DNA from: Thioclava sp. GXIMD2076
GTDB taxonomy: Bacteria > Pseudomonadota > Alphaproteobacteria > Rhodobacterales > Rhodobacteraceae
Length of the DNA: 45,429 nucleotides
Direction: 5' to 3'
NCBI RefSeq assembly: GCF_037949795.1
Contig: NZ_CP149935.1
Location: 1-45,429, forward strand
Both the position numbers and the translations under genes were made by a program. Within the stretch, counting starts at the first letter, position 1. Each line of letters starts with the position of its first letter. Shown piece by piece: positions 1-45,429 of this stretch. The notes below the pieces were generated by a model, which saw nothing but the letters and a program-made list of their open reading frames with translations, was not told the origin of the DNA and searched no databases.

Positions 1-48
1 GATCGTCAGGGGCTTGTTCGGGCGGGAATAGATCGCGGGGCGGTTCAT
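1..48 (-). CDS. 5' end of DNA methyltransferase gene (continues at 45429)
   Basis: Sixteen codons starting at an ATG at 48-46 run off the left edge of the window. If the molecule is circular the frame continues without a break into 45429-44872, giving one 201-residue protein; the body is described in that entry. The ATG overlaps the TGA of the 60-aa gene upstream by 4 nt (ATGA), which marks a translationally coupled operon and argues that this is the true start, rather than the GTG at 45426. Confidence 0.75.
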   Translation of the reverse strand, partial: MNRPAIYSRPNKPLTI

Positions 49-227
49 AGGATTGCCTCGATGTAGTTTTCACGGCGCGCGGTGCGCAACCAAGCTGCGA
101 CTTGATCGCGGGGCATGTTCATCGCCCCGCCTCCCCATGTCGGCCAGATCGCCGCCGTCCTCCCATAATCGGAGCGACAAGAGATAAGGCGCACCCCGGA
201 TTTCAAGCGATAGACTTTGCGGCTCAT
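45..227 (-). CDS. Small hypothetical protein, 60 aa, between DUF3560 and methyltransferase genes
   Basis: I do not recognise the family. The protein is short and basic, without a signal peptide or membrane segment. It is tied to both neighbours by 4-nt ATGA overlaps (224-227 upstream, 45-48 downstream), so the three genes are one translationally coupled transcript driven from the structured leader beyond 1575. That coupling is the main evidence that it is real. A role as a partner of the methyltransferase or of the DUF3560 protein is inference only. Confidence 0.65.
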   Translation of the reverse strand: MSRKVYRLKSGVRLISCRSDYGRTAAIWPTWGGGAMNMPRDQVAAWLRTARRENYIEAIL

Positions 228-1564
228 TGAGCCGCCTCCGTCTCGCTGGCGCTCTCGGGCGCGGTGTGGGCTTTGCTGTCGGTCAGAAAAACCGCAACAC
301 GCCCGCGCAAGTAGTAGGCGCGCTTATCGCGCGGGTCTGTGCAAGTGCGGGCGCGGTATTCACCGCAGGCCGAAAGTTGAACCCATGACCCATCACCCTG
401 CGCCTTGTATTCTGCCTTGGTCATTTCGATTTGCGGCAGGGTCTCGACGGTCGGTGCACCACGATAGCAGCCCCGGCCTCTAAGCGCGATTTCATCCGCC
501 TTGAAATTCAGGATCGGGGGTTTCGCGGGCTTCTTGGCCGGGGGGACATAGCCGCACGATTGCATGAGGTCGCGCCACTCGTCCCCGGACAGCTCCAACG
601 CCTTACCGTCTCCAATGTGCAGGGGCAGGGGCGCGGCGCATTCGACGGTGAACAGGTCTTCATCGATCTTGCTCCCTTTCGGCTTGTCGGCCCCGTGTGC
701 CCGCACGAAAACCTGCAACAGTGTCGGGGTGATTTCACCCGAATAGCGCGGAACCTCGCCCAGCATTTCGCGCTCGAACGACAGCCGGTTAAGCGTGTGG
801 CTGATCCAGCGGCGCAGGTTCTCGCCCTCGATGACATTGCGCGCGCCCTTCATGGCTGCGGCGCGGGCATCTTCCGGCGTCATGTCGCCACGATCCACCG
901 CCGACCACAGGTTGTAAGAGTGCATATCGCTGCGACCCAGAAAAAGCGTGATCTGTTCGGGGGTGGTGATCTTGTCCCAAAGCTCAAGCGCCTTGTGGGC
1001 GGTATTCAGGCGGCGTTGCAGGTCGCGCAGTTCGGCCAGCAGCTTTTCGATCCGGCGGGCACGGACTCGGGGGTCGTTCTTCATGTTGGCGAAACTCTCG
1101 ACGCCCTCGGCGCGAAAGTTCCAATAGCCAATTGCTTTGTGGGCCTTACTCGCCTTGTCCATTGCGCTGTGCATCTGCTCTTGCGTCTTCCGCGCTTTCC
1201 GCTCGGAATGGTGGCCGACAAGGATAGGCTGGCCCATGTAGAACGCTTGAGACAGTTCGTCGGCGCGACGGGAATAGGCGCTTGCCTGCGCCGCGCGCTT
1301 GTCTGCGATGGCGTCCAGGCGGTCGGCTTTCATCTGCGCCCGCTCGGCAAGTGTCATTTCCTCCGGCTCAATCTCGCCCGCCAATTCAAGCGCCAAATCC
1401 TCGCGGGCGCAGTTCCAAGCTGGGGCAACGAAAAGCTCCTGTTTCGGTGCCCATTTGAAACCGGCTTCCTTCACGCGCTGGAAGGTCTCGGCATCAAGGC
1501 GGCTCGACGCATACAGACGCAGCTTGTTGTCTTCGGGCGAGTAGGTCGCGGAAATCGTGGTCAT
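224..1564 (-). CDS. DUF3560 domain-containing protein, 446 aa
   Basis: The first 200 residues match my recollection of the DUF3560 family, found mainly on plasmids and mobile elements: an N-terminal AGFKWAPKQ segment, then a charged, coiled-coil-like region with many Ala/Arg/Glu, then a YWNFRAEGVE motif at about 146-155 and a heptad-rich RIEKLLAELRDLQRRL helix. The C-terminal part (about 330-446) is less conserved and ends in a Glu/Ala/Ser-rich tail. No catalytic motif is obvious and the function of the family is unknown. It is the first gene of an operon with a 60-aa protein and a DNA methyltransferase. Its leader is copy 1 of the dispersed structured element, which also precedes ardC, so a job early after plasmid entry is plausible by association. 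Confidence 0.8.
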   Translation of the reverse strand: MTTISATYSPEDNKLRLYASSRLDAETFQRVKEAGFKWAPKQELFVAPAWNCAREDLALELAGEIEPEEMTLAERAQMKADRLDAIADKRAAQASAYSRRADELSQAFYMGQPILVGHHSERKARKTQEQMHSAMDKASKAHKAIGYWNFRAEGVESFANMKNDPRVRARRIEKLLAELRDLQRRLNTAHKALELWDKITTPEQITLFLGRSDMHSYNLWSAVDRGDMTPEDARAAAMKGARNVIEGENLRRWISHTLNRLSFEREMLGEVPRYSGEITPTLLQVFVRAHGADKPKGSKIDEDLFTVECAAPLPLHIGDGKALELSGDEWRDLMQSCGYVPPAKKPAKPPILNFKADEIALRGRGCYRGAPTVETLPQIEMTKAEYKAQGDGSWVQLSACGEYRARTCTDPRDKRAYYLRGRVAVFLTDSKAHTAPESASETEAAQ

Positions 1565-1574
1565 CTGGTCAATC

Positions 1575-2313
1575 CTTTGTGGTGTGCCCCTTCCGGTCTG
1601 TTGCCGAAAATCGGGGCGGGGTTTCTGGCGAGGAAGCGCGAAGCGCGCCCCTCTCCTGAAAGCCTGCCTCCCGGCGAGGGCAGGAGGGGGACCCGTGCAA
1701 GGTTGTCCGTAGGGGCGAAGGGGAGGGGGATCACCCGGCCACGCAGCTCGGCCCCCGGCCGAGACCGTGGTTGGGGAAACCCCTTCGCCCCGTTAAGCGG
1801 ACGGCCTTGCGTGGGGGAACCGGCGGTTCCCTAGACGGACAGGGCGCGCTCGCGCGACCTGGCCCAAGGATGCGGGCGGCGTTCGGCTTGACCGAACCCC
1901 CCGCCAGTGTGATCGCCGCGCTCGCGCGGGGATCTCGAAACCTTCTCAGGCCAGAGCTTTCCAGCCCGCCCCGGCCAAGGGGACGGGGCAGGGCCTTGCA
2001 GGCGACGAGCTGGACGCGCCATCCCACAGCGAAGGATAGCGAGGCGACTTGTGGTAAGGTCTGGCCTCGCAAAAGGCCGAGGGAACCGAGGGAAGATCGT
2101 CACCCGAAGGGCCGAGATTTGCGCGTCGAACGGACCATGCCCCCGCGTCGATCCGCTGGCTCGGGACGAGACGGCGGGCGGCGCACCTGGGGGGCAGGGA
2201 CGGGCGGCGCGGAAAGCTCGGGGAGTGGGCCGGTGCAGCCGGCGCACGAGTAGAGCCCGGTCCTGGGCGGGCGTGTCCTCGAGCCACTGCACGAGGTCAC
2301 GAACGATCAGGGT
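1575..2313 (-). repeat. Structured leader element, copy 1 (full length, variant I)
   Basis: A non-coding element of about 740 bp upstream of the DUF3560 operon, nearly identical to copy 4 (32869-33616). Plus-strand coordinates of perfect or near-perfect hairpins: GCGC-gaa-GCGC at 1636-1646; a long stem of 1705-1709 with 1798-1802 and 1712-1723 with 1780-1791; inside it 1739-1743 with 1766-1770 and a CTCGGCC-ccc-GGCCGAG hairpin at 1747-1763; GGGAACC-ggc-GGTTCCC near 1815; GTTCGG-cttga-CCGAAC near 1880; CCGCGC-tc-GCGCGG near 1917. The distal third (about 2063-2313) is a second module shared with copies 2, 4 and 5. Open frames on both strands here are poor protein candidates. Proposed role: promoter and leader for the minus-strand operon, possibly active as folded single-stranded DNA. 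Confidence 0.85.
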
Positions 2314-2417
2314 TTGCGCACAAAAGACGACAAACGGAGCCTTAACGCTCGCAACGCATGGCAAAATGGCTAGGCTAACAGCCGGAACCATCGCACCTTT
2401 CACAAGGCAGGATAGAC

Positions 2418-2690
2418 ATGACAGAAGAACAAAAACGGATTGGAGAGCTGTTCGGAACGGTCGCAGTTCTCGAAACTGTAATTCAGAACCTAATCGCACA
2501 AGCCTCTGGCCCAGGTTCATCCAACGATATTTTAGAAAAACAGCTTTCTGCAATCATCGAGCAAAACCAAGCGCAACCCGATGATGAATGGGCTGATCAC
2601 CACGCAAGCGGAATGCGCGCTACAGCGACGCGGCTCTCGGCATTCGTGCGGCTCGCGGCTGACCTGAATAACAGGCCAGTTTCACGATGA
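2418..2690 (+). CDS. Hypothetical protein, 90 aa
   Basis: A small acidic protein with no signal peptide or membrane segment; I do not recognise it. An AGGA Shine-Dalgarno lies about 8 nt before the ATG. The residues look helical throughout (LFGTVAVLETVIQNL, then TRLSAFVRLAADL). Codon use is markedly more A/T-rich than in the backbone genes, as in the 271-aa gene that follows 36 nt later. The pair sits directly beyond the distal end of leader copy 1 and looks like acquired cargo. Confidence 0.6.
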   Translation: MTEEQKRIGELFGTVAVLETVIQNLIAQASGPGSSNDILEKQLSAIIEQNQAQPDDEWADHHASGMRATATRLSAFVRLAADLNNRPVSR

Positions 2691-2726
2691 TCTCACAAGA
2701 CACGTCATCACCAGAGACCTTCAAGA

Positions 2727-3542
2727 ATGCCTGCATCGTATAAAAAAACACCCGTGGGCAATCGCATAGACCAATCTTTGGCAAAGGGTCTGGCCCGAGC
2801 AGCTATAAAAATGGCCGACGCAGAGCCCATGCAAATAAGGTGGAGAAAGGTAAATGTTGCGAATACCAAAGGACGGAAACGATACATTGAGGCTTGGGTT
2901 AAGGATTCCAAACGGTGTGGGCGTTATCTCGGCGCAACAGCACGAGATGAATATCGTGAAGCTCTTATCGCACATTATGGCGTCATCGACCTAAGCCCGA
3001 ACCGAACGCTTCTCGCTATATTCCAACATCATTTGCTCATGTCTGGCAAAAGAGGGACTTTTGATCTCGAAGAATACCCCGATCAGTTGATCTGTGCGAT
3101 TGAAGAACACGCCTTGCAACGGATTGCTCAGAGGGCAGGGAGAAAAGAACTACCAGATTTCCTAGAAGTCCTAAGACCAGTATGGGGATGGTGTGATGCC
3201 GCTTCCAAGGTTCGACTACACGGGAGATTTTACGTTCCGCTCCTGGGGGGCTTAGCGATATGTTCCCGCGAAGTTGCTCCACTTCGTTGGACCGATCCAA
3301 AAGACTATGAGATATTTGGGGCACCTGATCCTAGCAAATTTCCAGAGCCGAACGAGAATGACTATTTCATCCGGATTCGGACCTATATTTCTTGGGATAC
3401 TATGCGACCGAATTATCAGGCGCTTTGGGAAAAGTTGGTTGAGGTCGAGGCAATCGAGATTGCGCCGGGTTGTCCCTCATTACGCAATCCAACGACAGAG
3501 CAGAATAATGCTCTCAAGCTGATGGCGAGCGTGCGTCCCTAA
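2727..3542 (+). CDS. Hypothetical protein, 271 aa, low-GC cargo
   Basis: I do not recognise this protein. It is soluble, with a basic N-terminus (residues 1-60, many Lys/Arg), a helical middle (about 90-150, including EEHALQRIAQRAGRKELPDFL) and a region rich in Trp/Pro/Tyr near 200-240 (WTDPKDYEIFGAPDPSKFPE). The Shine-Dalgarno before the ATG at 2727 is weak; an internal ATG at 2811 is an alternative start. The DNA is A/T-richer than the flanks. It follows the 90-aa gene on the same strand and converges with the resolvase gene, whose stop is 8 nt away. A defence or stability cargo role is possible but unsupported by any motif I can see. Confidence 0.6.
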   Translation: MPASYKKTPVGNRIDQSLAKGLARAAIKMADAEPMQIRWRKVNVANTKGRKRYIEAWVKDSKRCGRYLGATARDEYREALIAHYGVIDLSPNRTLLAIFQHHLLMSGKRGTFDLEEYPDQLICAIEEHALQRIAQRAGRKELPDFLEVLRPVWGWCDAASKVRLHGRFYVPLLGGLAICSREVAPLRWTDPKDYEIFGAPDPSKFPEPNENDYFIRIRTYISWDTMRPNYQALWEKLVEVEAIEIAPGCPSLRNPTTEQNNALKLMASVRP

Positions 3543-3550
3543 TAAGAAGC

Positions 3551-4132
3551 CTAGGCGTTTCGGAGGCGGATGATGGTTGCTCTTGAAACATTAAATAGCC
3601 TGGCGACGGATGATACACTTTCGCCTCGTTTGAGGCGGCGTATAGCATCGGTTTCCTGCGTCTTAGACAGCGCCGGAGGTCGGCCTAATTTTTTCCCCTT
3701 AGCCTTCGCCGCTGCGAGACCCGCGCTCGTCCGCTCACGCAGAAGATCGCGCTCGAACTGTGCCACAGCGTTGAGGACATTCATGGTTAGCTGCCCCGAC
3801 GAACTGGTCAGGTCTGTACCTCCAAGGGCAAGGCAGTGAACTCGAACAGGAATTTTTGAGAGTCTCGAAACTGTCTCAGTCACGTCGATAGCGTCTCGGC
3901 CGAGACGATCCAGCTTGGACACCACGAGAATATCGCCGGGTTCGAGACGATCGACCAAGCGCGCGAACTCTGGCCGCTGCATGGCTGGAATGCTCCCCGA
4001 AATTGTTTCGGACACAACACGGTATTCCGGCGGCTGAAAGCCTGCCGCCGCGATCTCCTGGAGCTGCCCCGCCACCGTCTGCCCAAGGGTAGAAACGCGG
4101 GCATATGCAAATACACGGCCTTGAGCTGTCAT
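3551..4132 (-). CDS. Serine recombinase (resolvase/invertase family), 193 aa
   Basis: Small serine resolvase. The N-terminal catalytic domain begins FAYARVST, with the nucleophile Ser14 and Arg12. It carries the family signature LVVSKLDRLGRDAID at about 70-84, the QLTMNVLNAVAQFERDLLRERT segment (dimer and E-helix region), the GKKLGRPPAL linker and a C-terminal helix-turn-helix ending VARLFNVSRATIIRL. Length is normal for the family. I chose the ATG at 4132 because a GAGG lies 7 nt upstream; an ATG at 4153 would add seven residues. No transposase is adjacent, so the likely role is plasmid multimer resolution at the repeats upstream (4146-4250), or it is a remnant of a Tn3-like element. Confidence 0.92.
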   Translation of the reverse strand: MTAQGRVFAYARVSTLGQTVAGQLQEIAAAGFQPPEYRVVSETISGSIPAMQRPEFARLVDRLEPGDILVVSKLDRLGRDAIDVTETVSRLSKIPVRVHCLALGGTDLTSSSGQLTMNVLNAVAQFERDLLRERTSAGLAAAKAKGKKLGRPPALSKTQETDAIRRLKRGESVSSVARLFNVSRATIIRLRNA

Positions 4133-4145
4133 GGTCTGCCTCGGA

Positions 4146-4250
4146 GTGTGCAAAAAGCCTGTTCAAAAGTAAGGAAGCGTTCAAAATCCGCAAGGGCTAA
4201 TTTACGCACACCTAACAGGTAGGTGTTCAAAAACGACCGTTTTTGCACAC
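4146..4250. other. Candidate res site of the resolvase
   Basis: Upstream of the resolvase are three copies of one half-site: GTGTGCAAAAA at 4146-4156, GTGTTCAAAAACG at 4223-4235 and its inverted partner CGTTTTTGCACAC at 4238-4250. The last two form a 13-bp inverted repeat with one mismatch around a 2-bp centre. A dyad plus another half-site between a resolvase gene and its neighbour is the usual form of a res/operator region, so it probably serves both recombination and autoregulation. Crossover position unknown. Confidence 0.6.
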
Positions 4251-4347
4251 AGAGATTAAGGCGCGATGCTGCCGATCTGACCGGTCGAGGATTCAACTTT
4301 GAGCTGTGGTCCGGTATCCTGTTGGAAAAGGACGAGGCGAGGTAACG

Positions 4348-5163
4348 ATGGGATACTACAAGACTTTCATGGCAGGTTGCGCCGCCCTGGCGCTGGCAGG
4401 CTGCAAGACTGACATTTCTGAAATCACCGATGACCAGCTCCTATCCCTCTTGGGCAACGGCAGCAGCCCCGCCCAGATCACAGAAAGGACGCGCGAATGC
4501 GTCGAAGTTCTGGGAGGGGTAAACGAGGCTGTCTATCGCGACGTGCCCGGCGATGTGATGGGAATGATGAAAACCGAATGTAGAAAACAGCTTCAAGGCT
4601 GGCTCGATGACCCGCGCAGGAACAGCACTGAGCTTCAGGTGAGCGACTTCGACCGTGAGGACCTGGCTCAACGGATCATCGCGCTCGATGACGCTCAAGC
4701 GGCAGAGCGCGAGGCGCAGCGCGAGGCGGAAGAGGCTGAGCGGGCAGCGCAACGCGAAACTGAGGCCGCGGCTCGGATAGAAGAAATGGGGGCAGAGCTG
4801 GCCGAGGTCACAGCACAAGGGCAAGAACTGCGAAGCGCTTTCGAGGCTCGACGGGAAGTGCTGGCACCAGCCTGTGAAACGCTGCGTGGACTTCGAGAAG
4901 AACTCCAAGCAAAGAACCGGGTTCATAGCCTGTTCAACCGTGGTTTGCCCTCCGCTTGCACCGGCGAAACTCTTCGCGTTGAAGAGGGCCAACTGGCCGC
5001 TTTTGAGGAAAGAGTCGCGAGCTTCGAGATCCCCGACGCCAGCCAGCTCATGTTCGCTTCTGTCCCGTCGCTCCCGCGCATTGACCTGGAAAAAATCGAC
5101 CAGCAGATCGAAAGGGTGGAAGCTGTCACCGCCGACTACAGGACCGCGCTTTCGGAAGAGTAA
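4348..5163 (+). CDS. Predicted lipoprotein with coiled coil, 271 aa
   Basis: The N-terminus MGYYKTFMAGCAALALAGC is a lipoprotein signal peptide with lipobox LAGC, so Cys19 should be lipidated. The ATG at 4348 follows a GAGG by about 8 nt; an upstream in-frame ATG at 4306 would bury the signal peptide. Residues about 100-200 are an Ala/Glu/Arg coiled coil (QAAEREAQREAEEAERAAQR). The remainder contains two Cys (ETLR context, then SACTG) that could form a disulfide. No enzyme motif is visible. It lies between the resolvase and repC, away from the virB operon, so its role is unknown; an envelope or surface function is inferred from the signal only. Confidence 0.8.
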   Translation: MGYYKTFMAGCAALALAGCKTDISEITDDQLLSLLGNGSSPAQITERTRECVEVLGGVNEAVYRDVPGDVMGMMKTECRKQLQGWLDDPRRNSTELQVSDFDREDLAQRIIALDDAQAAEREAQREAEEAERAAQRETEAAARIEEMGAELAEVTAQGQELRSAFEARREVLAPACETLRGLREELQAKNRVHSLFNRGLPSACTGETLRVEEGQLAAFEERVASFEIPDASQLMFASVPSLPRIDLEKIDQQIERVEAVTADYRTALSEE

Positions 5164-5169
5164 TTCGAG

Positions 5170-5240
5170 AAGGCAGGGGGGCCGTCTGCCCCCCGGTCCT
5201 CCGGCCCTCCCCCCGAGGATATTTTCAGGAAGATGAATGG
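5170..5240 (+). repeat. Short GC-rich 3' element (element C), copy 1
   Basis: Directly after the lipoprotein stop is a hairpin-forming GGGGGGCCGTCTGCCCCCC, then a C-rich stretch, GAGGATATTTTCAGGAAGATGAATGG. Related copies lie at 30519-30575, 34882-34945 and 41474-41541. Three of the four follow the stop codon of a plus-strand gene within about 10 bp. It resembles a 3' element that I recall as abundant in Rhodobacteraceae genomes. Probably a terminator or REP-like element. Confidence 0.7.
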
Positions 5241-5407
5241 CGAAGAATGCGCAACCTTATTGTTTTGCGCTCAACATTATGATATTGCCGATAGTGCGAT
5301 ACAGGCAGGGATGCCGATGGTCGTGGAAGGTGAAAGCGTCATGCGCTGTTCTCCATGAAGGCCGGGACCGACAGGTGCCGGCCTTCTTTCGTAGAAAGGA
5401 ACCCATC

Positions 5408-5671
5408 ATGAAAAGCATCCTGATCCTGGTGCTGTTCAACTTGCAGTCTGGCTCGGAAGTCGTCACGGCAGAATTTGACGACGACAGGGCTTGTGAGCTT
5501 GCGGCGCTTCGGACCTTCCAAGGTGTGACGGCTGAACCCGACCTGCGCCCGCTCGAACCGGCGGGCGGCGCAACACCGATCGACGGCACGGTCATTGCGC
5601 GTGACAGCGATGGCGCGGAAATCGGCATGTATAGCTGCAATCCTTCCCGGTCGGACGGTCAGAACGGCTAA
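5408..5671 (+). CDS. Small exported protein, 87 aa
   Basis: The ATG at 5408 is preceded by AAAGGA at a good distance. The hydrophobic start (KSILILVLFNLQSG) could be a short signal peptide or anchor, followed by an acidic domain with two Cys (DDRACELAAL and MYSCNP) likely to pair in the periplasm. No family recognised. It stands alone, convergent with repC 31 bp further on. The 240 bp before it hold element C and a short spacer in which I see no gene. Confidence 0.65.
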   Translation: MKSILILVLFNLQSGSEVVTAEFDDDRACELAALRTFQGVTAEPDLRPLEPAGGATPIDGTVIARDSDGAEIGMYSCNPSRSDGQNG

Positions 5672-5702
5672 GCGGGCAGAAAATCTTGGCACGGCGGGTT
5701 TC

Positions 5703-6893
5703 CTAGCCCCGCCGCCGCTGCAACCCGATAAGGCTGCCTGTAAGGTTGAGATTTCCGCGCTTCTGGGCACGGATCATACCGCGTAGGAAACCGCCGGGAT
5801 TGCGCACGGGCGTCTGAGGATGATCGCGGTTCGCATCAAGGACCAGGATGCAAAGCGCGGCCGCGTGGCGGCCCATAGCTCCACACGCTGCTCGCCATGC
5901 GGAATAGTTGATCCCGAGAGGGGTCAGCATGTCATGCGCGGCGTCGATAATCGCCTCGGTGGTGATCCGGTTGGTGCGGAGTGCTAGAGCTGTCTGGAAG
6001 TCATCGGAAGCGAGCTTGAAAAGCTGCTCCGGTTGCATCAGCGCCTCAAGTGTGGGGTTGATAACACCGCTCTCCACCCCACACTCATTTTCTCTGCAAT
6101 CATCGGAACCGCTAGGTTCCGATCTAAGCAAATCTGAGTGCGCGGGCTTGCCCGCGCTCTTTTCATCGACGCTGGCGTTACAGATTACAGAAGGATTCTT
6201 CTGGTTGTCCTCTTGTAATAGAGACCGGAAGGAAATCGCCGGTTCACAGGAAGATTCGGGTAGGTTTTCAAGCCGTTCTTCAAGCTCTTCGCAAAGGTCT
6301 GTGGCGTCCTGAATGTGGCGTTCGAGCTGGTCGATCCCAAGGGAGTGCAAACGATCAGAACGAGGCCACGCATTGTAACGGGCGAGGATTGAGGCAATCA
6401 CCTCGTCGTCCAGTGCTTCGGGGGAAATACGGGCGATCCCCTCCTTCATGCGGCGAAGGCGAACACTGCGAAGGCTCTTCAGCTCCTTGATCCTGTTCGT
6501 CGTCTCGCGCTTCTGGTCACGCAGAGCGAGTAGGTCAGCGAAGCGTGCTTTGAGAGGGGTAAAGACAAGGCCCCGGCCCGTCCCAGCCTCACGCGCGCCG
6601 TTCGCCTTCGTGTCACGGATGAGCAAGCCACACCGCTCGAAGGTGCGCTCGTGCGAGCGCATCTGCCGAGCCGTCAAGTGACAGCGTTCTGCCATCGTCT
6701 CCTGGGTGCCGTAGAAAACGGGCTCGGCACCCGGTTCGGCCCAATCCTTGGCGCTGGTGCTGCCTATGAGCTTGGTCAGAATGTAGACGGCTGCTGCGCT
6801 AAGTTTCAGGTCGCGCCCGACCTCACTGATGACTGCGATAACGTCGCGGCGGGTCATTCCCTGCGGCAACGTGACTTGTGGTGAGTGGTTCAT
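5703..6893 (-). CDS. repC: RepC-type plasmid replication initiator, 396 aa
   Basis: The N-terminal half is a winged-helix region like RepC: about residues 50-115 read FYGTQETMAERCHLT..., then CGLLIRDTKANGAR, then GRGLVFTPLKARFADL. The C-terminal domain has the RepC-like pattern AACGAMGRHAAALCILVLDA, then NPGGFLRGMI and GNLNLTGSLIGLQ, comparable to the PGGYLR...GxFS segment of RepC proteins. Length is typical (about 400). I chose the ATG at 6893 (AAGGA 7 nt upstream); an ATG at 6953 is less well placed. Unlike classical repABC operons no repA or repB is adjacent; parA lies 19 kb away. Solo repC replicons are known in alphaproteobacteria. In repABC plasmids the origin lies inside repC, which may also hold here. 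Confidence 0.85.
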   Translation of the reverse strand: MNHSPQVTLPQGMTRRDVIAVISEVGRDLKLSAAAVYILTKLIGSTSAKDWAEPGAEPVFYGTQETMAERCHLTARQMRSHERTFERCGLLIRDTKANGAREAGTGRGLVFTPLKARFADLLALRDQKRETTNRIKELKSLRSVRLRRMKEGIARISPEALDDEVIASILARYNAWPRSDRLHSLGIDQLERHIQDATDLCEELEERLENLPESSCEPAISFRSLLQEDNQKNPSVICNASVDEKSAGKPAHSDLLRSEPSGSDDCRENECGVESGVINPTLEALMQPEQLFKLASDDFQTALALRTNRITTEAIIDAAHDMLTPLGINYSAWRAACGAMGRHAAALCILVLDANRDHPQTPVRNPGGFLRGMIRAQKRGNLNLTGSLIGLQRRRG

Positions 6894-7211
6894 TTCCCTG
6901 TCCTTTTTCTGCTCGATGGACAAGGCGGCAGCGCAAAATCGTCCTGTTCGCACAGATGCGGTTTTTGCTTGTTCGGATGTTGGGAGGGTGATAGAACCAG
7001 TCCTGAAAACAGATTGTGTTGGACCGTTCGGAACGCCAATTCCTAGGTTCTAAAGCCCCCCCTCGCTAGGTAGCCGCCTTGCGGGGGGTTTCTCTTTGGT
7101 AGGGGTTCTGCTCCTGTGCCTGTTCGATTCTGATGATCGTTCACGACAGGCATACTCCCTTTAGGTGCCTGTCGCAATTATAGTATCGCGCGCTTCGGGG
7201 TGGCACTACGC
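6894..7211. other. repC upstream region without genes
   Basis: I see no gene here. It contains an inverted repeat TAGAACC (about 6995) / GGTTCTA (about 7047); a C-run/G-run dyad near 7055-7105 followed by TTTCTCTTT; and a perfect 9-bp inverted repeat CGACAGGCA (7145-7153) / TGCCTGTCG (7167-7175) with a 13-nt loop. On the minus strand a TATAAT lies at about 7178-7183, in the right direction for repC, but without a convincing -35. This is the natural place for repC control or copy-number regulation. Confidence 0.45.
7145..7175. promoter_or_regulatory. Perfect 9-bp inverted repeat upstream of repC
   Basis: CGACAGGCA and its reverse complement are separated by 13 nt, between the stop of the 260-aa gene and repC. 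There is no T-run on either side, so it is more likely an operator or a regulatory RNA stem than a terminator. Confidence 0.4.
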
Positions 7212-7994
7212 TTAGTAGTTGACCTGCTCGAAGCCATAATTGCCTTGGTAGTCGCGCCACTCAACGAACACCGAGCGATGACGGAAGATAGACGGACAGT
7301 CCTCCCCGTATCGCTCCATCCCTGTATGTGCTTCGGGCAAGTCGGACACGGATGCCCGCGACCAGTGGAAATCGCCTTGAGTGCCGTAGGAGCCGAGGCG
7401 GACGCTGGCGCTACGGCGGCATTCGTTGTTGTCGCCGCCCGAGTATCGTTGATAGGCGCTCGTCACGTTGAAGACGCGGATCGAGCGCACGAAATCGAAC
7501 TCGTTGCCGCTGATGTCAATGTCGGCGGTTCCGTTCTCGTCGCTGTATTCACCGTCAACAAACTGCAAGGCGAAGCCCTCGGGAAGAGCCCCCGCCAGCC
7601 CGCCTGTCCTGCGGACAACGGCGGGCTGGGGCTCAAGCGCATAATCCGTGAGTGGTGCGCTCGGGAAAGACTGACGCGGGGTCGATCCGTTGCCTTCCAT
7701 GAGAATGTCATAGATGCGCGTCCGGTTAAGCTCGGACGGATCGACGTTGAAAGATGCGCCCATTGGGCAGCGCCAAATCTGAAGAGGCGGCTCGACAGGC
7801 CAAGGAGTGATGCGACGGATGAACTCGGCCCGCGCTCGGGTGCAGGGGACGGATGCAGGCCAGCCGCCTGAGAGGCAAAGGAGGATGGCACAGTCTATCT
7901 GATAGCTCTGCGCCTGCGCCCGCTCCGGGGCCGCGACAAAGCTGGACGCCGCGACGGCTGCGGCAAAGGCTGTGGTGCGGAGCAACTTTATCAT
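7212..7994 (-). CDS. Exported T4SS-associated protein, 260 aa
   Basis: A signal peptide is clear (KLLRTTAFAAAVAASSFVAAPERAQAQ, cleavage near residue 29). It is followed by a cysteine-rich segment, CAILLCLSGGWPASVPC at about 35-51, and ITPWPVEPPLQIWRCPMG near 62-79. I recall this motif pair in uncharacterised exported proteins encoded beside VirB systems of Rhodobacteraceae. The rest is soluble, with further Cys (NNECRRS, GEDCPS). It is divergent from, and shares an operator-like sequence with, the virB operon. A periplasmic accessory role in conjugation is inferred from position. Confidence 0.75.
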   Translation of the reverse strand: MIKLLRTTAFAAAVAASSFVAAPERAQAQSYQIDCAILLCLSGGWPASVPCTRARAEFIRRITPWPVEPPLQIWRCPMGASFNVDPSELNRTRIYDILMEGNGSTPRQSFPSAPLTDYALEPQPAVVRRTGGLAGALPEGFALQFVDGEYSDENGTADIDISGNEFDFVRSIRVFNVTSAYQRYSGGDNNECRRSASVRLGSYGTQGDFHWSRASVSDLPEAHTGMERYGEDCPSIFRHRSVFVEWRDYQGNYGFEQVNY

Positions 7995-8031
7995 GGTATC
8001 TCCATCGGGTTGGCAACGCTATAAGGAGGTG

Positions 8032-8049
8032 CGCAGCGTTATAATATTG
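8032..8049 (-). promoter_or_regulatory. Operator-like site upstream of the 260-aa exported protein
   Basis: Read on the minus strand this 18-mer, CAATATTATAACGCTGCG, matches the site at 8576-8593 in 15 of 18 positions. It lies about 40 nt before the start codon at 7994, a position suited to a promoter-overlapping operator. The same regulator may bind both sites. Confidence 0.5.
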
Positions 8050-8203
8050 TCTTAAGGGGTCCATGCCACGTTTTGCAACAGGATAGGAGCGGAAAAGTCG
8101 GGGCAAAGTGTAAGATCAGGTGCAAGGATGCACGAGGCAGCACCTCCCCGGCGGATAATGTTGACTATTTTTATAAGCGAAAATCCGCTCAACCAGAGCG
8201 GGT

Positions 8204-8494
8204 TCAGTCCGTTTTCACAACCTGATCGAAGAACCGCCGGTATTCCTCGCTGACTTCCTGCCCTTCCTGGAAGGCTCGCGCCCGCTCTTCATCCAAGCAC
8301 TGAAGGTAGGCGCTGAAGTCCTCGAAGTATCGCTGGTAGTCCTCATAGATGAGGTCGCGATACTCGCGCGCTGCATCAATCTCGGCAGGAAGAAACGGCC
8401 TTTCAGGCGGAAAACAGGTATCTGCTTGCGCTTCTGAAGCCAAAAAAATAGACGATATTATAAGCATGTAGCCCGCTCTAGCCCGTTGGGTCAT
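8204..8494 (-). CDS. Small exported protein, 96 aa
   Basis: A signal peptide (MLIISSIFLASEAQA, cleaved near residue 24) is followed by a small acidic, aromatic domain with two Cys (DTCFPPERPFLP and YLQCLDEERARAF), probably one disulfide. It is a second exported protein in the divergent arm of the T4SS locus, and I recall similar small proteins next to VirB clusters in Rhodobacteraceae. No catalytic motif. It shares the intergenic control region 8495-8670 with the virB operon. Confidence 0.7.
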   Translation of the reverse strand: MTQRARAGYMLIISSIFLASEAQADTCFPPERPFLPAEIDAAREYRDLIYEDYQRYFEDFSAYLQCLDEERARAFQEGQEVSEEYRRFFDQVVKTD

Positions 8495-8573
8495 CCTGCG
8501 CTATCCCTTTAGATCACTTGGGAATTGATGGTCGGTTGTGTATGCAAGGGTTAGAGCAAATCTCTTTGGGCAA

Positions 8574-8607
8574 CGCAATATTACAATGTTGCGCCCCATC
8601 TTATAAT
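8574..8607 (+). promoter_or_regulatory. Promoter and palindromic operator of the virB operon
   Basis: A near-perfect palindrome, CGCAATATT at 8574-8582 and AATGTTGCG at 8585-8593 (one mismatch), is followed by a perfect TATAAT at 8602-8607. A weak -35 (ATTACA/TTACAA at 8580-8586) lies inside the palindrome, so a bound repressor would block RNA polymerase. The first gene starts at 8671. A variant of the same site is at 8032-8049. Confidence 0.6.
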
Positions 8608-8670
8608 GTCGTAGGACTGTAGTGCCCGAGAAGGGTTCGCGGTCCGTTAGCCAAAAGGAAAGCGCCGACC

Positions 8671-9039
8671 GTGAGGACAGACCTAGACAAAGAAGCGCCT
8701 AATGTGGTTACAGAGACGCAGTTCAAGGCCCTCTTGCAACAGGGGTATCAAGCTGAGGTTGTTTGTAAAACCCCAGCGTTCCGCAAAAATGCCGTCTGGT
8801 ATGGTGAGTGGTTCATCCGTGCTGTCACCGAGGACAGATCGGTCGAGAAACTCCTTGTGCCGGGTCGGCGGTGGAACAAGCAGCCTGAGGAAATCCCTCT
8901 GCGCATCTTCAAGACCGCAAACGGCCTCATCTCGTTCCTCGAAGGGTTCGGGTTCGACCAGATACACATTCCCATGCAAAAGGGCGGTCGAGCCGTCCAC
9001 TGTCTACCGAACGGCGGCAAGCTATCTAGCAGCGAGTAG
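8671..9039 (+). CDS. Hypothetical protein heading the virB operon, 122 aa
   Basis: It begins with GTG at 8671 after AAAGGA. It is a soluble alpha/beta protein with a [33 protein letters not shown] segment near 34-70 and two Cys. No recognised domain; I vaguely recall similar short proteins annotated as plasmid replication or control proteins in Rhodobacterales, but I cannot support that. As first gene behind the operator it could be an autoregulator of the operon. Its 3' end overlaps the virB1 frame. Confidence 0.6.
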
Positions 9040-9706
9040 CGCGTTCCTCGCGCTCTCCTGCACCGTAGCTCTGGCTCAGGGCATGGTGCTGGTGATGGAA
9101 GGTGACGGCTCGCTCCGCGCTTCCTCCCCTCAAACGAACTTCTCAAGAAACTACAACGATGGTGTAGGTCAAGGTTCAGCCTCCGACGAGCTGATGCTGT
9201 TCGGGGGCCGGGAAGAAGAGGCCGAAGAAGATGGATCGTTCCGCGTGGCTGCGATAGCGCCCCGCGCCGTGACGCCCCGTCCTGCGATCTTGAACGCCAT
9301 CGACCAGACCGCCCTTCGCTATGCGAGCCATCCGGCTCTGCGCCGCGCGGATATGACCGTGACGGAATGGCGGCTGCTCTTCCAATCGAACATCGAAATT
9401 GAAAGCGCCTACAACCCGAACGCCCGTAGTCATGTGGGTGCAATCGGGCTGGGGCAGCTTATGCCAGCGACAGCGTCTGACCTCGGGGTCGATCCGCACG
9501 ACTGGCAACAGAACCTCGACGGGTCAGCCCGGTATCTCCTCATGATGCTGGCCCGTTTCGGGGACGCTCGACTTGCATTGGCAGCCTACAACGCTGGCCC
9601 CGATGCGGTGGAGCGCCATCGCGGCATCCCACCCTTCCGGGAAACGCAAAACCATGTCAGCCGCGTGCTGGCCGTTTTCAACAGGCTCGAAGGAGAACAT
9701 TCATGA
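8801..9706 (+). CDS. virB1: VirB1-like lytic transglycosylase (start unresolved)
   Basis: Soluble lytic transglycosylase that opens peptidoglycan for T4SS assembly. The SLT domain is clear: catalytic Glu in [20 protein letters not shown], then [45 protein letters not shown], ending [10 protein letters not shown] convincing signal peptide ([20 protein letters not shown]) begins near 9011. However, no ATG, GTG or TTG lies just before it in frame: the nearest are TTG 8855, ATG 8801 and ATG 8789, all inside the antisense-free overlap with the 122-aa gene. The left boundary given here is therefore provisional. The stop overlaps virB2 by 4 nt. Confidence 0.85.
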
Positions 9707-9993
9707 AGCCTAACATTAACGCCCTTGTCGCGATCTGCGGGATTCTGCTTTTCGCGGCGCAACCGGCACTGGCGCAGAGTATCGACCTGTCGCCGGTCCA
9801 AGCGATGCTGCAAGGCCTCGTTGACGCCATCACCGGCCCGCTCGGCATCGTTATCGGCACCCTCGCCGTAATCGCCGTGTTCCTGTCTTGGCTCTTCAAC
9901 ATCATCGACCTCCGCCAAGCCATGTGGGTCTTGGTCGGGATCGCCGGCATCGCGGCAGCGCCCACGATCGTTGCGGCAATCTGGTCCTCGTAA
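9703..9993 (+). CDS. virB2: VirB2 pilin, 96 aa
   Basis: Major pilus subunit. A long signal peptide ([25 protein letters not shown]) is followed by a mature region of about 71 residues with two hydrophobic helices ([18 protein letters not shown] and [22 protein letters not shown]) joined by a short polar loop, the standard VirB2 layout. The start ATG overlaps the virB1 stop (ATGA). Size and position between virB1 and virB3 are as expected. Confidence 0.95.
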
Positions 9994-10005
9994 GGAGCTC
10001 GAACG

Positions 10006-10284
10006 ATGGCAGAACAGTCTCGTCTCTTCCTCGGCTTAGTGCGGCCCCCCAAGCTCTTTGGGCTGCCGATCATGTATGCAATGGTCTGGCTTTTCGGGTC
10101 TGTTCTGATCTTCGTCTGGGTTCAGCATTGGTTGGTCGTCGCTCTCGCGGCGGCGGCCTACCCCTTGCTCTGGAAAGCAGCGGATTGGGACGAAAATTTC
10201 CTGAATGTGGTCGTCACCACGCTGCAAGTCACCCGCCCGACAGTTAACCGGAAAATCCACGGTGGAGACAGCTATGCCCCGTGA
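10006..10284 (+). CDS. virB3: VirB3 inner-membrane protein, 92 aa
   Basis: Small inner-membrane component of the T4SS. The N-terminus LFLGLVRPPKLFGLP is typical, followed by one hairpin-like hydrophobic region (MYAMVWLFGSVLIFVWVQHWLVVALAAAAYPLLW). A GGAG Shine-Dalgarno lies 7 nt before the ATG. The 3' end overlaps virB4 by 11 nt. VirB3 works with VirB4 at the base of the channel. Confidence 0.93.
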   Translation: MAEQSRLFLGLVRPPKLFGLPIMYAMVWLFGSVLIFVWVQHWLVVALAAAAYPLLWKAADWDENFLNVVVTTLQVTRPTVNRKIHGGDSYAP

Positions 10285-12637
10285 TACGAATTATGACGCC
10301 CGCAGTTTGCTCCCGACTTGGTTTGGCCGGGAAGCGAAGCTCGGCAAGATGCTCCCCTACATCAGTCTCGTTGACGAACAGACGGTGCGGACACGCGGCA
10401 ACGAGCTGTTCCAGTGCATCCGCTTGGATGGGGTAAACAGCGACACCACGGATGACGCATACCTGGATCGCACCCGCGCCCTTTTCGCGTCCGTCATCGC
10501 CCGGATCGGCCCGGAATGCTCCTTCTACGTCCACAAGGTTTCCAAGGCTATCAACGTCGATCTCGATCCAGTGGAAGGTGATACTTTCGCTGCTGCGGTT
10601 GATCGGCGTTGGCGCCAGTCACTCAATGACAGCCAACTGCGCGACAAGACGCTGACCCTGACGGTTCTGAACCGCCCGCCAGTTGGCTCGAAACTTCCCT
10701 TCCGGGCTGCAAAGTCCGTGGAGCTGATGCGCTCGCAGACGGAAAAGCGTCTCGCGCGGCTTCAAGAGGTCGTCCGTTTTCTCATGTCTTCCTTCGGGGA
10801 CATGAACCCGCGCCTGCTCGATGAACCGTCCGGGGAGCTGCTCGGCTTCCTCGGCTCTCTGAACACGGGACAAGAACTGCCTCTCTATCGAGGTCCTGCA
10901 ACTAGCATTGTGTCAGAGAACGTCGCGAATACTCGCGTCACCTTCAAAGGCGATAGGTTCTATCTGTCTGAGGGCACGACCGGCCCGCGTGTTGGCTCGA
11001 TCTTCGCGGTGAAGGATTACCCCGAGAAGACCCATTGCACGATGTTCGATGAACTGAACCTGCCGGTCGATATGATCGTCACCCACAGCTTCACCCCGAT
11101 CAATAGCAACTGGATGGCGGGGCGCATCAAGCGGATGATGAAGATGCGGGCCTCGGCCAACGATGGCGCTTTCTCTCTGACCGACGAACTGCCGACCGCC
11201 CTTGATGATCTTGAGTCCAAGCGTCTCAGCTTTGGCGATCATCATATGACAGTGGCCGTCTTCGCAGACAGTGAAGAACAGCTTTCCAGCATCGGCGGCG
11301 AAATCAAGAACACAGCTTCGACCGAAGGTGTGAACTTGGTTTCGGAAGGGTTCGCCAGCGCGACCCACTACTTTGCGCAGCACCCCGGAAACGCTCACGC
11401 GCGTAGTCGCAAAGGGGCGGTGACGAACCGCAACTTCGCGGACTTCGCAGCCTTCCACCGCACCCCGCTTGGAAAGAACGCGAAACAGGTGCCGTGGGGC
11501 AAAGTGATCTCGATGTTCCCGACGCCGGAGTCCTCGGCGTTCCGATTCAATTACCACGAGCTGGGATCGCCAGACAAAGAGCCGACCGGCGGTCACACGC
11601 TGATCCTAGGCCGTCCCGGTTCGGGTAAGTCCGTCCTCTCGGCCTTCCTGATGACGCAAGCCCGCCGCGCGGGCGCTCGGCTCTTCGTCTTCGACTACCG
11701 GCTCGGCATGGAGATGGCTGTGCGCGCGAACGGCGGGCGCTATTCCTCGATCAAGGCGGGCGATGCCACTGGCCTTAATCCGCTCTGGACCGAAGTGGAC
11801 GAGCGCGGGCAGGCGTGGCTTTCTGACTGGCTGGCCTCTTTGATCCACCGTAATGACAAGCCTCTGACCCCCGCACAGACAAACCTCATTCAGCAGGTGG
11901 TGCGCCAAAACGCGACGGCCAGCGATGCGAACCTGCGGAACTGGCATGACCTGGCCTCGCTGTTCGTCTCGGCCGATGACGGCGGGGATCTTCACGAACG
12001 GCTCCAAGAATGGACTGCCGAAGGCCGTTATGGTTGGATTTTCGGACAGACCCGCGAAGACACCTTCTCTCTGAAAGGCGAAGTCGTTGGCTTCGACCTG
12101 ACCGGCATTCTCGACAGCGAAAGCGAAAAAGAGCGGATGGCGGTTTTGTCCTACCTGTTCCGCAGGGTGGAGCGTGTCATTGAAGATCGCAAGCCGACGA
12201 TCATCGTCATTGATGAAGCGTGGAAAGCTCTCGACAACGGCTATTTTGCTGAACGGCTTTCCAACTGGCTCGTGACGGCGCGGAAGCAGAATGCGGTCGT
12301 TGTGATGATGACGCAATACGCCAGTCAGCTCGAACAGACGCGGACGGGCAAGACCATCGTTGAGGCGGTCCCGACGCAAATCCTACTCCCGAACATCCGA
12401 GCCAAAGCATCAGACTACGAAATGCTGAACCTGCACGAGAAAGAACTTTCCGTGCTTTTGGAATCCAGCCCTGCGTCTCGGGTTGGGCTGGTGCGTGATG
12501 ACCAAGGGTCGGTCTGCATTAACGCAAATCTGAGCGCCCTCGGGCCGCTCCTAACCATCCTCGGCGGGATGGAAAAAGGTGAACAGTTGGTGGGTGCCGA
12601 TTACCGCCAGCGCGAAGATTTTTGGAGGGTCGAATGA
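10274..12637 (+). CDS. virB4: VirB4 T4SS ATPase, 787 aa
   Basis: Cytoplasmic ATPase that powers pilus assembly and export. The N-terminal CagE/VirB4 region spans about residues 1-400. The C-terminal ATPase domain has Walker A GRPGSGKS at about 444-451, a FVFDYRLGMEM region, Walker B TIIVIDEAWKAL at about 642-653 and the motif VVVMMTQYASQLEQT. Length matches the family. The ATG at 10274 has GGAG upstream; the open frame extends further left only through virB3. It is coupled to the next gene by ATGA. Confidence 0.97.
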   Translation: MPRDTNYDARSLLPTWFGREAKLGKMLPYISLVDEQTVRTRGNELFQCIRLDGVNSDTTDDAYLDRTRALFASVIARIGPECSFYVHKVSKAINVDLDPVEGDTFAAAVDRRWRQSLNDSQLRDKTLTLTVLNRPPVGSKLPFRAAKSVELMRSQTEKRLARLQEVVRFLMSSFGDMNPRLLDEPSGELLGFLGSLNTGQELPLYRGPATSIVSENVANTRVTFKGDRFYLSEGTTGPRVGSIFAVKDYPEKTHCTMFDELNLPVDMIVTHSFTPINSNWMAGRIKRMMKMRASANDGAFSLTDELPTALDDLESKRLSFGDHHMTVAVFADSEEQLSSIGGEIKNTASTEGVNLVSEGFASATHYFAQHPGNAHARSRKGAVTNRNFADFAAFHRTPLGKNAKQVPWGKVISMFPTPESSAFRFNYHELGSPDKEPTGGHTLILGRPGSGKSVLSAFLMTQARRAGARLFVFDYRLGMEMAVRANGGRYSSIKAGDATGLNPLWTEVDERGQAWLSDWLASLIHRNDKPLTPAQTNLIQQVVRQNATASDANLRNWHDLASLFVSADDGGDLHERLQEWTAEGRYGWIFGQTREDTFSLKGEVVGFDLTGILDSESEKERMAVLSYLFRRVERVIEDRKPTIIVIDEAWKALDNGYFAERLSNWLVTARKQNAVVVMMTQYASQLEQTRTGKTIVEAVPTQILLPNIRAKASDYEMLNLHEKELSVLLESSPASRVGLVRDDQGSVCINANLSALGPLLTILGGMEKGEQLVGADYRQREDFWRVE

Positions 12638-12858
12638 AAACCACCGCAATCCTTTTCTTGATTACAGGTCTCGGGCTGGCGGGCTGTGCAGAGTATCGCC
12701 CCTCCGAAGCGAATTGCTTTGACCGGGTAACGCGCAGCTCAAACAGCATGGCGTTCTTGGCATCGCCTGAGCCCTCGCCTGCCGCTCATATTTCCACGAA
12801 ATCGGCCCCTTGCGTATTCACACCCCTCGGAGGGCCGGAGGGCCTTGGCGATGGCTAA
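12634..12858 (+). CDS. virB7: VirB7-like lipoprotein, 74 aa
   Basis: A lipoprotein signal (KTTAILFLITGLGLAGC) has its lipobox Cys near residue 18. The mature part of about 56 residues has two more Cys, in EANCFDR and SAPCVF. Size, signal and position suit VirB7, the outer-membrane lipoprotein that anchors VirB9, although the gene lies before virB5 and not before virB8, and VirB7 proteins share little sequence. An entry-exclusion-type lipoprotein is the alternative. It overlaps virB4 by 4 nt and the next gene by 8 nt. Confidence 0.65.
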   Translation: MKTTAILFLITGLGLAGCAEYRPSEANCFDRVTRSSNSMAFLASPEPSPAAHISTKSAPCVFTPLGGPEGLGDG

Positions 12859-13996
12859 AAGCGCGGCCCTGACCCTCACGGCTATGCTGTGGGCCAGCTC
12901 GGCGCTCGCGCAGGGTGTGCCCACTGTTGATGGCACCCTGATTATTCGCAACGAGGCGTCGAATGCCCACCGGGAAAGCGATCTCGCGACCCAGCGAGAA
13001 ACCCTGTCGGTGCAAGAGGCGATCGACGAAATCGAGCGGCAGCAGCTTGCCGTTCTGGAACAGATTCTGGATGCCCAGACCAGCATCGGCGGGCAGGGCA
13101 TTCCTGAAATGGTGGCCGACCTCGAAGATGGGGAAGAGCCTGAGCAATCGGCTGATGTGGTCTTCGATCCCGAAGACAGCAACCCGGCAGGTGCGCAGAT
13201 GTTCGGGGATGCAGCGCAGAACGTCGAAGAGCTGATTATTCAAGTCGCGTCCGAGACACATGGCTTGTCGGGCGTGTCCCAAGCAGGCTTCTCCGTTCGG
13301 GAATGGCGCTACATGCTCCAAGCCCTGATTTGGCAGGAAAGCCGCTTCTCGATTGGCGCTCGCTCTCCGGTTGGGGCTTTCGGTCTGACGCAGATTATGC
13401 CCGCAACCGCTGGCGATCTCGGCATCTACCCAGATTACTACGATAGCCCCTATTTGCAGGTTAAGGGCGGCGCTCGCTACCTCGCCCAGATGCTCGCCAT
13501 TTTCGACGGCAACATCATCAACGGTCTTGCCGCATACAACGCGGGACCGGGTAACGTGCAGAACTACGGCGGGGTGCCCCCGTTTGAGGAAACCCAGCAT
13601 TACGTCCAGGTGATCCCCGCGAAATACAATGAGTATCTCGCCCTTGGTGGCGGCGGCGATGCGGTCGGCACAATCGACCCGGCTCTGATGGCGAACTCGA
13701 ACCTCTCCTTCGCCGGGGCCAACGCGACTTTCTACGGCAATAGCTCGATGACGACTGTTCAAGCCTCGGCTGCCCGTCTTCGCAGCATCGTCCAGCGGAT
13801 CGGTGAAACGCAGGACGTTCAAGAGGCTATGGCGCTCAACAGCTATGCCCGAGCGGAAGTTGCACGGCTAGTCGCCAATCTGACGCGTCTTCGGGCTGCG
13901 CGGAACCGCACGGCCAGCGCCCACACCGTTGCTCTCGCCGCCGACCGCCAGCGTGAACAGCAATACATGAATTTCGATATGGAGGATTTGGAATGA
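12851..13996 (+). CDS. Second lytic transglycosylase with VirB5-like N-terminus, 381 aa
   Basis: A signal peptide ending ALAQ is followed by GVPTVD, the same start as mature VirB5 encoded next, then a helical region (about 40-90). The SLT domain has the catalytic Glu in LIWQESRFSIGARSPVG, then GAFGLTQIMPATAGDLGIY, GARYLAQMLAIF, AAYNAGPGNVQNYGG and HYVQVI. The C-terminal 120 residues are helical and end in YMNFDMEDLE, close to the FMDFTMPDLSAE end of VirB5. It therefore looks like an SLT domain set into a VirB5-type scaffold, perhaps coupling peptidoglycan cutting to pilus-tip assembly. ATG at 12851 chosen; the TTG two codons upstream is less likely. Confidence 0.88.
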   Translation: MAKSAALTLTAMLWASSALAQGVPTVDGTLIIRNEASNAHRESDLATQRETLSVQEAIDEIERQQLAVLEQILDAQTSIGGQGIPEMVADLEDGEEPEQSADVVFDPEDSNPAGAQMFGDAAQNVEELIIQVASETHGLSGVSQAGFSVREWRYMLQALIWQESRFSIGARSPVGAFGLTQIMPATAGDLGIYPDYYDSPYLQVKGGARYLAQMLAIFDGNIINGLAAYNAGPGNVQNYGGVPPFEETQHYVQVIPAKYNEYLALGGGGDAVGTIDPALMANSNLSFAGANATFYGNSSMTTVQASAARLRSIVQRIGETQDVQEAMALNSYARAEVARLVANLTRLRAARNRTASAHTVALAADRQREQQYMNFDMEDLE

Positions 13997-14844
13997 TGAA
14001 ACTGTCGATGAAGATCAACGCGCTTGTCCGCAAAATCGCAACCGCCTGTTTCCTCGGCCTCGGCTTGACCGCTGCCCCCGTGTCGCTTCTCGGGACCACG
14101 GCCCCCGCCGCCTACGCGCAAGGGGTGCCCACAGTAGACACCCAGAATATTGCGCAGGAAATTCGTCAGCTTCAGCAGATGATCGAAGATGAAATTCTTC
14201 AGAACGATCAGCTCGTTCAACTGCAAAACCAGTTCCAGACGCTCCAAGATCAATATACCCAGCTTCAAGAAACCTACGCTGCGCTCACCGGCCTGATGGA
14301 CCTTCCCGAAGTCATCCAGACGGAAATGGAAGAGTGGCTTAACGGCGTGCTCGATCAAGAGTTTGGCGACATTACCGACACGATTGCCGCGATCCAGAAC
14401 GGCGATTGGTCGGGACTGACTGGATCGGGATCAGGTGAAATCCGCACTCAGATGGAACGCGTCCTGGCCGAAGCTGGCTTCGATGAAGACACCCTCTCCG
14501 AAATGGCTCGCAGCGGCAACGGTGGAGCGGAGCGTGTTGCAACGGCAGCCACCACCGGAGCGATGGTCTCGGCCGCAGGTCAAAACAGCTACAACGAGGC
14601 GGGCGAGTCCCTTGAGCGGGTTGATCGCCTTGTCGGAATGATCGGTGACATGGAAACGCTGAAAGACAGCATCGACCTGAACACCCGCGTCACCGCAGAA
14701 AACGCAATCGCTCTGGTCGCTCTTACCCAGCTCATGGCCGTTGGTGCCGTTGGTGAAGGGCAAGCTGGCGTCATCGAGGCGGCAGACCGGGCAGAAGAAG
14801 ATCGCTTCATGGACTTCACCATGCCCGATCTTTCGGCAGAATAA
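13993..14844 (+). CDS. virB5: VirB5/TrbJ-family minor pilin, 283 aa
   Basis: An extended signal peptide (about 43 residues, ending APAAYAQ) is followed by GVPTVDTQNIAQEIRQLQQM, typical of VirB5/TrbJ. Two long helices (about 55-110, Gln-rich) and a C-terminal helical region (about 215-265, NTRVTAENAIALVALTQLMA) follow. VirB5 sits at the pilus tip and affects host contact. The start overlaps the transglycosylase stop by 4 nt. An ATG at 14008 is a possible alternative start. Confidence 0.88.
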   Translation: MMKLSMKINALVRKIATACFLGLGLTAAPVSLLGTTAPAAYAQGVPTVDTQNIAQEIRQLQQMIEDEILQNDQLVQLQNQFQTLQDQYTQLQETYAALTGLMDLPEVIQTEMEEWLNGVLDQEFGDITDTIAAIQNGDWSGLTGSGSGEIRTQMERVLAEAGFDEDTLSEMARSGNGGAERVATAATTGAMVSAAGQNSYNEAGESLERVDRLVGMIGDMETLKDSIDLNTRVTAENAIALVALTQLMAVGAVGEGQAGVIEAADRAEEDRFMDFTMPDLSAE

Positions 14845-14857
14845 GCGAGGCAGACAA

Positions 14858-15511
14858 GTGGCTAAGGATCAAGAAATCATTGAGGAAGAGCTGATTTTCG
14901 GCGCGCGGCGTCGGGAACAGCTTTGGCAGAAGCTGGCCTTTGTCGGGTTGGGTTTCGGTGTTCTCGGGTGCCTCGGGGCCGCGACTGTCGCGATCCTCGA
15001 CGTGGACCCGCCGCCCGTTGTTGTCCCTTATGACCCCAACACCGGCATGGCCTTGCCGAATGCAGCGGTTGAAGCGGTGCGGGTGACGGAAAATCAGGCA
15101 GTAATCGAGGCCGAAGTTTTCCGCTATGTCACTCAGCGCGAGACTTACAATCAGCTCGACAACGATGTGCGGGTGCGTGGCATCCTTGCCATGTCAGACG
15201 GCAATGCTGAAGCAAGTCTGCGGTCCCTCTGGAACAGCGCGAACTCGAACTATCCGCCGACCGTCTACGGCGCGGATGCGCGGCTCGATGTGGAAATTCT
15301 CAGCATCAACCGGATCGGCAATAACCGTGCGACCGTCCGCCTTCGTAAGCGTCTTGCGTCCCAGCAGGGGACGCAAACCGGCCTTTTCACCGTGACGATG
15401 ATGTATGACTTCCGGCCCGAAGAGCGCCGCCAGATTGATGAGGTCTGGACGAACCCCTTCGGCTTCACCGTCACCGAATACGCGATCCGCTCGGACAGAT
15501 TGGAGAACTAA
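14858..15511 (+). CDS. virB8: VirB8 inner-membrane T4SS protein, 217 aa
   Basis: Bitopic inner-membrane scaffold of the channel. An N-terminal cytoplasmic tail (VAKDQEIIEEELIFGARRREQ) and one membrane segment (LAFVGLGFGVLGCLGAATVAIL) precede a periplasmic NTF2-like domain with the RYVTQRETYNQLDND signature and NPFGFTVTEY near the end. Translation starts at GTG 14858, with GAGG 8 nt upstream and 13 nt after the virB5 stop. Length matches the family. Confidence 0.93.
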   Translation: MAKDQEIIEEELIFGARRREQLWQKLAFVGLGFGVLGCLGAATVAILDVDPPPVVVPYDPNTGMALPNAAVEAVRVTENQAVIEAEVFRYVTQRETYNQLDNDVRVRGILAMSDGNAEASLRSLWNSANSNYPPTVYGADARLDVEILSINRIGNNRATVRLRKRLASQQGTQTGLFTVTMMYDFRPEERRQIDEVWTNPFGFTVTEYAIRSDRLEN

Positions 15512-15512
15512 C

Positions 15513-16214
15513 ATGAAATTTCTCAAAACCAGCCTCCTGTCTGTCGCGCTCGCACTGGCAACCGCACCAGCCTTTGCGGAAAGCAACCCGCGGGCGGGCA
15601 GCCACGATAGCCGCGTCCGCATAGCAACCTATACCGATGGGCAGGTCTATCGCCTTCGCGTGAGCCTGACGCATGTTACTTCTGTCGAATTTGGACAGGG
15701 CGAAACCATCCGCTCGATCATCGCAGGGGACACCGAGGGCTTTCAGCTCGACGGCGTTCCTGGGGGCCGCGCCTTCGCTGTGAAACCTTTGGCGCGCGGC
15801 GTCAGCACAAACATCACCGTCTACACCAACCAGCGCAGCTACTACTTCAACGTCACGGAGTCGTCGTCGCCAACCTACTACGTTGTGCAATTCCAATATC
15901 CTCAGTCCCGTGCCCGCCCGAAGAACGCCGTCGCGCAGCGAGCGCCCAACTATAATTATGCAGCGAGCGGCAGAACGGAAATCACGCCGGTCACGGTCTG
16001 GGATGATGGCACCTTCACCTATTTCCGGTTTGCGCCGAACGCGCCGGTCCCTGCTGTCTTCCAATATTCGTCAGGTCGAGAGCGCACGGTGAACAGCCAA
16101 CAGATCGAAGATGGCGTTATTCGCGTGTCTGGGGTGAACCGTCGATGGGTGCTGCGCCTTGGCGACACCATCGTTTGCATTGAGGAAAACACCGCAGGAG
16201 GCACGGGCTCATGA
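15513..16214 (+). CDS. virB9: VirB9 outer-membrane core protein, 233 aa
   Basis: A signal peptide (FLKTSLLSVALALATAPAFA) is followed by NPRAGSHDSRVRIATYTDGQVYRL, the typical VirB9 N-terminal start. The C-terminal beta domain reads ITPVTVWDDGTFTYFRF, with VSGVNRRWVLRLGD near the end. It forms the core complex with VirB7 and VirB10. The start lies 1 nt after the virB8 stop; the 3' end overlaps virB10 by 4 nt. Confidence 0.95.
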   Translation: MKFLKTSLLSVALALATAPAFAESNPRAGSHDSRVRIATYTDGQVYRLRVSLTHVTSVEFGQGETIRSIIAGDTEGFQLDGVPGGRAFAVKPLARGVSTNITVYTNQRSYYFNVTESSSPTYYVVQFQYPQSRARPKNAVAQRAPNYNYAASGRTEITPVTVWDDGTFTYFRFAPNAPVPAVFQYSSGRERTVNSQQIEDGVIRVSGVNRRWVLRLGDTIVCIEENTAGGTGS

Positions 16215-17530
16215 GCGAAGACAAGGATCTTGAAAAGCGGCTTGCCGCGCTCGAAGCTGACAACGGGGGCACCGCTAAGAAACGCGAGAAGCCCTCGCCC
16301 AAGGTGGCAATCGCTGGTGCCGCAGGGATCGCGGCAATCGGTCTTATTGCTTACCTGGCTCTGCCTTCCGACGATCAAGAGCCAGCGATGCAGACGGCGC
16401 AACCAGCTGAGTTTCAGGCCGAAGGGGATGGGTTCGGTGAGATTGAGCCCTTCGCGCGTCCTGCCCCGCAGGAACCGCAGATTGTCGAAGTGGAAAACTC
16501 CGAGAATGAGGCCCTTCAGGAGCAGCTTTCCGCGCTGCAAGCCCAGCTCGAAGAAATACGGAATGCACCTGCGCCCGACAACAGCGAGGCCACAGCCGCA
16601 ATGGAAGCTCTGACCGCGCGGATGGAGGCTCTGCAAGCAGCCTCCGAGGAAGCCCAAAATCAATATCAGGCGGACATGGCGGAACGTGACCGTGAGCTAC
16701 AACGCCTTCGCTCCGAGCTGGAAATCGCACGGCTCGATCAGGAGAACCCGATGGGGCCGGGGCGCTCGGATGAAGATGCCCAACTGGCCGAGTTGGAGCG
16801 TCGTCGCGCTGAAGCGGCGGCGTTCCAAGACGCGCGCATCAACTCTCCAATGGTGGCCTTCGGGAACAGCGGATCGGGCGGCGATGTCAGCGAAATGGCG
16901 CAACGAACCCTCGGTGCGGTGACTGACTTCGTGATGAATGGCGCAACCCCTTCGCAAGTCACTCAGGCCGAAGTCATCGCGAACCCCGGCAACACTGTGG
17001 TTCAAGGCACGATGATCCAAGCCGTCACGGAAACCGCCTTGGACAGCTCTCTGCCGGGGCAAATGCGGGCTATCATTTCCGAGGATGTGCATTCCTATGA
17101 CGGGTCGCGAGTGCTGATCCCGCGCGGCTCCCGTCTTATCGGGCGGTATCGCTCGGGCCTCGATGTGGGCCAACAGCGCGTCACCGTCGCGTGGGATAGG
17201 ATCATCCTGCCGAACAACCAGACCGTAACGATTAGCTCATTTGGTGGCGATGAACTCGGGCGCTCCGGCGTGACGGGCTTTGTCGACACTCGTTTCGGTG
17301 AACGGTTCGGCTCGGCGGCTCTTATCTCGTTGCTCGGCGCGGTGCCGACTGTCGCCGCATCGCAAATTGACGATGACACCACCTCGGACGTGGCTGAAGA
17401 CGTTGGCGACGATCTCCAAGACGCTACCGATAGCGTGATGAGCGATTACCTCTCGCTCGGCCCGGTGATCTATGTCGATCAAGGTTCGCGCATCACGGTC
17501 ATGGTGGATCGGGACGTGGAGATTTTCTGA
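16211..17530 (+). CDS. virB10: VirB10 core-complex protein, 439 aa
   Basis: Spans both membranes. A cytoplasmic tail of about 35 residues and one membrane helix (VAIAGAAGIAAIGLIAYLALP) lead to a Pro/Glu/Gln-rich and coiled-coil periplasmic stretch (about 60-205). The conserved C-terminal TrbI/VirB10 domain follows, with VVQGTMIQAVTETALDSSLPGQ, YDGSRVLIPRGSRLIGRY, RVTVAWDRIILPN and the closing QGSRITVMVDRDVEIF. Length is normal. Its TGA is immediately followed by the virB11 ATG. Confidence 0.96.
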   Translation: MSEDKDLEKRLAALEADNGGTAKKREKPSPKVAIAGAAGIAAIGLIAYLALPSDDQEPAMQTAQPAEFQAEGDGFGEIEPFARPAPQEPQIVEVENSENEALQEQLSALQAQLEEIRNAPAPDNSEATAAMEALTARMEALQAASEEAQNQYQADMAERDRELQRLRSELEIARLDQENPMGPGRSDEDAQLAELERRRAEAAAFQDARINSPMVAFGNSGSGGDVSEMAQRTLGAVTDFVMNGATPSQVTQAEVIANPGNTVVQGTMIQAVTETALDSSLPGQMRAIISEDVHSYDGSRVLIPRGSRLIGRYRSGLDVGQQRVTVAWDRIILPNNQTVTISSFGGDELGRSGVTGFVDTRFGERFGSAALISLLGAVPTVAASQIDDDTTSDVAEDVGDDLQDATDSVMSDYLSLGPVIYVDQGSRITVMVDRDVEIF

Positions 17531-18529
17531 ATGACAACTTCGAGCTATCTTCAAGCATCGCTCGACAAGCTGCCGGACGCAGCACGGGACGATGTGATTG
17601 AAATTTGCATCAACCCGGATGGCCGAGTGTGGGGCGAATTTCAGGGCGATCACTTCATGCGCCCTCTCGATGTAACCCTGACCAAGACGGAAATTCGTGA
17701 CCTCGGCAACCAGATTGCCGGGGGCGCGAACTCGCGCATCGGGAAGGAAAAGCCGATTGTCTCGGTTAGCATCATCTACCGGAACCGTCCTATCCGGGCG
17801 CAGGTCATCCAGCCGCCAGCGGTGCAGGACGGCACGTCGATTTCTCTTCGCTTCTTCTCAACCCTGCCTTTGGACAGCATCGAGTTGCAATATCTCTACG
17901 GTGCGGAGCGGAGCTTGGAAGGGGTGCGGCAAGAGCGGAACAAAGAGCTGCGCAAGGTGGTCAAGAGCGGCGATATTTACGCCGCCATCAAATTCTGCGT
18001 CGAGAACAAGCTGAACATGATCGTTTCGGGCGGCACTTCGACCGGCAAGACCGTCGCGGCCCGGAAACTCCTGTCCTATGTCGGAGAGGAAGAGAGGATC
18101 GTCACCATCGAAGAGGCGGCGGAACTGCTACCGACGCAACCGAATGTGGTGACACTGATCGCCAACCGCGACGTTGAAATGCAATCGGCCGACACGCTGT
18201 TGACCTCCACGCTTCGGATGCGCCCGGATCGCATCGTTCTGGGTGAGGTGCGGGGTCGGGAAGCCATGACCTTCCTTGAAGCGATCAACACCGGCCACGG
18301 CGGCTCGATGACGACGCTTCATGCCGAGACGCCGCAATTGGCGGTGCAAAGGCTTGCTATCGCGGCGCTGAAAACGGACGTGCCGATGACCTACGCTGAC
18401 ATGATCCAGTATATTGAAAGCTCGATCGACGTCATCATTCAAGCCGGTCGCCATAACGGCGAGCGGGGCATCACGGAGTTTTACCTACCCGGCAGAGAAC
18501 AGGAGGAAGCGAGCAATGAAGCGGTTTGA
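17531..18529 (+). CDS. virB11: VirB11 hexameric ATPase, 332 aa
   Basis: Cytoplasmic traffic ATPase that switches between pilus assembly and DNA export. An N-terminal domain (about 1-150) is followed by Walker A SGGTSTGKT at about 162-170, an Asp/Glu box (RIVTIEEAAELL), Walker B (RMRPDRIVLGEVRGREAM) and a His box (TGHGGSMTTLHA). Length and motif order are typical. The ATG directly abuts the virB10 stop. Confidence 0.97.
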   Translation: MTTSSYLQASLDKLPDAARDDVIEICINPDGRVWGEFQGDHFMRPLDVTLTKTEIRDLGNQIAGGANSRIGKEKPIVSVSIIYRNRPIRAQVIQPPAVQDGTSISLRFFSTLPLDSIELQYLYGAERSLEGVRQERNKELRKVVKSGDIYAAIKFCVENKLNMIVSGGTSTGKTVAARKLLSYVGEEERIVTIEEAAELLPTQPNVVTLIANRDVEMQSADTLLTSTLRMRPDRIVLGEVRGREAMTFLEAINTGHGGSMTTLHAETPQLAVQRLAIAALKTDVPMTYADMIQYIESSIDVIIQAGRHNGERGITEFYLPGREQEEASNEAV

Positions 18530-18722
18530 AAATGAGGTGAAGACCTTCAAGAACGGGTCCACGCGCGACGAGGCAAAAATGCAGGCCACTCTTCGCGATC
18601 TGGGCCTTGCTGGCTGGGAAGTCGTCTCGGTTGTTCCGTGCGACCTAGGAGGCCGCGAACTTATGGTCTTCTTCAAGCGTGAACTCGATGAAGGTGCAGC
18701 TCCACGGGAGGACGCGGCATGA
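18516..18722 (+). CDS. Small DUF4177-like protein, 68 aa
   Basis: A short soluble protein whose core, LRDLGLAGWEVVSVVP followed by ELMVFFKRE, resembles the DUF4177 family pattern in which a Trp-Glu-Val strand is followed by an FFKR strand. An AGGAGG-type sequence lies just upstream. It overlaps virB11 by 14 nt and the next gene by 4 nt, so it belongs to the T4SS operon. Function unknown. Confidence 0.7.
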   Translation: MKRFENEVKTFKNGSTRDEAKMQATLRDLGLAGWEVVSVVPCDLGGRELMVFFKRELDEGAAPREDAA

Positions 18723-19111
18723 TGAAAGCTATCCTCTTCTCGCTGGTGGTTCTGACCCCCTCGATTGCCTCAGCCGACTTCGTGCCAACGCTGAATAACA
18801 CGCCACGCATCTGCCCCGACCGTCCCGCGAAACCGGACTGGATGACAAACTTCAATGTGAAGGACGCGCACAAGGTCAATCTGGTGGAAGAAATGTATCG
18901 GGCGCAGAGCCTCCGCGCGGTCGTGGAAAGCGGCGACTGCACTTGCGCGACCCGGTTCCCGTCCTGGGCCGCTGCTTCAGACTACTATTTCGCCAACTAT
19001 GCGGGCCTCAGCCGTCACGAAATTCTGGACCGGACCTCTGACTATCGCAGGACCGCGAACGTGCATCGTCGGGCGGCACAGCCCATCTGCGAAGCCCAAG
19101 GCAACTGGTGA
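18719..19111 (+). CDS. Exported T4SS-associated protein, 130 aa
   Basis: A signal peptide (MKAILFSLVVLTPSIASA) precedes a soluble domain with three or four Cys (RICPDRP, GDCTCATRFPSW, QPICEAQ), probably disulfide-linked. Small Cys-containing exported proteins between virB11 and virB6 recur in related clusters, as far as I recall, but no function is known to me. It overlaps the previous gene by 4 nt; virB6 starts 6 nt later. Confidence 0.78.
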   Translation: MMKAILFSLVVLTPSIASADFVPTLNNTPRICPDRPAKPDWMTNFNVKDAHKVNLVEEMYRAQSLRAVVESGDCTCATRFPSWAAASDYYFANYAGLSRHEILDRTSDYRRTANVHRRAAQPICEAQGNW

Positions 19112-19117
19112 CGACAC

Positions 19118-20125
19118 ATGAGCATCGTCACCTTCTTCGTCACGACCGCTCAGGACTATCTGGATTCGGCGGCAGAAACTCAATTCGGCGCGGTCGCGGC
19201 AACGGTAGGGACTTTGCTCACCGTGTCGGCCACGCTGGTCATCATCATGATCCTTCTGAACATGATCTTTCAGGTTCGGACTATCGACGGCAGGACTGCA
19301 TTCTGGCTCGTGGTGAAACTCACGCTGATAGCTCTCTTCGCTCAAAACTGGACGCAATTTAATCGGCTGGCTGACGGCATCCTGAGCGGGATCGACAGCA
19401 TCGCGGGGTCTCTCGTCGCATCTGTCGGAGGTGGTGAACCTGGCCCCTCCGGCACATTTGCGGAAGAGTTTGACCAGCTTATCGAAGAGCTGGGCGAATA
19501 CCTCAACGCGGCAGGCTCGAACCTCAACTGGATGGCCGGTGCATTGCTGGACACCCTCGGCGTCCTTCTTCTCTCGATCCTCGGCGGGCTGGCGGCATTT
19601 CTTATGGTTGCTTCGCGCCTGATGATCTCGCTGCTGATCGGCATGGCCCCGGTCATGATCTTCCTGACGATGTTCGAGGTGACGAAAGATTACTTCGCCC
19701 GGTGGCTCTCTGCCATGATCTCTTTCGCGATCTACCCGGTGGTCGTCGCGGGCATCTTCGCAACAATCGTCGGTGTTGCCCAAGCTCTGATTGCCCGCCT
19801 CGGTGATCCCGCCAACGCATCGAGCATCGGGGCGCTGATCCCTTTCTTCATGATGGTTCTCATGGCGAAGGGCTTCATCGTCGCCACGCCATTCGTCGTC
19901 AGGGAAATTTCCGGCAATATTGTCATGCCAGCGATGACCGCCGGTATGGGCGGAGGCTACGAGTTTGCCCGCGCCGCAATGGGTAGCGCCCAAACGAAAA
20001 ATCGCTCTTTGGTGGGCACCGCAACCGGCGCGGAGTTGGCCGGGATGCGAACTCGAACGGTCGCGGCCTCAACAGGGGCGAAAATCCAGAGGATGATTGC
20101 TCGCTCCGAACGTCTCAAGAAATGA
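19118..20125 (+). CDS. virB6: VirB6 polytopic membrane protein, 335 aa
   Basis: Inner-membrane T4SS channel component. Several hydrophobic segments are visible: about 28-50, 66-84 and a central cluster LLLSILGGLAAFLMVASRLMISLLIGMAPVMIF (about 150-183). The conserved TKDYFARWLSAMISFAIYPVV motif and two more helices follow. The C-terminal 60 residues are polar. It is the last gene of the operon, followed at once by a strong hairpin terminator. Confidence 0.93.
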   Translation: MSIVTFFVTTAQDYLDSAAETQFGAVAATVGTLLTVSATLVIIMILLNMIFQVRTIDGRTAFWLVVKLTLIALFAQNWTQFNRLADGILSGIDSIAGSLVASVGGGEPGPSGTFAEEFDQLIEELGEYLNAAGSNLNWMAGALLDTLGVLLLSILGGLAAFLMVASRLMISLLIGMAPVMIFLTMFEVTKDYFARWLSAMISFAIYPVVVAGIFATIVGVAQALIARLGDPANASSIGALIPFFMMVLMAKGFIVATPFVVREISGNIVMPAMTAGMGGGYEFARAAMGSAQTKNRSLVGTATGAELAGMRTRTVAASTGAKIQRMIARSERLKK

Positions 20126-20126
20126 A

Positions 20127-20150
20127 AAAGGCCCGCGCAAGCGGGCCTTT
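20127..20150. terminator. Bidirectional terminator between virB6 and virD4
   Basis: A perfect 10-bp stem (20127-20136 with 20141-20150) with a GCAA loop; A-run on one side and TTTCTCCTTT on the other. It separates the convergent virB6 and virD4 genes and can stop both transcripts. Confidence 0.9.
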
Positions 20151-20172
20151 CTCCTTTCGGGCAAGTCTAATA

Positions 20173-22263
20173 TCAGCCGACTGCTGCGGTTCGTTCCCCG
20201 CCCTGTCCTTCGGAAAGGATGGCCTCGAACTCGGCCAGCTCGGCGTCTGCTTTCGTTAATGCCTCAACATCGGCCTCGGTCACTTGCGACGGGTCAGACA
20301 GATTGAGGCGCTGCTGTTCGAGAAGATCGAACTCACGTTGCCGCTCGTCCATGTCCCGCGTGGCCTGCGTTACTGCCTTCGACTTCTTCCGCCGCGAAGT
20401 CTTCAGCTTTTCGCGGTGCGGTTTGTCGCTGGCCTGCTTCACCGTAAGGCTCTCGGACGCTTCCTGAGCGGTGGCCGGGGCCGACGCTTCCTCGGGCGCT
20501 GGTGTGGCTGCTTCTGCTGCCTGTGGCGCAGGAGCGGGCGGCGTGGGGTCTTGCGGTGCCGGGGCGTCGGCCTCGGGTGCTGGTGGCTCGCTCGGCTTCA
20601 GGCTCCGCTCTGGGAAGGGCAGCTCGCCCGACTGCGCCTTGTGGATCGCCTTGAAAAAGGGGTCATCGTAATACTTGATGCGCTTCGCCCGGATCGGCAT
20701 CTGAGCATCCACGACCATCACAATGTCATCGAGCGGCATCCGGCGGGCTTCGTCCTCCGGCAACAGCGAGGTTTCCTCGGTGCGTTCCGACATGCTGCGC
20801 CCCTCGAACGGGTTGCGGCCAATCGAGCGCGAGCGCGTCACAACCCGTTTCGTGGTTTTACCCACGGCCTTGCTCAACTCTTCCACGGTCTTTTCGTCCG
20901 ATGGGGTCAGATAGAGCTTCACACCTGCGTTCCCTTGCAGAGCGCGCCGGGTGTTCTCCCCGTAAATCTCGTCCAGCGCCGGAATGGTCTGGGTGACGAT
21001 AGCAAGGTGCCCCTTGTAGGAACGCAGCGTCTCGATGCTCTCAACGACAATCGGCATCTTTCCGAGGCGGTTGAACTCGTCGAGCATAATCATGACCGGC
21101 CAAGGTTCGTCTTTCCCCGGCTCCTTGTCTTGCAGCGAGGAAATCAGGTCGGAGAAGAACAGCCGGATCAGCGGCGCCATCGGCTTCACCATGTTCGGCG
21201 CAACGACCAGGTAGACTGTGAAAGGCTTCTTACGGATCGCACGGAAATCGAAATCCGATTCAATGGTCGCGGCATCAATTGCCGGGTTGCTCCATTGATC
21301 GAGGCCCGAAGTCATCAACAGCGAGATATAAGAGGTCAGCGTGTCGTTGTTGGTCGAAGCCAGCCGCTCGAAAATGAGCTTGGCGGCGCGGTTCTGCACC
21401 TCGTCGCGGCGCTTCATGAACTCTTTCTGCTTGTTCCCGCCCGACGCCGCGATGCGGTAAATCTCGCCCAAGGTTGGCCGCTTCCGCTCGAACGCCAAAA
21501 GACCGGCGGCCACGAACAGGTCGATACCGCCTTTCAAGAGGCCCTGAACTCGGTCGCTGTCTGCTTGGAGAAAGAGCGAAGCGAGTAGCTGAAGCTCCAT
21601 CTGCTTGCGATCAGGATCATCCAGCTCGAAAATCCTCAACAGCGGATTGTAGCGGTGACTCCGGCGATCATGCCAATCAGTCGGCGCGAAGCGATATACC
21701 TTGTCGCCGGTCGATGCCCGGTGGCGAGCGGTGTTCTCGAAATTCTCCCCTTTCACGTCCAGCACCACGGCAGACCCTTTGAAGGTCAAGAGGTTCGGGA
21801 TGACAAAGCCCGTTGTCTTCCCTCGGCCGGTCGGCGCGACGATCAGGGCGTGAGGGAAAACCTGCGACGTGATGAGCTTCCGCCGGGACTTTGGTTTTCC
21901 CATCTTCCCAAGGATAAACCCGGTGCCAGGTTTCCCAAAGAACCCGTTCTTGCCCATTTCCCCAGTCTTCTGCCAATGCGTTTTGCCGAAGCGGGTAAGC
22001 GCGGTCCCAGACAGGACAGCACTCAGAAGGAGGCCCGTGAGGGTAAACCCTCCGATGATGAGGTTGACCTTCTCGAAGTCGTCAGGCCGATACACCCGCA
22101 TGTCGAGGTAGTTCTGTGCGAGCCAGAAAAAGTTGATCTCGGATGACAGGCCCGAAAGACCACTGGCGCTGTAGGTCAGCCACGCCGTCGCCGCCACATA
22201 GCCGATGATGGCGAAAACCAGCGTGACCAGAAAGAGCCCGAGGGCCAGCTTTCCCTTATCCAT
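20173..22263 (-). CDS. virD4: VirD4 type IV coupling protein, 696 aa
   Basis: Coupling ATPase that brings the relaxase-DNA complex to the channel. Two N-terminal membrane helices (about 6-30 and 68-88) are followed by Walker A APTGRGKT at 143-150, the VLDVKGENFENTARHRA region and Walker B VMIMLDEFNRLGKM near 385. Then come LAIVTQTIPALDEIYG and a C-terminal extension (about 570-696) rich in Pro/Ala and then charged, longer than in minimal VirD4 proteins and perhaps substrate-specific. It overlaps the relaxase stop by 8 nt. Confidence 0.96.
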   Translation of the reverse strand: MDKGKLALGLFLVTLVFAIIGYVAATAWLTYSASGLSGLSSEINFFWLAQNYLDMRVYRPDDFEKVNLIIGGFTLTGLLLSAVLSGTALTRFGKTHWQKTGEMGKNGFFGKPGTGFILGKMGKPKSRRKLITSQVFPHALIVAPTGRGKTTGFVIPNLLTFKGSAVVLDVKGENFENTARHRASTGDKVYRFAPTDWHDRRSHRYNPLLRIFELDDPDRKQMELQLLASLFLQADSDRVQGLLKGGIDLFVAAGLLAFERKRPTLGEIYRIAASGGNKQKEFMKRRDEVQNRAAKLIFERLASTNNDTLTSYISLLMTSGLDQWSNPAIDAATIESDFDFRAIRKKPFTVYLVVAPNMVKPMAPLIRLFFSDLISSLQDKEPGKDEPWPVMIMLDEFNRLGKMPIVVESIETLRSYKGHLAIVTQTIPALDEIYGENTRRALQGNAGVKLYLTPSDEKTVEELSKAVGKTTKRVVTRSRSIGRNPFEGRSMSERTEETSLLPEDEARRMPLDDIVMVVDAQMPIRAKRIKYYDDPFFKAIHKAQSGELPFPERSLKPSEPPAPEADAPAPQDPTPPAPAPQAAEAATPAPEEASAPATAQEASESLTVKQASDKPHREKLKTSRRKKSKAVTQATRDMDERQREFDLLEQQRLNLSDPSQVTEADVEALTKADAELAEFEAILSEGQGGERTAAVG

Positions 22264-25081
22264 GTGTCTGCCCCTTCTCGCTGTGGTTCTGGACGTGCTT
22301 CAGGCGGTGCGCGTCATATTCCTCGTCTGCGATCTCGGAAATGACCTCCCGAGTGGCCTCGCTGTTTGCGGTGGCCTCATCGGACTGAAGGTAGGCTTTG
22401 GCGGCGTAGAGCCGTTCCAGCCGGTCATCAATGACCTTCTCCAAAGCATCTGCATCGCCTTCCTTCAGCGCGGCGATCTGGTCGTCATCCAGCTCCCGCT
22501 CGATCTCTTCACGATAAGCGCGCCCGCTTGCCTCGTCCTCGAAGGTCGGGTTGATCTTGTCGTCCCGCTCATGCGCGATGACGCGCTCGATCTCTGGGCT
22601 GTGCGTGGTGCTGGTCAGCTCGCGTTGATCCGCGAACTCACGAATTCGCTCACTGTCGCGAATGTCGATGGCCGTGGCGTAGGTCTCGCCCAGACCACGC
22701 GCGAGGTGGTCGGGCATATCGGGATACCGGGCTTTGAAGTCATCCGCGATAGCAACTTTCACGTCTGCTACATCGTCGGCTCCTGTGGCGATTACCTCCG
22801 CCTCAATACGGTCGTAGAGGTCGCGATCAACAATCGCCTGCTGATAGGGCAAGTCCCTGTAGATCAGGTCGGGCGAAGTCAGGATTTCAGGCTTATCGCG
22901 CAGATAATCGGCCTGCTCGGCTGCGATCCGTTCCCGCGCCATGTCTTCGATCTGACCAAGCTCAGACATGGCTTGAACTCGATCATAGCGCGTATCGAAG
23001 TCCTCCGATTGGTCGGCGGACATAAGCTCGTCACGGATACGGCTGCTCATGCGATCAAGGCTGGCCTGTTCGATATGGGCCTGATGCGAAACCCCGCCCT
23101 CTCTATCGCCTTCAACTGCGTAAGGCCGAATTGCGTCGTTGAACTCGCGCAGACGCTCCTGCTCGAACCGTTCGACCTGGGCACTGTAGCCGTCGAAGTC
23201 CTCGTGTTCGTGCGCTTGGAACTCGCGCGTGTCTTCTCTGGTCAACCCGTCGCGCATCTGCCCGCCGTAACGATTGGCCGTATCGCGCAACATCGCGTCG
23301 GCCCGCTGCTGATCTTCAACCGACAGAGACCCGTCGCTGCGCTCCTTCGCCAATGCGGTGAAGGCGGTTGCCAACTCGGCATTGGCGCTGACCGTGTTCT
23401 CGCCTTGTGCAATACGATCTCGGCCAATGACCAGCGGCTCAAACTTGGCGTAGTCATAGCCCGATCCGTCGAACTCGGCCCGAACCCCCTGCTCCACTTC
23501 GGCAACAGCATCAGCCTCCCGCGCCGCGATACCTTCTGTCTCGGCGCGAAGAACACCGGCTTCGGCGTTCAATTGTTCTGCGGCAAACTCGCGGTAATCC
23601 GTAGCTTCCGACTGTTCGCGCATCGCATCGGCATAGGCGGTTTCGTCGGTGTCGATAAGGTCATTACCACGCAACACCTCCCCACGCTCCAACGCCTGAC
23701 TAAGCTGGACATGGATTTGGTCGAGCCGGTCGGATGCTTGCTCAAGGTCTTCGCGGCGTTCGAGATTGAGCCCGTTGGTCTGTGCAATCTTCTGCAAATC
23801 ATCGGACAGCCATTGGCGTTCGAGCGCGGCATTGCTCGCGGTCGTCTCGATCCGGGAAACCACGGTTTCGGACGAAATGCCCGTGCCCCTCAAGGCGGTC
23901 TCGATCTGCGCGCGCATCTGAGGCTCGCGCAGCCGATCCAGCGCGTCCCTGTTCACGTTGTCCTCGGTGTAGATGCCCCCCTCGGTGGGCGGTTCGCTGA
24001 GAGTGTGTGAACGGGTGCCAAGCGGCTGCATATGCTCAACGCCACGGTAGATTTGGTTGAGGCGAGCCTGTGCCTGGGGGCGCTGTGCTTCGGGGGTGCT
24101 GGCGACCATCGCCTCGACGCGCTCCATGCGCTCGGCAAAACTGCTCTTCAGGTCGTCAAAGGACTGTTGGTCGGCCATGTAAACTTCTCCTGTCTGTTCA
24201 AGTTGCCCACCCCGCGCCAGAATTTCGCCAGCACGGAACAAGGCGTTTGAAATATCCTCCCGGTTCTCGGCCGACGCCTCGGCGGCCAGCGAACGGTAAA
24301 CCTTCGTGTTGCTTGCGATCTCGGCCAGCGCCCGGTCCAGGTCGCGCCCGATCCGAACGCGCCCAACCGGCTCCCTGCCCTGCTCCTTTGCGGCGTAGAT
24401 TTCGCTGGTCCTCGGCGTATACGTCACGACGCCCCGATCAAGACGGCGGGTAGCCTCCAAGCTCACGCCATACTTTTCAGCTTCTTCGACCATCGCCGTG
24501 CGGAAATCGTCATAATTGAAGTGATGATCCCGACCGAGATAGAAGAACTCACCTTCTTGAGAACGGCGGTTCAGAACCACATGGGCGTGAGGATGCGCCC
24601 GGTCCTCGTGAACTGCGATCAGATAGTCGAAATTCCGGTCTTCGGTTGCGAAAAATCGCTGGGCTACGTCAGTGGCAATATCCCGAACATCGGTGCCCCG
24701 AGTGCCAACAGGAAAGGACATGAGAAGATGGGTCGTGTTGCCCATCTTCGGATTGAAGCCCCTTTCCCACGACTCAGAATAACGCTCGACCACGCTCTTG
24801 ATCTCGTCAGCCGAAAGCCGGTCCTTACCATCAAGAATGCCACGGCTATCAACGATGTGGGAGCTTTTCGTCGTCAGGTATTCGAGCTGGTTTATGAGCT
24901 GACCCTTGGTATGGGTGCCGCCCGACCGGATCGCCTTGAAAACCGCCGACCGACCACCACGCGCGGCCCGAACCATCTGGGTCCGCTTCGCTCCGAGACC
25001 CTGCATTGAGCCTCTGACCTTGCTCCAACCATCCTCAAAAAGCTCGCCCGTGACCTGGGCGACAGCGTTACTTCTCACCAT
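22256..25081 (-). CDS. MobP-type relaxase, 941 aa
   Basis: DNA-nicking protein that starts conjugal transfer at oriT. Motif I is probably YLTTKSS with catalytic Tyr68; motif II is HLLMSFP at 118-124; motif III HEDRAHPHAHVVLN spans 158-171 with the metal-binding histidines of the VirD2/MobP fold. After about residue 300 the protein is a very long charged helical region rich in Glu/Arg/Asp with no helicase or primase motif I can see. That tail probably serves protein contacts or secretion. It is followed by virD4 (8-nt overlap) and preceded by mobC (14-nt overlap). Confidence 0.93.
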   Translation of the reverse strand: MVRSNAVAQVTGELFEDGWSKVRGSMQGLGAKRTQMVRAARGGRSAVFKAIRSGGTHTKGQLINQLEYLTTKSSHIVDSRGILDGKDRLSADEIKSVVERYSESWERGFNPKMGNTTHLLMSFPVGTRGTDVRDIATDVAQRFFATEDRNFDYLIAVHEDRAHPHAHVVLNRRSQEGEFFYLGRDHHFNYDDFRTAMVEEAEKYGVSLEATRRLDRGVVTYTPRTSEIYAAKEQGREPVGRVRIGRDLDRALAEIASNTKVYRSLAAEASAENREDISNALFRAGEILARGGQLEQTGEVYMADQQSFDDLKSSFAERMERVEAMVASTPEAQRPQAQARLNQIYRGVEHMQPLGTRSHTLSEPPTEGGIYTEDNVNRDALDRLREPQMRAQIETALRGTGISSETVVSRIETTASNAALERQWLSDDLQKIAQTNGLNLERREDLEQASDRLDQIHVQLSQALERGEVLRGNDLIDTDETAYADAMREQSEATDYREFAAEQLNAEAGVLRAETEGIAAREADAVAEVEQGVRAEFDGSGYDYAKFEPLVIGRDRIAQGENTVSANAELATAFTALAKERSDGSLSVEDQQRADAMLRDTANRYGGQMRDGLTREDTREFQAHEHEDFDGYSAQVERFEQERLREFNDAIRPYAVEGDREGGVSHQAHIEQASLDRMSSRIRDELMSADQSEDFDTRYDRVQAMSELGQIEDMARERIAAEQADYLRDKPEILTSPDLIYRDLPYQQAIVDRDLYDRIEAEVIATGADDVADVKVAIADDFKARYPDMPDHLARGLGETYATAIDIRDSERIREFADQRELTSTTHSPEIERVIAHERDDKINPTFEDEASGRAYREEIERELDDDQIAALKEGDADALEKVIDDRLERLYAAKAYLQSDEATANSEATREVISEIADEEYDAHRLKHVQNHSEKGQTHG

Positions 25082-25640
25082 CAGCCAACTCCTTCAGGGC
25101 AGCATTCACTGTCAAAGTCAAATGGCTGCGGCGGCGTTCAGTCAGCGAACGAACCTGGTCTGCGAAGTCCAAGACGAACCCAGCGAGGCTCCGCATCTGC
25201 GCCAAACTGCCCTCTCCGAAGCTGGGGCGCATGCCCTTTCTGTTAGCTTCGTTCATCCGTTTGGCGATTTGAGTGACGTTATTGCCCACACGATTGAGCG
25301 CCGCGCGGAAAGCGTTCAGCTCTGAAGCCATGTGCTCATCGGCTACAAAAATGCCGTTCGCGCTCTGGATCAACTGCCGCAAACCATCTGAGCGACGATT
25401 GATCCCCTGCCGGGAAAGCACCGCATCAAAGGTCGCAAGCTCTTCCTCGGTGAGAGTAACGCTGATTTGCCGGGTGCGAACGCCGCTGTCATGCCGCCGC
25501 GTTTTTTCACGCTTGATCGTGTGATGGATCGTCCGAACCGTCACGCCGAACCGCGCCGCAAGCTCATGCGGCATCACGCCTTTTTCGCGCTCACGGACGA
25601 TTTTCAATCGCTCAAGGTCTGTCAAACGGCGGTGCGGCAT
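25068..25640 (-). CDS. mobC: MobC-like relaxosome accessory protein, 190 aa
   Basis: An N-terminal helix-turn-helix segment (LTDLERLKIVREREKGVMPHELAARFGVTVRTIHHTI) is fused to a ribbon-helix-helix/MobC region with RQISVTLTEEELATFDAVL and the MobC hallmark ALNRVGNNVTQIAKRMNEA at about 114-132. Such proteins bind next to the nick site and help the relaxase. The extra HTH suggests that it also represses its own promoter, which lies in the hairpin-rich region to its right. First gene of the mob operon. Confidence 0.9.
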   Translation of the reverse strand: MPHRRLTDLERLKIVREREKGVMPHELAARFGVTVRTIHHTIKREKTRRHDSGVRTRQISVTLTEEELATFDAVLSRQGINRRSDGLRQLIQSANGIFVADEHMASELNAFRAALNRVGNNVTQIAKRMNEANRKGMRPSFGEGSLAQMRSLAGFVLDFADQVRSLTERRRSHLTLTVNAALKELADGEK

Positions 25641-25860
25641 GGTGTGAAAATACAGTCCCTATTTCCTGCCACCTTCATACAGACGAATAGGCTTCGACGC
25701 AATCAAGGATTGTGTCGAGTGTCGAAGCCGTTAAGTTCGGCTGTATTCCGCTTCAGGCACGGCTTGCCCGTGCCGTGATCGAACCCACGGTTCGATCCGG
25801 GCCGCTCCGGCCCGTCCCCCCAAAAATCGCCCGTGAGACGCCTCAAGCGTCTCTCCGCAG
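25641..25860. other. Candidate oriT: cluster of perfect hairpins upstream of mobC
   Basis: Five inverted repeats in 165 bp. 25690-25698 with 25721-25729 (GGCTTCGAC arms) encloses an imperfect dyad around AAG at 25705. 25756-25762 with 25768-25774 (GGCACGG). 25777-25785 with 25789-25797 (GATCGAACC, 3-nt loop). 25798-25803 with 25809-25814. 25835-25841 with 25847-25853 (GAGACGC). The position upstream of mobC-relaxase is where MobP plasmids carry oriT. The nick site cannot be read directly; the outermost dyad near mobC is the likeliest relaxase region. From 25861 to 26044 I see nothing further. Confidence 0.6.
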
Positions 25861-26044
25861 CAACCCCCCTCGAAATTCAGAGATGACCCCTCAGTGGCTC
25901 GCTCTGGCGCTCCCAGGCACCACCGCCCCCCCTTGTCGTCGGCAGGGCAATCGACGCGACGCCTCCCACGCCAGCAGACTGGCGGGGTCTGGATGGCGTC
26001 AGCGTTGTCCCGATCCGCGACTTTGACCCACACCGACCGCCAGA

Positions 26045-26408
26045 GACACGCAACACGCAACAACGGACACGCAACACATAACAAACGACACCCGACACGC
26101 ACCACAGGACAGGCGACAAGCAACAACCGACAAGCGACACCTGACAGGCAACACACGACAGGCAACACACGACAGGCAACACATGACAGGCAACACACGA
26201 CAGGCAACACGCGACAGGCAACACGCGACAGGCGACAGGCGACAGGCGACAGGCGACAGACAACACCAGACAAAGGACAATCGACAGGTGACACCGGACA
26301 AAGGACAGGTGACACGCGACACCGGACACTCAACACTTGACCGGAAACCCGCGACAAGCAACAAAGGACACGGAACACGGGACACGCAACCCCGGACAAG
26401 CAACAAGC
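26045..26408 (+). repeat. Array of 52 contiguous 7-bp repeats upstream of parA
   Basis: From 26045 to 26408 the sequence divides without one slip into 52 heptamers of consensus RACAVGC. Positions 1-3 are RAC in 51 of 52 units and position 4 is nearly always A. The centre (about 26143-26261) is the most regular, alternating GACAGGC and AACACAC/AACACGC. The plus strand has almost no T (about nine in 364). The array ends at the Shine-Dalgarno of parA. Contiguous heptads before a ParA gene are the known form of the pSM19035 centromere/operator (bound by the ribbon-helix-helix protein omega), so a centromere plus operator is the best guess. A relaxosome or replication role is possible. Confidence 0.85.
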
Positions 26409-26424
26409 GATGAGAGGGCGAGCA

Positions 26425-27138
26425 ATGCCAAACGAGAACATGAAGGTCATCACGGTCATGACACGGAAAGGTGGCGCAGGGAAAACGATGTTGACCCGCG
26501 CCCTAACAAGCGCAGCGATGAGCCAAGGCAAAAAATGCCTCGTTCTGGATGCTGACCCTCAGCAAGCCCTATTCCGCTGGGCAAAGAAACTCGAAATCAG
26601 CGATCCCAATTTCTCGATTGAACAGCTCACTACGCCGGAAGCGTTCGAGGCCCGGACTGAAGAGGCATGGGAAGAGGGCTCGATTGATTACGTCTTCGTT
26701 GACACCCTTGGCGCTGCCGGTGCTTGGGCCGATGACCTCGCCGCTTTCAGTGACGTTCTGGTGGTCCCGATGATGCTCTCGAACGATGACCTGGAAATCA
26801 CGCAAGACACCTACGGGTGGTATCGCGATCTGCGTCAACGAACCGAAGACCCCGAAAACCTTCCGGCCTTCCATGTCGTTCTGTCGAGCGTTCCCGCCCG
26901 GATGAACAAGACCGAGAAAGAGCTGGAAGTGCAAGCGGTCCAATCCTTCCCCGTAATCGAAAATTACTTCATGGAACGCAAGCAGCACAAGGATACGGCC
27001 AGCCACGGGTTCCTGCACTACCTGGCCGAAGATCGGCGCAACAATGAAGTCGCTCTGCTGCGGACCCACGCGAAGCTCTACGATGAAGCTCTCGAAGAGG
27101 CGAAAGCGATCCTCAAAGACATTCTCGGGGGTGAGTAA
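26425..27138 (+). CDS. parA: ParA-family partition ATPase, 237 aa
   Basis: Small ParA/MinD-type ATPase for plasmid segregation. The deviant Walker A is KGGAGKT in the first 20 residues. LVLDADPQQALFRWAKKL follows at about 38-55, then DYVFVDTLGAAGAW (Walker B region) and VVPMMLSNDDLEI. There is no N-terminal DNA-binding domain, so it is ParA type Ib-like, where the partner protein normally controls transcription. The ATG at 26425 follows GAGAGGG; ATGs at 26410 and 26440 are alternatives. It shares its last base with the start of the next gene and lies immediately after the heptad array. Confidence 0.9.
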   Translation: MPNENMKVITVMTRKGGAGKTMLTRALTSAAMSQGKKCLVLDADPQQALFRWAKKLEISDPNFSIEQLTTPEAFEARTEEAWEEGSIDYVFVDTLGAAGAWADDLAAFSDVLVVPMMLSNDDLEITQDTYGWYRDLRQRTEDPENLPAFHVVLSSVPARMNKTEKELEVQAVQSFPVIENYFMERKQHKDTASHGFLHYLAEDRRNNEVALLRTHAKLYDEALEEAKAILKDILGGE

Positions 27139-27803
27139 TGGCACGAAAGAAGCGCCCCAACATTCAGGGCCATAATCCAAACTACTCCACCAACTTCACC
27201 AGCCCCCGCGAAGGAACCAGCGCATTCGCGGCGGGGGCTTCATCGCCTGCACCGACACTGACACCGACACCCGAAACCAACGCCGCCGAGATAGAAGCGC
27301 AAGAGCCGGAAGAGATCAGCCCGGCACCAGCTCCCGAAACAGAAGCGGCAACACCGGCCCGCGCAGAGCAAGCGATCAGCGAGCCCCAGCCGCAAAAGAC
27401 GCCAAAAGCGACAGAGAAAGCCGCGCCGAAAGTGAAGGCTGAGGGCAAGCGGGAAACCCGCCTCGATGCTGCGGTGAAGGTTGAGCAGGGCGCGAAACTC
27501 GATGCTTTGGAAGGGCAGGGGGTCGCAGCTCGCGACGCAATCACTTTGGCCGGTCGCCGCGCTACAGCGCGGTTCGAGCTGAAGGCGAAATTCGTTGAAA
27601 AGCCCGAGGCCGACCGGCTCCCGATGCGCGAAGGCTATCACACCACGAAAAGGCTTTCGGCAAACGTCCTAGACGATCTGCGAGAAAAGCATGATCCGCT
27701 TAGACTGCAATCGGATAGCGCGATGGTCCGAGGCCAGTTTGAACCCTTGTTCTGGACTTGCCTTGATGAAGTGATCGAAGAGCTTCGACTGAAGAAAAGC
27801 TAG
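27138..27803 (+). CDS. Probable ParA partner / centromere-binding protein, 221 aa
   Basis: Translation overlaps parA by 1 nt (TAATG), the usual place of the ParB-type partner. Residues 1-110 look disordered (Pro/Ala/Glu/Thr-rich after a basic MARKKRPN start). Residues about 110-150 are helical, and the C-terminal 60 residues (YHTTKRLSANVLDDLREKHDPL to the end) could fold as a small DNA-binding domain. No classical ParB nuclease or HTH motif is visible. Binding to the adjacent heptads is inference from gene order. Confidence 0.7.
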   Translation: MARKKRPNIQGHNPNYSTNFTSPREGTSAFAAGASSPAPTLTPTPETNAAEIEAQEPEEISPAPAPETEAATPARAEQAISEPQPQKTPKATEKAAPKVKAEGKRETRLDAAVKVEQGAKLDALEGQGVAARDAITLAGRRATARFELKAKFVEKPEADRLPMREGYHTTKRLSANVLDDLREKHDPLRLQSDSAMVRGQFEPLFWTCLDEVIEELRLKKS

Positions 27804-27805
27804 AA

Positions 27806-27867
27806 GACGCGGCAAGCCGCGTCCCATTATTCCTAGAAGGGGGAAGGAGTTTAGGCTTCCTTCCCCC
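27806..27867. terminator. Two hairpins after the par operon
   Basis: GACGCGGC-aa-GCCGCGTC at 27806-27823 begins 2 nt after the stop, and GGGGGAAGGA (27839-27848) pairs with TCCTTCCCCC (27858-27867). Neither has a strong T-run, so termination is probable but not certain. The rest of the gap to 28058 holds smaller dyads (for example GGGTAAGC-gggc-GCTTACCC near 27990) and no gene I can support. Confidence 0.55.
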
Positions 27868-28058
27868 TGAAGCAAAATAGACAGGGCCGTGTCCTCGCCT
27901 TCGGCTGCGGGCCGCACCAACCCTGTCGATTTGGCTTCACCCCCATCCTCTCACGCTCGCCGCTCGGCAGGGGTAAGCGGGCGCTTACCCTCCCTTCAAT
28001 TTTGAAGGACACGCGGGAACGGGGCGCTCCGTGATGCAGAAAAAGCGGAGTGAAGATC

Positions 28059-28211
28059 ATGCCGAGACAGAAAAGACTGGAAGCCAAAGCAATAAAACGC
28101 ATCCTCGATGCAACGACGCGCGAGGTCGTCGGCTGGCTCTATGAATGGAACACCGGCGAGCAACTTCCGCGCTGGAAAGACGGGCGCAGGGAGAACGTGA
28201 TCTATGAGTAA
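28059..28211 (+). CDS. Small basic protein, 50 aa
   Basis: A short open frame, ATG at 28059 preceded by GGAG about 10 nt upstream. It encodes a Lys/Arg-rich N-terminal helix (RQKRLEAKAIKRILDATTREVV) followed by two Trp-containing turns (WLYEWNTGEQLPRWKDG). It overlaps the next gene by 8 nt, which supports translation. Not recognised. Confidence 0.55.
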   Translation: MPRQKRLEAKAIKRILDATTREVVGWLYEWNTGEQLPRWKDGRRENVIYE

Positions 28212-28428
28212 GGCAGCCATGTTCTCGATCTCGGCCGAGGATCAGGGGCGCGACCTAGGAACAGTCTACTCTACCAGCTCCGATACCCTGCGAGATTTCG
28301 GCGCGGCCTACATGCGCGATCCGAAGACACGCGGCGAGGTCACGCTGAAAGACCCGGAGGGGCGAGCCATTGCCTCCTTCGATGTTTGGCAGGACAAGTG
28401 GGCGGAAACCGCCGAAACCATTGAATAA
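28204..28428 (+). CDS. Small protein, 74 aa, paralogue of the 71-aa protein at 43092
   Basis: Soluble small protein. Its pattern FS..AE, YSTS, LR..G, L.DP.G..IA..D.W...W.E matches the 71-aa protein at 43092-43307 position by position over most of its length, so the plasmid carries two members of one unnamed family. This copy is on the plus strand and coupled to a 50-aa gene, while the other heads an operon behind leader copy 6. No motif suggests chemistry. Confidence 0.7.
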   Translation: MSKAAMFSISAEDQGRDLGTVYSTSSDTLRDFGAAYMRDPKTRGEVTLKDPEGRAIASFDVWQDKWAETAETIE

Positions 28429-28481
28429 TCTTCCGTTTACCTGCTGAAAATGATAGGCTGTCTCCCGAATGGAGGCAGCCT

Positions 28482-28901
28482 ATGCAATTTCATAAGACAC
28501 TGATTTTCAGCGCAATTGCCCTGTCCGCATCGTCCGCGATGGCGGGTGCCTGGGAGCATGAGAACGAGCGCGGCGTCGATCTCTACCGCGCCGCCGATGG
28601 CGACATGGTTGTCTCGCTGGTTTGTGATCCCAACACCGTCTACGGCACGACCGAAAGTGCGGTGCTGCTCGAAGCGGGCGGCGATCCTGACTTGTCGGCC
28701 GAGGTGGGCTTCAGTTTTCCCGATGGAAACCGTGTCAATGCGGCGCTGGTTCATGGCCGGTTCGGGAAAGCCACGGCGAACCCTGTGGATTGGGAAACCC
28801 TTGTTGACGGATTCCGCGTCCACCAGACAGTGACGGTATCGCGCGGCGAGGCCGCTGTCGAAGTGGAGCTGGGCGAACCGAAGCCTTTCACCTGCCTCTG
28901 A
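28482..28901 (+). CDS. Exported protein, 139 aa
   Basis: The signal peptide FHKTLIFSAIALSASSAMA is cleaved near residue 21. The mature domain is beta-rich, with two Cys (SLVCDPNTVYG near 48 and PFTCL at the end) likely to form a disulfide. GGAGG lies before the ATG. A GC-rich dyad follows the stop (28915-28985). Unknown family; periplasmic by signal. Confidence 0.72.
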   Translation: MQFHKTLIFSAIALSASSAMAGAWEHENERGVDLYRAADGDMVVSLVCDPNTVYGTTESAVLLEAGGDPDLSAEVGFSFPDGNRVNAALVHGRFGKATANPVDWETLVDGFRVHQTVTVSRGEAAVEVELGEPKPFTCL

Positions 28902-29007
28902 TCCGATCTGCCTGCGATAGCAGGCTCGGCGCGAAGCGCCGGGCGGGGCCGGGGCCGCGCGCAAGCGTGGTCCCGGCCCCGTCAAATCTGGAACCTGGAC
29001 AAGAGAA

Positions 29008-29032
29008 AGCCCCCGCCGAAGTGGCGGGGGCT
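29008..29032 (-). terminator. Terminator of the ardC operon
   Basis: A perfect 10-bp stem (29008-29017 with 29023-29032) with a GAAGT loop. Read on the minus strand it is followed by TTTCTCTT, so it ends the minus-strand transcript of ardC and the 59-aa gene. Confidence 0.85.
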
Positions 29033-29040
29033 GGAAAAGA

Positions 29041-29220
29041 TCAAAGCTCGATGCCGGGGCGCAAATTGCCGTCTGGGTCGAGCCATTGCCGCGCCTCGGC
29101 GCAAGCGTAGCAGATGCAAGAGCCCTCGCCCTCGATCGTCACCGGCGCGAAATAGACCGGCGGGTTAGTCCTGCCGCATTTGCGGCAGGACAGGCGGGGC
29201 AGGGTGAGGGGGCCGCTCAC
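29041..29220 (-). CDS. Small zinc-ribbon-like protein, 59 aa
   Basis: The GTG start at 29220 overlaps the ardC stop by 4 nt (GTGA). Four cysteines in the pattern SCRKCG and CICYAC form a likely zinc site, with a hydrophobic TNPPVYFAPV stretch between them. It is the second and last gene before the terminator at 29008. Coupling to ardC suggests a related role in protecting incoming DNA, but this is inference. Confidence 0.7.
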   Translation of the reverse strand: MSGPLTLPRLSCRKCGRTNPPVYFAPVTIEGEGSCICYACAEARQWLDPDGNLRPGIEL

Positions 29221-30104
29221 GCTGCGGCCCTTTCCTCTTCGCGGTTCTCGCCCTTAACCAAAAGGTCGCTGGCCTTCTGGGCTTCGCTCGCGGCCTTGAA
29301 AATCAGGCGCTTGTCATCCTTCAACGCGCGCAGCCAGCCCTTGATATAGGCGCCAGACTGTCCAAAGTCGGGAGTCAGGCCAAGGCGAGCGCAAACCATG
29401 CAATTGCCGATCTCGGCAATTAGTTCCTCGAACGCATAAGCCTTGCGGTCGGTGAAGCGGGAAAAGCGGTCAAGGCGGGACTTGTGGCCGGTCCAATGGG
29501 TCCCTTCGTGGGCAAGCGTGGCGTAGTAGCCTGCCGCGTCGTGGAAGGTCGCAATCGGCGGCATGTGAATGAAATCCTCCTCGATATTGTAGAACGCCCG
29601 GGGATCTTCGCTTGTGCGGATTTCCGCGCCGGTCGCTGCAAAGAAGGCGTCAAGCTCGGGGTTGGCTTCGGTGCCAAGGTCGCGGGCTTCTTCGGCGGGG
29701 GTTCCGTAATACTCGGCGGGCAAGCCGTCGATCTGCTCGGCATTGAAAACCCGATATGCCTTCAGATAGGGCAGGCGGCGCTCTTCGCCGGTCGCCTCGT
29801 CCTCGCGCTCGAAAGTGCCATACTTGACCACGGTGGAAGACTTCTCGCCCTTGCGGACCTGCCCGCCAGCTTCCTGCGCTTGGCGGTAGGTGAACCAGCG
29901 GGGGGCGCGGTAGCCTTTGGCGTCGGCGGCAAGCCACAACATCAGCACGTTGATGCCCGAATAGGGTTCGCCATTGCTGCGCAGCGGGAACGGTGCGCCA
30001 CCCTTTTCGCCGGTCCACGGCTTGCGCCATGCGGGGGTGCCTGCCTCGATGCTGGCAATAATGCTGTCGGTGACGTGGGCGTGAAGATCGAATTTAGCAG
30101 CCAT
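29217..30104 (-). CDS. ardC: ArdC-family antirestriction protein, 295 aa
   Basis: The N-terminal ArdC ssDNA-binding domain (DUF1738) starts FDLHAHVTDSIIASIEAGTPAWRKPW and continues PYSGINVLMLWLAADAKGYRAPRWFTYRQAQEAGGQVRKGEK. The C-terminal zincin metallopeptidase-like domain has HEGTHWTGH with the HExxH-type site at 199-203 and a following AFEELIAEIG glutamate helix. ArdC of pSa is known to bind and protect incoming single-stranded DNA from restriction. The ATG at 30104 follows the AGGAGG at the end of leader copy 2; an open frame extends upstream only through the leader. This is the functional anchor for reading the region as a leading region. Confidence 0.95.
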   Translation of the reverse strand: MAAKFDLHAHVTDSIIASIEAGTPAWRKPWTGEKGGAPFPLRSNGEPYSGINVLMLWLAADAKGYRAPRWFTYRQAQEAGGQVRKGEKSSTVVKYGTFEREDEATGEERRLPYLKAYRVFNAEQIDGLPAEYYGTPAEEARDLGTEANPELDAFFAATGAEIRTSEDPRAFYNIEEDFIHMPPIATFHDAAGYYATLAHEGTHWTGHKSRLDRFSRFTDRKAYAFEELIAEIGNCMVCARLGLTPDFGQSGAYIKGWLRALKDDKRLIFKAASEAQKASDLLVKGENREEERAAA

Positions 30105-30108
30105 TTGT

Positions 30109-30869
30109 GGCCTCCTTGTGGTGTGCCCCTTCCGGTCTTGGTGCCGAAAATTGGGGCGGGGTTTCTGGCGAGGTCCGCTGCAAGCGGCCCTCTCCTGAAA
30201 GCCTGCCTCCCGGCGAGGGCAGGAGGGGGACCCGCGCAAGTTCCATGACAAGGAAGGGGGGGAGGGGGATCACCCGACCACGCAGCTCGGCCCCCGGCCG
30301 AGACCGTGGTTGGGGACACCCCCCCTGACGCCGCTCATGGTGCTTGCGTGGGGGAACCGGCGGTTCCCTAGACGGACAGGGCGCGCTTGCGCGTCATGGC
30401 CCAAGGATGCGGGCGGCGTTCGGCTTGACCGAACCCCCCGCCAGTGTGATCGCCGCGCTCGCGCGGGGATCTCGATATTCTCTTGTCGACCAAGTGGCCG
30501 CGGGCGCGACCTGGGGGCTGTCCGCCCCCGCGCCTATCGGCGCTCCCCCGAGGATATTTTCAGGAAGATGAATGGAAAAACGCACGGCGGTCTGGCCCCG
30601 CAAAAGGCCGAGGGAACCGAGGGAAGATCGTCACCCGAAGGGCCGAGATTTGCGCGTTGAACGGACCATGCCCCCGCGTCGATCCGCTGGCTCGGGACGA
30701 GACGGCGGGCGGCGCACCTGGGGGGCAGGGACGGGCGGCGCGGAAAGCTCGGGGAGTGGGCCGGTGCAGCCGGCGCACGAGTAGAGCCCGGTCCTGATCG
30801 CGCGTGTCCTCGCGCTACTGCACGAGGTCACGCGCGATCAGGATTTGCCCGAATGCGGCATCACTTCTA
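30109..30869 (-). repeat. Structured leader element, copy 2 (full length, variant II)
   Basis: Element of about 760 bp upstream of ardC, closest to copy 5. It differs from variant I at paired positions: CCGCT-gca-AGCGG (30175-30187) replaces the GCGC hairpin, and the long stem is built from CCATGA (30243-30248) with TCATGG (30335-30340) and AGGGGGGG (30255-30262) with CCCCCCCT (30319-30326). Inner hairpins are unchanged. An extra segment of about 80 bp containing element C (30519-30575) interrupts it relative to copy 5. It ends in AGGAGG before ardC. Confidence 0.85.
30519..30575 (+). repeat. Element C, copy 2, inserted in leader copy 2
   Basis: G-run/C-run hairpin then CCCCCGAGGATATTTTC and AGGAAGATGAATGG, as at 5170-5240. 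Copy 5 of the leader lacks it at the same place (about 40890), so the two leaders give a filled and an empty site. Confidence 0.65.
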
Positions 30870-30936
30870 TCGCGGGTAAAAACTAAATCGACCCAAGGCG
30901 GAACACCTCGGGCCAAGTTTTTGAACATCTATCGCG

Positions 30937-31212
30937 CTACTCATCCGACCAATCGGGAGAATTGAAGTCGCGATGTGCATCAAACCATTCATCCGAACCT
31001 TCTAGCTGAAAGCACAAATCGAGTTCGTCTTCACGGCCCAAGCATGCACCCGCACCCAGAGCAATAGCTTCGAGATCGGCAAGCTGGCCAAGGGTAGCGC
31101 CCTTAACCGAAATCCAGCCGTAATGCGCGCATCCAGCATCGCTCGGCGCTTCATGTGCATCGGCGTTCCAAACGGCGAGTGCAGTCACGATTTTCCCTTT
31201 GTAAGTTGCCAT
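30937..31212 (-). CDS. Unknown protein behind leader copy 3, 91 aa
   Basis: Small acidic protein starting MATYKGKIVTALAVWNADAH. It has two Cys, an aromatic middle (AHYGWISVKG) and a strongly acidic C-terminus (SDEWFDAHRDFNSPDWSDE). No family recognised. It starts directly after the AGGAGG of leader copy 3 and is the only gene before leader copy 2. An acidic, DNA-mimic-like tail and shared control with ardC make it a candidate anti-defence protein; this is inference. Confidence 0.72.
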   Translation of the reverse strand: MATYKGKIVTALAVWNADAHEAPSDAGCAHYGWISVKGATLGQLADLEAIALGAGACLGREDELDLCFQLEGSDEWFDAHRDFNSPDWSDE

Positions 31213-31216
31213 ATCT

Positions 31217-31660
31217 GACCTCCTTGTGGTGGTGCCCTGTTCGGTCTGTTGCCGAAAATCGGGGCGGGGTTTCTGGCGAGGAAGCGCGAAGCGCGCCCCT
31301 CTCCTGAAAGCCTGCCTCCCGGCGAGGGCAGGAGGGGGACCCATGCAAGGTTGTCTGTAGGGGCGAAGGGGAGGGGGATCACCCGGCCACGCAGCTCGGC
31401 CCCCGGCCGAGACCGTGGTTGGGGAAACCCCTTCGCCCCGTTAAGCGGACGGCCTTGCGTGGGGGAACCGGCGGTTCCCTAGATGGACGGGGCGCGCTTG
31501 CGCGACCTGGCCCAAGGATGCGGGCGGCGTTCGGCTTGACCGAACCCCCCGCCAGTATGATCGCCGCGCTCGTGCGGGGATCTCGAAACATTCTCGGGCC
31601 AGAGCTTTCCAGCCCGGTCTTGGGCGGGCGTGTCCTAACGTTACTGCACGAGGCCACGAA
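31217..31660 (-). repeat. Structured leader element, copy 3 (internally deleted, variant I)
   Basis: It keeps the whole gene-proximal module (31217-31615) and only the last 45 bp of the distal module. The long-stem arms are GTCTG (31353-31357) with CGGAC (31446-31450), giving a G.T pair on the plus strand where other copies have G-C. Located upstream of the 91-aa gene. Confidence 0.85.
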
Positions 31661-31723
31661 CTACCGCCGCTTTGCTCCGAGGGCGACGATGCACAGCACC
31701 AACAAGGAAATTGCGAGGACCAT
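31661..31723 (-). CDS. Possible 20-aa membrane peptide
   Basis: ATG at 31723 with a strong AAGGAG 9 nt upstream encodes a single hydrophobic helix (MVLAISLLVLCIVALGAKRR) ending in basic residues. It lies just downstream of the terminator at 31775-31799 and abuts the end of leader copy 3. The ribosome-binding site and the textbook one-helix shape are the only evidence; a toxin-like or regulatory peptide is possible. Confidence 0.4.
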   Translation of the reverse strand: MVLAISLLVLCIVALGAKRR

Positions 31724-31770
31724 CGTATCGGCTCCTTCGGAACGGGGCCGGGTTCTCCATGCCGCTACAG

Positions 31771-31799
31771 AAAAACGGCCCCGCAGAACGCGGAGCCGT
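31771..31799 (-). terminator. Terminator after the three-gene operon 32864-31831
   Basis: A GC-rich stem, ACGGCcCCGC paired with GCGGaGCCGT, reads on the minus strand into GCCGTTTTTCTG. It stops the minus-strand operon that starts at 32864. Confidence 0.8.
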
Positions 31800-31830
31800 C
31801 TCAATGTGTCAAAGGGCGGTAAAGAGCAGG

Positions 31831-32142
31831 TTAGCGAGGGGCTTCCGCCAATGGCTTTAGGTCGGGATGCCACGACACCGGGGGCCAGAGCCGTCCGTTG
31901 TAGCTGACATGCGCGAGGTGCTGGCCCATTTCATCGAAAAGCTCCCCCGAACCGAACTGAGAAGCGCCAAGCCCGGATTGTTCTCGGGCCTCGATGTAGG
32001 CCCGCTGACAATCCTCCAGACTCATCATGTTGGTGAGCCAGTAGGTGCCGGGCGCGGCGAAGTCGCGCCCGGCGTTGATTTCATAGCGCACCCGAAAACG
32101 GGTGCGCTCGGTGATCTCGTATCCCTCGATGACGCACGGCAT
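31831..32142 (-). CDS. Unknown protein, 103 aa, third gene of leader-4 operon
   Basis: A small soluble protein with no recognised domain. It begins MPCVIEGYEITERTRFRVRYEINAGRDF, suggesting beta strands; a helical SLEDCQRAYIEAREQ follows, then aromatic residues. Its start shares one base with the preceding stop (TAATG). Last gene before the terminator at 31771. Confidence 0.72.
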   Translation of the reverse strand: MPCVIEGYEITERTRFRVRYEINAGRDFAAPGTYWLTNMMSLEDCQRAYIEAREQSGLGASQFGSGELFDEMGQHLAHVSYNGRLWPPVSWHPDLKPLAEAPR

Positions 32143-32633
32143 TACTGCACCTCGACCGGCAAGCGCGGATCGCGGCAGGTGCCCGCGCCGTTGTAGTCCG
32201 AATAGTCGCAGAAGGCATCCCGAACGGCGCTCAGCGGGTGAGCCTCGAAGGCTTCGCCACGCAGCTCAAGGTTCGCGTGATCCGCCTCGTCCAGCTCGTC
32301 ATAGACAAAATCATGCAGAGCTGCGGCCATGTCCTCGGATATATCCGCGAAGTCCTCGACCGGGCGGGTGGTCAGACACTCGGCGTCATGCCAGCGCACG
32401 GCGTAGCCGAACGCACGATGCGCGAGTAACGCAACGCGCACGACTTCCTCGATTTGAAGCGCCTCGTAGGCGGTGAACTCGTCGCCGCCCTTGGTCATGC
32501 CGAACAGCGCAAAGCCGTCTTCATGGCCGATCTCGCAGACTTCAGGAAGCCCCCCGTCACCGGCTACGGTGACGGGGCTGACTTGCAGAAAATCGGCGGG
32601 GCGCTGGTGAAGGGTCTCGATCTCGTGTTGCAT
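32142..32633 (-). CDS. Unknown acidic protein, 163 aa, second gene of leader-4 operon
   Basis: Strongly acidic protein (runs such as EDFADISEDMAAALHDFVYDELDEADH) with scattered Cys and no recognised domain. It is preceded 9 nt upstream by the 73-aa gene and coupled to the 103-aa gene by a 1-nt overlap. High negative charge is common among DNA-mimic inhibitors, but that alone proves nothing. Confidence 0.75.
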   Translation of the reverse strand: MQHEIETLHQRPADFLQVSPVTVAGDGGLPEVCEIGHEDGFALFGMTKGGDEFTAYEALQIEEVVRVALLAHRAFGYAVRWHDAECLTTRPVEDFADISEDMAAALHDFVYDELDEADHANLELRGEAFEAHPLSAVRDAFCDYSDYNGAGTCRDPRLPVEVQ

Positions 32634-32642
32634 GATGGCCCC

Positions 32643-32864
32643 TCAAATCTCGACGTTGAAAATGACCGTCTCGCCCTCGACGGTGTAAGGCACGGCCTTG
32701 GAAAGAAGCTGCACAATGGCCTCGTCTGGCAAATGGGGCCATGCGGTCTTGATGATATGGATGAAAACCGGACGGTCTGCCTCGAAGGCATAACCATTGA
32801 CCGCCCAAGCGATGATACCGGGAGTGTGTATTGCAGGGGACGAACCCAAACGAAATTCTGCCAT
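32643..32864 (-). CDS. Unknown protein, 73 aa, first gene of leader-4 operon
   Basis: Starts MAEFRLGSS directly after the AGGAGG of leader copy 4. A mixed alpha/beta small protein with PHLPDEAIVQLLSKAVPYTVEGETVIF near the end. No recognised family. It heads a three-gene operon of unknown proteins ending at the terminator near 31771. Confidence 0.75.
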   Translation of the reverse strand: MAEFRLGSSPAIHTPGIIAWAVNGYAFEADRPVFIHIIKTAWPHLPDEAIVQLLSKAVPYTVEGETVIFNVEI

Positions 32865-32868
32865 GTCT

Positions 32869-33616
32869 GGCCTCCTTGTGGTGTTGCCCTGTCCGGTCTG
32901 TTGCCGAAAATCGGGGCGGGGTTTCTGGCGAGGAAGCGCGAAGCGCGCCCCTCTCCTGAAAGCCTGCCTCCCGGCGAGGGCAGGAGGGGGACCCGTGCAA
33001 GGTTGTCCGTAGGGGCGAAGGGGAGGGGGATCACCCGGCCACGCAGCTCGGCCCCCGGCCGAGACCGTGGTTGGGGAAACCCCTTCGCCCCGTTAAGCGG
33101 ACGGCCTTGCGTGGGGGAACCGGCGGTTCCCTAGATGGACGGGGCGCGCTTGCGCGACCTGGCCCAAGGATGCGGGCGGCGTTCGGCTTGACCGAACCCC
33201 CCGCAAGTGTGATCGCCGCGCCCGCGCGGGGATCTCGAAACCTTCTCAGGCCAGAGCTTTCCAGCCCGCCCCGGCCAAGGGGACGGGGCAGGGCCTTGCA
33301 GGCGACGAGCTGGACGCGCCATCCCACAGCGAAGGATAGCGAGGCGACTTGTGGTAAGGTCTGGCCTCGCAAAAGGCCGAGGGAACCGAGGGAAGATCGT
33401 CACCCGAAGGGCCGAGATTTGCGCGTCGAACGGACCATGCCCCCGCGTCGATCCGCTGGCTCGGGACGAGACGGCGGGCGGCGCACCTGGGGGGCAGGGA
33501 CGGGCGGCGCGGAAAGCTCGGGGAGTGGGCCGGTGCAGCCGGCGCACGAGTAGAGCCTGGTCCTGGGCGGGCGTGTCCTCGCGCTACTGCACGAGGTCAC
33601 GAACGATCAGGATTTG
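32869..33616 (-). repeat. Structured leader element, copy 4 (full length, variant I)
   Basis: Almost identical to copy 1 over about 740 bp. I noticed only scattered substitutions, for example CAGG to CGGG near 33137, which keeps pairing on the plus strand as G.T, and a loop change in the hairpin near 33217. The distal end contains the stop codon of the 55-aa gene at 33607. Confidence 0.85.
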
Positions 33617-33774
33617 CCATGCCCGGAAAACAAAGCATCAAGCCTCTTCTGGGCAAAGGACACCAACGCCTCCGCGTCGTTCAGAGCATCGACCGGATCA
33701 CGCTGCATCAGCGCCGTTTTTGCATCACGCAGCCAAGTCGATTGCGTCAGCTCGATCTCTCTCGGATGGGGCAT
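33607..33774 (-). CDS. Small protein, 55 aa, upstream of leader copy 4
   Basis: ATG at 33774; the frame encodes a helical protein (PREIELTQSTWLRDAKTALMQRDPVDALNDAEALVSFAQKRLDALF) and stops at the TGA in the conserved distal end of leader copy 4. It is divergent from vapBC. I do not recognise it. Clean helical character supports translation, but the ribosome-binding site is weak. Confidence 0.5.
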   Translation of the reverse strand: MPHPREIELTQSTWLRDAKTALMQRDPVDALNDAEALVSFAQKRLDALFSGHGKS

Positions 33775-33804
33775 CTTTTCCTCGCATGGTTGACTAAACC
33801 GGCC

Positions 33805-33828
33805 TGTATATCCATAATGACATATACA
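33805..33828. promoter_or_regulatory. vapBC operator
   Basis: Inverted repeat TGTATAT (33805-33811) / ATATACA (33822-33828), followed by two more GATATAC-type half-sites (near 33829 and 33843) just before the vapB start. AT-rich repeated dyads are typical of autoregulated antitoxin operators. Confidence 0.65.
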
Positions 33829-33852
33829 GATATACGTAACAGGATATACACC

Positions 33853-34101
33853 ATGCCCGGACTATTCATCAGGGATGAGGCGGTGAACGCGCTGGCTGTG
33901 GAAGCGATGAAGCTGACCGGCGCAGAGAACAAAACCGAGGCCGTGCGAGCTGCCTTGAATGCTGCCATTGCTGCCGCCAAGGATCAAGTGCCGCTTCTCG
34001 AACGTCTTGAAGCTGCACGGATTCTTGCCGACAAGATTGGTCCCGTCGATGCCGAATATGACGCGAAAGCGGATGCGGATGCGATGTGGGGTGACGCTTG
34101 A
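33853..34101 (+). CDS. vapB: VapB-type antitoxin, 82 aa
   Basis: Antitoxin of a type II pair. The N-terminus MPGLFIRDEAVNALAVEAMKLTGAENKTEAVRAALNAAI is the ribbon-helix-helix DNA-binding part of the PSK/VapB family. The C-terminal helix (ERLEAARILADKIGP) and acidic tail should cover the toxin. The ATG at 33853 fits the family start. It overlaps vapC by 1 nt and is probably repressed through the repeats at 33805-33850. Confidence 0.9.
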   Translation: MPGLFIRDEAVNALAVEAMKLTGAENKTEAVRAALNAAIAAAKDQVPLLERLEAARILADKIGPVDAEYDAKADADAMWGDA

Positions 34102-34520
34102 TGTTCATCGACGCCTCCGCTGTCATCGCGATCCTGAACCGCGAACCGGGTTCCGACGAACTGGTCAAGCGGCTCGCGGCCAGCGACAAACGCCCGCTTT
34201 TCTCGCCGCTGTCTCGGTTCGAGGCCATTGTCGGATTGGCTCGATCCCGGTCGGGCAAGCACAAGACACCCGATGCGGAACAGATCGACGCCGCGCAAGC
34301 GGCAGTTGATCTGTTCTTCACCGAGGCCCGCGCCAAGAGCGTAATGATCTCGGACACCCTTGGAAGCGGAGCATTGGAAGCGGCCCGAACCTATGGAAAG
34401 GCCGTAGGGCACGAGGCAGACCTGAATTTTGGGGACTGCTTCGCGTATGCCTGCGCCAAGGGATACCGGGCGGCTCTGCTCTACAAGGGCAACGATTTCG
34501 CGAAGACCGACCTAGCCTGA
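34101..34520 (+). CDS. vapC: VapC PIN-domain toxin, 139 aa
   Basis: RNase toxin with a PIN domain; the acidic residues expected for metal binding are present: Asp4 (MFIDASAVIAIL), Glu41 (SRFEAIVGL), Asp112 (LNFGDCFAYACAK) and Asp132 (KGNDFAKTDL). Length is normal. I use the ATG at 34101; a TTG one codon earlier is possible. It forms an operon with vapB and probably stabilises the plasmid by post-segregational killing. Confidence 0.93.
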   Translation: MFIDASAVIAILNREPGSDELVKRLAASDKRPLFSPLSRFEAIVGLARSRSGKHKTPDAEQIDAAQAAVDLFFTEARAKSVMISDTLGSGALEAARTYGKAVGHEADLNFGDCFAYACAKGYRAALLYKGNDFAKTDLA

Positions 34521-34530
34521 AAGGAACCAC

Positions 34531-34881
34531 ATGAAGACCACGGCCAAGATGACCGGGCAGCTCGCGGCTGCGGCGGTGGCCCTTTGGGCGACTGCCGCCA
34601 GCGCCGAGGATACCCCGAACGATTGCGACCTGGTGCAAGCGGCGATGGCGCAGATGATCCAAGCCAATATCGGGAATATCCGCGCAACGGGAAACGCCCT
34701 GCAAAGTCAGGCGGCAGTCCTCGCCCGTCTCGCGAAGACAGGCGACGATGAAGCCTTGGCGGCGGCTGAGGCTGTTACGGAAAATCTGGGCGCGCTTCGT
34801 GTCCCGGCAGGTGCCGAGATAGCCGAAGGAATGCAGGCGCTTCGCAGGCTGTGCCCGGAGACGGGCACGACGACAGAGTAA
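34531..34881 (+). CDS. Exported helical protein, 116 aa
   Basis: Signal peptide TAKMTGQLAAAAVALWATAASA, then a soluble helical domain with two Cys (NDCDLVQ and RRLCPETG) at its ends, probably paired. An AAGGA precedes the ATG 10 nt after vapC. No family recognised. Element C follows the stop directly. Confidence 0.72.
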   Translation: MKTTAKMTGQLAAAAVALWATAASAEDTPNDCDLVQAAMAQMIQANIGNIRATGNALQSQAAVLARLAKTGDDEALAAAEAVTENLGALRVPAGAEIAEGMQALRRLCPETGTTTE

Positions 34882-34945
34882 GGGGGCTGTCTGCCCCCGC
34901 GCCTGGCGGCGCTCCCCCGAGGATACTGAGGGGAAGATGAAAGGC
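34882..34945 (+). repeat. Element C, copy 3
   Basis: GGGGGCTGTCTGCCCCC hairpin, then CTCCCCCGAGGATACTGAGG and GGAAGATGAAAGG. It begins at the stop of the 116-aa gene. More diverged than the other copies. Confidence 0.65.
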
Positions 34946-34985
34946 GGGAAGGCCAAGCCCGAAGGGCCTGGCCGTCGCTGCCGCC

Positions 34986-35147
34986 CTACTCGGGGCGGCG
35001 CTTGATGGTGACACCTACCTTCAGGATGCCGAGGTTGATCGAAATCGTGAGGCTGAGGTCGATTGCGCGCAGCAGCTTGCGGATGGCACGGAGCCGACGA
35101 GCGGCGATGCGACGGAGCTGGATAGAACGCTTGCGAATGAATTTCAT
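34986..35147 (-). CDS. Small, highly basic peptide, 53 aa
   Basis: ATG at 35147 with AGGAG 9 nt upstream. The first half is an Arg/Lys-rich amphipathic helix (KFIRKRSIQLRRIAARRLRAIRKLLRAI), the second half more hydrophobic (DLSLTISINLGILKVGVTI). It starts exactly at the edge of the 145-bp inverted repeat. It could bind nucleic acid or membranes; not recognised. Confidence 0.55.
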   Translation of the reverse strand: MKFIRKRSIQLRRIAARRLRAIRKLLRAIDLSLTISINLGILKVGVTIKRRPE

Positions 35148-35292
35148 GGTCTGTCTCCTGATTGAAAAAACGAGGCTCGGTGACACGGCGGGAAAGGCGG
35201 GCCGTCAACACGCGCGCAGCGCCCCGGAGGGCTTGGTGTTGACGGCTCGCCGCGCCGTGTAGAGTGGCCGCTGTTTTTCAAGGAGACAGACC
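35148..35292. repeat. 145-bp imperfect inverted repeat with mirrored start regions
   Basis: Three nested complementary blocks: 35148-35158 with 35282-35292 (GGTCTGTCTCC arms, extended by A/T-rich tracts), 35183-35190 with 35253-35260 (ACACGGCG), and 35202-35211 with 35236-35245 (CCGTCAACAC). Each outer arm is a GGAGACAGACC ribosome-binding region facing outward, followed by ATG at 35147 on the left and TTG at 35293 on the right. The frame on the right (to 35484) does not look like a good protein. Confidence 0.75.
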
Positions 35293-35364
35293 TTGCACCT
35301 TCGCTGGTGGGTCCAGTGTCGCATCGCCGCTTGTCGGCGGTTCGGAGCCGCAGGTTGCGAAGCG

Positions 35365-35399
35365 CAATCGGCCGCCCTCTCGATGAGGGCGGCCGATTG
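35365..35399. terminator. 15-bp perfect hairpin downstream of ssb
   Basis: CAATCGGCCGCCCTC (35365-35379) pairs perfectly with 35385-35399 around a 5-nt loop. It lies 60 bp after the ssb stop. No T-run on the minus strand, so it may be a terminator, an mRNA-stabilising stem or a single-strand structure. Confidence 0.6.
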
Positions 35400-35459
35400 G
35401 AAAAAGTGGACGCAGCGCCGCGCCCGTAGGGCGGCGAGCCGTCAGGCCCGCCCGGGCGG

Positions 35460-35810
35460 TCAGCCCGCCTGCCGTGCCATCTGACGGCGGATCGCGTTCG
35501 AGTAGTTGTCAAAGCTCTCGGAGCTGAGGGACACGCCGTAGCGGGTTTCGCCGGTGGTCGGGTCTTCCCACTGTTCCTGGCGGATGGTTCCTTCGGAGCG
35601 GACCAGATCACCGGGAACGACGTTCTCCTTCGCCCATTTGGCGACGTTCTCGTTCCAGATATTCACCTCGTTCCAGAAAGGTTTCGACTGGAAGTCGCCG
35701 TTATTGTCCTTGCGGCCATATTCAGCGGCAATGGTGACGCGCAGCACGCCGTTGCCTTCCTTGAGCTGCCCGACCCGCCCGACGATCTCGTATTTGGCGA
35801 AGGTTTTCAT
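35460..35810 (-). CDS. ssb: Single-stranded DNA-binding protein, 116 aa
   Basis: OB-fold SSB covering entering or replicating single strands: MKTFAKYEIVGRVGQLKEGNGVLRVTIAAEYGRKDNNGDF at the N-terminus, then FWNEVNIWNENVAKWAKENVVPGDLVRSEGTIRQEQWED, typical of plasmid SSBs. It ends at about the OB domain (RRQMARQAG) and lacks the acidic tip that recruits partner proteins in chromosomal SSB. GGAG before the ATG. An ssb in this position is a hallmark of conjugative leading regions. Confidence 0.92.
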   Translation of the reverse strand: MKTFAKYEIVGRVGQLKEGNGVLRVTIAAEYGRKDNNGDFQSKPFWNEVNIWNENVAKWAKENVVPGDLVRSEGTIRQEQWEDPTTGETRYGVSLSSESFDNYSNAIRRQMARQAG

Positions 35811-35870
35811 GATGTGTCTCCTTGGGAATGAGTGTTTCGATGAAGAACGGTCATGCTGGTCCTCGATGCG

Positions 35871-35919
35871 ATCAAACCAAAAATCGGAGGGTCCGCAAAG
35901 CGGAAACCGATTTTTTGAT
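35871..35919. terminator. Strong stem-loop upstream of ssb
   Basis: ATCA...AAAAATCGG pairs with CCGATTTTT...TGAT, with an inner TCCGC-aaa-GCGGA. It has a T-run on the plus side and an A-run on the other, so it can terminate in either direction or act as an attenuator for ssb, whose start is 60 bp away. Confidence 0.65.
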
Positions 35920-35968
35920 TGAAGTGCGGGGCTTTAGCGCCGCGCGGTCGCAAAGAGAGGAACAAGCA

Positions 35969-36043
35969 ATGTTCCGTCTGAGAAACACGGCCCAAGGCGA
36001 CACAAGCGAACCTGATCTGCGCGAATTTCGGTGGCGGTCATAG
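35969..36043 (+). CDS. Possible 24-aa leader peptide
   Basis: ATG at 35969 with GAGAGG about 9 nt upstream; 24 charged residues (MFRLRNTAQGDTSEPDLREF). It lies in the 420-bp gap between ssb and the nuclease gene. Only the ribosome-binding site supports it. The rest of the gap (36044-36228) shows nothing I can name. Confidence 0.25.
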   Translation: MFRLRNTAQGDTSEPDLREFRWRS

Positions 36044-36228
36044 CTCAAGGAAGGCATCGGGTTGAAAAACCCGGTGCTACAGGATTCAATCGCAAGGACA
36101 ATAACGGGGAAGCTCGAAACCTGGGGTGGAGTGTCTGGCGAGGCATAATCTCAATATGGGCGAAGGTGACGGCGGGCCTCGATCTGGTCAGCACCGGGGA
36201 ACCAAAGGGCAGAGGGAAGCCACAGAAC

Positions 36229-36693
36229 ATGCGAAAGAGACGGCGGGGAAAGCTGAAGCTCAAGAGCTGGCGACGGACAAGGAACCGGCGGATGATCGTG
36301 GTTCTTGCAGCGGCTCTGATTGCCGGGGGCTGGTTGTCGATCGACACAAAGTCAGCCGCGGAAACTGTGAACCCTCGGTCGGTCTACGTCATCGACGGCG
36401 ATACCATAGACCTCAACGGCCAGCGGTTCCGCTTGATCGGATTTGACACCCCCGAAGTCTATTCGCCTCGGTGCGACTACGAAAAGGCGCTCGGTGATGA
36501 AGCCACCAGACGGCTGCGCGAGCTGGTCGCCTCGGGCGAGCTGATCGAGCTGGCCATCCAGCCGGGGAAAGACAGATACGACCGGGGTTTGGCCCGGCTC
36601 TATGTCGGCCGCGAAGACGTGGCCGAAACCATGATCTCGGAAGGGCTGGCACGGCCCTATCGGGGAGGAAAGCGAAAGGGATGGTGTGAATGA
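36229..36693 (+). CDS. Thermonuclease-like (SNase) protein, membrane-anchored, 154 aa
   Basis: A basic start (RKRRRGKLKLKSWRRTRNRR) is followed by one hydrophobic segment (MIVVLAAALIAGGWLSI), a signal anchor or signal peptide. The SNase domain follows: YVIDGDTIDLNGQRFRLIGFDTPE with the metal Asp and catalytic Arg, then DRYDRGLARLYVGREDVAETMISEGLARPY. This family cuts DNA or RNA with calcium. ATG 36229 chosen for GAGGGAAG upstream. It is coupled to the next gene by ATGA. An envelope nuclease on a conjugative plasmid might act on the envelope or on DNA outside; unknown. Confidence 0.88.
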   Translation: MRKRRRGKLKLKSWRRTRNRRMIVVLAAALIAGGWLSIDTKSAAETVNPRSVYVIDGDTIDLNGQRFRLIGFDTPEVYSPRCDYEKALGDEATRRLRELVASGELIELAIQPGKDRYDRGLARLYVGREDVAETMISEGLARPYRGGKRKGWCE

Positions 36694-37445
36694 GCTTTGA
36701 TTGGGACAGGTTTTTGACTGACGCGGTGACGACACCCACGGGCAAGCGGTGGCTCGAAACTGCGGGCGATTGGGCGGACGAGAAGATCCAGCCTTTCAGC
36801 TTAGGCGAAGCTAGAGACTTCGTGGTGAAGGAAGAACGGAAGGATGATTGCGCGATTGATCCGCGAAAAATCGTCGGCACGTCTCATGGCAAGTATAATC
36901 AGGGCATGACCTGGCGCCAGTTCTTGGGGGCCGGGAAGAAAATCTCGACCAAGCTCGACGTTCTCGAATTGCGACCCGAGTATTACGATGATCCGCTGGC
37001 CTTCGATAACGACCCCAACAACAAGTATGGCAACCCTGACGGCTGGCATCTTGCAGAGATTGGCAACGATCTCTTCATCACAGAAGGCAACCACCGAAGC
37101 GTTATCGCGAAGTTCCGGGCGCATGAGGATGGTGTGACTTCGCAGCGGGTCTACTCCGTCCTTTCCCTAACGATTTCAGAAGATGCGATGCGGGCTTACG
37201 ATAGGCTGCAAGCGGCCTATCTCCCCGGCGAGCGCGATTGCGGCCCAGAACGGCGGCTGATTTCTGACGCGAACGGGGTCAAGGTCTACCAAATCCGTGT
37301 GCGGTGCGGTCTGCATGTGTTCGGGGGCGCACCTCTGAAAGATATGGAAGTCCATGAAGCGGCGGAGTTCGTCTCGAACAGAAACCGCCTGCGCAAAAAG
37401 GTCTTCGACTTCATCCCGAACCTCTATCAAAAAGTCTTCTCCTGA
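36690..37445 (+). CDS. ParB/sulfiredoxin-fold-like protein, 251 aa
   Basis: The central segment, LAEIGNDLFITEGNHRSVIAKFRAHED (about 123-149), resembles the ParB/Srx-fold signature in which a Gly/Asp-Gly-x-His-Arg loop binds nucleotide. The preceding TKLDVLELRPEYYDDPLAFDNDP could be its substrate-binding strand. There is no HTH, so it is not a classical partition ParB. Start overlaps the nuclease stop by 4 nt, so both are probably one functional pair. Assignment is moderate. Confidence 0.65.
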   Translation: MSFDWDRFLTDAVTTPTGKRWLETAGDWADEKIQPFSLGEARDFVVKEERKDDCAIDPRKIVGTSHGKYNQGMTWRQFLGAGKKISTKLDVLELRPEYYDDPLAFDNDPNNKYGNPDGWHLAEIGNDLFITEGNHRSVIAKFRAHEDGVTSQRVYSVLSLTISEDAMRAYDRLQAAYLPGERDCGPERRLISDANGVKVYQIRVRCGLHVFGGAPLKDMEVHEAAEFVSNRNRLRKKVFDFIPNLYQKVFS

Positions 37446-37454
37446 CCCTCTCGC

Positions 37455-37492
37455 TGCCGCGAATGCGGCTCCCGCGCGGATAGCGCCAGTCC
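37455..37492 (+). repeat. Short 3' repeat (element D), copy 1
   Basis: GCCGCGAAtGCGGC hairpin, CCCGCGCGG and TAGCGC.CAGTCC begin 10 bp after the stop of the 251-aa gene. The same order recurs at about 44745-44782 after the 106-aa gene. Probably a 3' processing or terminator element. From 37493 to 37731 there is a GGGGC/GCCCC dyad, the terminator below, a CACCACAAGGA leader-like string near 37590 and a possible 26-aa frame (37619-37699, minus) that I do not trust. Confidence 0.5.
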
Positions 37493-37556
37493 TGCCAGGG
37501 CGGGGCCTTGTGCCCCGACCTGGGGGGACACCATGAGGCTGAGAAGACAGAAAAAA

Positions 37557-37576
37557 GGCCCCGCCGAAGCGGGGCC
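37557..37576 (-). terminator. Terminator of the parB operon
   Basis: GGCCCCGC-cgaa-GCGGGGCC; read on the minus strand the stem is followed by TTTTTTCTG, a classical intrinsic terminator. It ends the transcript of the ParB-family gene and the 87-aa zinc-finger gene. Confidence 0.9.
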
Positions 37577-37731
37577 GAGTGTCATCCTCACCACAAGGAT
37601 AATCGGGATGCTCGCGGCTCAACGCGCTGGCTTGCGGAGCGGCGGCGGAAATCTCGGGGCCTGATAGTTCTGGTTTAGTTCCATCCTAGCACGGGCCATC
37701 AGGCGTTGCCAGCGCAGCGGATGATATGACT

Positions 37732-37995
37732 TCAGAATAGGGCCAGTTGCTCGGGCTGCGGACGGATACCGACACGCCCGCGCGGGTCGATGATCCAGCC
37801 TTCGCCATCACGCTCGACACTGGCGTCCGGCCCGTGCTGGTCGATGAAGGCATGATCCGCTTCGACCTTGCGGCTCATGTGAAAATCGTTCGCCATGTGG
37901 CCGCTCGGGCGGCGGCACCATACGCCGGGGGCGCGGCCACAGTCAGGGCAACGGACGGCAAGGACAGGGTGACGGTGGGCGGTGAAGTCAGGCAT
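37732..37995 (-). CDS. Small zinc-finger protein, 87 aa
   Basis: CPDCGRAPGVWCRRPSGHMANDFHMSRKV (about residues 17-45) matches the small CxxC...C...H DNA-binding zinc-finger pattern that I recall from phage and plasmid proteins. The ATG at 37995 has GGAGG 5 nt upstream; longer frames to 38109 are less likely. It follows the ParB-family gene by 89 bp and is the last gene before the terminator. DNA binding is inferred from the family. Confidence 0.72.
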   Translation of the reverse strand: MPDFTAHRHPVLAVRCPDCGRAPGVWCRRPSGHMANDFHMSRKVEADHAFIDQHGPDASVERDGEGWIIDPRGRVGIRPQPEQLALF

Positions 37996-38084
37996 GGGAA
38001 CCTCCATCGAAATTTGGCAAGGGTGTGATCGGCCATCCGGGCGGCGCGGGGTGCGGTCGGGGCGTAAACGCCCCGACCTCGATT

Positions 38085-39929
38085 TCATTCCATACCTTCG
38101 GGCAGCCATGCCGCGATCTTGTCGGCCTGCTCGTCGGTAATACCGAGGGCGCTACGCAGTTCGTGATCGCCACGGAACAGGGCTTCGAGCTTCGCGGCCT
38201 TCTCGCCCTTTTTCAGCTTATCGAAGCCGGTGGCGGTCGGGTGGTCGGCGGACAGGTCCAGAAGGTCGCGCCACAGGTCCGCCATGTAGGGGCCTCCCAC
38301 GCGGCCAAAGAAATTGGCGGCGGTCGGGGTCCAGACTTCACGGGTGTTGGGCTGCGTTTCCTTCTCGATCAACGCGACCAACTTCTCGTCACCGCCCCGA
38401 AGCTGCGCGGCAAGGAAGCGCACCAGTTCGCCGCGAATGTGATCCGGCCCTTTCTGACGGAACGCGCGGAAGCTCTTGCCGAGGTCCTTGCCATACATAT
38501 CGCGCGGCGGGTTCTCGGTCAGGCGCTCGTCCAGCGCGTAGCCATCGGCCTCGGTCGTCGGCCAGTTGGGCACGTCCTCGACGGACAAGCCGAACGGCTT
38601 GGACCAATAGAGGTTGTGGCTGAGTTGATAGGCCAGCAGGTCGATCAGCAGATCAGGGTCACGCAAGGCGGCATGTTGACGGGCACCGCGCGACACCCGG
38701 CCCAGATCATCGCGGAGTTTCTGGGAAATTGGGCTCTTGGGCGCATCGTCGGCGCTGTGCTGCGACTTCGTAAGAACACCTGCGGCAATCGCCTCGGCCT
38801 TGTCTCCTTTGCGGATCAAACCTTCATAGCTCTGGACCTCGCCCTCACGGTCAACATAGATGATAAGACCGGAATGCGCGCGCTGCGTGTCGGTGAAGTC
38901 GCCTTCGGTGATGGCATTGAGGGTGGCAAGCTCTGCCTGCCCGTCCTCGTCCAGCGCCTCGGCCTCGGCCAGCGCGGCCAGTTCATCGAACCGCTCGGCC
39001 TGCTCCGGCGAAAGCTCGCCTTCTTCCTTGTAGATGCGTTCAAAGCCGTTCTCTTGAACGAACCACCAGCCGAGATAATCGGCGTGGTTCACCTCGACCC
39101 ACTTCCACCCGTCGCGCTTGTGGCTCTCTGCCATTTCCGCCAGCCGATCCGCGAAAACCGTATCGAGAATGTCGGTATCATCGAGCAAGGTTTCCTCTGC
39201 GAAAAGGTCGCCGCCGACCCGGCCCCCTGCGGCCTGATAAGCCTCGATGCCGACGAATTTCGCGCGGCGGTCGGTTTCCTTCACAGCGTCGGGCTTCAAC
39301 GCCTTCTTGATCTGGTAATCAGACCAGTTGTCGCCCCGGCACTTTTCCAGCACTTCCAGAGTGCGGGCCTCGTCGGCGCTGATGGTGAAACAGGCGGCGG
39401 CGCTCAGGTTGATCTCATTCGCGGCCAGCGCGTCGATCACGGGTTCGGGCAGGCCCGCCAGCGCAAGGCGGCGATAGACGCTCTTTTCCGTGACCGCGAA
39501 GGCGCGGGCGATGACGGCAGGGGTTGCCCCGCTGCGCTCCATTTTGCCATAGGCCCGGATTTCATCGGCGGGGTGCAGGTCGCGGCGGGCTGCGTTTTCA
39601 GCTACGGCCCACGCCTGCGCCGTGGTTTGATCCGGCGCGATCAGAACGCGGGGGCTTGCCAGTTCGGGGCGCTCCTGGGCCAGTTCAGGGTGACGCTCGG
39701 CCAACAGTTGCAGGGCGCGAAGGCGACGGCCACCCGCGACGATTTCCGCACCGCCGTTCTCGTCCATGATCCCGGCAAGGTTCTGGATCAGGCCAGCCGT
39801 CCAGATGCTTTCGGCCAGTTCCTCAACCTCGGCGGCGGGCACGTTCTGGCGCGGGTTCATCGGGGACAGGACCAGCTTGGAAAGCGGGAACCGGGCTTCG
39901 TCTGCGGTGATGGTGGTTTGCTTGGTCAT
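38085..39929 (-). CDS. Large ParB/RepB/Spo0J-family protein, 614 aa
   Basis: The N-terminal ParB nuclease-like domain has LVLSPMNPRQ, AESIWTAGLIQNLAGI, EIVAGGRRLRALQLL and WAVAENAARRDLHPADEIRAYGKM (box motifs), followed by an HTH (TPAVIARAFAVTEKSVYRRLALAGL). The next 400 residues are a long charged region without motifs I know, far longer than partition ParB (about 300 aa). Such large ParB-like proteins are common in conjugative leading and accessory regions. The ATG at 39929 follows AAGGAATG; the start region CACCACAAGGA matches the end of the structured leaders, but the rest of the leader is absent. It is not near parA. Confidence 0.85.
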   Translation of the reverse strand: MTKQTTITADEARFPLSKLVLSPMNPRQNVPAAEVEELAESIWTAGLIQNLAGIMDENGGAEIVAGGRRLRALQLLAERHPELAQERPELASPRVLIAPDQTTAQAWAVAENAARRDLHPADEIRAYGKMERSGATPAVIARAFAVTEKSVYRRLALAGLPEPVIDALAANEINLSAAACFTISADEARTLEVLEKCRGDNWSDYQIKKALKPDAVKETDRRAKFVGIEAYQAAGGRVGGDLFAEETLLDDTDILDTVFADRLAEMAESHKRDGWKWVEVNHADYLGWWFVQENGFERIYKEEGELSPEQAERFDELAALAEAEALDEDGQAELATLNAITEGDFTDTQRAHSGLIIYVDREGEVQSYEGLIRKGDKAEAIAAGVLTKSQHSADDAPKSPISQKLRDDLGRVSRGARQHAALRDPDLLIDLLAYQLSHNLYWSKPFGLSVEDVPNWPTTEADGYALDERLTENPPRDMYGKDLGKSFRAFRQKGPDHIRGELVRFLAAQLRGGDEKLVALIEKETQPNTREVWTPTAANFFGRVGGPYMADLWRDLLDLSADHPTATGFDKLKKGEKAAKLEALFRGDHELRSALGITDEQADKIAAWLPEGME

Positions 39930-40003
39930 TGGGACATTCCTTGTGGTGATGTTCGGTTTTGTGTTATGGGTGCCCCAGCCCTTACGGGCTGAGGCGAGGG
40001 GGC

Positions 40004-40123
40004 TTAGATGGCCCCGTGCTGGATCAGGAAGCGGCGTCCGATGCCAAAGTGATCGCCCTTCCTGAGAAGCGCCCAAGCCTCGGCAATGCGGCGCTTCAAA
40101 GTGTCATCGCTAATTGTTCTCAC
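40004..40123 (-). CDS. Small protein, 39 aa, unusual start
   Basis: A frame ending TAA at 40004 encodes TLKRRIAEAWALLRKGDHFGIGRRFLIQHGAI, a basic helical peptide. The strong AAAGGAGG lies almost on top of the only in-frame GTG (40123). With normal spacing the start would be an ATT at about 40114, and the nearby ATG is out of frame. It sits 74 bp upstream of the ParB-family gene and could be a leader or a small protein. Confidence 0.45.
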   Translation of the reverse strand: MRTISDDTLKRRIAEAWALLRKGDHFGIGRRFLIQHGAI

Positions 40124-40234
40124 CTCCTTTCGGCTTTCTGAGGGTTGGTTGGGGGGGCGTTGTCCGCCCCTCCCTTGTGGCCTGCTCGACAGGCCAGCCT
40201 CGGCGCGGGGCAGGGAGAAACCCCGCTGCCGATC

Positions 40235-40486
40235 TCAGACGGACAGGTCCGCGTAGGTTTCCTTGTCCTCGTAGCGAATGATGGGTTCGCCCTGCTCGGT
40301 GGTGCCGCCCCATGCGGGTCCGATGAAGCCCGCGATCTTCGGATGCCCCTGAAGCTCGGAACGGGTGCGCGGGTTGGACGAAATGCCGGTGATGCTGGTG
40401 CCCATGTCCTCGACCCATTGCTCGATGCAATCGGGATACACGGTGGTCATGCCTTCCTCGGTCGTGACGACAATCTGATAAGCCAT
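40235..40486 (-). CDS. Unknown protein behind leader copy 5, 83 aa
   Basis: Starts MAYQIVVTTEEGMTTVYPDCIEQWVEDMG directly after the AGGAGG of leader copy 5. A small acidic alpha/beta protein with one Cys and a Gly/Pro-rich middle (GFIGPAWGGTTEQGEPII). No family recognised. Control shared with ardC makes it a candidate early-expressed, protective gene; its function is not visible. Confidence 0.75.
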   Translation of the reverse strand: MAYQIVVTTEEGMTTVYPDCIEQWVEDMGTSITGISSNPRTRSELQGHPKIAGFIGPAWGGTTEQGEPIIRYEDKETYADLSV

Positions 40487-40490
40487 GTCT

Positions 40491-41180
40491 GGCCTCCTTG
40501 TGGTGTGCCCCTTCCGGTCTTGGTGCCGAAAATCGGGGCGGGGTTTCTGGCGAGGTCCGCTGCAAGCGGCCCTCTCCTGAAAGCCTGCCTCCCGGCGAGG
40601 GCAGGAGGGGGACCCGCGCAAGTTCCATGACAAGGAAGGGGGGGAGGGGGATCACCCGGCCACGCAGCTCGGCCCCCGGCCGAGACCGTGGTTGGGGACA
40701 CCCCCCCTGACGCCGCTCATGGTGCTTGCGTGGGGGAACCGGCGGTTCCCTAGACGGACAGGGCGCGCTTGCGCGTCATGGCCCAAGGATGCGGGCGGCG
40801 TTCGGCTTGACCGAACCCCCCGCCAGTGTGATCGCCGCGCTCGCGCGGGGATCTCGATATTCTCTTGTCGACCAAGTGGCCGCGAGCGCGACCTGGAGAC
40901 TGTCTGGCCCCGCAAAAGGCCGAGGGAACCGAGGGAAGATCGTCACCCGAAGGGCCGAGATTTGCGTGTCGAACGGACCATGCCCCCGCGTCGATCCGCT
41001 GGCTCGGGACGAGACGGCGGGCGGCGCACCTGGGGGGCAGGGACGGGCGGCGCGGAAAGCTCGGGGAGTGGGCCGGTGCAGCCGGCGCACGAGTAGAGCC
41101 CGGTCCTGGGCGGGCGTGTCCTCGAGCGACTGCACGAGGTCACGAACGATCAGGATTTGCCCGAAGGCGGTATCACTTCC
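40491..41180 (-). repeat. Structured leader element, copy 5 (full length, variant II)
   Basis: Near-identical to copy 2 but without the element-C-containing insertion. It carries the variant II hairpin (CCGCT/AGCGG) and variant II long-stem arms. Homology to copy 2 extends past the distal module to a GCGG.ATCACTTC string near 41175. Confidence 0.85.
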
Positions 41181-41211
41181 GACACCTTGACTGTTCCGCT
41201 ATTGTTCTTCG

Positions 41212-41472
41212 ATGATTCGTGAAACTTTCCTTGCCCCGCTTTATACTCTCCGTGTCAACAGCCTTGGGGCTGAACATGCTCTCCGCTTGAGTTGCATGTG
41301 CGGCGCGGGGCCGTGGTATCTAAACGGTTTCTGGTTGCGCCAGCGGTATCCAGAAACCGAGTTCCTGCGCTGGATCGCGAACAACCTACCGTGTCCCGCC
41401 TGTCGAACGCGGGACTGCATGGCCTGGGGCATTGTCGAGGCTGTTCATGAGGTTGGAAAATTGGCGAGGTAG
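41212..41472 (+). CDS. Small Cys-rich protein, 86 aa
   Basis: Plus-strand gene with CMCGAGPWYLNGFWLRQRYPE and, about 30 residues later, CPACRTRDCMAW: five Cys that could bind zinc. No signal peptide. The ribosome-binding site before ATG 41212 is poor; a TTGACT lies near 41187. Element C follows its stop at once, as with other plus genes, which supports it as a gene. Confidence 0.55.
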   Translation: MIRETFLAPLYTLRVNSLGAEHALRLSCMCGAGPWYLNGFWLRQRYPETEFLRWIANNLPCPACRTRDCMAWGIVEAVHEVGKLAR

Positions 41473-41473
41473 G

Positions 41474-41541
41474 TTGGGGGGCCGTCTGCCCCCCGGTCCT
41501 CCGGCCCTCCCCCCGAGGATATTTTCGGGAAGATGAATGGC
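41474..41541 (+). repeat. Element C, copy 4
   Basis: Nearly identical to copy 1 (5170-5240): G-run/C-run hairpin, CCGGTCCTCCGGCCCTCC, GAGGATATTTTCGGGAAGATGAATGG. It lies between the convergent 86-aa and GIY-YIG genes. Confidence 0.7.
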
Positions 41542-41543
41542 GG

Positions 41544-42011
41544 TCATTCGAGATCGAGCTTCACCGGATCGCCCCGCTCGGAAGGTCGCCAGCCTGAATC
41601 GAACAAGGAAATCCGGCCATAGCTCGGCCAAGCAATCTTGAGACGGGCTATCAGCCTAAGACGGGTCGCCTGCTCGGAAATCAGGGTCGCCACGTCGCTG
41701 ACCGAAGCGCCATCGCGCAAGAGATACCATTCTCGGGTGCGGCTTCTGTCACGGTAGGCCAGTCGGCGGACTTCGGCATGACACCGAGCTTCGAGCGCGA
41801 AGGCGTGAGGCATTCTCACCGTCTGGATGATGACCATGCGACCTTGGACGCTGCGGGAAAGCTCTTTCCGGCGATCAACGGTCTTCCGTTGTGTGAAACC
41901 GATCTTAATCCGGCGCGGGTCGGCCTCGTCGCAGGTCAGATAGACGGTGCCCCAAGCTACGTTCCGGCGAAGCCAGCGGATACGGGTGAAGCCCCGCGAC
42001 CGGCGGGCCAT
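41544..42011 (-). CDS. GIY-YIG-like (T5orf172/MUG113) protein, 155 aa
   Basis: GTVYLTCDEADPRRIKIGFTQRKTVDRRKELSRS (about 21-54) followed by HAFALEARCHAEVRRLAYRDRSRTREWYLL matches the T5orf172/MUG113 group of GIY-YIG nucleases: a VYL strand, a KIG..T strand, an arginine and a Glu (ALEARCH). The N-terminus is basic. It is the last gene of a three-gene minus operon with two membrane proteins; it shares 1 nt with the preceding stop. Nuclease activity is inferred from the family. Confidence 0.78.
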   Translation of the reverse strand: MARRSRGFTRIRWLRRNVAWGTVYLTCDEADPRRIKIGFTQRKTVDRRKELSRSVQGRMVIIQTVRMPHAFALEARCHAEVRRLAYRDRSRTREWYLLRDGASVSDVATLISEQATRLRLIARLKIAWPSYGRISLFDSGWRPSERGDPVKLDLE

Positions 42012-42205
42012 TAGGCCCGCTCCGGCCCGGTGATCCCGTAAGGGTTCGCCGGGCCGAATTTGATACCGTCCTGTTCAAAAAAACCCATGCTCCCGAGTAG
42101 CCATGCACGGTGAAACTCGGTTCCGGCGATAAGGCGGCGCACCTGGCGCGGCATCACCCGGCCAGAGTAGCCCGAGAGGTAAAGAAACATGAAAAGACGG
42201 TTCAT
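42011..42205 (-). CDS. Small protein, 64 aa, middle gene of GIY-YIG operon
   Basis: Starts MNRLFMFLYLSGYSGRVMPRQVRRLIAGTEFHRAWLLG; a short hydrophobic beginning and a Gly/aromatic second half. Its ATG overlaps the 85-aa gene stop by 4 nt, and its TAA shares a base with the GIY-YIG gene start. Two-sided coupling is the evidence that it is translated. Not recognised. Confidence 0.6.
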   Translation of the reverse strand: MNRLFMFLYLSGYSGRVMPRQVRRLIAGTEFHRAWLLGSMGFFEQDGIKFGPANPYGITGPERA

Positions 42206-42459
42206 GCTTCTTCTTTCACGGACTGCCACATCAGGACTGCCAGAAAGATCGACAGGCCAAAGGTGACACCAAAAATCCAGCCGTTGTATTCCACGACCCG
42301 CGCCAGAAGCCACGGCATATCTGTTCCGGTCAATCCAGCAATGACCGGCGGCGCAGTCGTGATAAAGGCCGCCATGATCGGGAGCATGGCGCAAAGCCGA
42401 TAGCGTTGCGGGACAAAAATCAGAACCAGTAAAAGAACGAGTGCAAATGCAGTTACCAT
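42202..42459 (-). CDS. Small membrane protein, 85 aa
   Basis: Three hydrophobic segments: MVTAFALVLLLVLIFV, a middle AMLPIMAAFITTAPPVIAGL and a last GWIFGVTFGLSIFLAVLMW. First gene of the operon with a 64-aa protein and a GIY-YIG protein. The TATTTTAT-rich stretch just upstream (42465-42485) is the most A/T-rich spot nearby and may be its promoter. A membrane protein with a nuclease suggests entry or exclusion functions, but this is speculation. Confidence 0.7.
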   Translation of the reverse strand: MVTAFALVLLLVLIFVPQRYRLCAMLPIMAAFITTAPPVIAGLTGTDMPWLLARVVEYNGWIFGVTFGLSIFLAVLMWQSVKEEA

Positions 42460-42544
42460 GATAAAACTCCATATTTTATTGGGATATTACGGGATTGCGC
42501 GAGGCGGGCCAACACGAGATTGACCCGCCCGCCGATGCGCTAGG

Positions 42545-42889
42545 TCATGCCTCGATCTCCCACGGCTTCGGCGCGAAAAGGTCTTTGGTCTGATAATCAG
42601 GGTGCGGTAGCGGCTCGACGTTCTCGGCCATGAAAACCACGGTGGATTGCCGGATTTTCGGCTCGCCCCGGTCGTTTCGTTCACGGGTCTTGATGACGGC
42701 GGAATACCGCCCCGGCTTCTCCGGGTCTGGCAACACAGCGTAGCTCTTTGGAGACTTGGGTAGGCCAAGCCAGCGCGTCCCCCACACCTCGGGGGGGGAC
42801 GCGCGTTCAAACTCGATGACGGCCAGAAGATTGCGCTTGTCCGTCGCTGTCAGGTGCAAGCCGTCGATCAGGCGGATTTGGGGTTTCAT
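42545..42889 (-). CDS. Unknown protein, 114 aa, third gene of leader-6 operon
   Basis: A soluble protein with mixed charge (IRLIDGLHLTATDKRNLLAVIEFERA, later SAVIKTRERNDRGEPKIRQSTVVF). No recognised domain. Its ATG overlaps the 69-aa gene stop by 4 nt. Last gene of the operon behind leader copy 6. Confidence 0.75.
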   Translation of the reverse strand: MKPQIRLIDGLHLTATDKRNLLAVIEFERASPPEVWGTRWLGLPKSPKSYAVLPDPEKPGRYSAVIKTRERNDRGEPKIRQSTVVFMAENVEPLPHPDYQTKDLFAPKPWEIEA

Positions 42890-43095
42890 GCCGTCCCTCC
42901 TTCCTCGTTGATCCGCGCGAAAAGCGCGTCGATTTGTTCCAGCGAAAGCGGCTCAACCTCGCCGCAATCGGTCTGAATGTCGGTGATGCCTGCCGGGACT
43001 TCTTGAGCGGCTTGCAGGAGCCGAAGGCCCGCAAGAACAGTGGCAAGCTCGGCGCGGTCCAGGATCACGCCTTTGGAGGGTTGGGGGGCACTCAT
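42886..43095 (-). CDS. Unknown protein, 69 aa, second gene of leader-6 operon
   Basis: ATG at 43095 overlaps the 71-aa stop (ATGA). A helical acidic protein (DRAELATVLAGLRLLQAAQEVPAGITDIQTD, then PLSLEQIDALFARINEEGG). An upstream in-frame ATG at 43125 lies inside the 71-aa gene and is less likely. Not recognised. Confidence 0.7.
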   Translation of the reverse strand: MSAPQPSKGVILDRAELATVLAGLRLLQAAQEVPAGITDIQTDCGEVEPLSLEQIDALFARINEEGGTA

Positions 43096-43307
43096 GCCCC
43101 CGCCTCCGTCCAGTCGGTCGCCCAAATGTCCATCGTGGCGATGGTGTTTCCTGCGGGGTCGATAAGGCGCAACTCGGGCTTGATCGTAGCGGCGGCGTGG
43201 TGGTCGCGGCCCATCATGCGCAGCATGGTTTCGCTGGTCGAATAGATCGCCTGCGGCTCGGACTGGCCTTCATATTCGGCCAAGAGAGAAAAAAGACGTG
43301 TGGACAT
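43092..43307 (-). CDS. Unknown protein, 71 aa, first gene of leader-6 operon
   Basis: Starts MSTRLFSLLAEYEG behind leader copy 6. It is a paralogue of the 74-aa protein at 28204 (YSTS, LR..G, DP.G..IA..D.W...W shared). It heads a three-gene, fully coupled operon of unknown proteins. Retention of two copies in different settings suggests a useful function, not identifiable here. Confidence 0.75.
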   Translation of the reverse strand: MSTRLFSLLAEYEGQSEPQAIYSTSETMLRMMGRDHHAAATIKPELRLIDPAGNTIATMDIWATDWTEAGA

Positions 43308-43311
43308 AGAT

Positions 43312-43659
43312 TGCCCTCCTTGTGGTGGTGCCCTGTCCGGTCTGTTGCCGAAAATCGGGGCGGGGTTTCTGGCGAGGAAGCGCGAAGCGCGCCCCTCTCC
43401 TGAAAGCCTGCCTCCCGGCGAGGGCAGGAGGGGGACCCATGCAAGGTTGTCCGTAGGGGCGAAGGGGAGGGGGATCACCCGGCCACGCAGCTCGGCCCTC
43501 GGCCGAGACCGTGGTTGGGGAAACCCCTTCGCCCCGTTAAGCGGATGGCCTTGCGTGGGGGAACCGGCGGTTCCCTCGATGGACGGGGCGCGCTTGCGCG
43601 ACCTGGCCCAAGGATGCGGGCGGCGTTCGGCTTGACCGAACCCCCCGCCAGTGTGATCG
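43312..43659 (-). repeat. Structured leader element, copy 6 (truncated, variant I)
   Basis: Only the gene-proximal module remains; homology stops at 43659, where low-GC DNA begins. The stem arm CGGAT (43542-43546) pairs with GTCCG (43449-43453) through a G.T on the plus strand, and the inner hairpin loop is CTC instead of CCC. Being complete as far as the hairpins near the gene, it may be the minimal functional unit. Confidence 0.85.
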
Positions 43660-43744
43660 ACTTGCTCGATCCCAATATTCAACAGACAGATTCCAAGTAT
43701 TAGTGTATTATTATCTCGATAAAACAGATAGATGAGGCCGAGGA

Positions 43745-44437
43745 ATGTTAGTCAGCTTCTACAAATATGGCAGGGTCGATCACGGCAACCCGATCCGTGA
43801 ATTTCTAAACAATGATGATGACTCTAACCCTGAATTGATCGACCCATTGTGTGACGGCCTTTCGCGCTTGTTGTTCAATGCTTCGCAAGATGACCTTAAA
43901 GAAGCCGAGAAATTGGAGTTGCCGACTACACAAAGTGAAATCCTCAATCTGCGGAATGAGCGTCTAGCAGGAACATTGAGCCTATTGGATGATCTATATA
44001 AGTCTCTCCCGCTGGAATGGGTTTACAGGTCGGGTTGTCTATCATTTGCAAGCAACGAGAAGCCAAGCATCGAAGAACAGACCGAAATCATAAACAGCTT
44101 CGAGAATTTCGCAGCCGCAGGGGCATTTTCTAACGTGCGATTTGACTGGGTTAGAGCCAAGAAAAAGGGGCGGCTTGTCCTTAGTTTTGCTACAGCCAGG
44201 GCACATCTTGAGAAGGGAAAAAGTCTCAACATCGCCCCGCCCGGCTACAAGAAAGACTATGACGTTTGGAGAGATTTCATAAACGCCAAATTCTTCCATC
44301 ATCAAACGAAAACTTCCATTGGCACGCTGCGAGCGAAGTTGGAAGAAGTGACCGCGAAGCGGCAACAATACAATGAATCTCGTTATGGACCAGATGACAG
44401 GGAGCCGTTTGATGTTGAGCTATTCTCAGGCACTTGA
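43745..44437 (+). CDS. Unknown protein, 230 aa, low-GC cargo
   Basis: I do not recognise this protein. It is soluble: an N-terminal MLVSFYKYGRVDHGNPIREFLNN, a helical middle (SEILNLRNERLAGTLSLLDDLYKSL), and a Lys-rich C-terminal half (AKKKGRLVLSFATARAHLEKGKSLN) ending in a coiled-coil-like helix (TSIGTLRAKLEEVTAKRQQYNE). GAGG lies before the ATG. Codon use is much more A/T-rich than the backbone. It overlaps a 106-aa gene, and the two abut the breakpoint of leader copy 6. Confidence 0.7.
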   Translation: MLVSFYKYGRVDHGNPIREFLNNDDDSNPELIDPLCDGLSRLLFNASQDDLKEAEKLELPTTQSEILNLRNERLAGTLSLLDDLYKSLPLEWVYRSGCLSFASNEKPSIEEQTEIINSFENFAAAGAFSNVRFDWVRAKKKGRLVLSFATARAHLEKGKSLNIAPPGYKKDYDVWRDFINAKFFHHQTKTSIGTLRAKLEEVTAKRQQYNESRYGPDDREPFDVELFSGT

Positions 44438-44732
44438 TCGTGGCCTTGATCCTATACAATATCGAACCGATTTCTTGGATAGCCTGGAAGTAGGTAGTCA
44501 CACTGTCGTTGTAGACGGTGTTGTCTGGGCAAGGCATAAGCCTGCTGCCATCGCACTTCTGCGCAATCAGAGCGGGGATCGACTAGCTGTTGTCAAAGTG
44601 AAAAAGGTTACGGCCAATGGTTTGCCCTATGGTGGTCTCACCGAGTTTACGATTGGCGAGTTGGCGACGCTGATTGTTGAAAAAGGTGCGCGCAACAACC
44701 ACAAAGGCTATCTAACCAAGATAGCCACATAG
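44412..44732 (+). CDS. Unknown protein, 106 aa, partner of the 230-aa protein
   Basis: Starts MLSYSQALDRGLDPIQYRTDFLDSLEVG; in-frame ATGs at 44373, 44385 and 44394 would give longer overlaps. The C-terminal half is basic (DRLAVVKVKKVTANGLPYGGLTEFTIGEL). Its overlap with the 230-aa gene (26 nt or more) indicates a co-translated pair such as a toxin-antitoxin or defence module, but neither protein shows a known toxin motif. Element D follows its stop. Confidence 0.6.
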   Translation: MLSYSQALDRGLDPIQYRTDFLDSLEVGSHTVVVDGVVWARHKPAAIALLRNQSGDRLAVVKVKKVTANGLPYGGLTEFTIGELATLIVEKGARNNHKGYLTKIAT

Positions 44733-44744
44733 AACCGGCAACTT

Positions 44745-44819
44745 GGCCGCGAAGCGGCCCCCGCGCGGGTAGCGCACAGTCCGGTGGCTGGGGCGCCGAT
44801 GGCGCTCCGGCCACCGGAC
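44745..44819. repeat. Element D copy 2 and adjoining 10-bp hairpin
   Basis: GCCGCGAAGCGGC, CCCGCGCGG and TAGCGCACAGTCC (44745-44782) repeat the 37455 element. The downstream GTCCGGTGGC (44779-44788) pairs perfectly with 44810-44819. Confidence 0.55.
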
Positions 44820-44840
44820 ACCAATCGTCGGAACAGGAAA

Positions 44841-44860
44841 AGGGGGGCCTCTGCCCCCCT
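44841..44860 (-). terminator. Terminator of the DUF3560-methyltransferase operon
   Basis: AGGGGGGC-ctct-GCCCCCCT; on the minus strand it is followed by TTTTCC. It begins 12 nt after the methyltransferase stop. Confidence 0.8.
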
Positions 44861-44871
44861 CTGCATGTCGC

Positions 44872-45429
44872 CTACTCGCGGCGAACCCGTATGATTTTGG
44901 TATGCACCCGCGCCGTGCTGAACGTGTCGGGCGGCAAGGTTTCCAAATGCTCCGCCTCGGGATGCTCGAAGGTCACGGGAACCAAGGCGACAAGCGTTGC
45001 CGGTTCGGCGTGACCGCCTCGGCCGAGAAGTGAAAGCGCGGCGGTGATATGCTTCCGCACCTCGCGGAAAGGGGGGTTCATGATGATGCGCGGAAACTGT
45101 GCCTGCCCCTTCACCTCGTCGGCGTATTCCAGAAAACAGCGGTGAATCGTCGGGCCGATCTTACGCACCATCGCCGCAAGCTGGTGGTGCCGTTCGATCA
45201 TCGTCAGTTCGCACGGGCTATGCCCGGACGCCAGAAGCGCCCGCGCAAGCTGGCCGGTCCCGGCGCTAGGTTCAAGGGTGAGATAGTCGCCCTGGGGGCC
45301 GAGATATTCGACCATCCGCCCCGCTACATCGTCGGGGGTGACGTGGCATTCGGTGGCACGGTCAACCGTGATGATTTCGGGGGCCTCGATCTGTTCGAGC
45401 GGGGCGACTTCCCCGCGCTTGCGCACGGG
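44872..45429 (-). CDS. SAM-dependent DNA methyltransferase (start at 48 across the circle junction), 201 aa
   Basis: Class I methyltransferase. In the joined protein (MNRPAIYSRP... from 48-1, then PVRKRGEV...), motif I LEPSAGTGQLA lies at 68-78 and the catalytic NPPF (IIMNPPFREV) at 134-137. This is the NPPF/NPPY type found in N6-adenine or related amino methylation of DNA; the acidic MIERHHQLA is the motif II region. It has no recognisable target domain, so it is small (201 aa). It is third in the operon with the DUF3560 and 60-aa proteins and ends 12 nt before a terminator. Modifying entering DNA against restriction is plausible; RNA or protein substrates cannot be excluded. Confidence 0.85.
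   Translation of the reverse strand, partial: PVRKRGEVAPLEQIEAPEIITVDRATECHVTPDDVAGRMVEYLGPQGDYLTLEPSAGTGQLARALLASGHSPCELTMIERHHQLAAMVRKIGPTIHRCFLEYADEVKGQAQFPRIIMNPPFREVRKHITAALSLLGRGGHAEPATLVALVPVTFEHPEAEHLETLPPDTFSTARVHTKIIRVRRE

Follow-up and report, generated by a model that had tools for sequence, protein, structure and literature searches.

The closest described systems are Frpo1/Frpo2 of F and their homologues, single-strand promoters on ColIb-P9 and related enterobacterial plasmids, with which the element analyzed here shares its location in the leading region. According to PMC9849209, single-strand promoters have been tested experimentally for F and ColIb-P9. Catalogues of them, as described in PMC11541004 and PMC12826799, were obtained by BLAST (E 1e-6) starting from known sequences, supplemented with candidates selected by a -35/-10 consensus and fold. 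Another related system is the STAXI motif (Weinberg 2010, PMC2864571). Like our element, it is repeated, structured and situated in the neighbourhood of genes for SSB, antirestriction and other DNA handling, but it consists of pseudoknot repeats in Enterobacteriales; its authors considered that it might act as single-stranded DNA, but favoured RNA. An element of this kind for Alphaproteobacteria was not found in the open-licence papers searched.

The window, i.e. the whole stretch of 45,429 nucleotides that was analyzed (Thioclava sp. GXIMD2076, NZ_CP149935.1), is a complete circular RepC plasmid, because a methyltransferase gene runs through both contig ends. It is most closely related to plasmids of Phaeobacter, for example pP92_f. 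The RepC_soli plasmid type (Birmes 2021; named in PMC11481893 and PMC9025767) is likewise a RepC plasmid of Rhodobacteraceae, and from the lone RepC of the window our guess would be that the window belongs to this type; RepC_soli is a plasmid class, however, whereas the element is a candidate promoter. We propose, with a probability of about 0.74, that the leaders described below belong to a family of single-strand promoters in plasmids of Rhodobacterales, whose promoter activity we infer. The features of the window are the following.

224-1564, minus strand: DUF3560 protein
1575-1932, minus strand: copy 1, proximal module, leader of the DUF3560 gene and the methyltransferase gene
1986-2334, minus strand: copy 1, distal module
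22256-25081, minus strand: relaxase, MobA/VirD2-like (PF03432)
25068-25640, minus strand: MobC/NikA-like accessory protein (HTH_23 above the Pfam cut-off, MobC/NikA matches below it)
25660-25669, plus strand: nic-like site TATTTCCTG^C, immediately preceding the genes for the MobC-like protein and the relaxase
29217-30104, minus strand: ArdC (ArdcN and MPTase-PolyVal)
30109-30469, minus strand: copy 2, proximal module, leader of ardC
30502-30868, minus strand: copy 2, distal module
31217-31580, minus strand: copy 3, proximal module, leader of a 91-aa unknown gene (30937-31212)
31611-31675, minus strand: copy 3, fragment of the distal module
32869-33232, minus strand: copy 4, proximal module, leader of a 73-aa unknown gene (32643-32864) and the next two genes
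33286-33636, minus strand: copy 4, distal module
40491-40851, minus strand: copy 5, proximal module, leader of an 83-aa gene (40235-40486), followed by a ParB-like gene (38085-39929)
40850-41179, minus strand: copy 5, distal module
43312-43669, minus strand: copy 6, proximal module with no distal module, leader of a 71-aa gene (43092-43307)

An earlier, sequence-only reading had claimed six leader copies in one orientation, and they are indeed present at the positions it gave. When copy 3 was used as a query against the five-contig genome, copies were obtained on this contig only. Each copy contains a proximal module of ~360 nt, whose end is formed by a ribosome-binding site with its start codon, preceded in four copies (1, 2, 4 and 5) by a distal module of ~350 nt. 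The same reading had attributed the same ordered hairpins to every copy over its full length, which does not hold, as the distal module is reduced to a fragment of ~50-65 nt in copy 3 and is absent from copy 6. The common tail that it had described, CACCACAAGGA, is exact in five of the six copies, copy 1 having CACCACAAAGGATTG instead. Two additional exact occurrences of CACCACAAGGA are located at 39938 (minus strand, before the ParB-like gene) and 37589 (plus strand), and therefore the tail by itself is insufficient to define the element. In an ungapped block of 300 nt, identity to copy 1 is 97-98% for copies 3, 4 and 6; the value for copies 2 and 5 is 61%, with gaps shifting the register, and in gapped BLAST these two are 86% identical to copy 3.

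The genes behind the copies are also as had been described: a DUF3560 protein with a methyltransferase, ArdC and small genes. No Pfam match was obtained for the small genes, and no PADLOC model matched any of ten leading-region proteins at E 0.001. By comparison with pP92_f, the operon of copy 6 extends to a T5orf172/GIY-YIG-type gene (41544-42011). The leader of the ssb operon, a classic early gene, differs from the element, which counts against a single-strand promoter.

The polarity proposed earlier, in which the transferred strand templates all six operons, agrees with the location of the nic-like site. This site occupies a position common to four related plasmids and, since it lies on the plus strand, the plus strand leads. 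The sequence TATTTCCTG^C resembles MOBP/VirD2 nic sites. The distances from nic to the operons range from 4.4 to 21.3 kb, and the plus strand is the template for all six.

The earlier reading had also called for a search of RepC/VirB plasmids for the element and its distance to relaxase genes. Relatives were detected in 40-55 PLSDB plasmids and 31 other genomes. The element is a family-wide feature of Rhodobacterales plasmids, beyond this RepC type; viral contigs gave no match to the element pattern. Element and relaxase are on one strand in all 17 contigs containing both features (26/26 copies), a count that covers 26 of 50 loci and 24 of 31 genomes; of the 30 contigs examined for polarity, 13 carry the element but gave no relaxase match. 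The strands are likewise concordant in the 17 PLSDB records found in both lists (17/17), where 17 of the 40 element records were comparable and the relaxase list comprised 60 of 588 rows.

In one alternative, the folded single-stranded element serves mainly for the start of the complementary strand (ssi/priming) or for protein binding, the genes behind it being incidental. Fold and polarity fit this explanation equally well, a Leisingera plasmid carries a distal-module fragment just before mobC/oriT, and some distal modules occur without a recognised proximal module. Moreover, the title of the 1997 Frpo paper names both transcription and primer synthesis. Against this, 76 of 78 distinct proximal elements lead into a ribosome-binding site with an ATG frame of 40 aa or longer, and the conserved block takes in the ribosome-binding site; a priming site requires no gene behind it. 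We therefore regard priming or protein binding as the main function as unlikely.

Which strand folds can be approached through mismatches, because an A.C mismatch on the gene strand corresponds to a G.T wobble on the opposite strand. Isolated gene-strand mismatches were A.C rather than G.U in a ratio of 123:16 in the proximal module (23 versus 6 sites), 59:6 in the distal module and 46:1 in one long helix (48 distinct arm pairs, row L050 omitted), whereas composition alone predicts A.C:G.U ratios of 0.8-1.4. A parsimony reconstruction for one helix of 17 pairs, based on 25 sequences, gave 12 changes from paired to A.C and none from paired to G.U. The bias is a property of isolated mismatches: when all cells at consensus pairs of the proximal module are counted, isolated or not, A.C:G.U is only 146:97, and hairpin H1, taken by itself, is unbiased, its isolated mismatches standing at 3:2. 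In the RNase P RNA control, the sense strand of 30 loci gave G.U:A.C 99:22 (including row L128, apparently out of register). The gene strand of the Frpo/ssb leader of F and relatives gave A.C:G.U 31:2 in 13 sequences (8 versus 2 sites; leader L140 omitted). Hence the signature, which agrees with the folded entering strand proposed earlier, is that of the Frpo region of F and the reverse of a structured RNA, and it shows that selection acts on the fold of the entering (template, plus) strand rather than on that of an mRNA leader.

The mismatch signature identifies the folding strand and does not distinguish DNA from RNA, which leaves room for a structured antisense RNA, transcribed off the plus strand across the leaders. 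However, start codons of unrelated genes mark the end of the conserved block, so that the promoter of such an RNA would sit inside the block, and the conserved ribosome-binding site would be left without explanation. In addition, this signature is shared by the single-strand promoter region of F, and screening the whole window against Rfam (STAXI, RF01728, assumed to be among the families) gave no match at the gathering threshold; for 29000-45429, which contains copies 2-6, three matches with E values of 0.095-0.51 were obtained, none inside an element. An antisense RNA thus seems improbable. An ordinary mRNA leader behind a normal promoter (a riboswitch, attenuator or protein-binding 5' UTR) would account for a long conserved block reaching the start codon of several operons, but the excess of isolated gene-strand A.C over G.U in both modules and the long helix is the reverse of that of RNase P RNA, and we consider such a leader very improbable.

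Compensatory changes were analyzed in the long-helix region of the plus strand using 47 sequences (alignment A1, which omits 12 of the 59 rows: two repeated references, near-duplicates, rows with arms of a third sequence type, L073 and L082). Both sides change in 19 of 40 pairs, and 190 double-change cells were counted versus 51 +/- 5.3 in shuffles (0/500) and at most 48 after sliding. For further pair types there was only a slight excess (50 versus 45.3 in shuffles, 18/500), the structure having been predicted from this very alignment. Joint replacement of both arms is seen in at least four different sequences. Hairpins were analyzed by domain, as RNAalifold applied to the whole mixed alignment mispaired H1; by pattern, H1, H2 and H6 were located in 53, 44 and 53 of the 59 elements, respectively. 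Strand-biased mutation creating A.C in inverted repeats that have no functional fold (for example, cytosine deamination of the exposed transferred strand) would yield gene-strand A.C, and would still imply a single-stranded plus strand, but it is the most improbable explanation, being largely refuted by these double changes and joint arm replacements.

Folding the plus strand of copy 4 as DNA, a check that had been proposed for each copy, gave -120.8 kcal/mol (z -7.4), stabler than chance, versus -104.2 kcal/mol (z -4.3) for the minus strand. With DNA parameters the plus strand folds better than the minus strand in 57 of 58 elements (one of the 59, holding N, was excluded). In 18 of the 58, however, shuffles were made and about half of the margin reappears in them; the shuffle-corrected strand difference has a mean z of -1.1, with 16 of 18 elements in the expected direction. 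The blanket argument from strand energy is weakened accordingly.

We also screened for promoter boxes. A -35/-10 pair recurring beyond close relatives was not found among 59 proximal elements. Relaxing the rules brought out one pair scoring 8 of 12, AGGACA-19-TCTACT, which is common to the distal modules of copies 1, 2, 4 and 5. The same loose scan is nearly blind on Frpo, where the copy preceding ssb yielded 8 of 12 at best and the other copy no pair. The -10-like [GC]AT..T island before the last hairpin is not claimed as a -10 box, its A and T also closing a three-base loop. In the region 29000-45429, five sigma-70-like sites were detected, all on the plus strand; as 3.2 are expected on both strands, their lack on the minus strand says little.

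The single-strand promoter reading is supported by the polarity relative to nic and relaxase, by the plus-strand fold under selection with its Frpo-like mismatch signature, and by the position directly against ribosome-binding site and start codon. The fold suggests that the plus strand itself switches on arrival genes before it becomes double-stranded. The entering plus strand would fold into a fixed row of hairpins before each operon of the leading region, and the folded strand would recruit RNA polymerase, the same strand serving as template. ArdC, the DUF3560/methyltransferase pair, the ParB-like protein and the products of the small genes would then be made before a second strand exists, and conversion to double strand would abolish the fold and end the burst. 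That RNA polymerase starts transcription at the element, the position of the start and the off-switch are what we infer.

If a family of single-strand promoters is indeed present here, early expression from the entering strand would be a wider strategy, and the unknown small genes would become candidates for establishment or anti-defence functions. A sequence-unrelated family in MOBP/VirB plasmids of Alphaproteobacteria would escape searches based on BLAST or a consensus. With the mismatch test, whether a leader works as single-stranded DNA becomes approachable from sequence alone. For a broader proposal we see the balance as even: that single-strand promoters arose more than once, that the class in Rhodobacterales is unrelated to Frpo, lacks canonical boxes, precedes up to six operons and is kept alike by recombination (homogenisation being judged from eleven hand-picked pairs), and that, together with these, an excess of G.T over A.C on the transferred strand offers a general, experiment-free test for entry-strand elements in any plasmid.

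In the comparison with Frpo, made against F only, no similarity to the 20 kb leading region of F was detected in a profile search with E up to 10; blastn (E up to 1) gave no F match among the 12 best matches, all from a Leisingera plasmid. Unlike Frpo, the element comprises six copies and two modules and is located on MOBP/VirB plasmids of Alphaproteobacteria, and the ssb gene has another leader; a convincing -35/-10 was not found in it. The leading region of F also carries genes for SSB, a ParB-like protein, a methylase and an antirestriction function. Frpo and the element are alike in that transcription of the genes runs toward oriT and uses the transferred strand as template, in having a long folded leader that ends at the ribosome-binding site, in occurring in more than one near-identical copy per plasmid, and in the G.T-wobble signature on the template strand.

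The sequence-only reading had recognized six copies of a leader in the same orientation, and our analyses bore this out: each copy lies directly 5' of a minus-strand gene. All six contain the proximal module (about 360 nt), which in four copies has a distal module of about 350 nt upstream; copy 3, which retains only a fragment of the latter, found matches confined to this contig when used as a query against the genome. Among the 78 distinct elements whose end lies inside the fetched DNA, 76 have behind them a ribosome-binding site and then a frame that starts with ATG and spans 40 aa or more. By visual inspection of the first residues, these frames encode, among others, ArdC, the DUF3560 protein, a product of about 530 aa and members of several small families. 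For the window's own genes, Pfam confirmed ArdC and DUF3560, and the small genes behind the copies were without a Pfam match. Other features of the window are as follows.

5171, 30506, 34875 and 41471: a GC-rich inverted repeat of 72 nt containing CCCCCGAGGATA, present four times (63-100% alike) and perhaps a terminator common in these bacteria
25660-25669, plus strand: nic-like site
26036-26410: degenerate 14-nt repeat array between the nic-like site and the VirC1/ParA-like gene, also present in relatives, which may be an overdrive-like relaxosome site
26410-27138: VirC1/ParA-like gene
35460-35810: ssb
35808-35823: 16 bases, AAGGAGACACATCATG, start codon included, that precede ssb identically here and in F
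35811-36010, minus strand: conserved leader of ssb, different from the six copies
37589, plus strand, and 39938, minus strand, 5' of a ParB-like gene: exact CACCACAAGGA tails beyond the six copies

The proximal module forms a row of hairpins, and both arms of the largest one are replaced jointly among relatives, by at least four unrelated sequences. RNAalifold analysis of the plus strand of 47 sequences predicted 40 pairs, of which 19 are changed on both sides, with 97.2% of the cells paired. Double-change cells numbered 190, versus 51 +/- 5.3 in shuffles and at most 48 when the partners were slid; further pair types were only slightly above the shuffles (50 versus 45.3; 18/500 shuffles). In the distal module (26 sequences), 31 of the 71 pairs show at least two Watson-Crick types. 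Folding the plus strands as DNA, as had been proposed, showed that this strand is the more stable one in 57 of 58 sequences, and in all 58 with RNA parameters. Dinucleotide shuffles of 18 of these sequences reproduced about half of the plus-strand energy margin, and the energy difference is therefore supporting rather than decisive.

A helix tolerates G.T or G.U better than A.C, and a G.T on one strand is an A.C when viewed from the opposite strand. We therefore counted isolated mismatches on the gene strand, for which composition alone predicts an A.C:G.U ratio of 0.8 to 1.4. The long arms gave 46:1, besides 40 mismatches of other kinds, and the single hairpins gave 5:0 (H2), 3:0 (H3), 3:2 (H1) and 23:1 (H6, where 20 of the 23 A.C are one inherited position). 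The ratios for the whole proximal and distal modules were 123:16 and 59:6, respectively. When changes were counted along a tree for one helix of 17 pairs (25 sequences), paired positions had become A.C 12 times and G.U never. RNase P RNA of the same bacterial family, treated identically, showed G.U:A.C of 99:22 on the sense strand, reversed on the antisense strand, whereas the Frpo/ssb leader of F, its second copy and 11 relatives gave a gene-strand A.C:G.U of 31:2, at 8 versus 2 sites, the sites weighing more than the cells because these relatives are closely alike. When all cells were counted, isolated or not, the ratios were 146:97 (proximal), 33:19 (Frpo) and 48:133 (RNase P); we attribute the weaker proximal ratio to unalignable arms of different types. 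The A.C excess is as in Frpo and opposite to RNase P, and the element therefore behaves as the single-strand promoter region of F does, not as a structured mRNA would.

The window is one entire contig of 45,429 bases, and a methyltransferase gene (93.5% identity over 201 aa to its counterpart in pP92_f of Phaeobacter inhibens) reads across its ends; therefore, it is a complete circular plasmid. It encodes RepC, a MobA/VirD2-type relaxase and a MobC/NikA-like protein, and its VirB and VirD4 genes were named from a gene order matching that of pP92_f. In this close relative, floR and sul2 adjoin the leading region, together with IS elements. An oriT region 5' of the relaxase operon is common to the window and four related plasmids; its plus strand carries TATTTCCTG^C, which we take to resemble MOBP and T-border nic sites. 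Nicking there would make the plus strand the transferred strand, the condition under which the sequence-only reading had all six operons use the transferred strand as template. The copies lie 4.4, 5.5, 7.2, 14.8, 17.6 and 21.3 kb from this site, and the relaxase gene is last in transfer order.

The proposed search of other plasmids gave the same polarity. The element pattern was present on 30 contigs from 24 genomes, and on the 17 that also carry a PF03432 relaxase the strands of element and relaxase agree (17/17 contigs, 26/26 copies). They likewise agree in 17 of 17 PLSDB records among the matches listed in both searches, several being near-duplicates, and in two Paracoccus plasmids read separately. 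In a Leisingera plasmid (L016), inversion affects the nic-like site and the variant leaders alike. The loci concerned are 15060-15640, 20380-21000 and 25791-25994: the variants join the distal module and H1 to a different rest with a TTTCACCACAAGAGG tail, and one distal-module fragment adjoins mobC/oriT.

BLAST against PLSDB with a 748-nt query matched 55 plasmids, and the proximal part alone 40; the genera listed are mostly Rhodobacterales, with three to six places in several records. An exact pattern search found 50 stretches across 31 genomes and no match in viral contigs, 23 of 394 genomes of the window's own family matched at E 0.001, some weakly, and a profile retrieved 59 distinct near-complete proximal elements. 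The central part is absent from two loci of relatives, L025 5229-5400 (DUF3560-like gene behind; gap at profile 102-296) and L040 1482-1629 (ardC-like gene behind; gap at 101-325), which are possibly natural deletions. In eleven pairs picked by hand, leaders of different genes within one plasmid are 84-93% alike, versus mostly 72-82% (one 96%) for leaders of the same gene across plasmids, and copies therefore seem to be homogenized within a plasmid. Despite this, the window holds two leader sub-types that are 86% alike.

On its plus strand, the ssb leader folds into a single long, imperfect hairpin whose stem is AT-rich (AAAAATCGG..CCGATTTTT), and in five of five plasmids stability favors the template strand. 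This leader may represent a second class of single-strand promoters. The AAGGAGACACATCATG stretch at the ssb start is common to one alpha- and one gammaproteobacterial plasmid.

We detected no convincing -35/-10 boxes: across the 59 proximal elements no pair is recurrent, and the only pair found repeatedly, in four distal modules, is weak (8 of 12). A comparable scan is almost blind on Frpo itself and may therefore miss such boxes. Less probably, the element may be a priming site, a function that could also coexist with a promoter. A candidate family of single-strand promoters remains the simplest account of our analyses. No Rfam family matches the element, and we found no such element for Alphaproteobacteria in searches of open-licence literature, including passages of PMC11541004, PMC12826799, PMC9025767, PMC11481893 and PMC2864571. 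According to PMC9849209, single-strand folding is predicted for Frpo1 and Frpo2 of F, early expression of the downstream genes requires them, and their shut-off upon second-strand synthesis has been proposed. A comparison with the F leading region detected no sequence similarity; what the element has in common with Frpo is its position and polarity, the strand that folds, the presence of several copies and a place next to the start codon.
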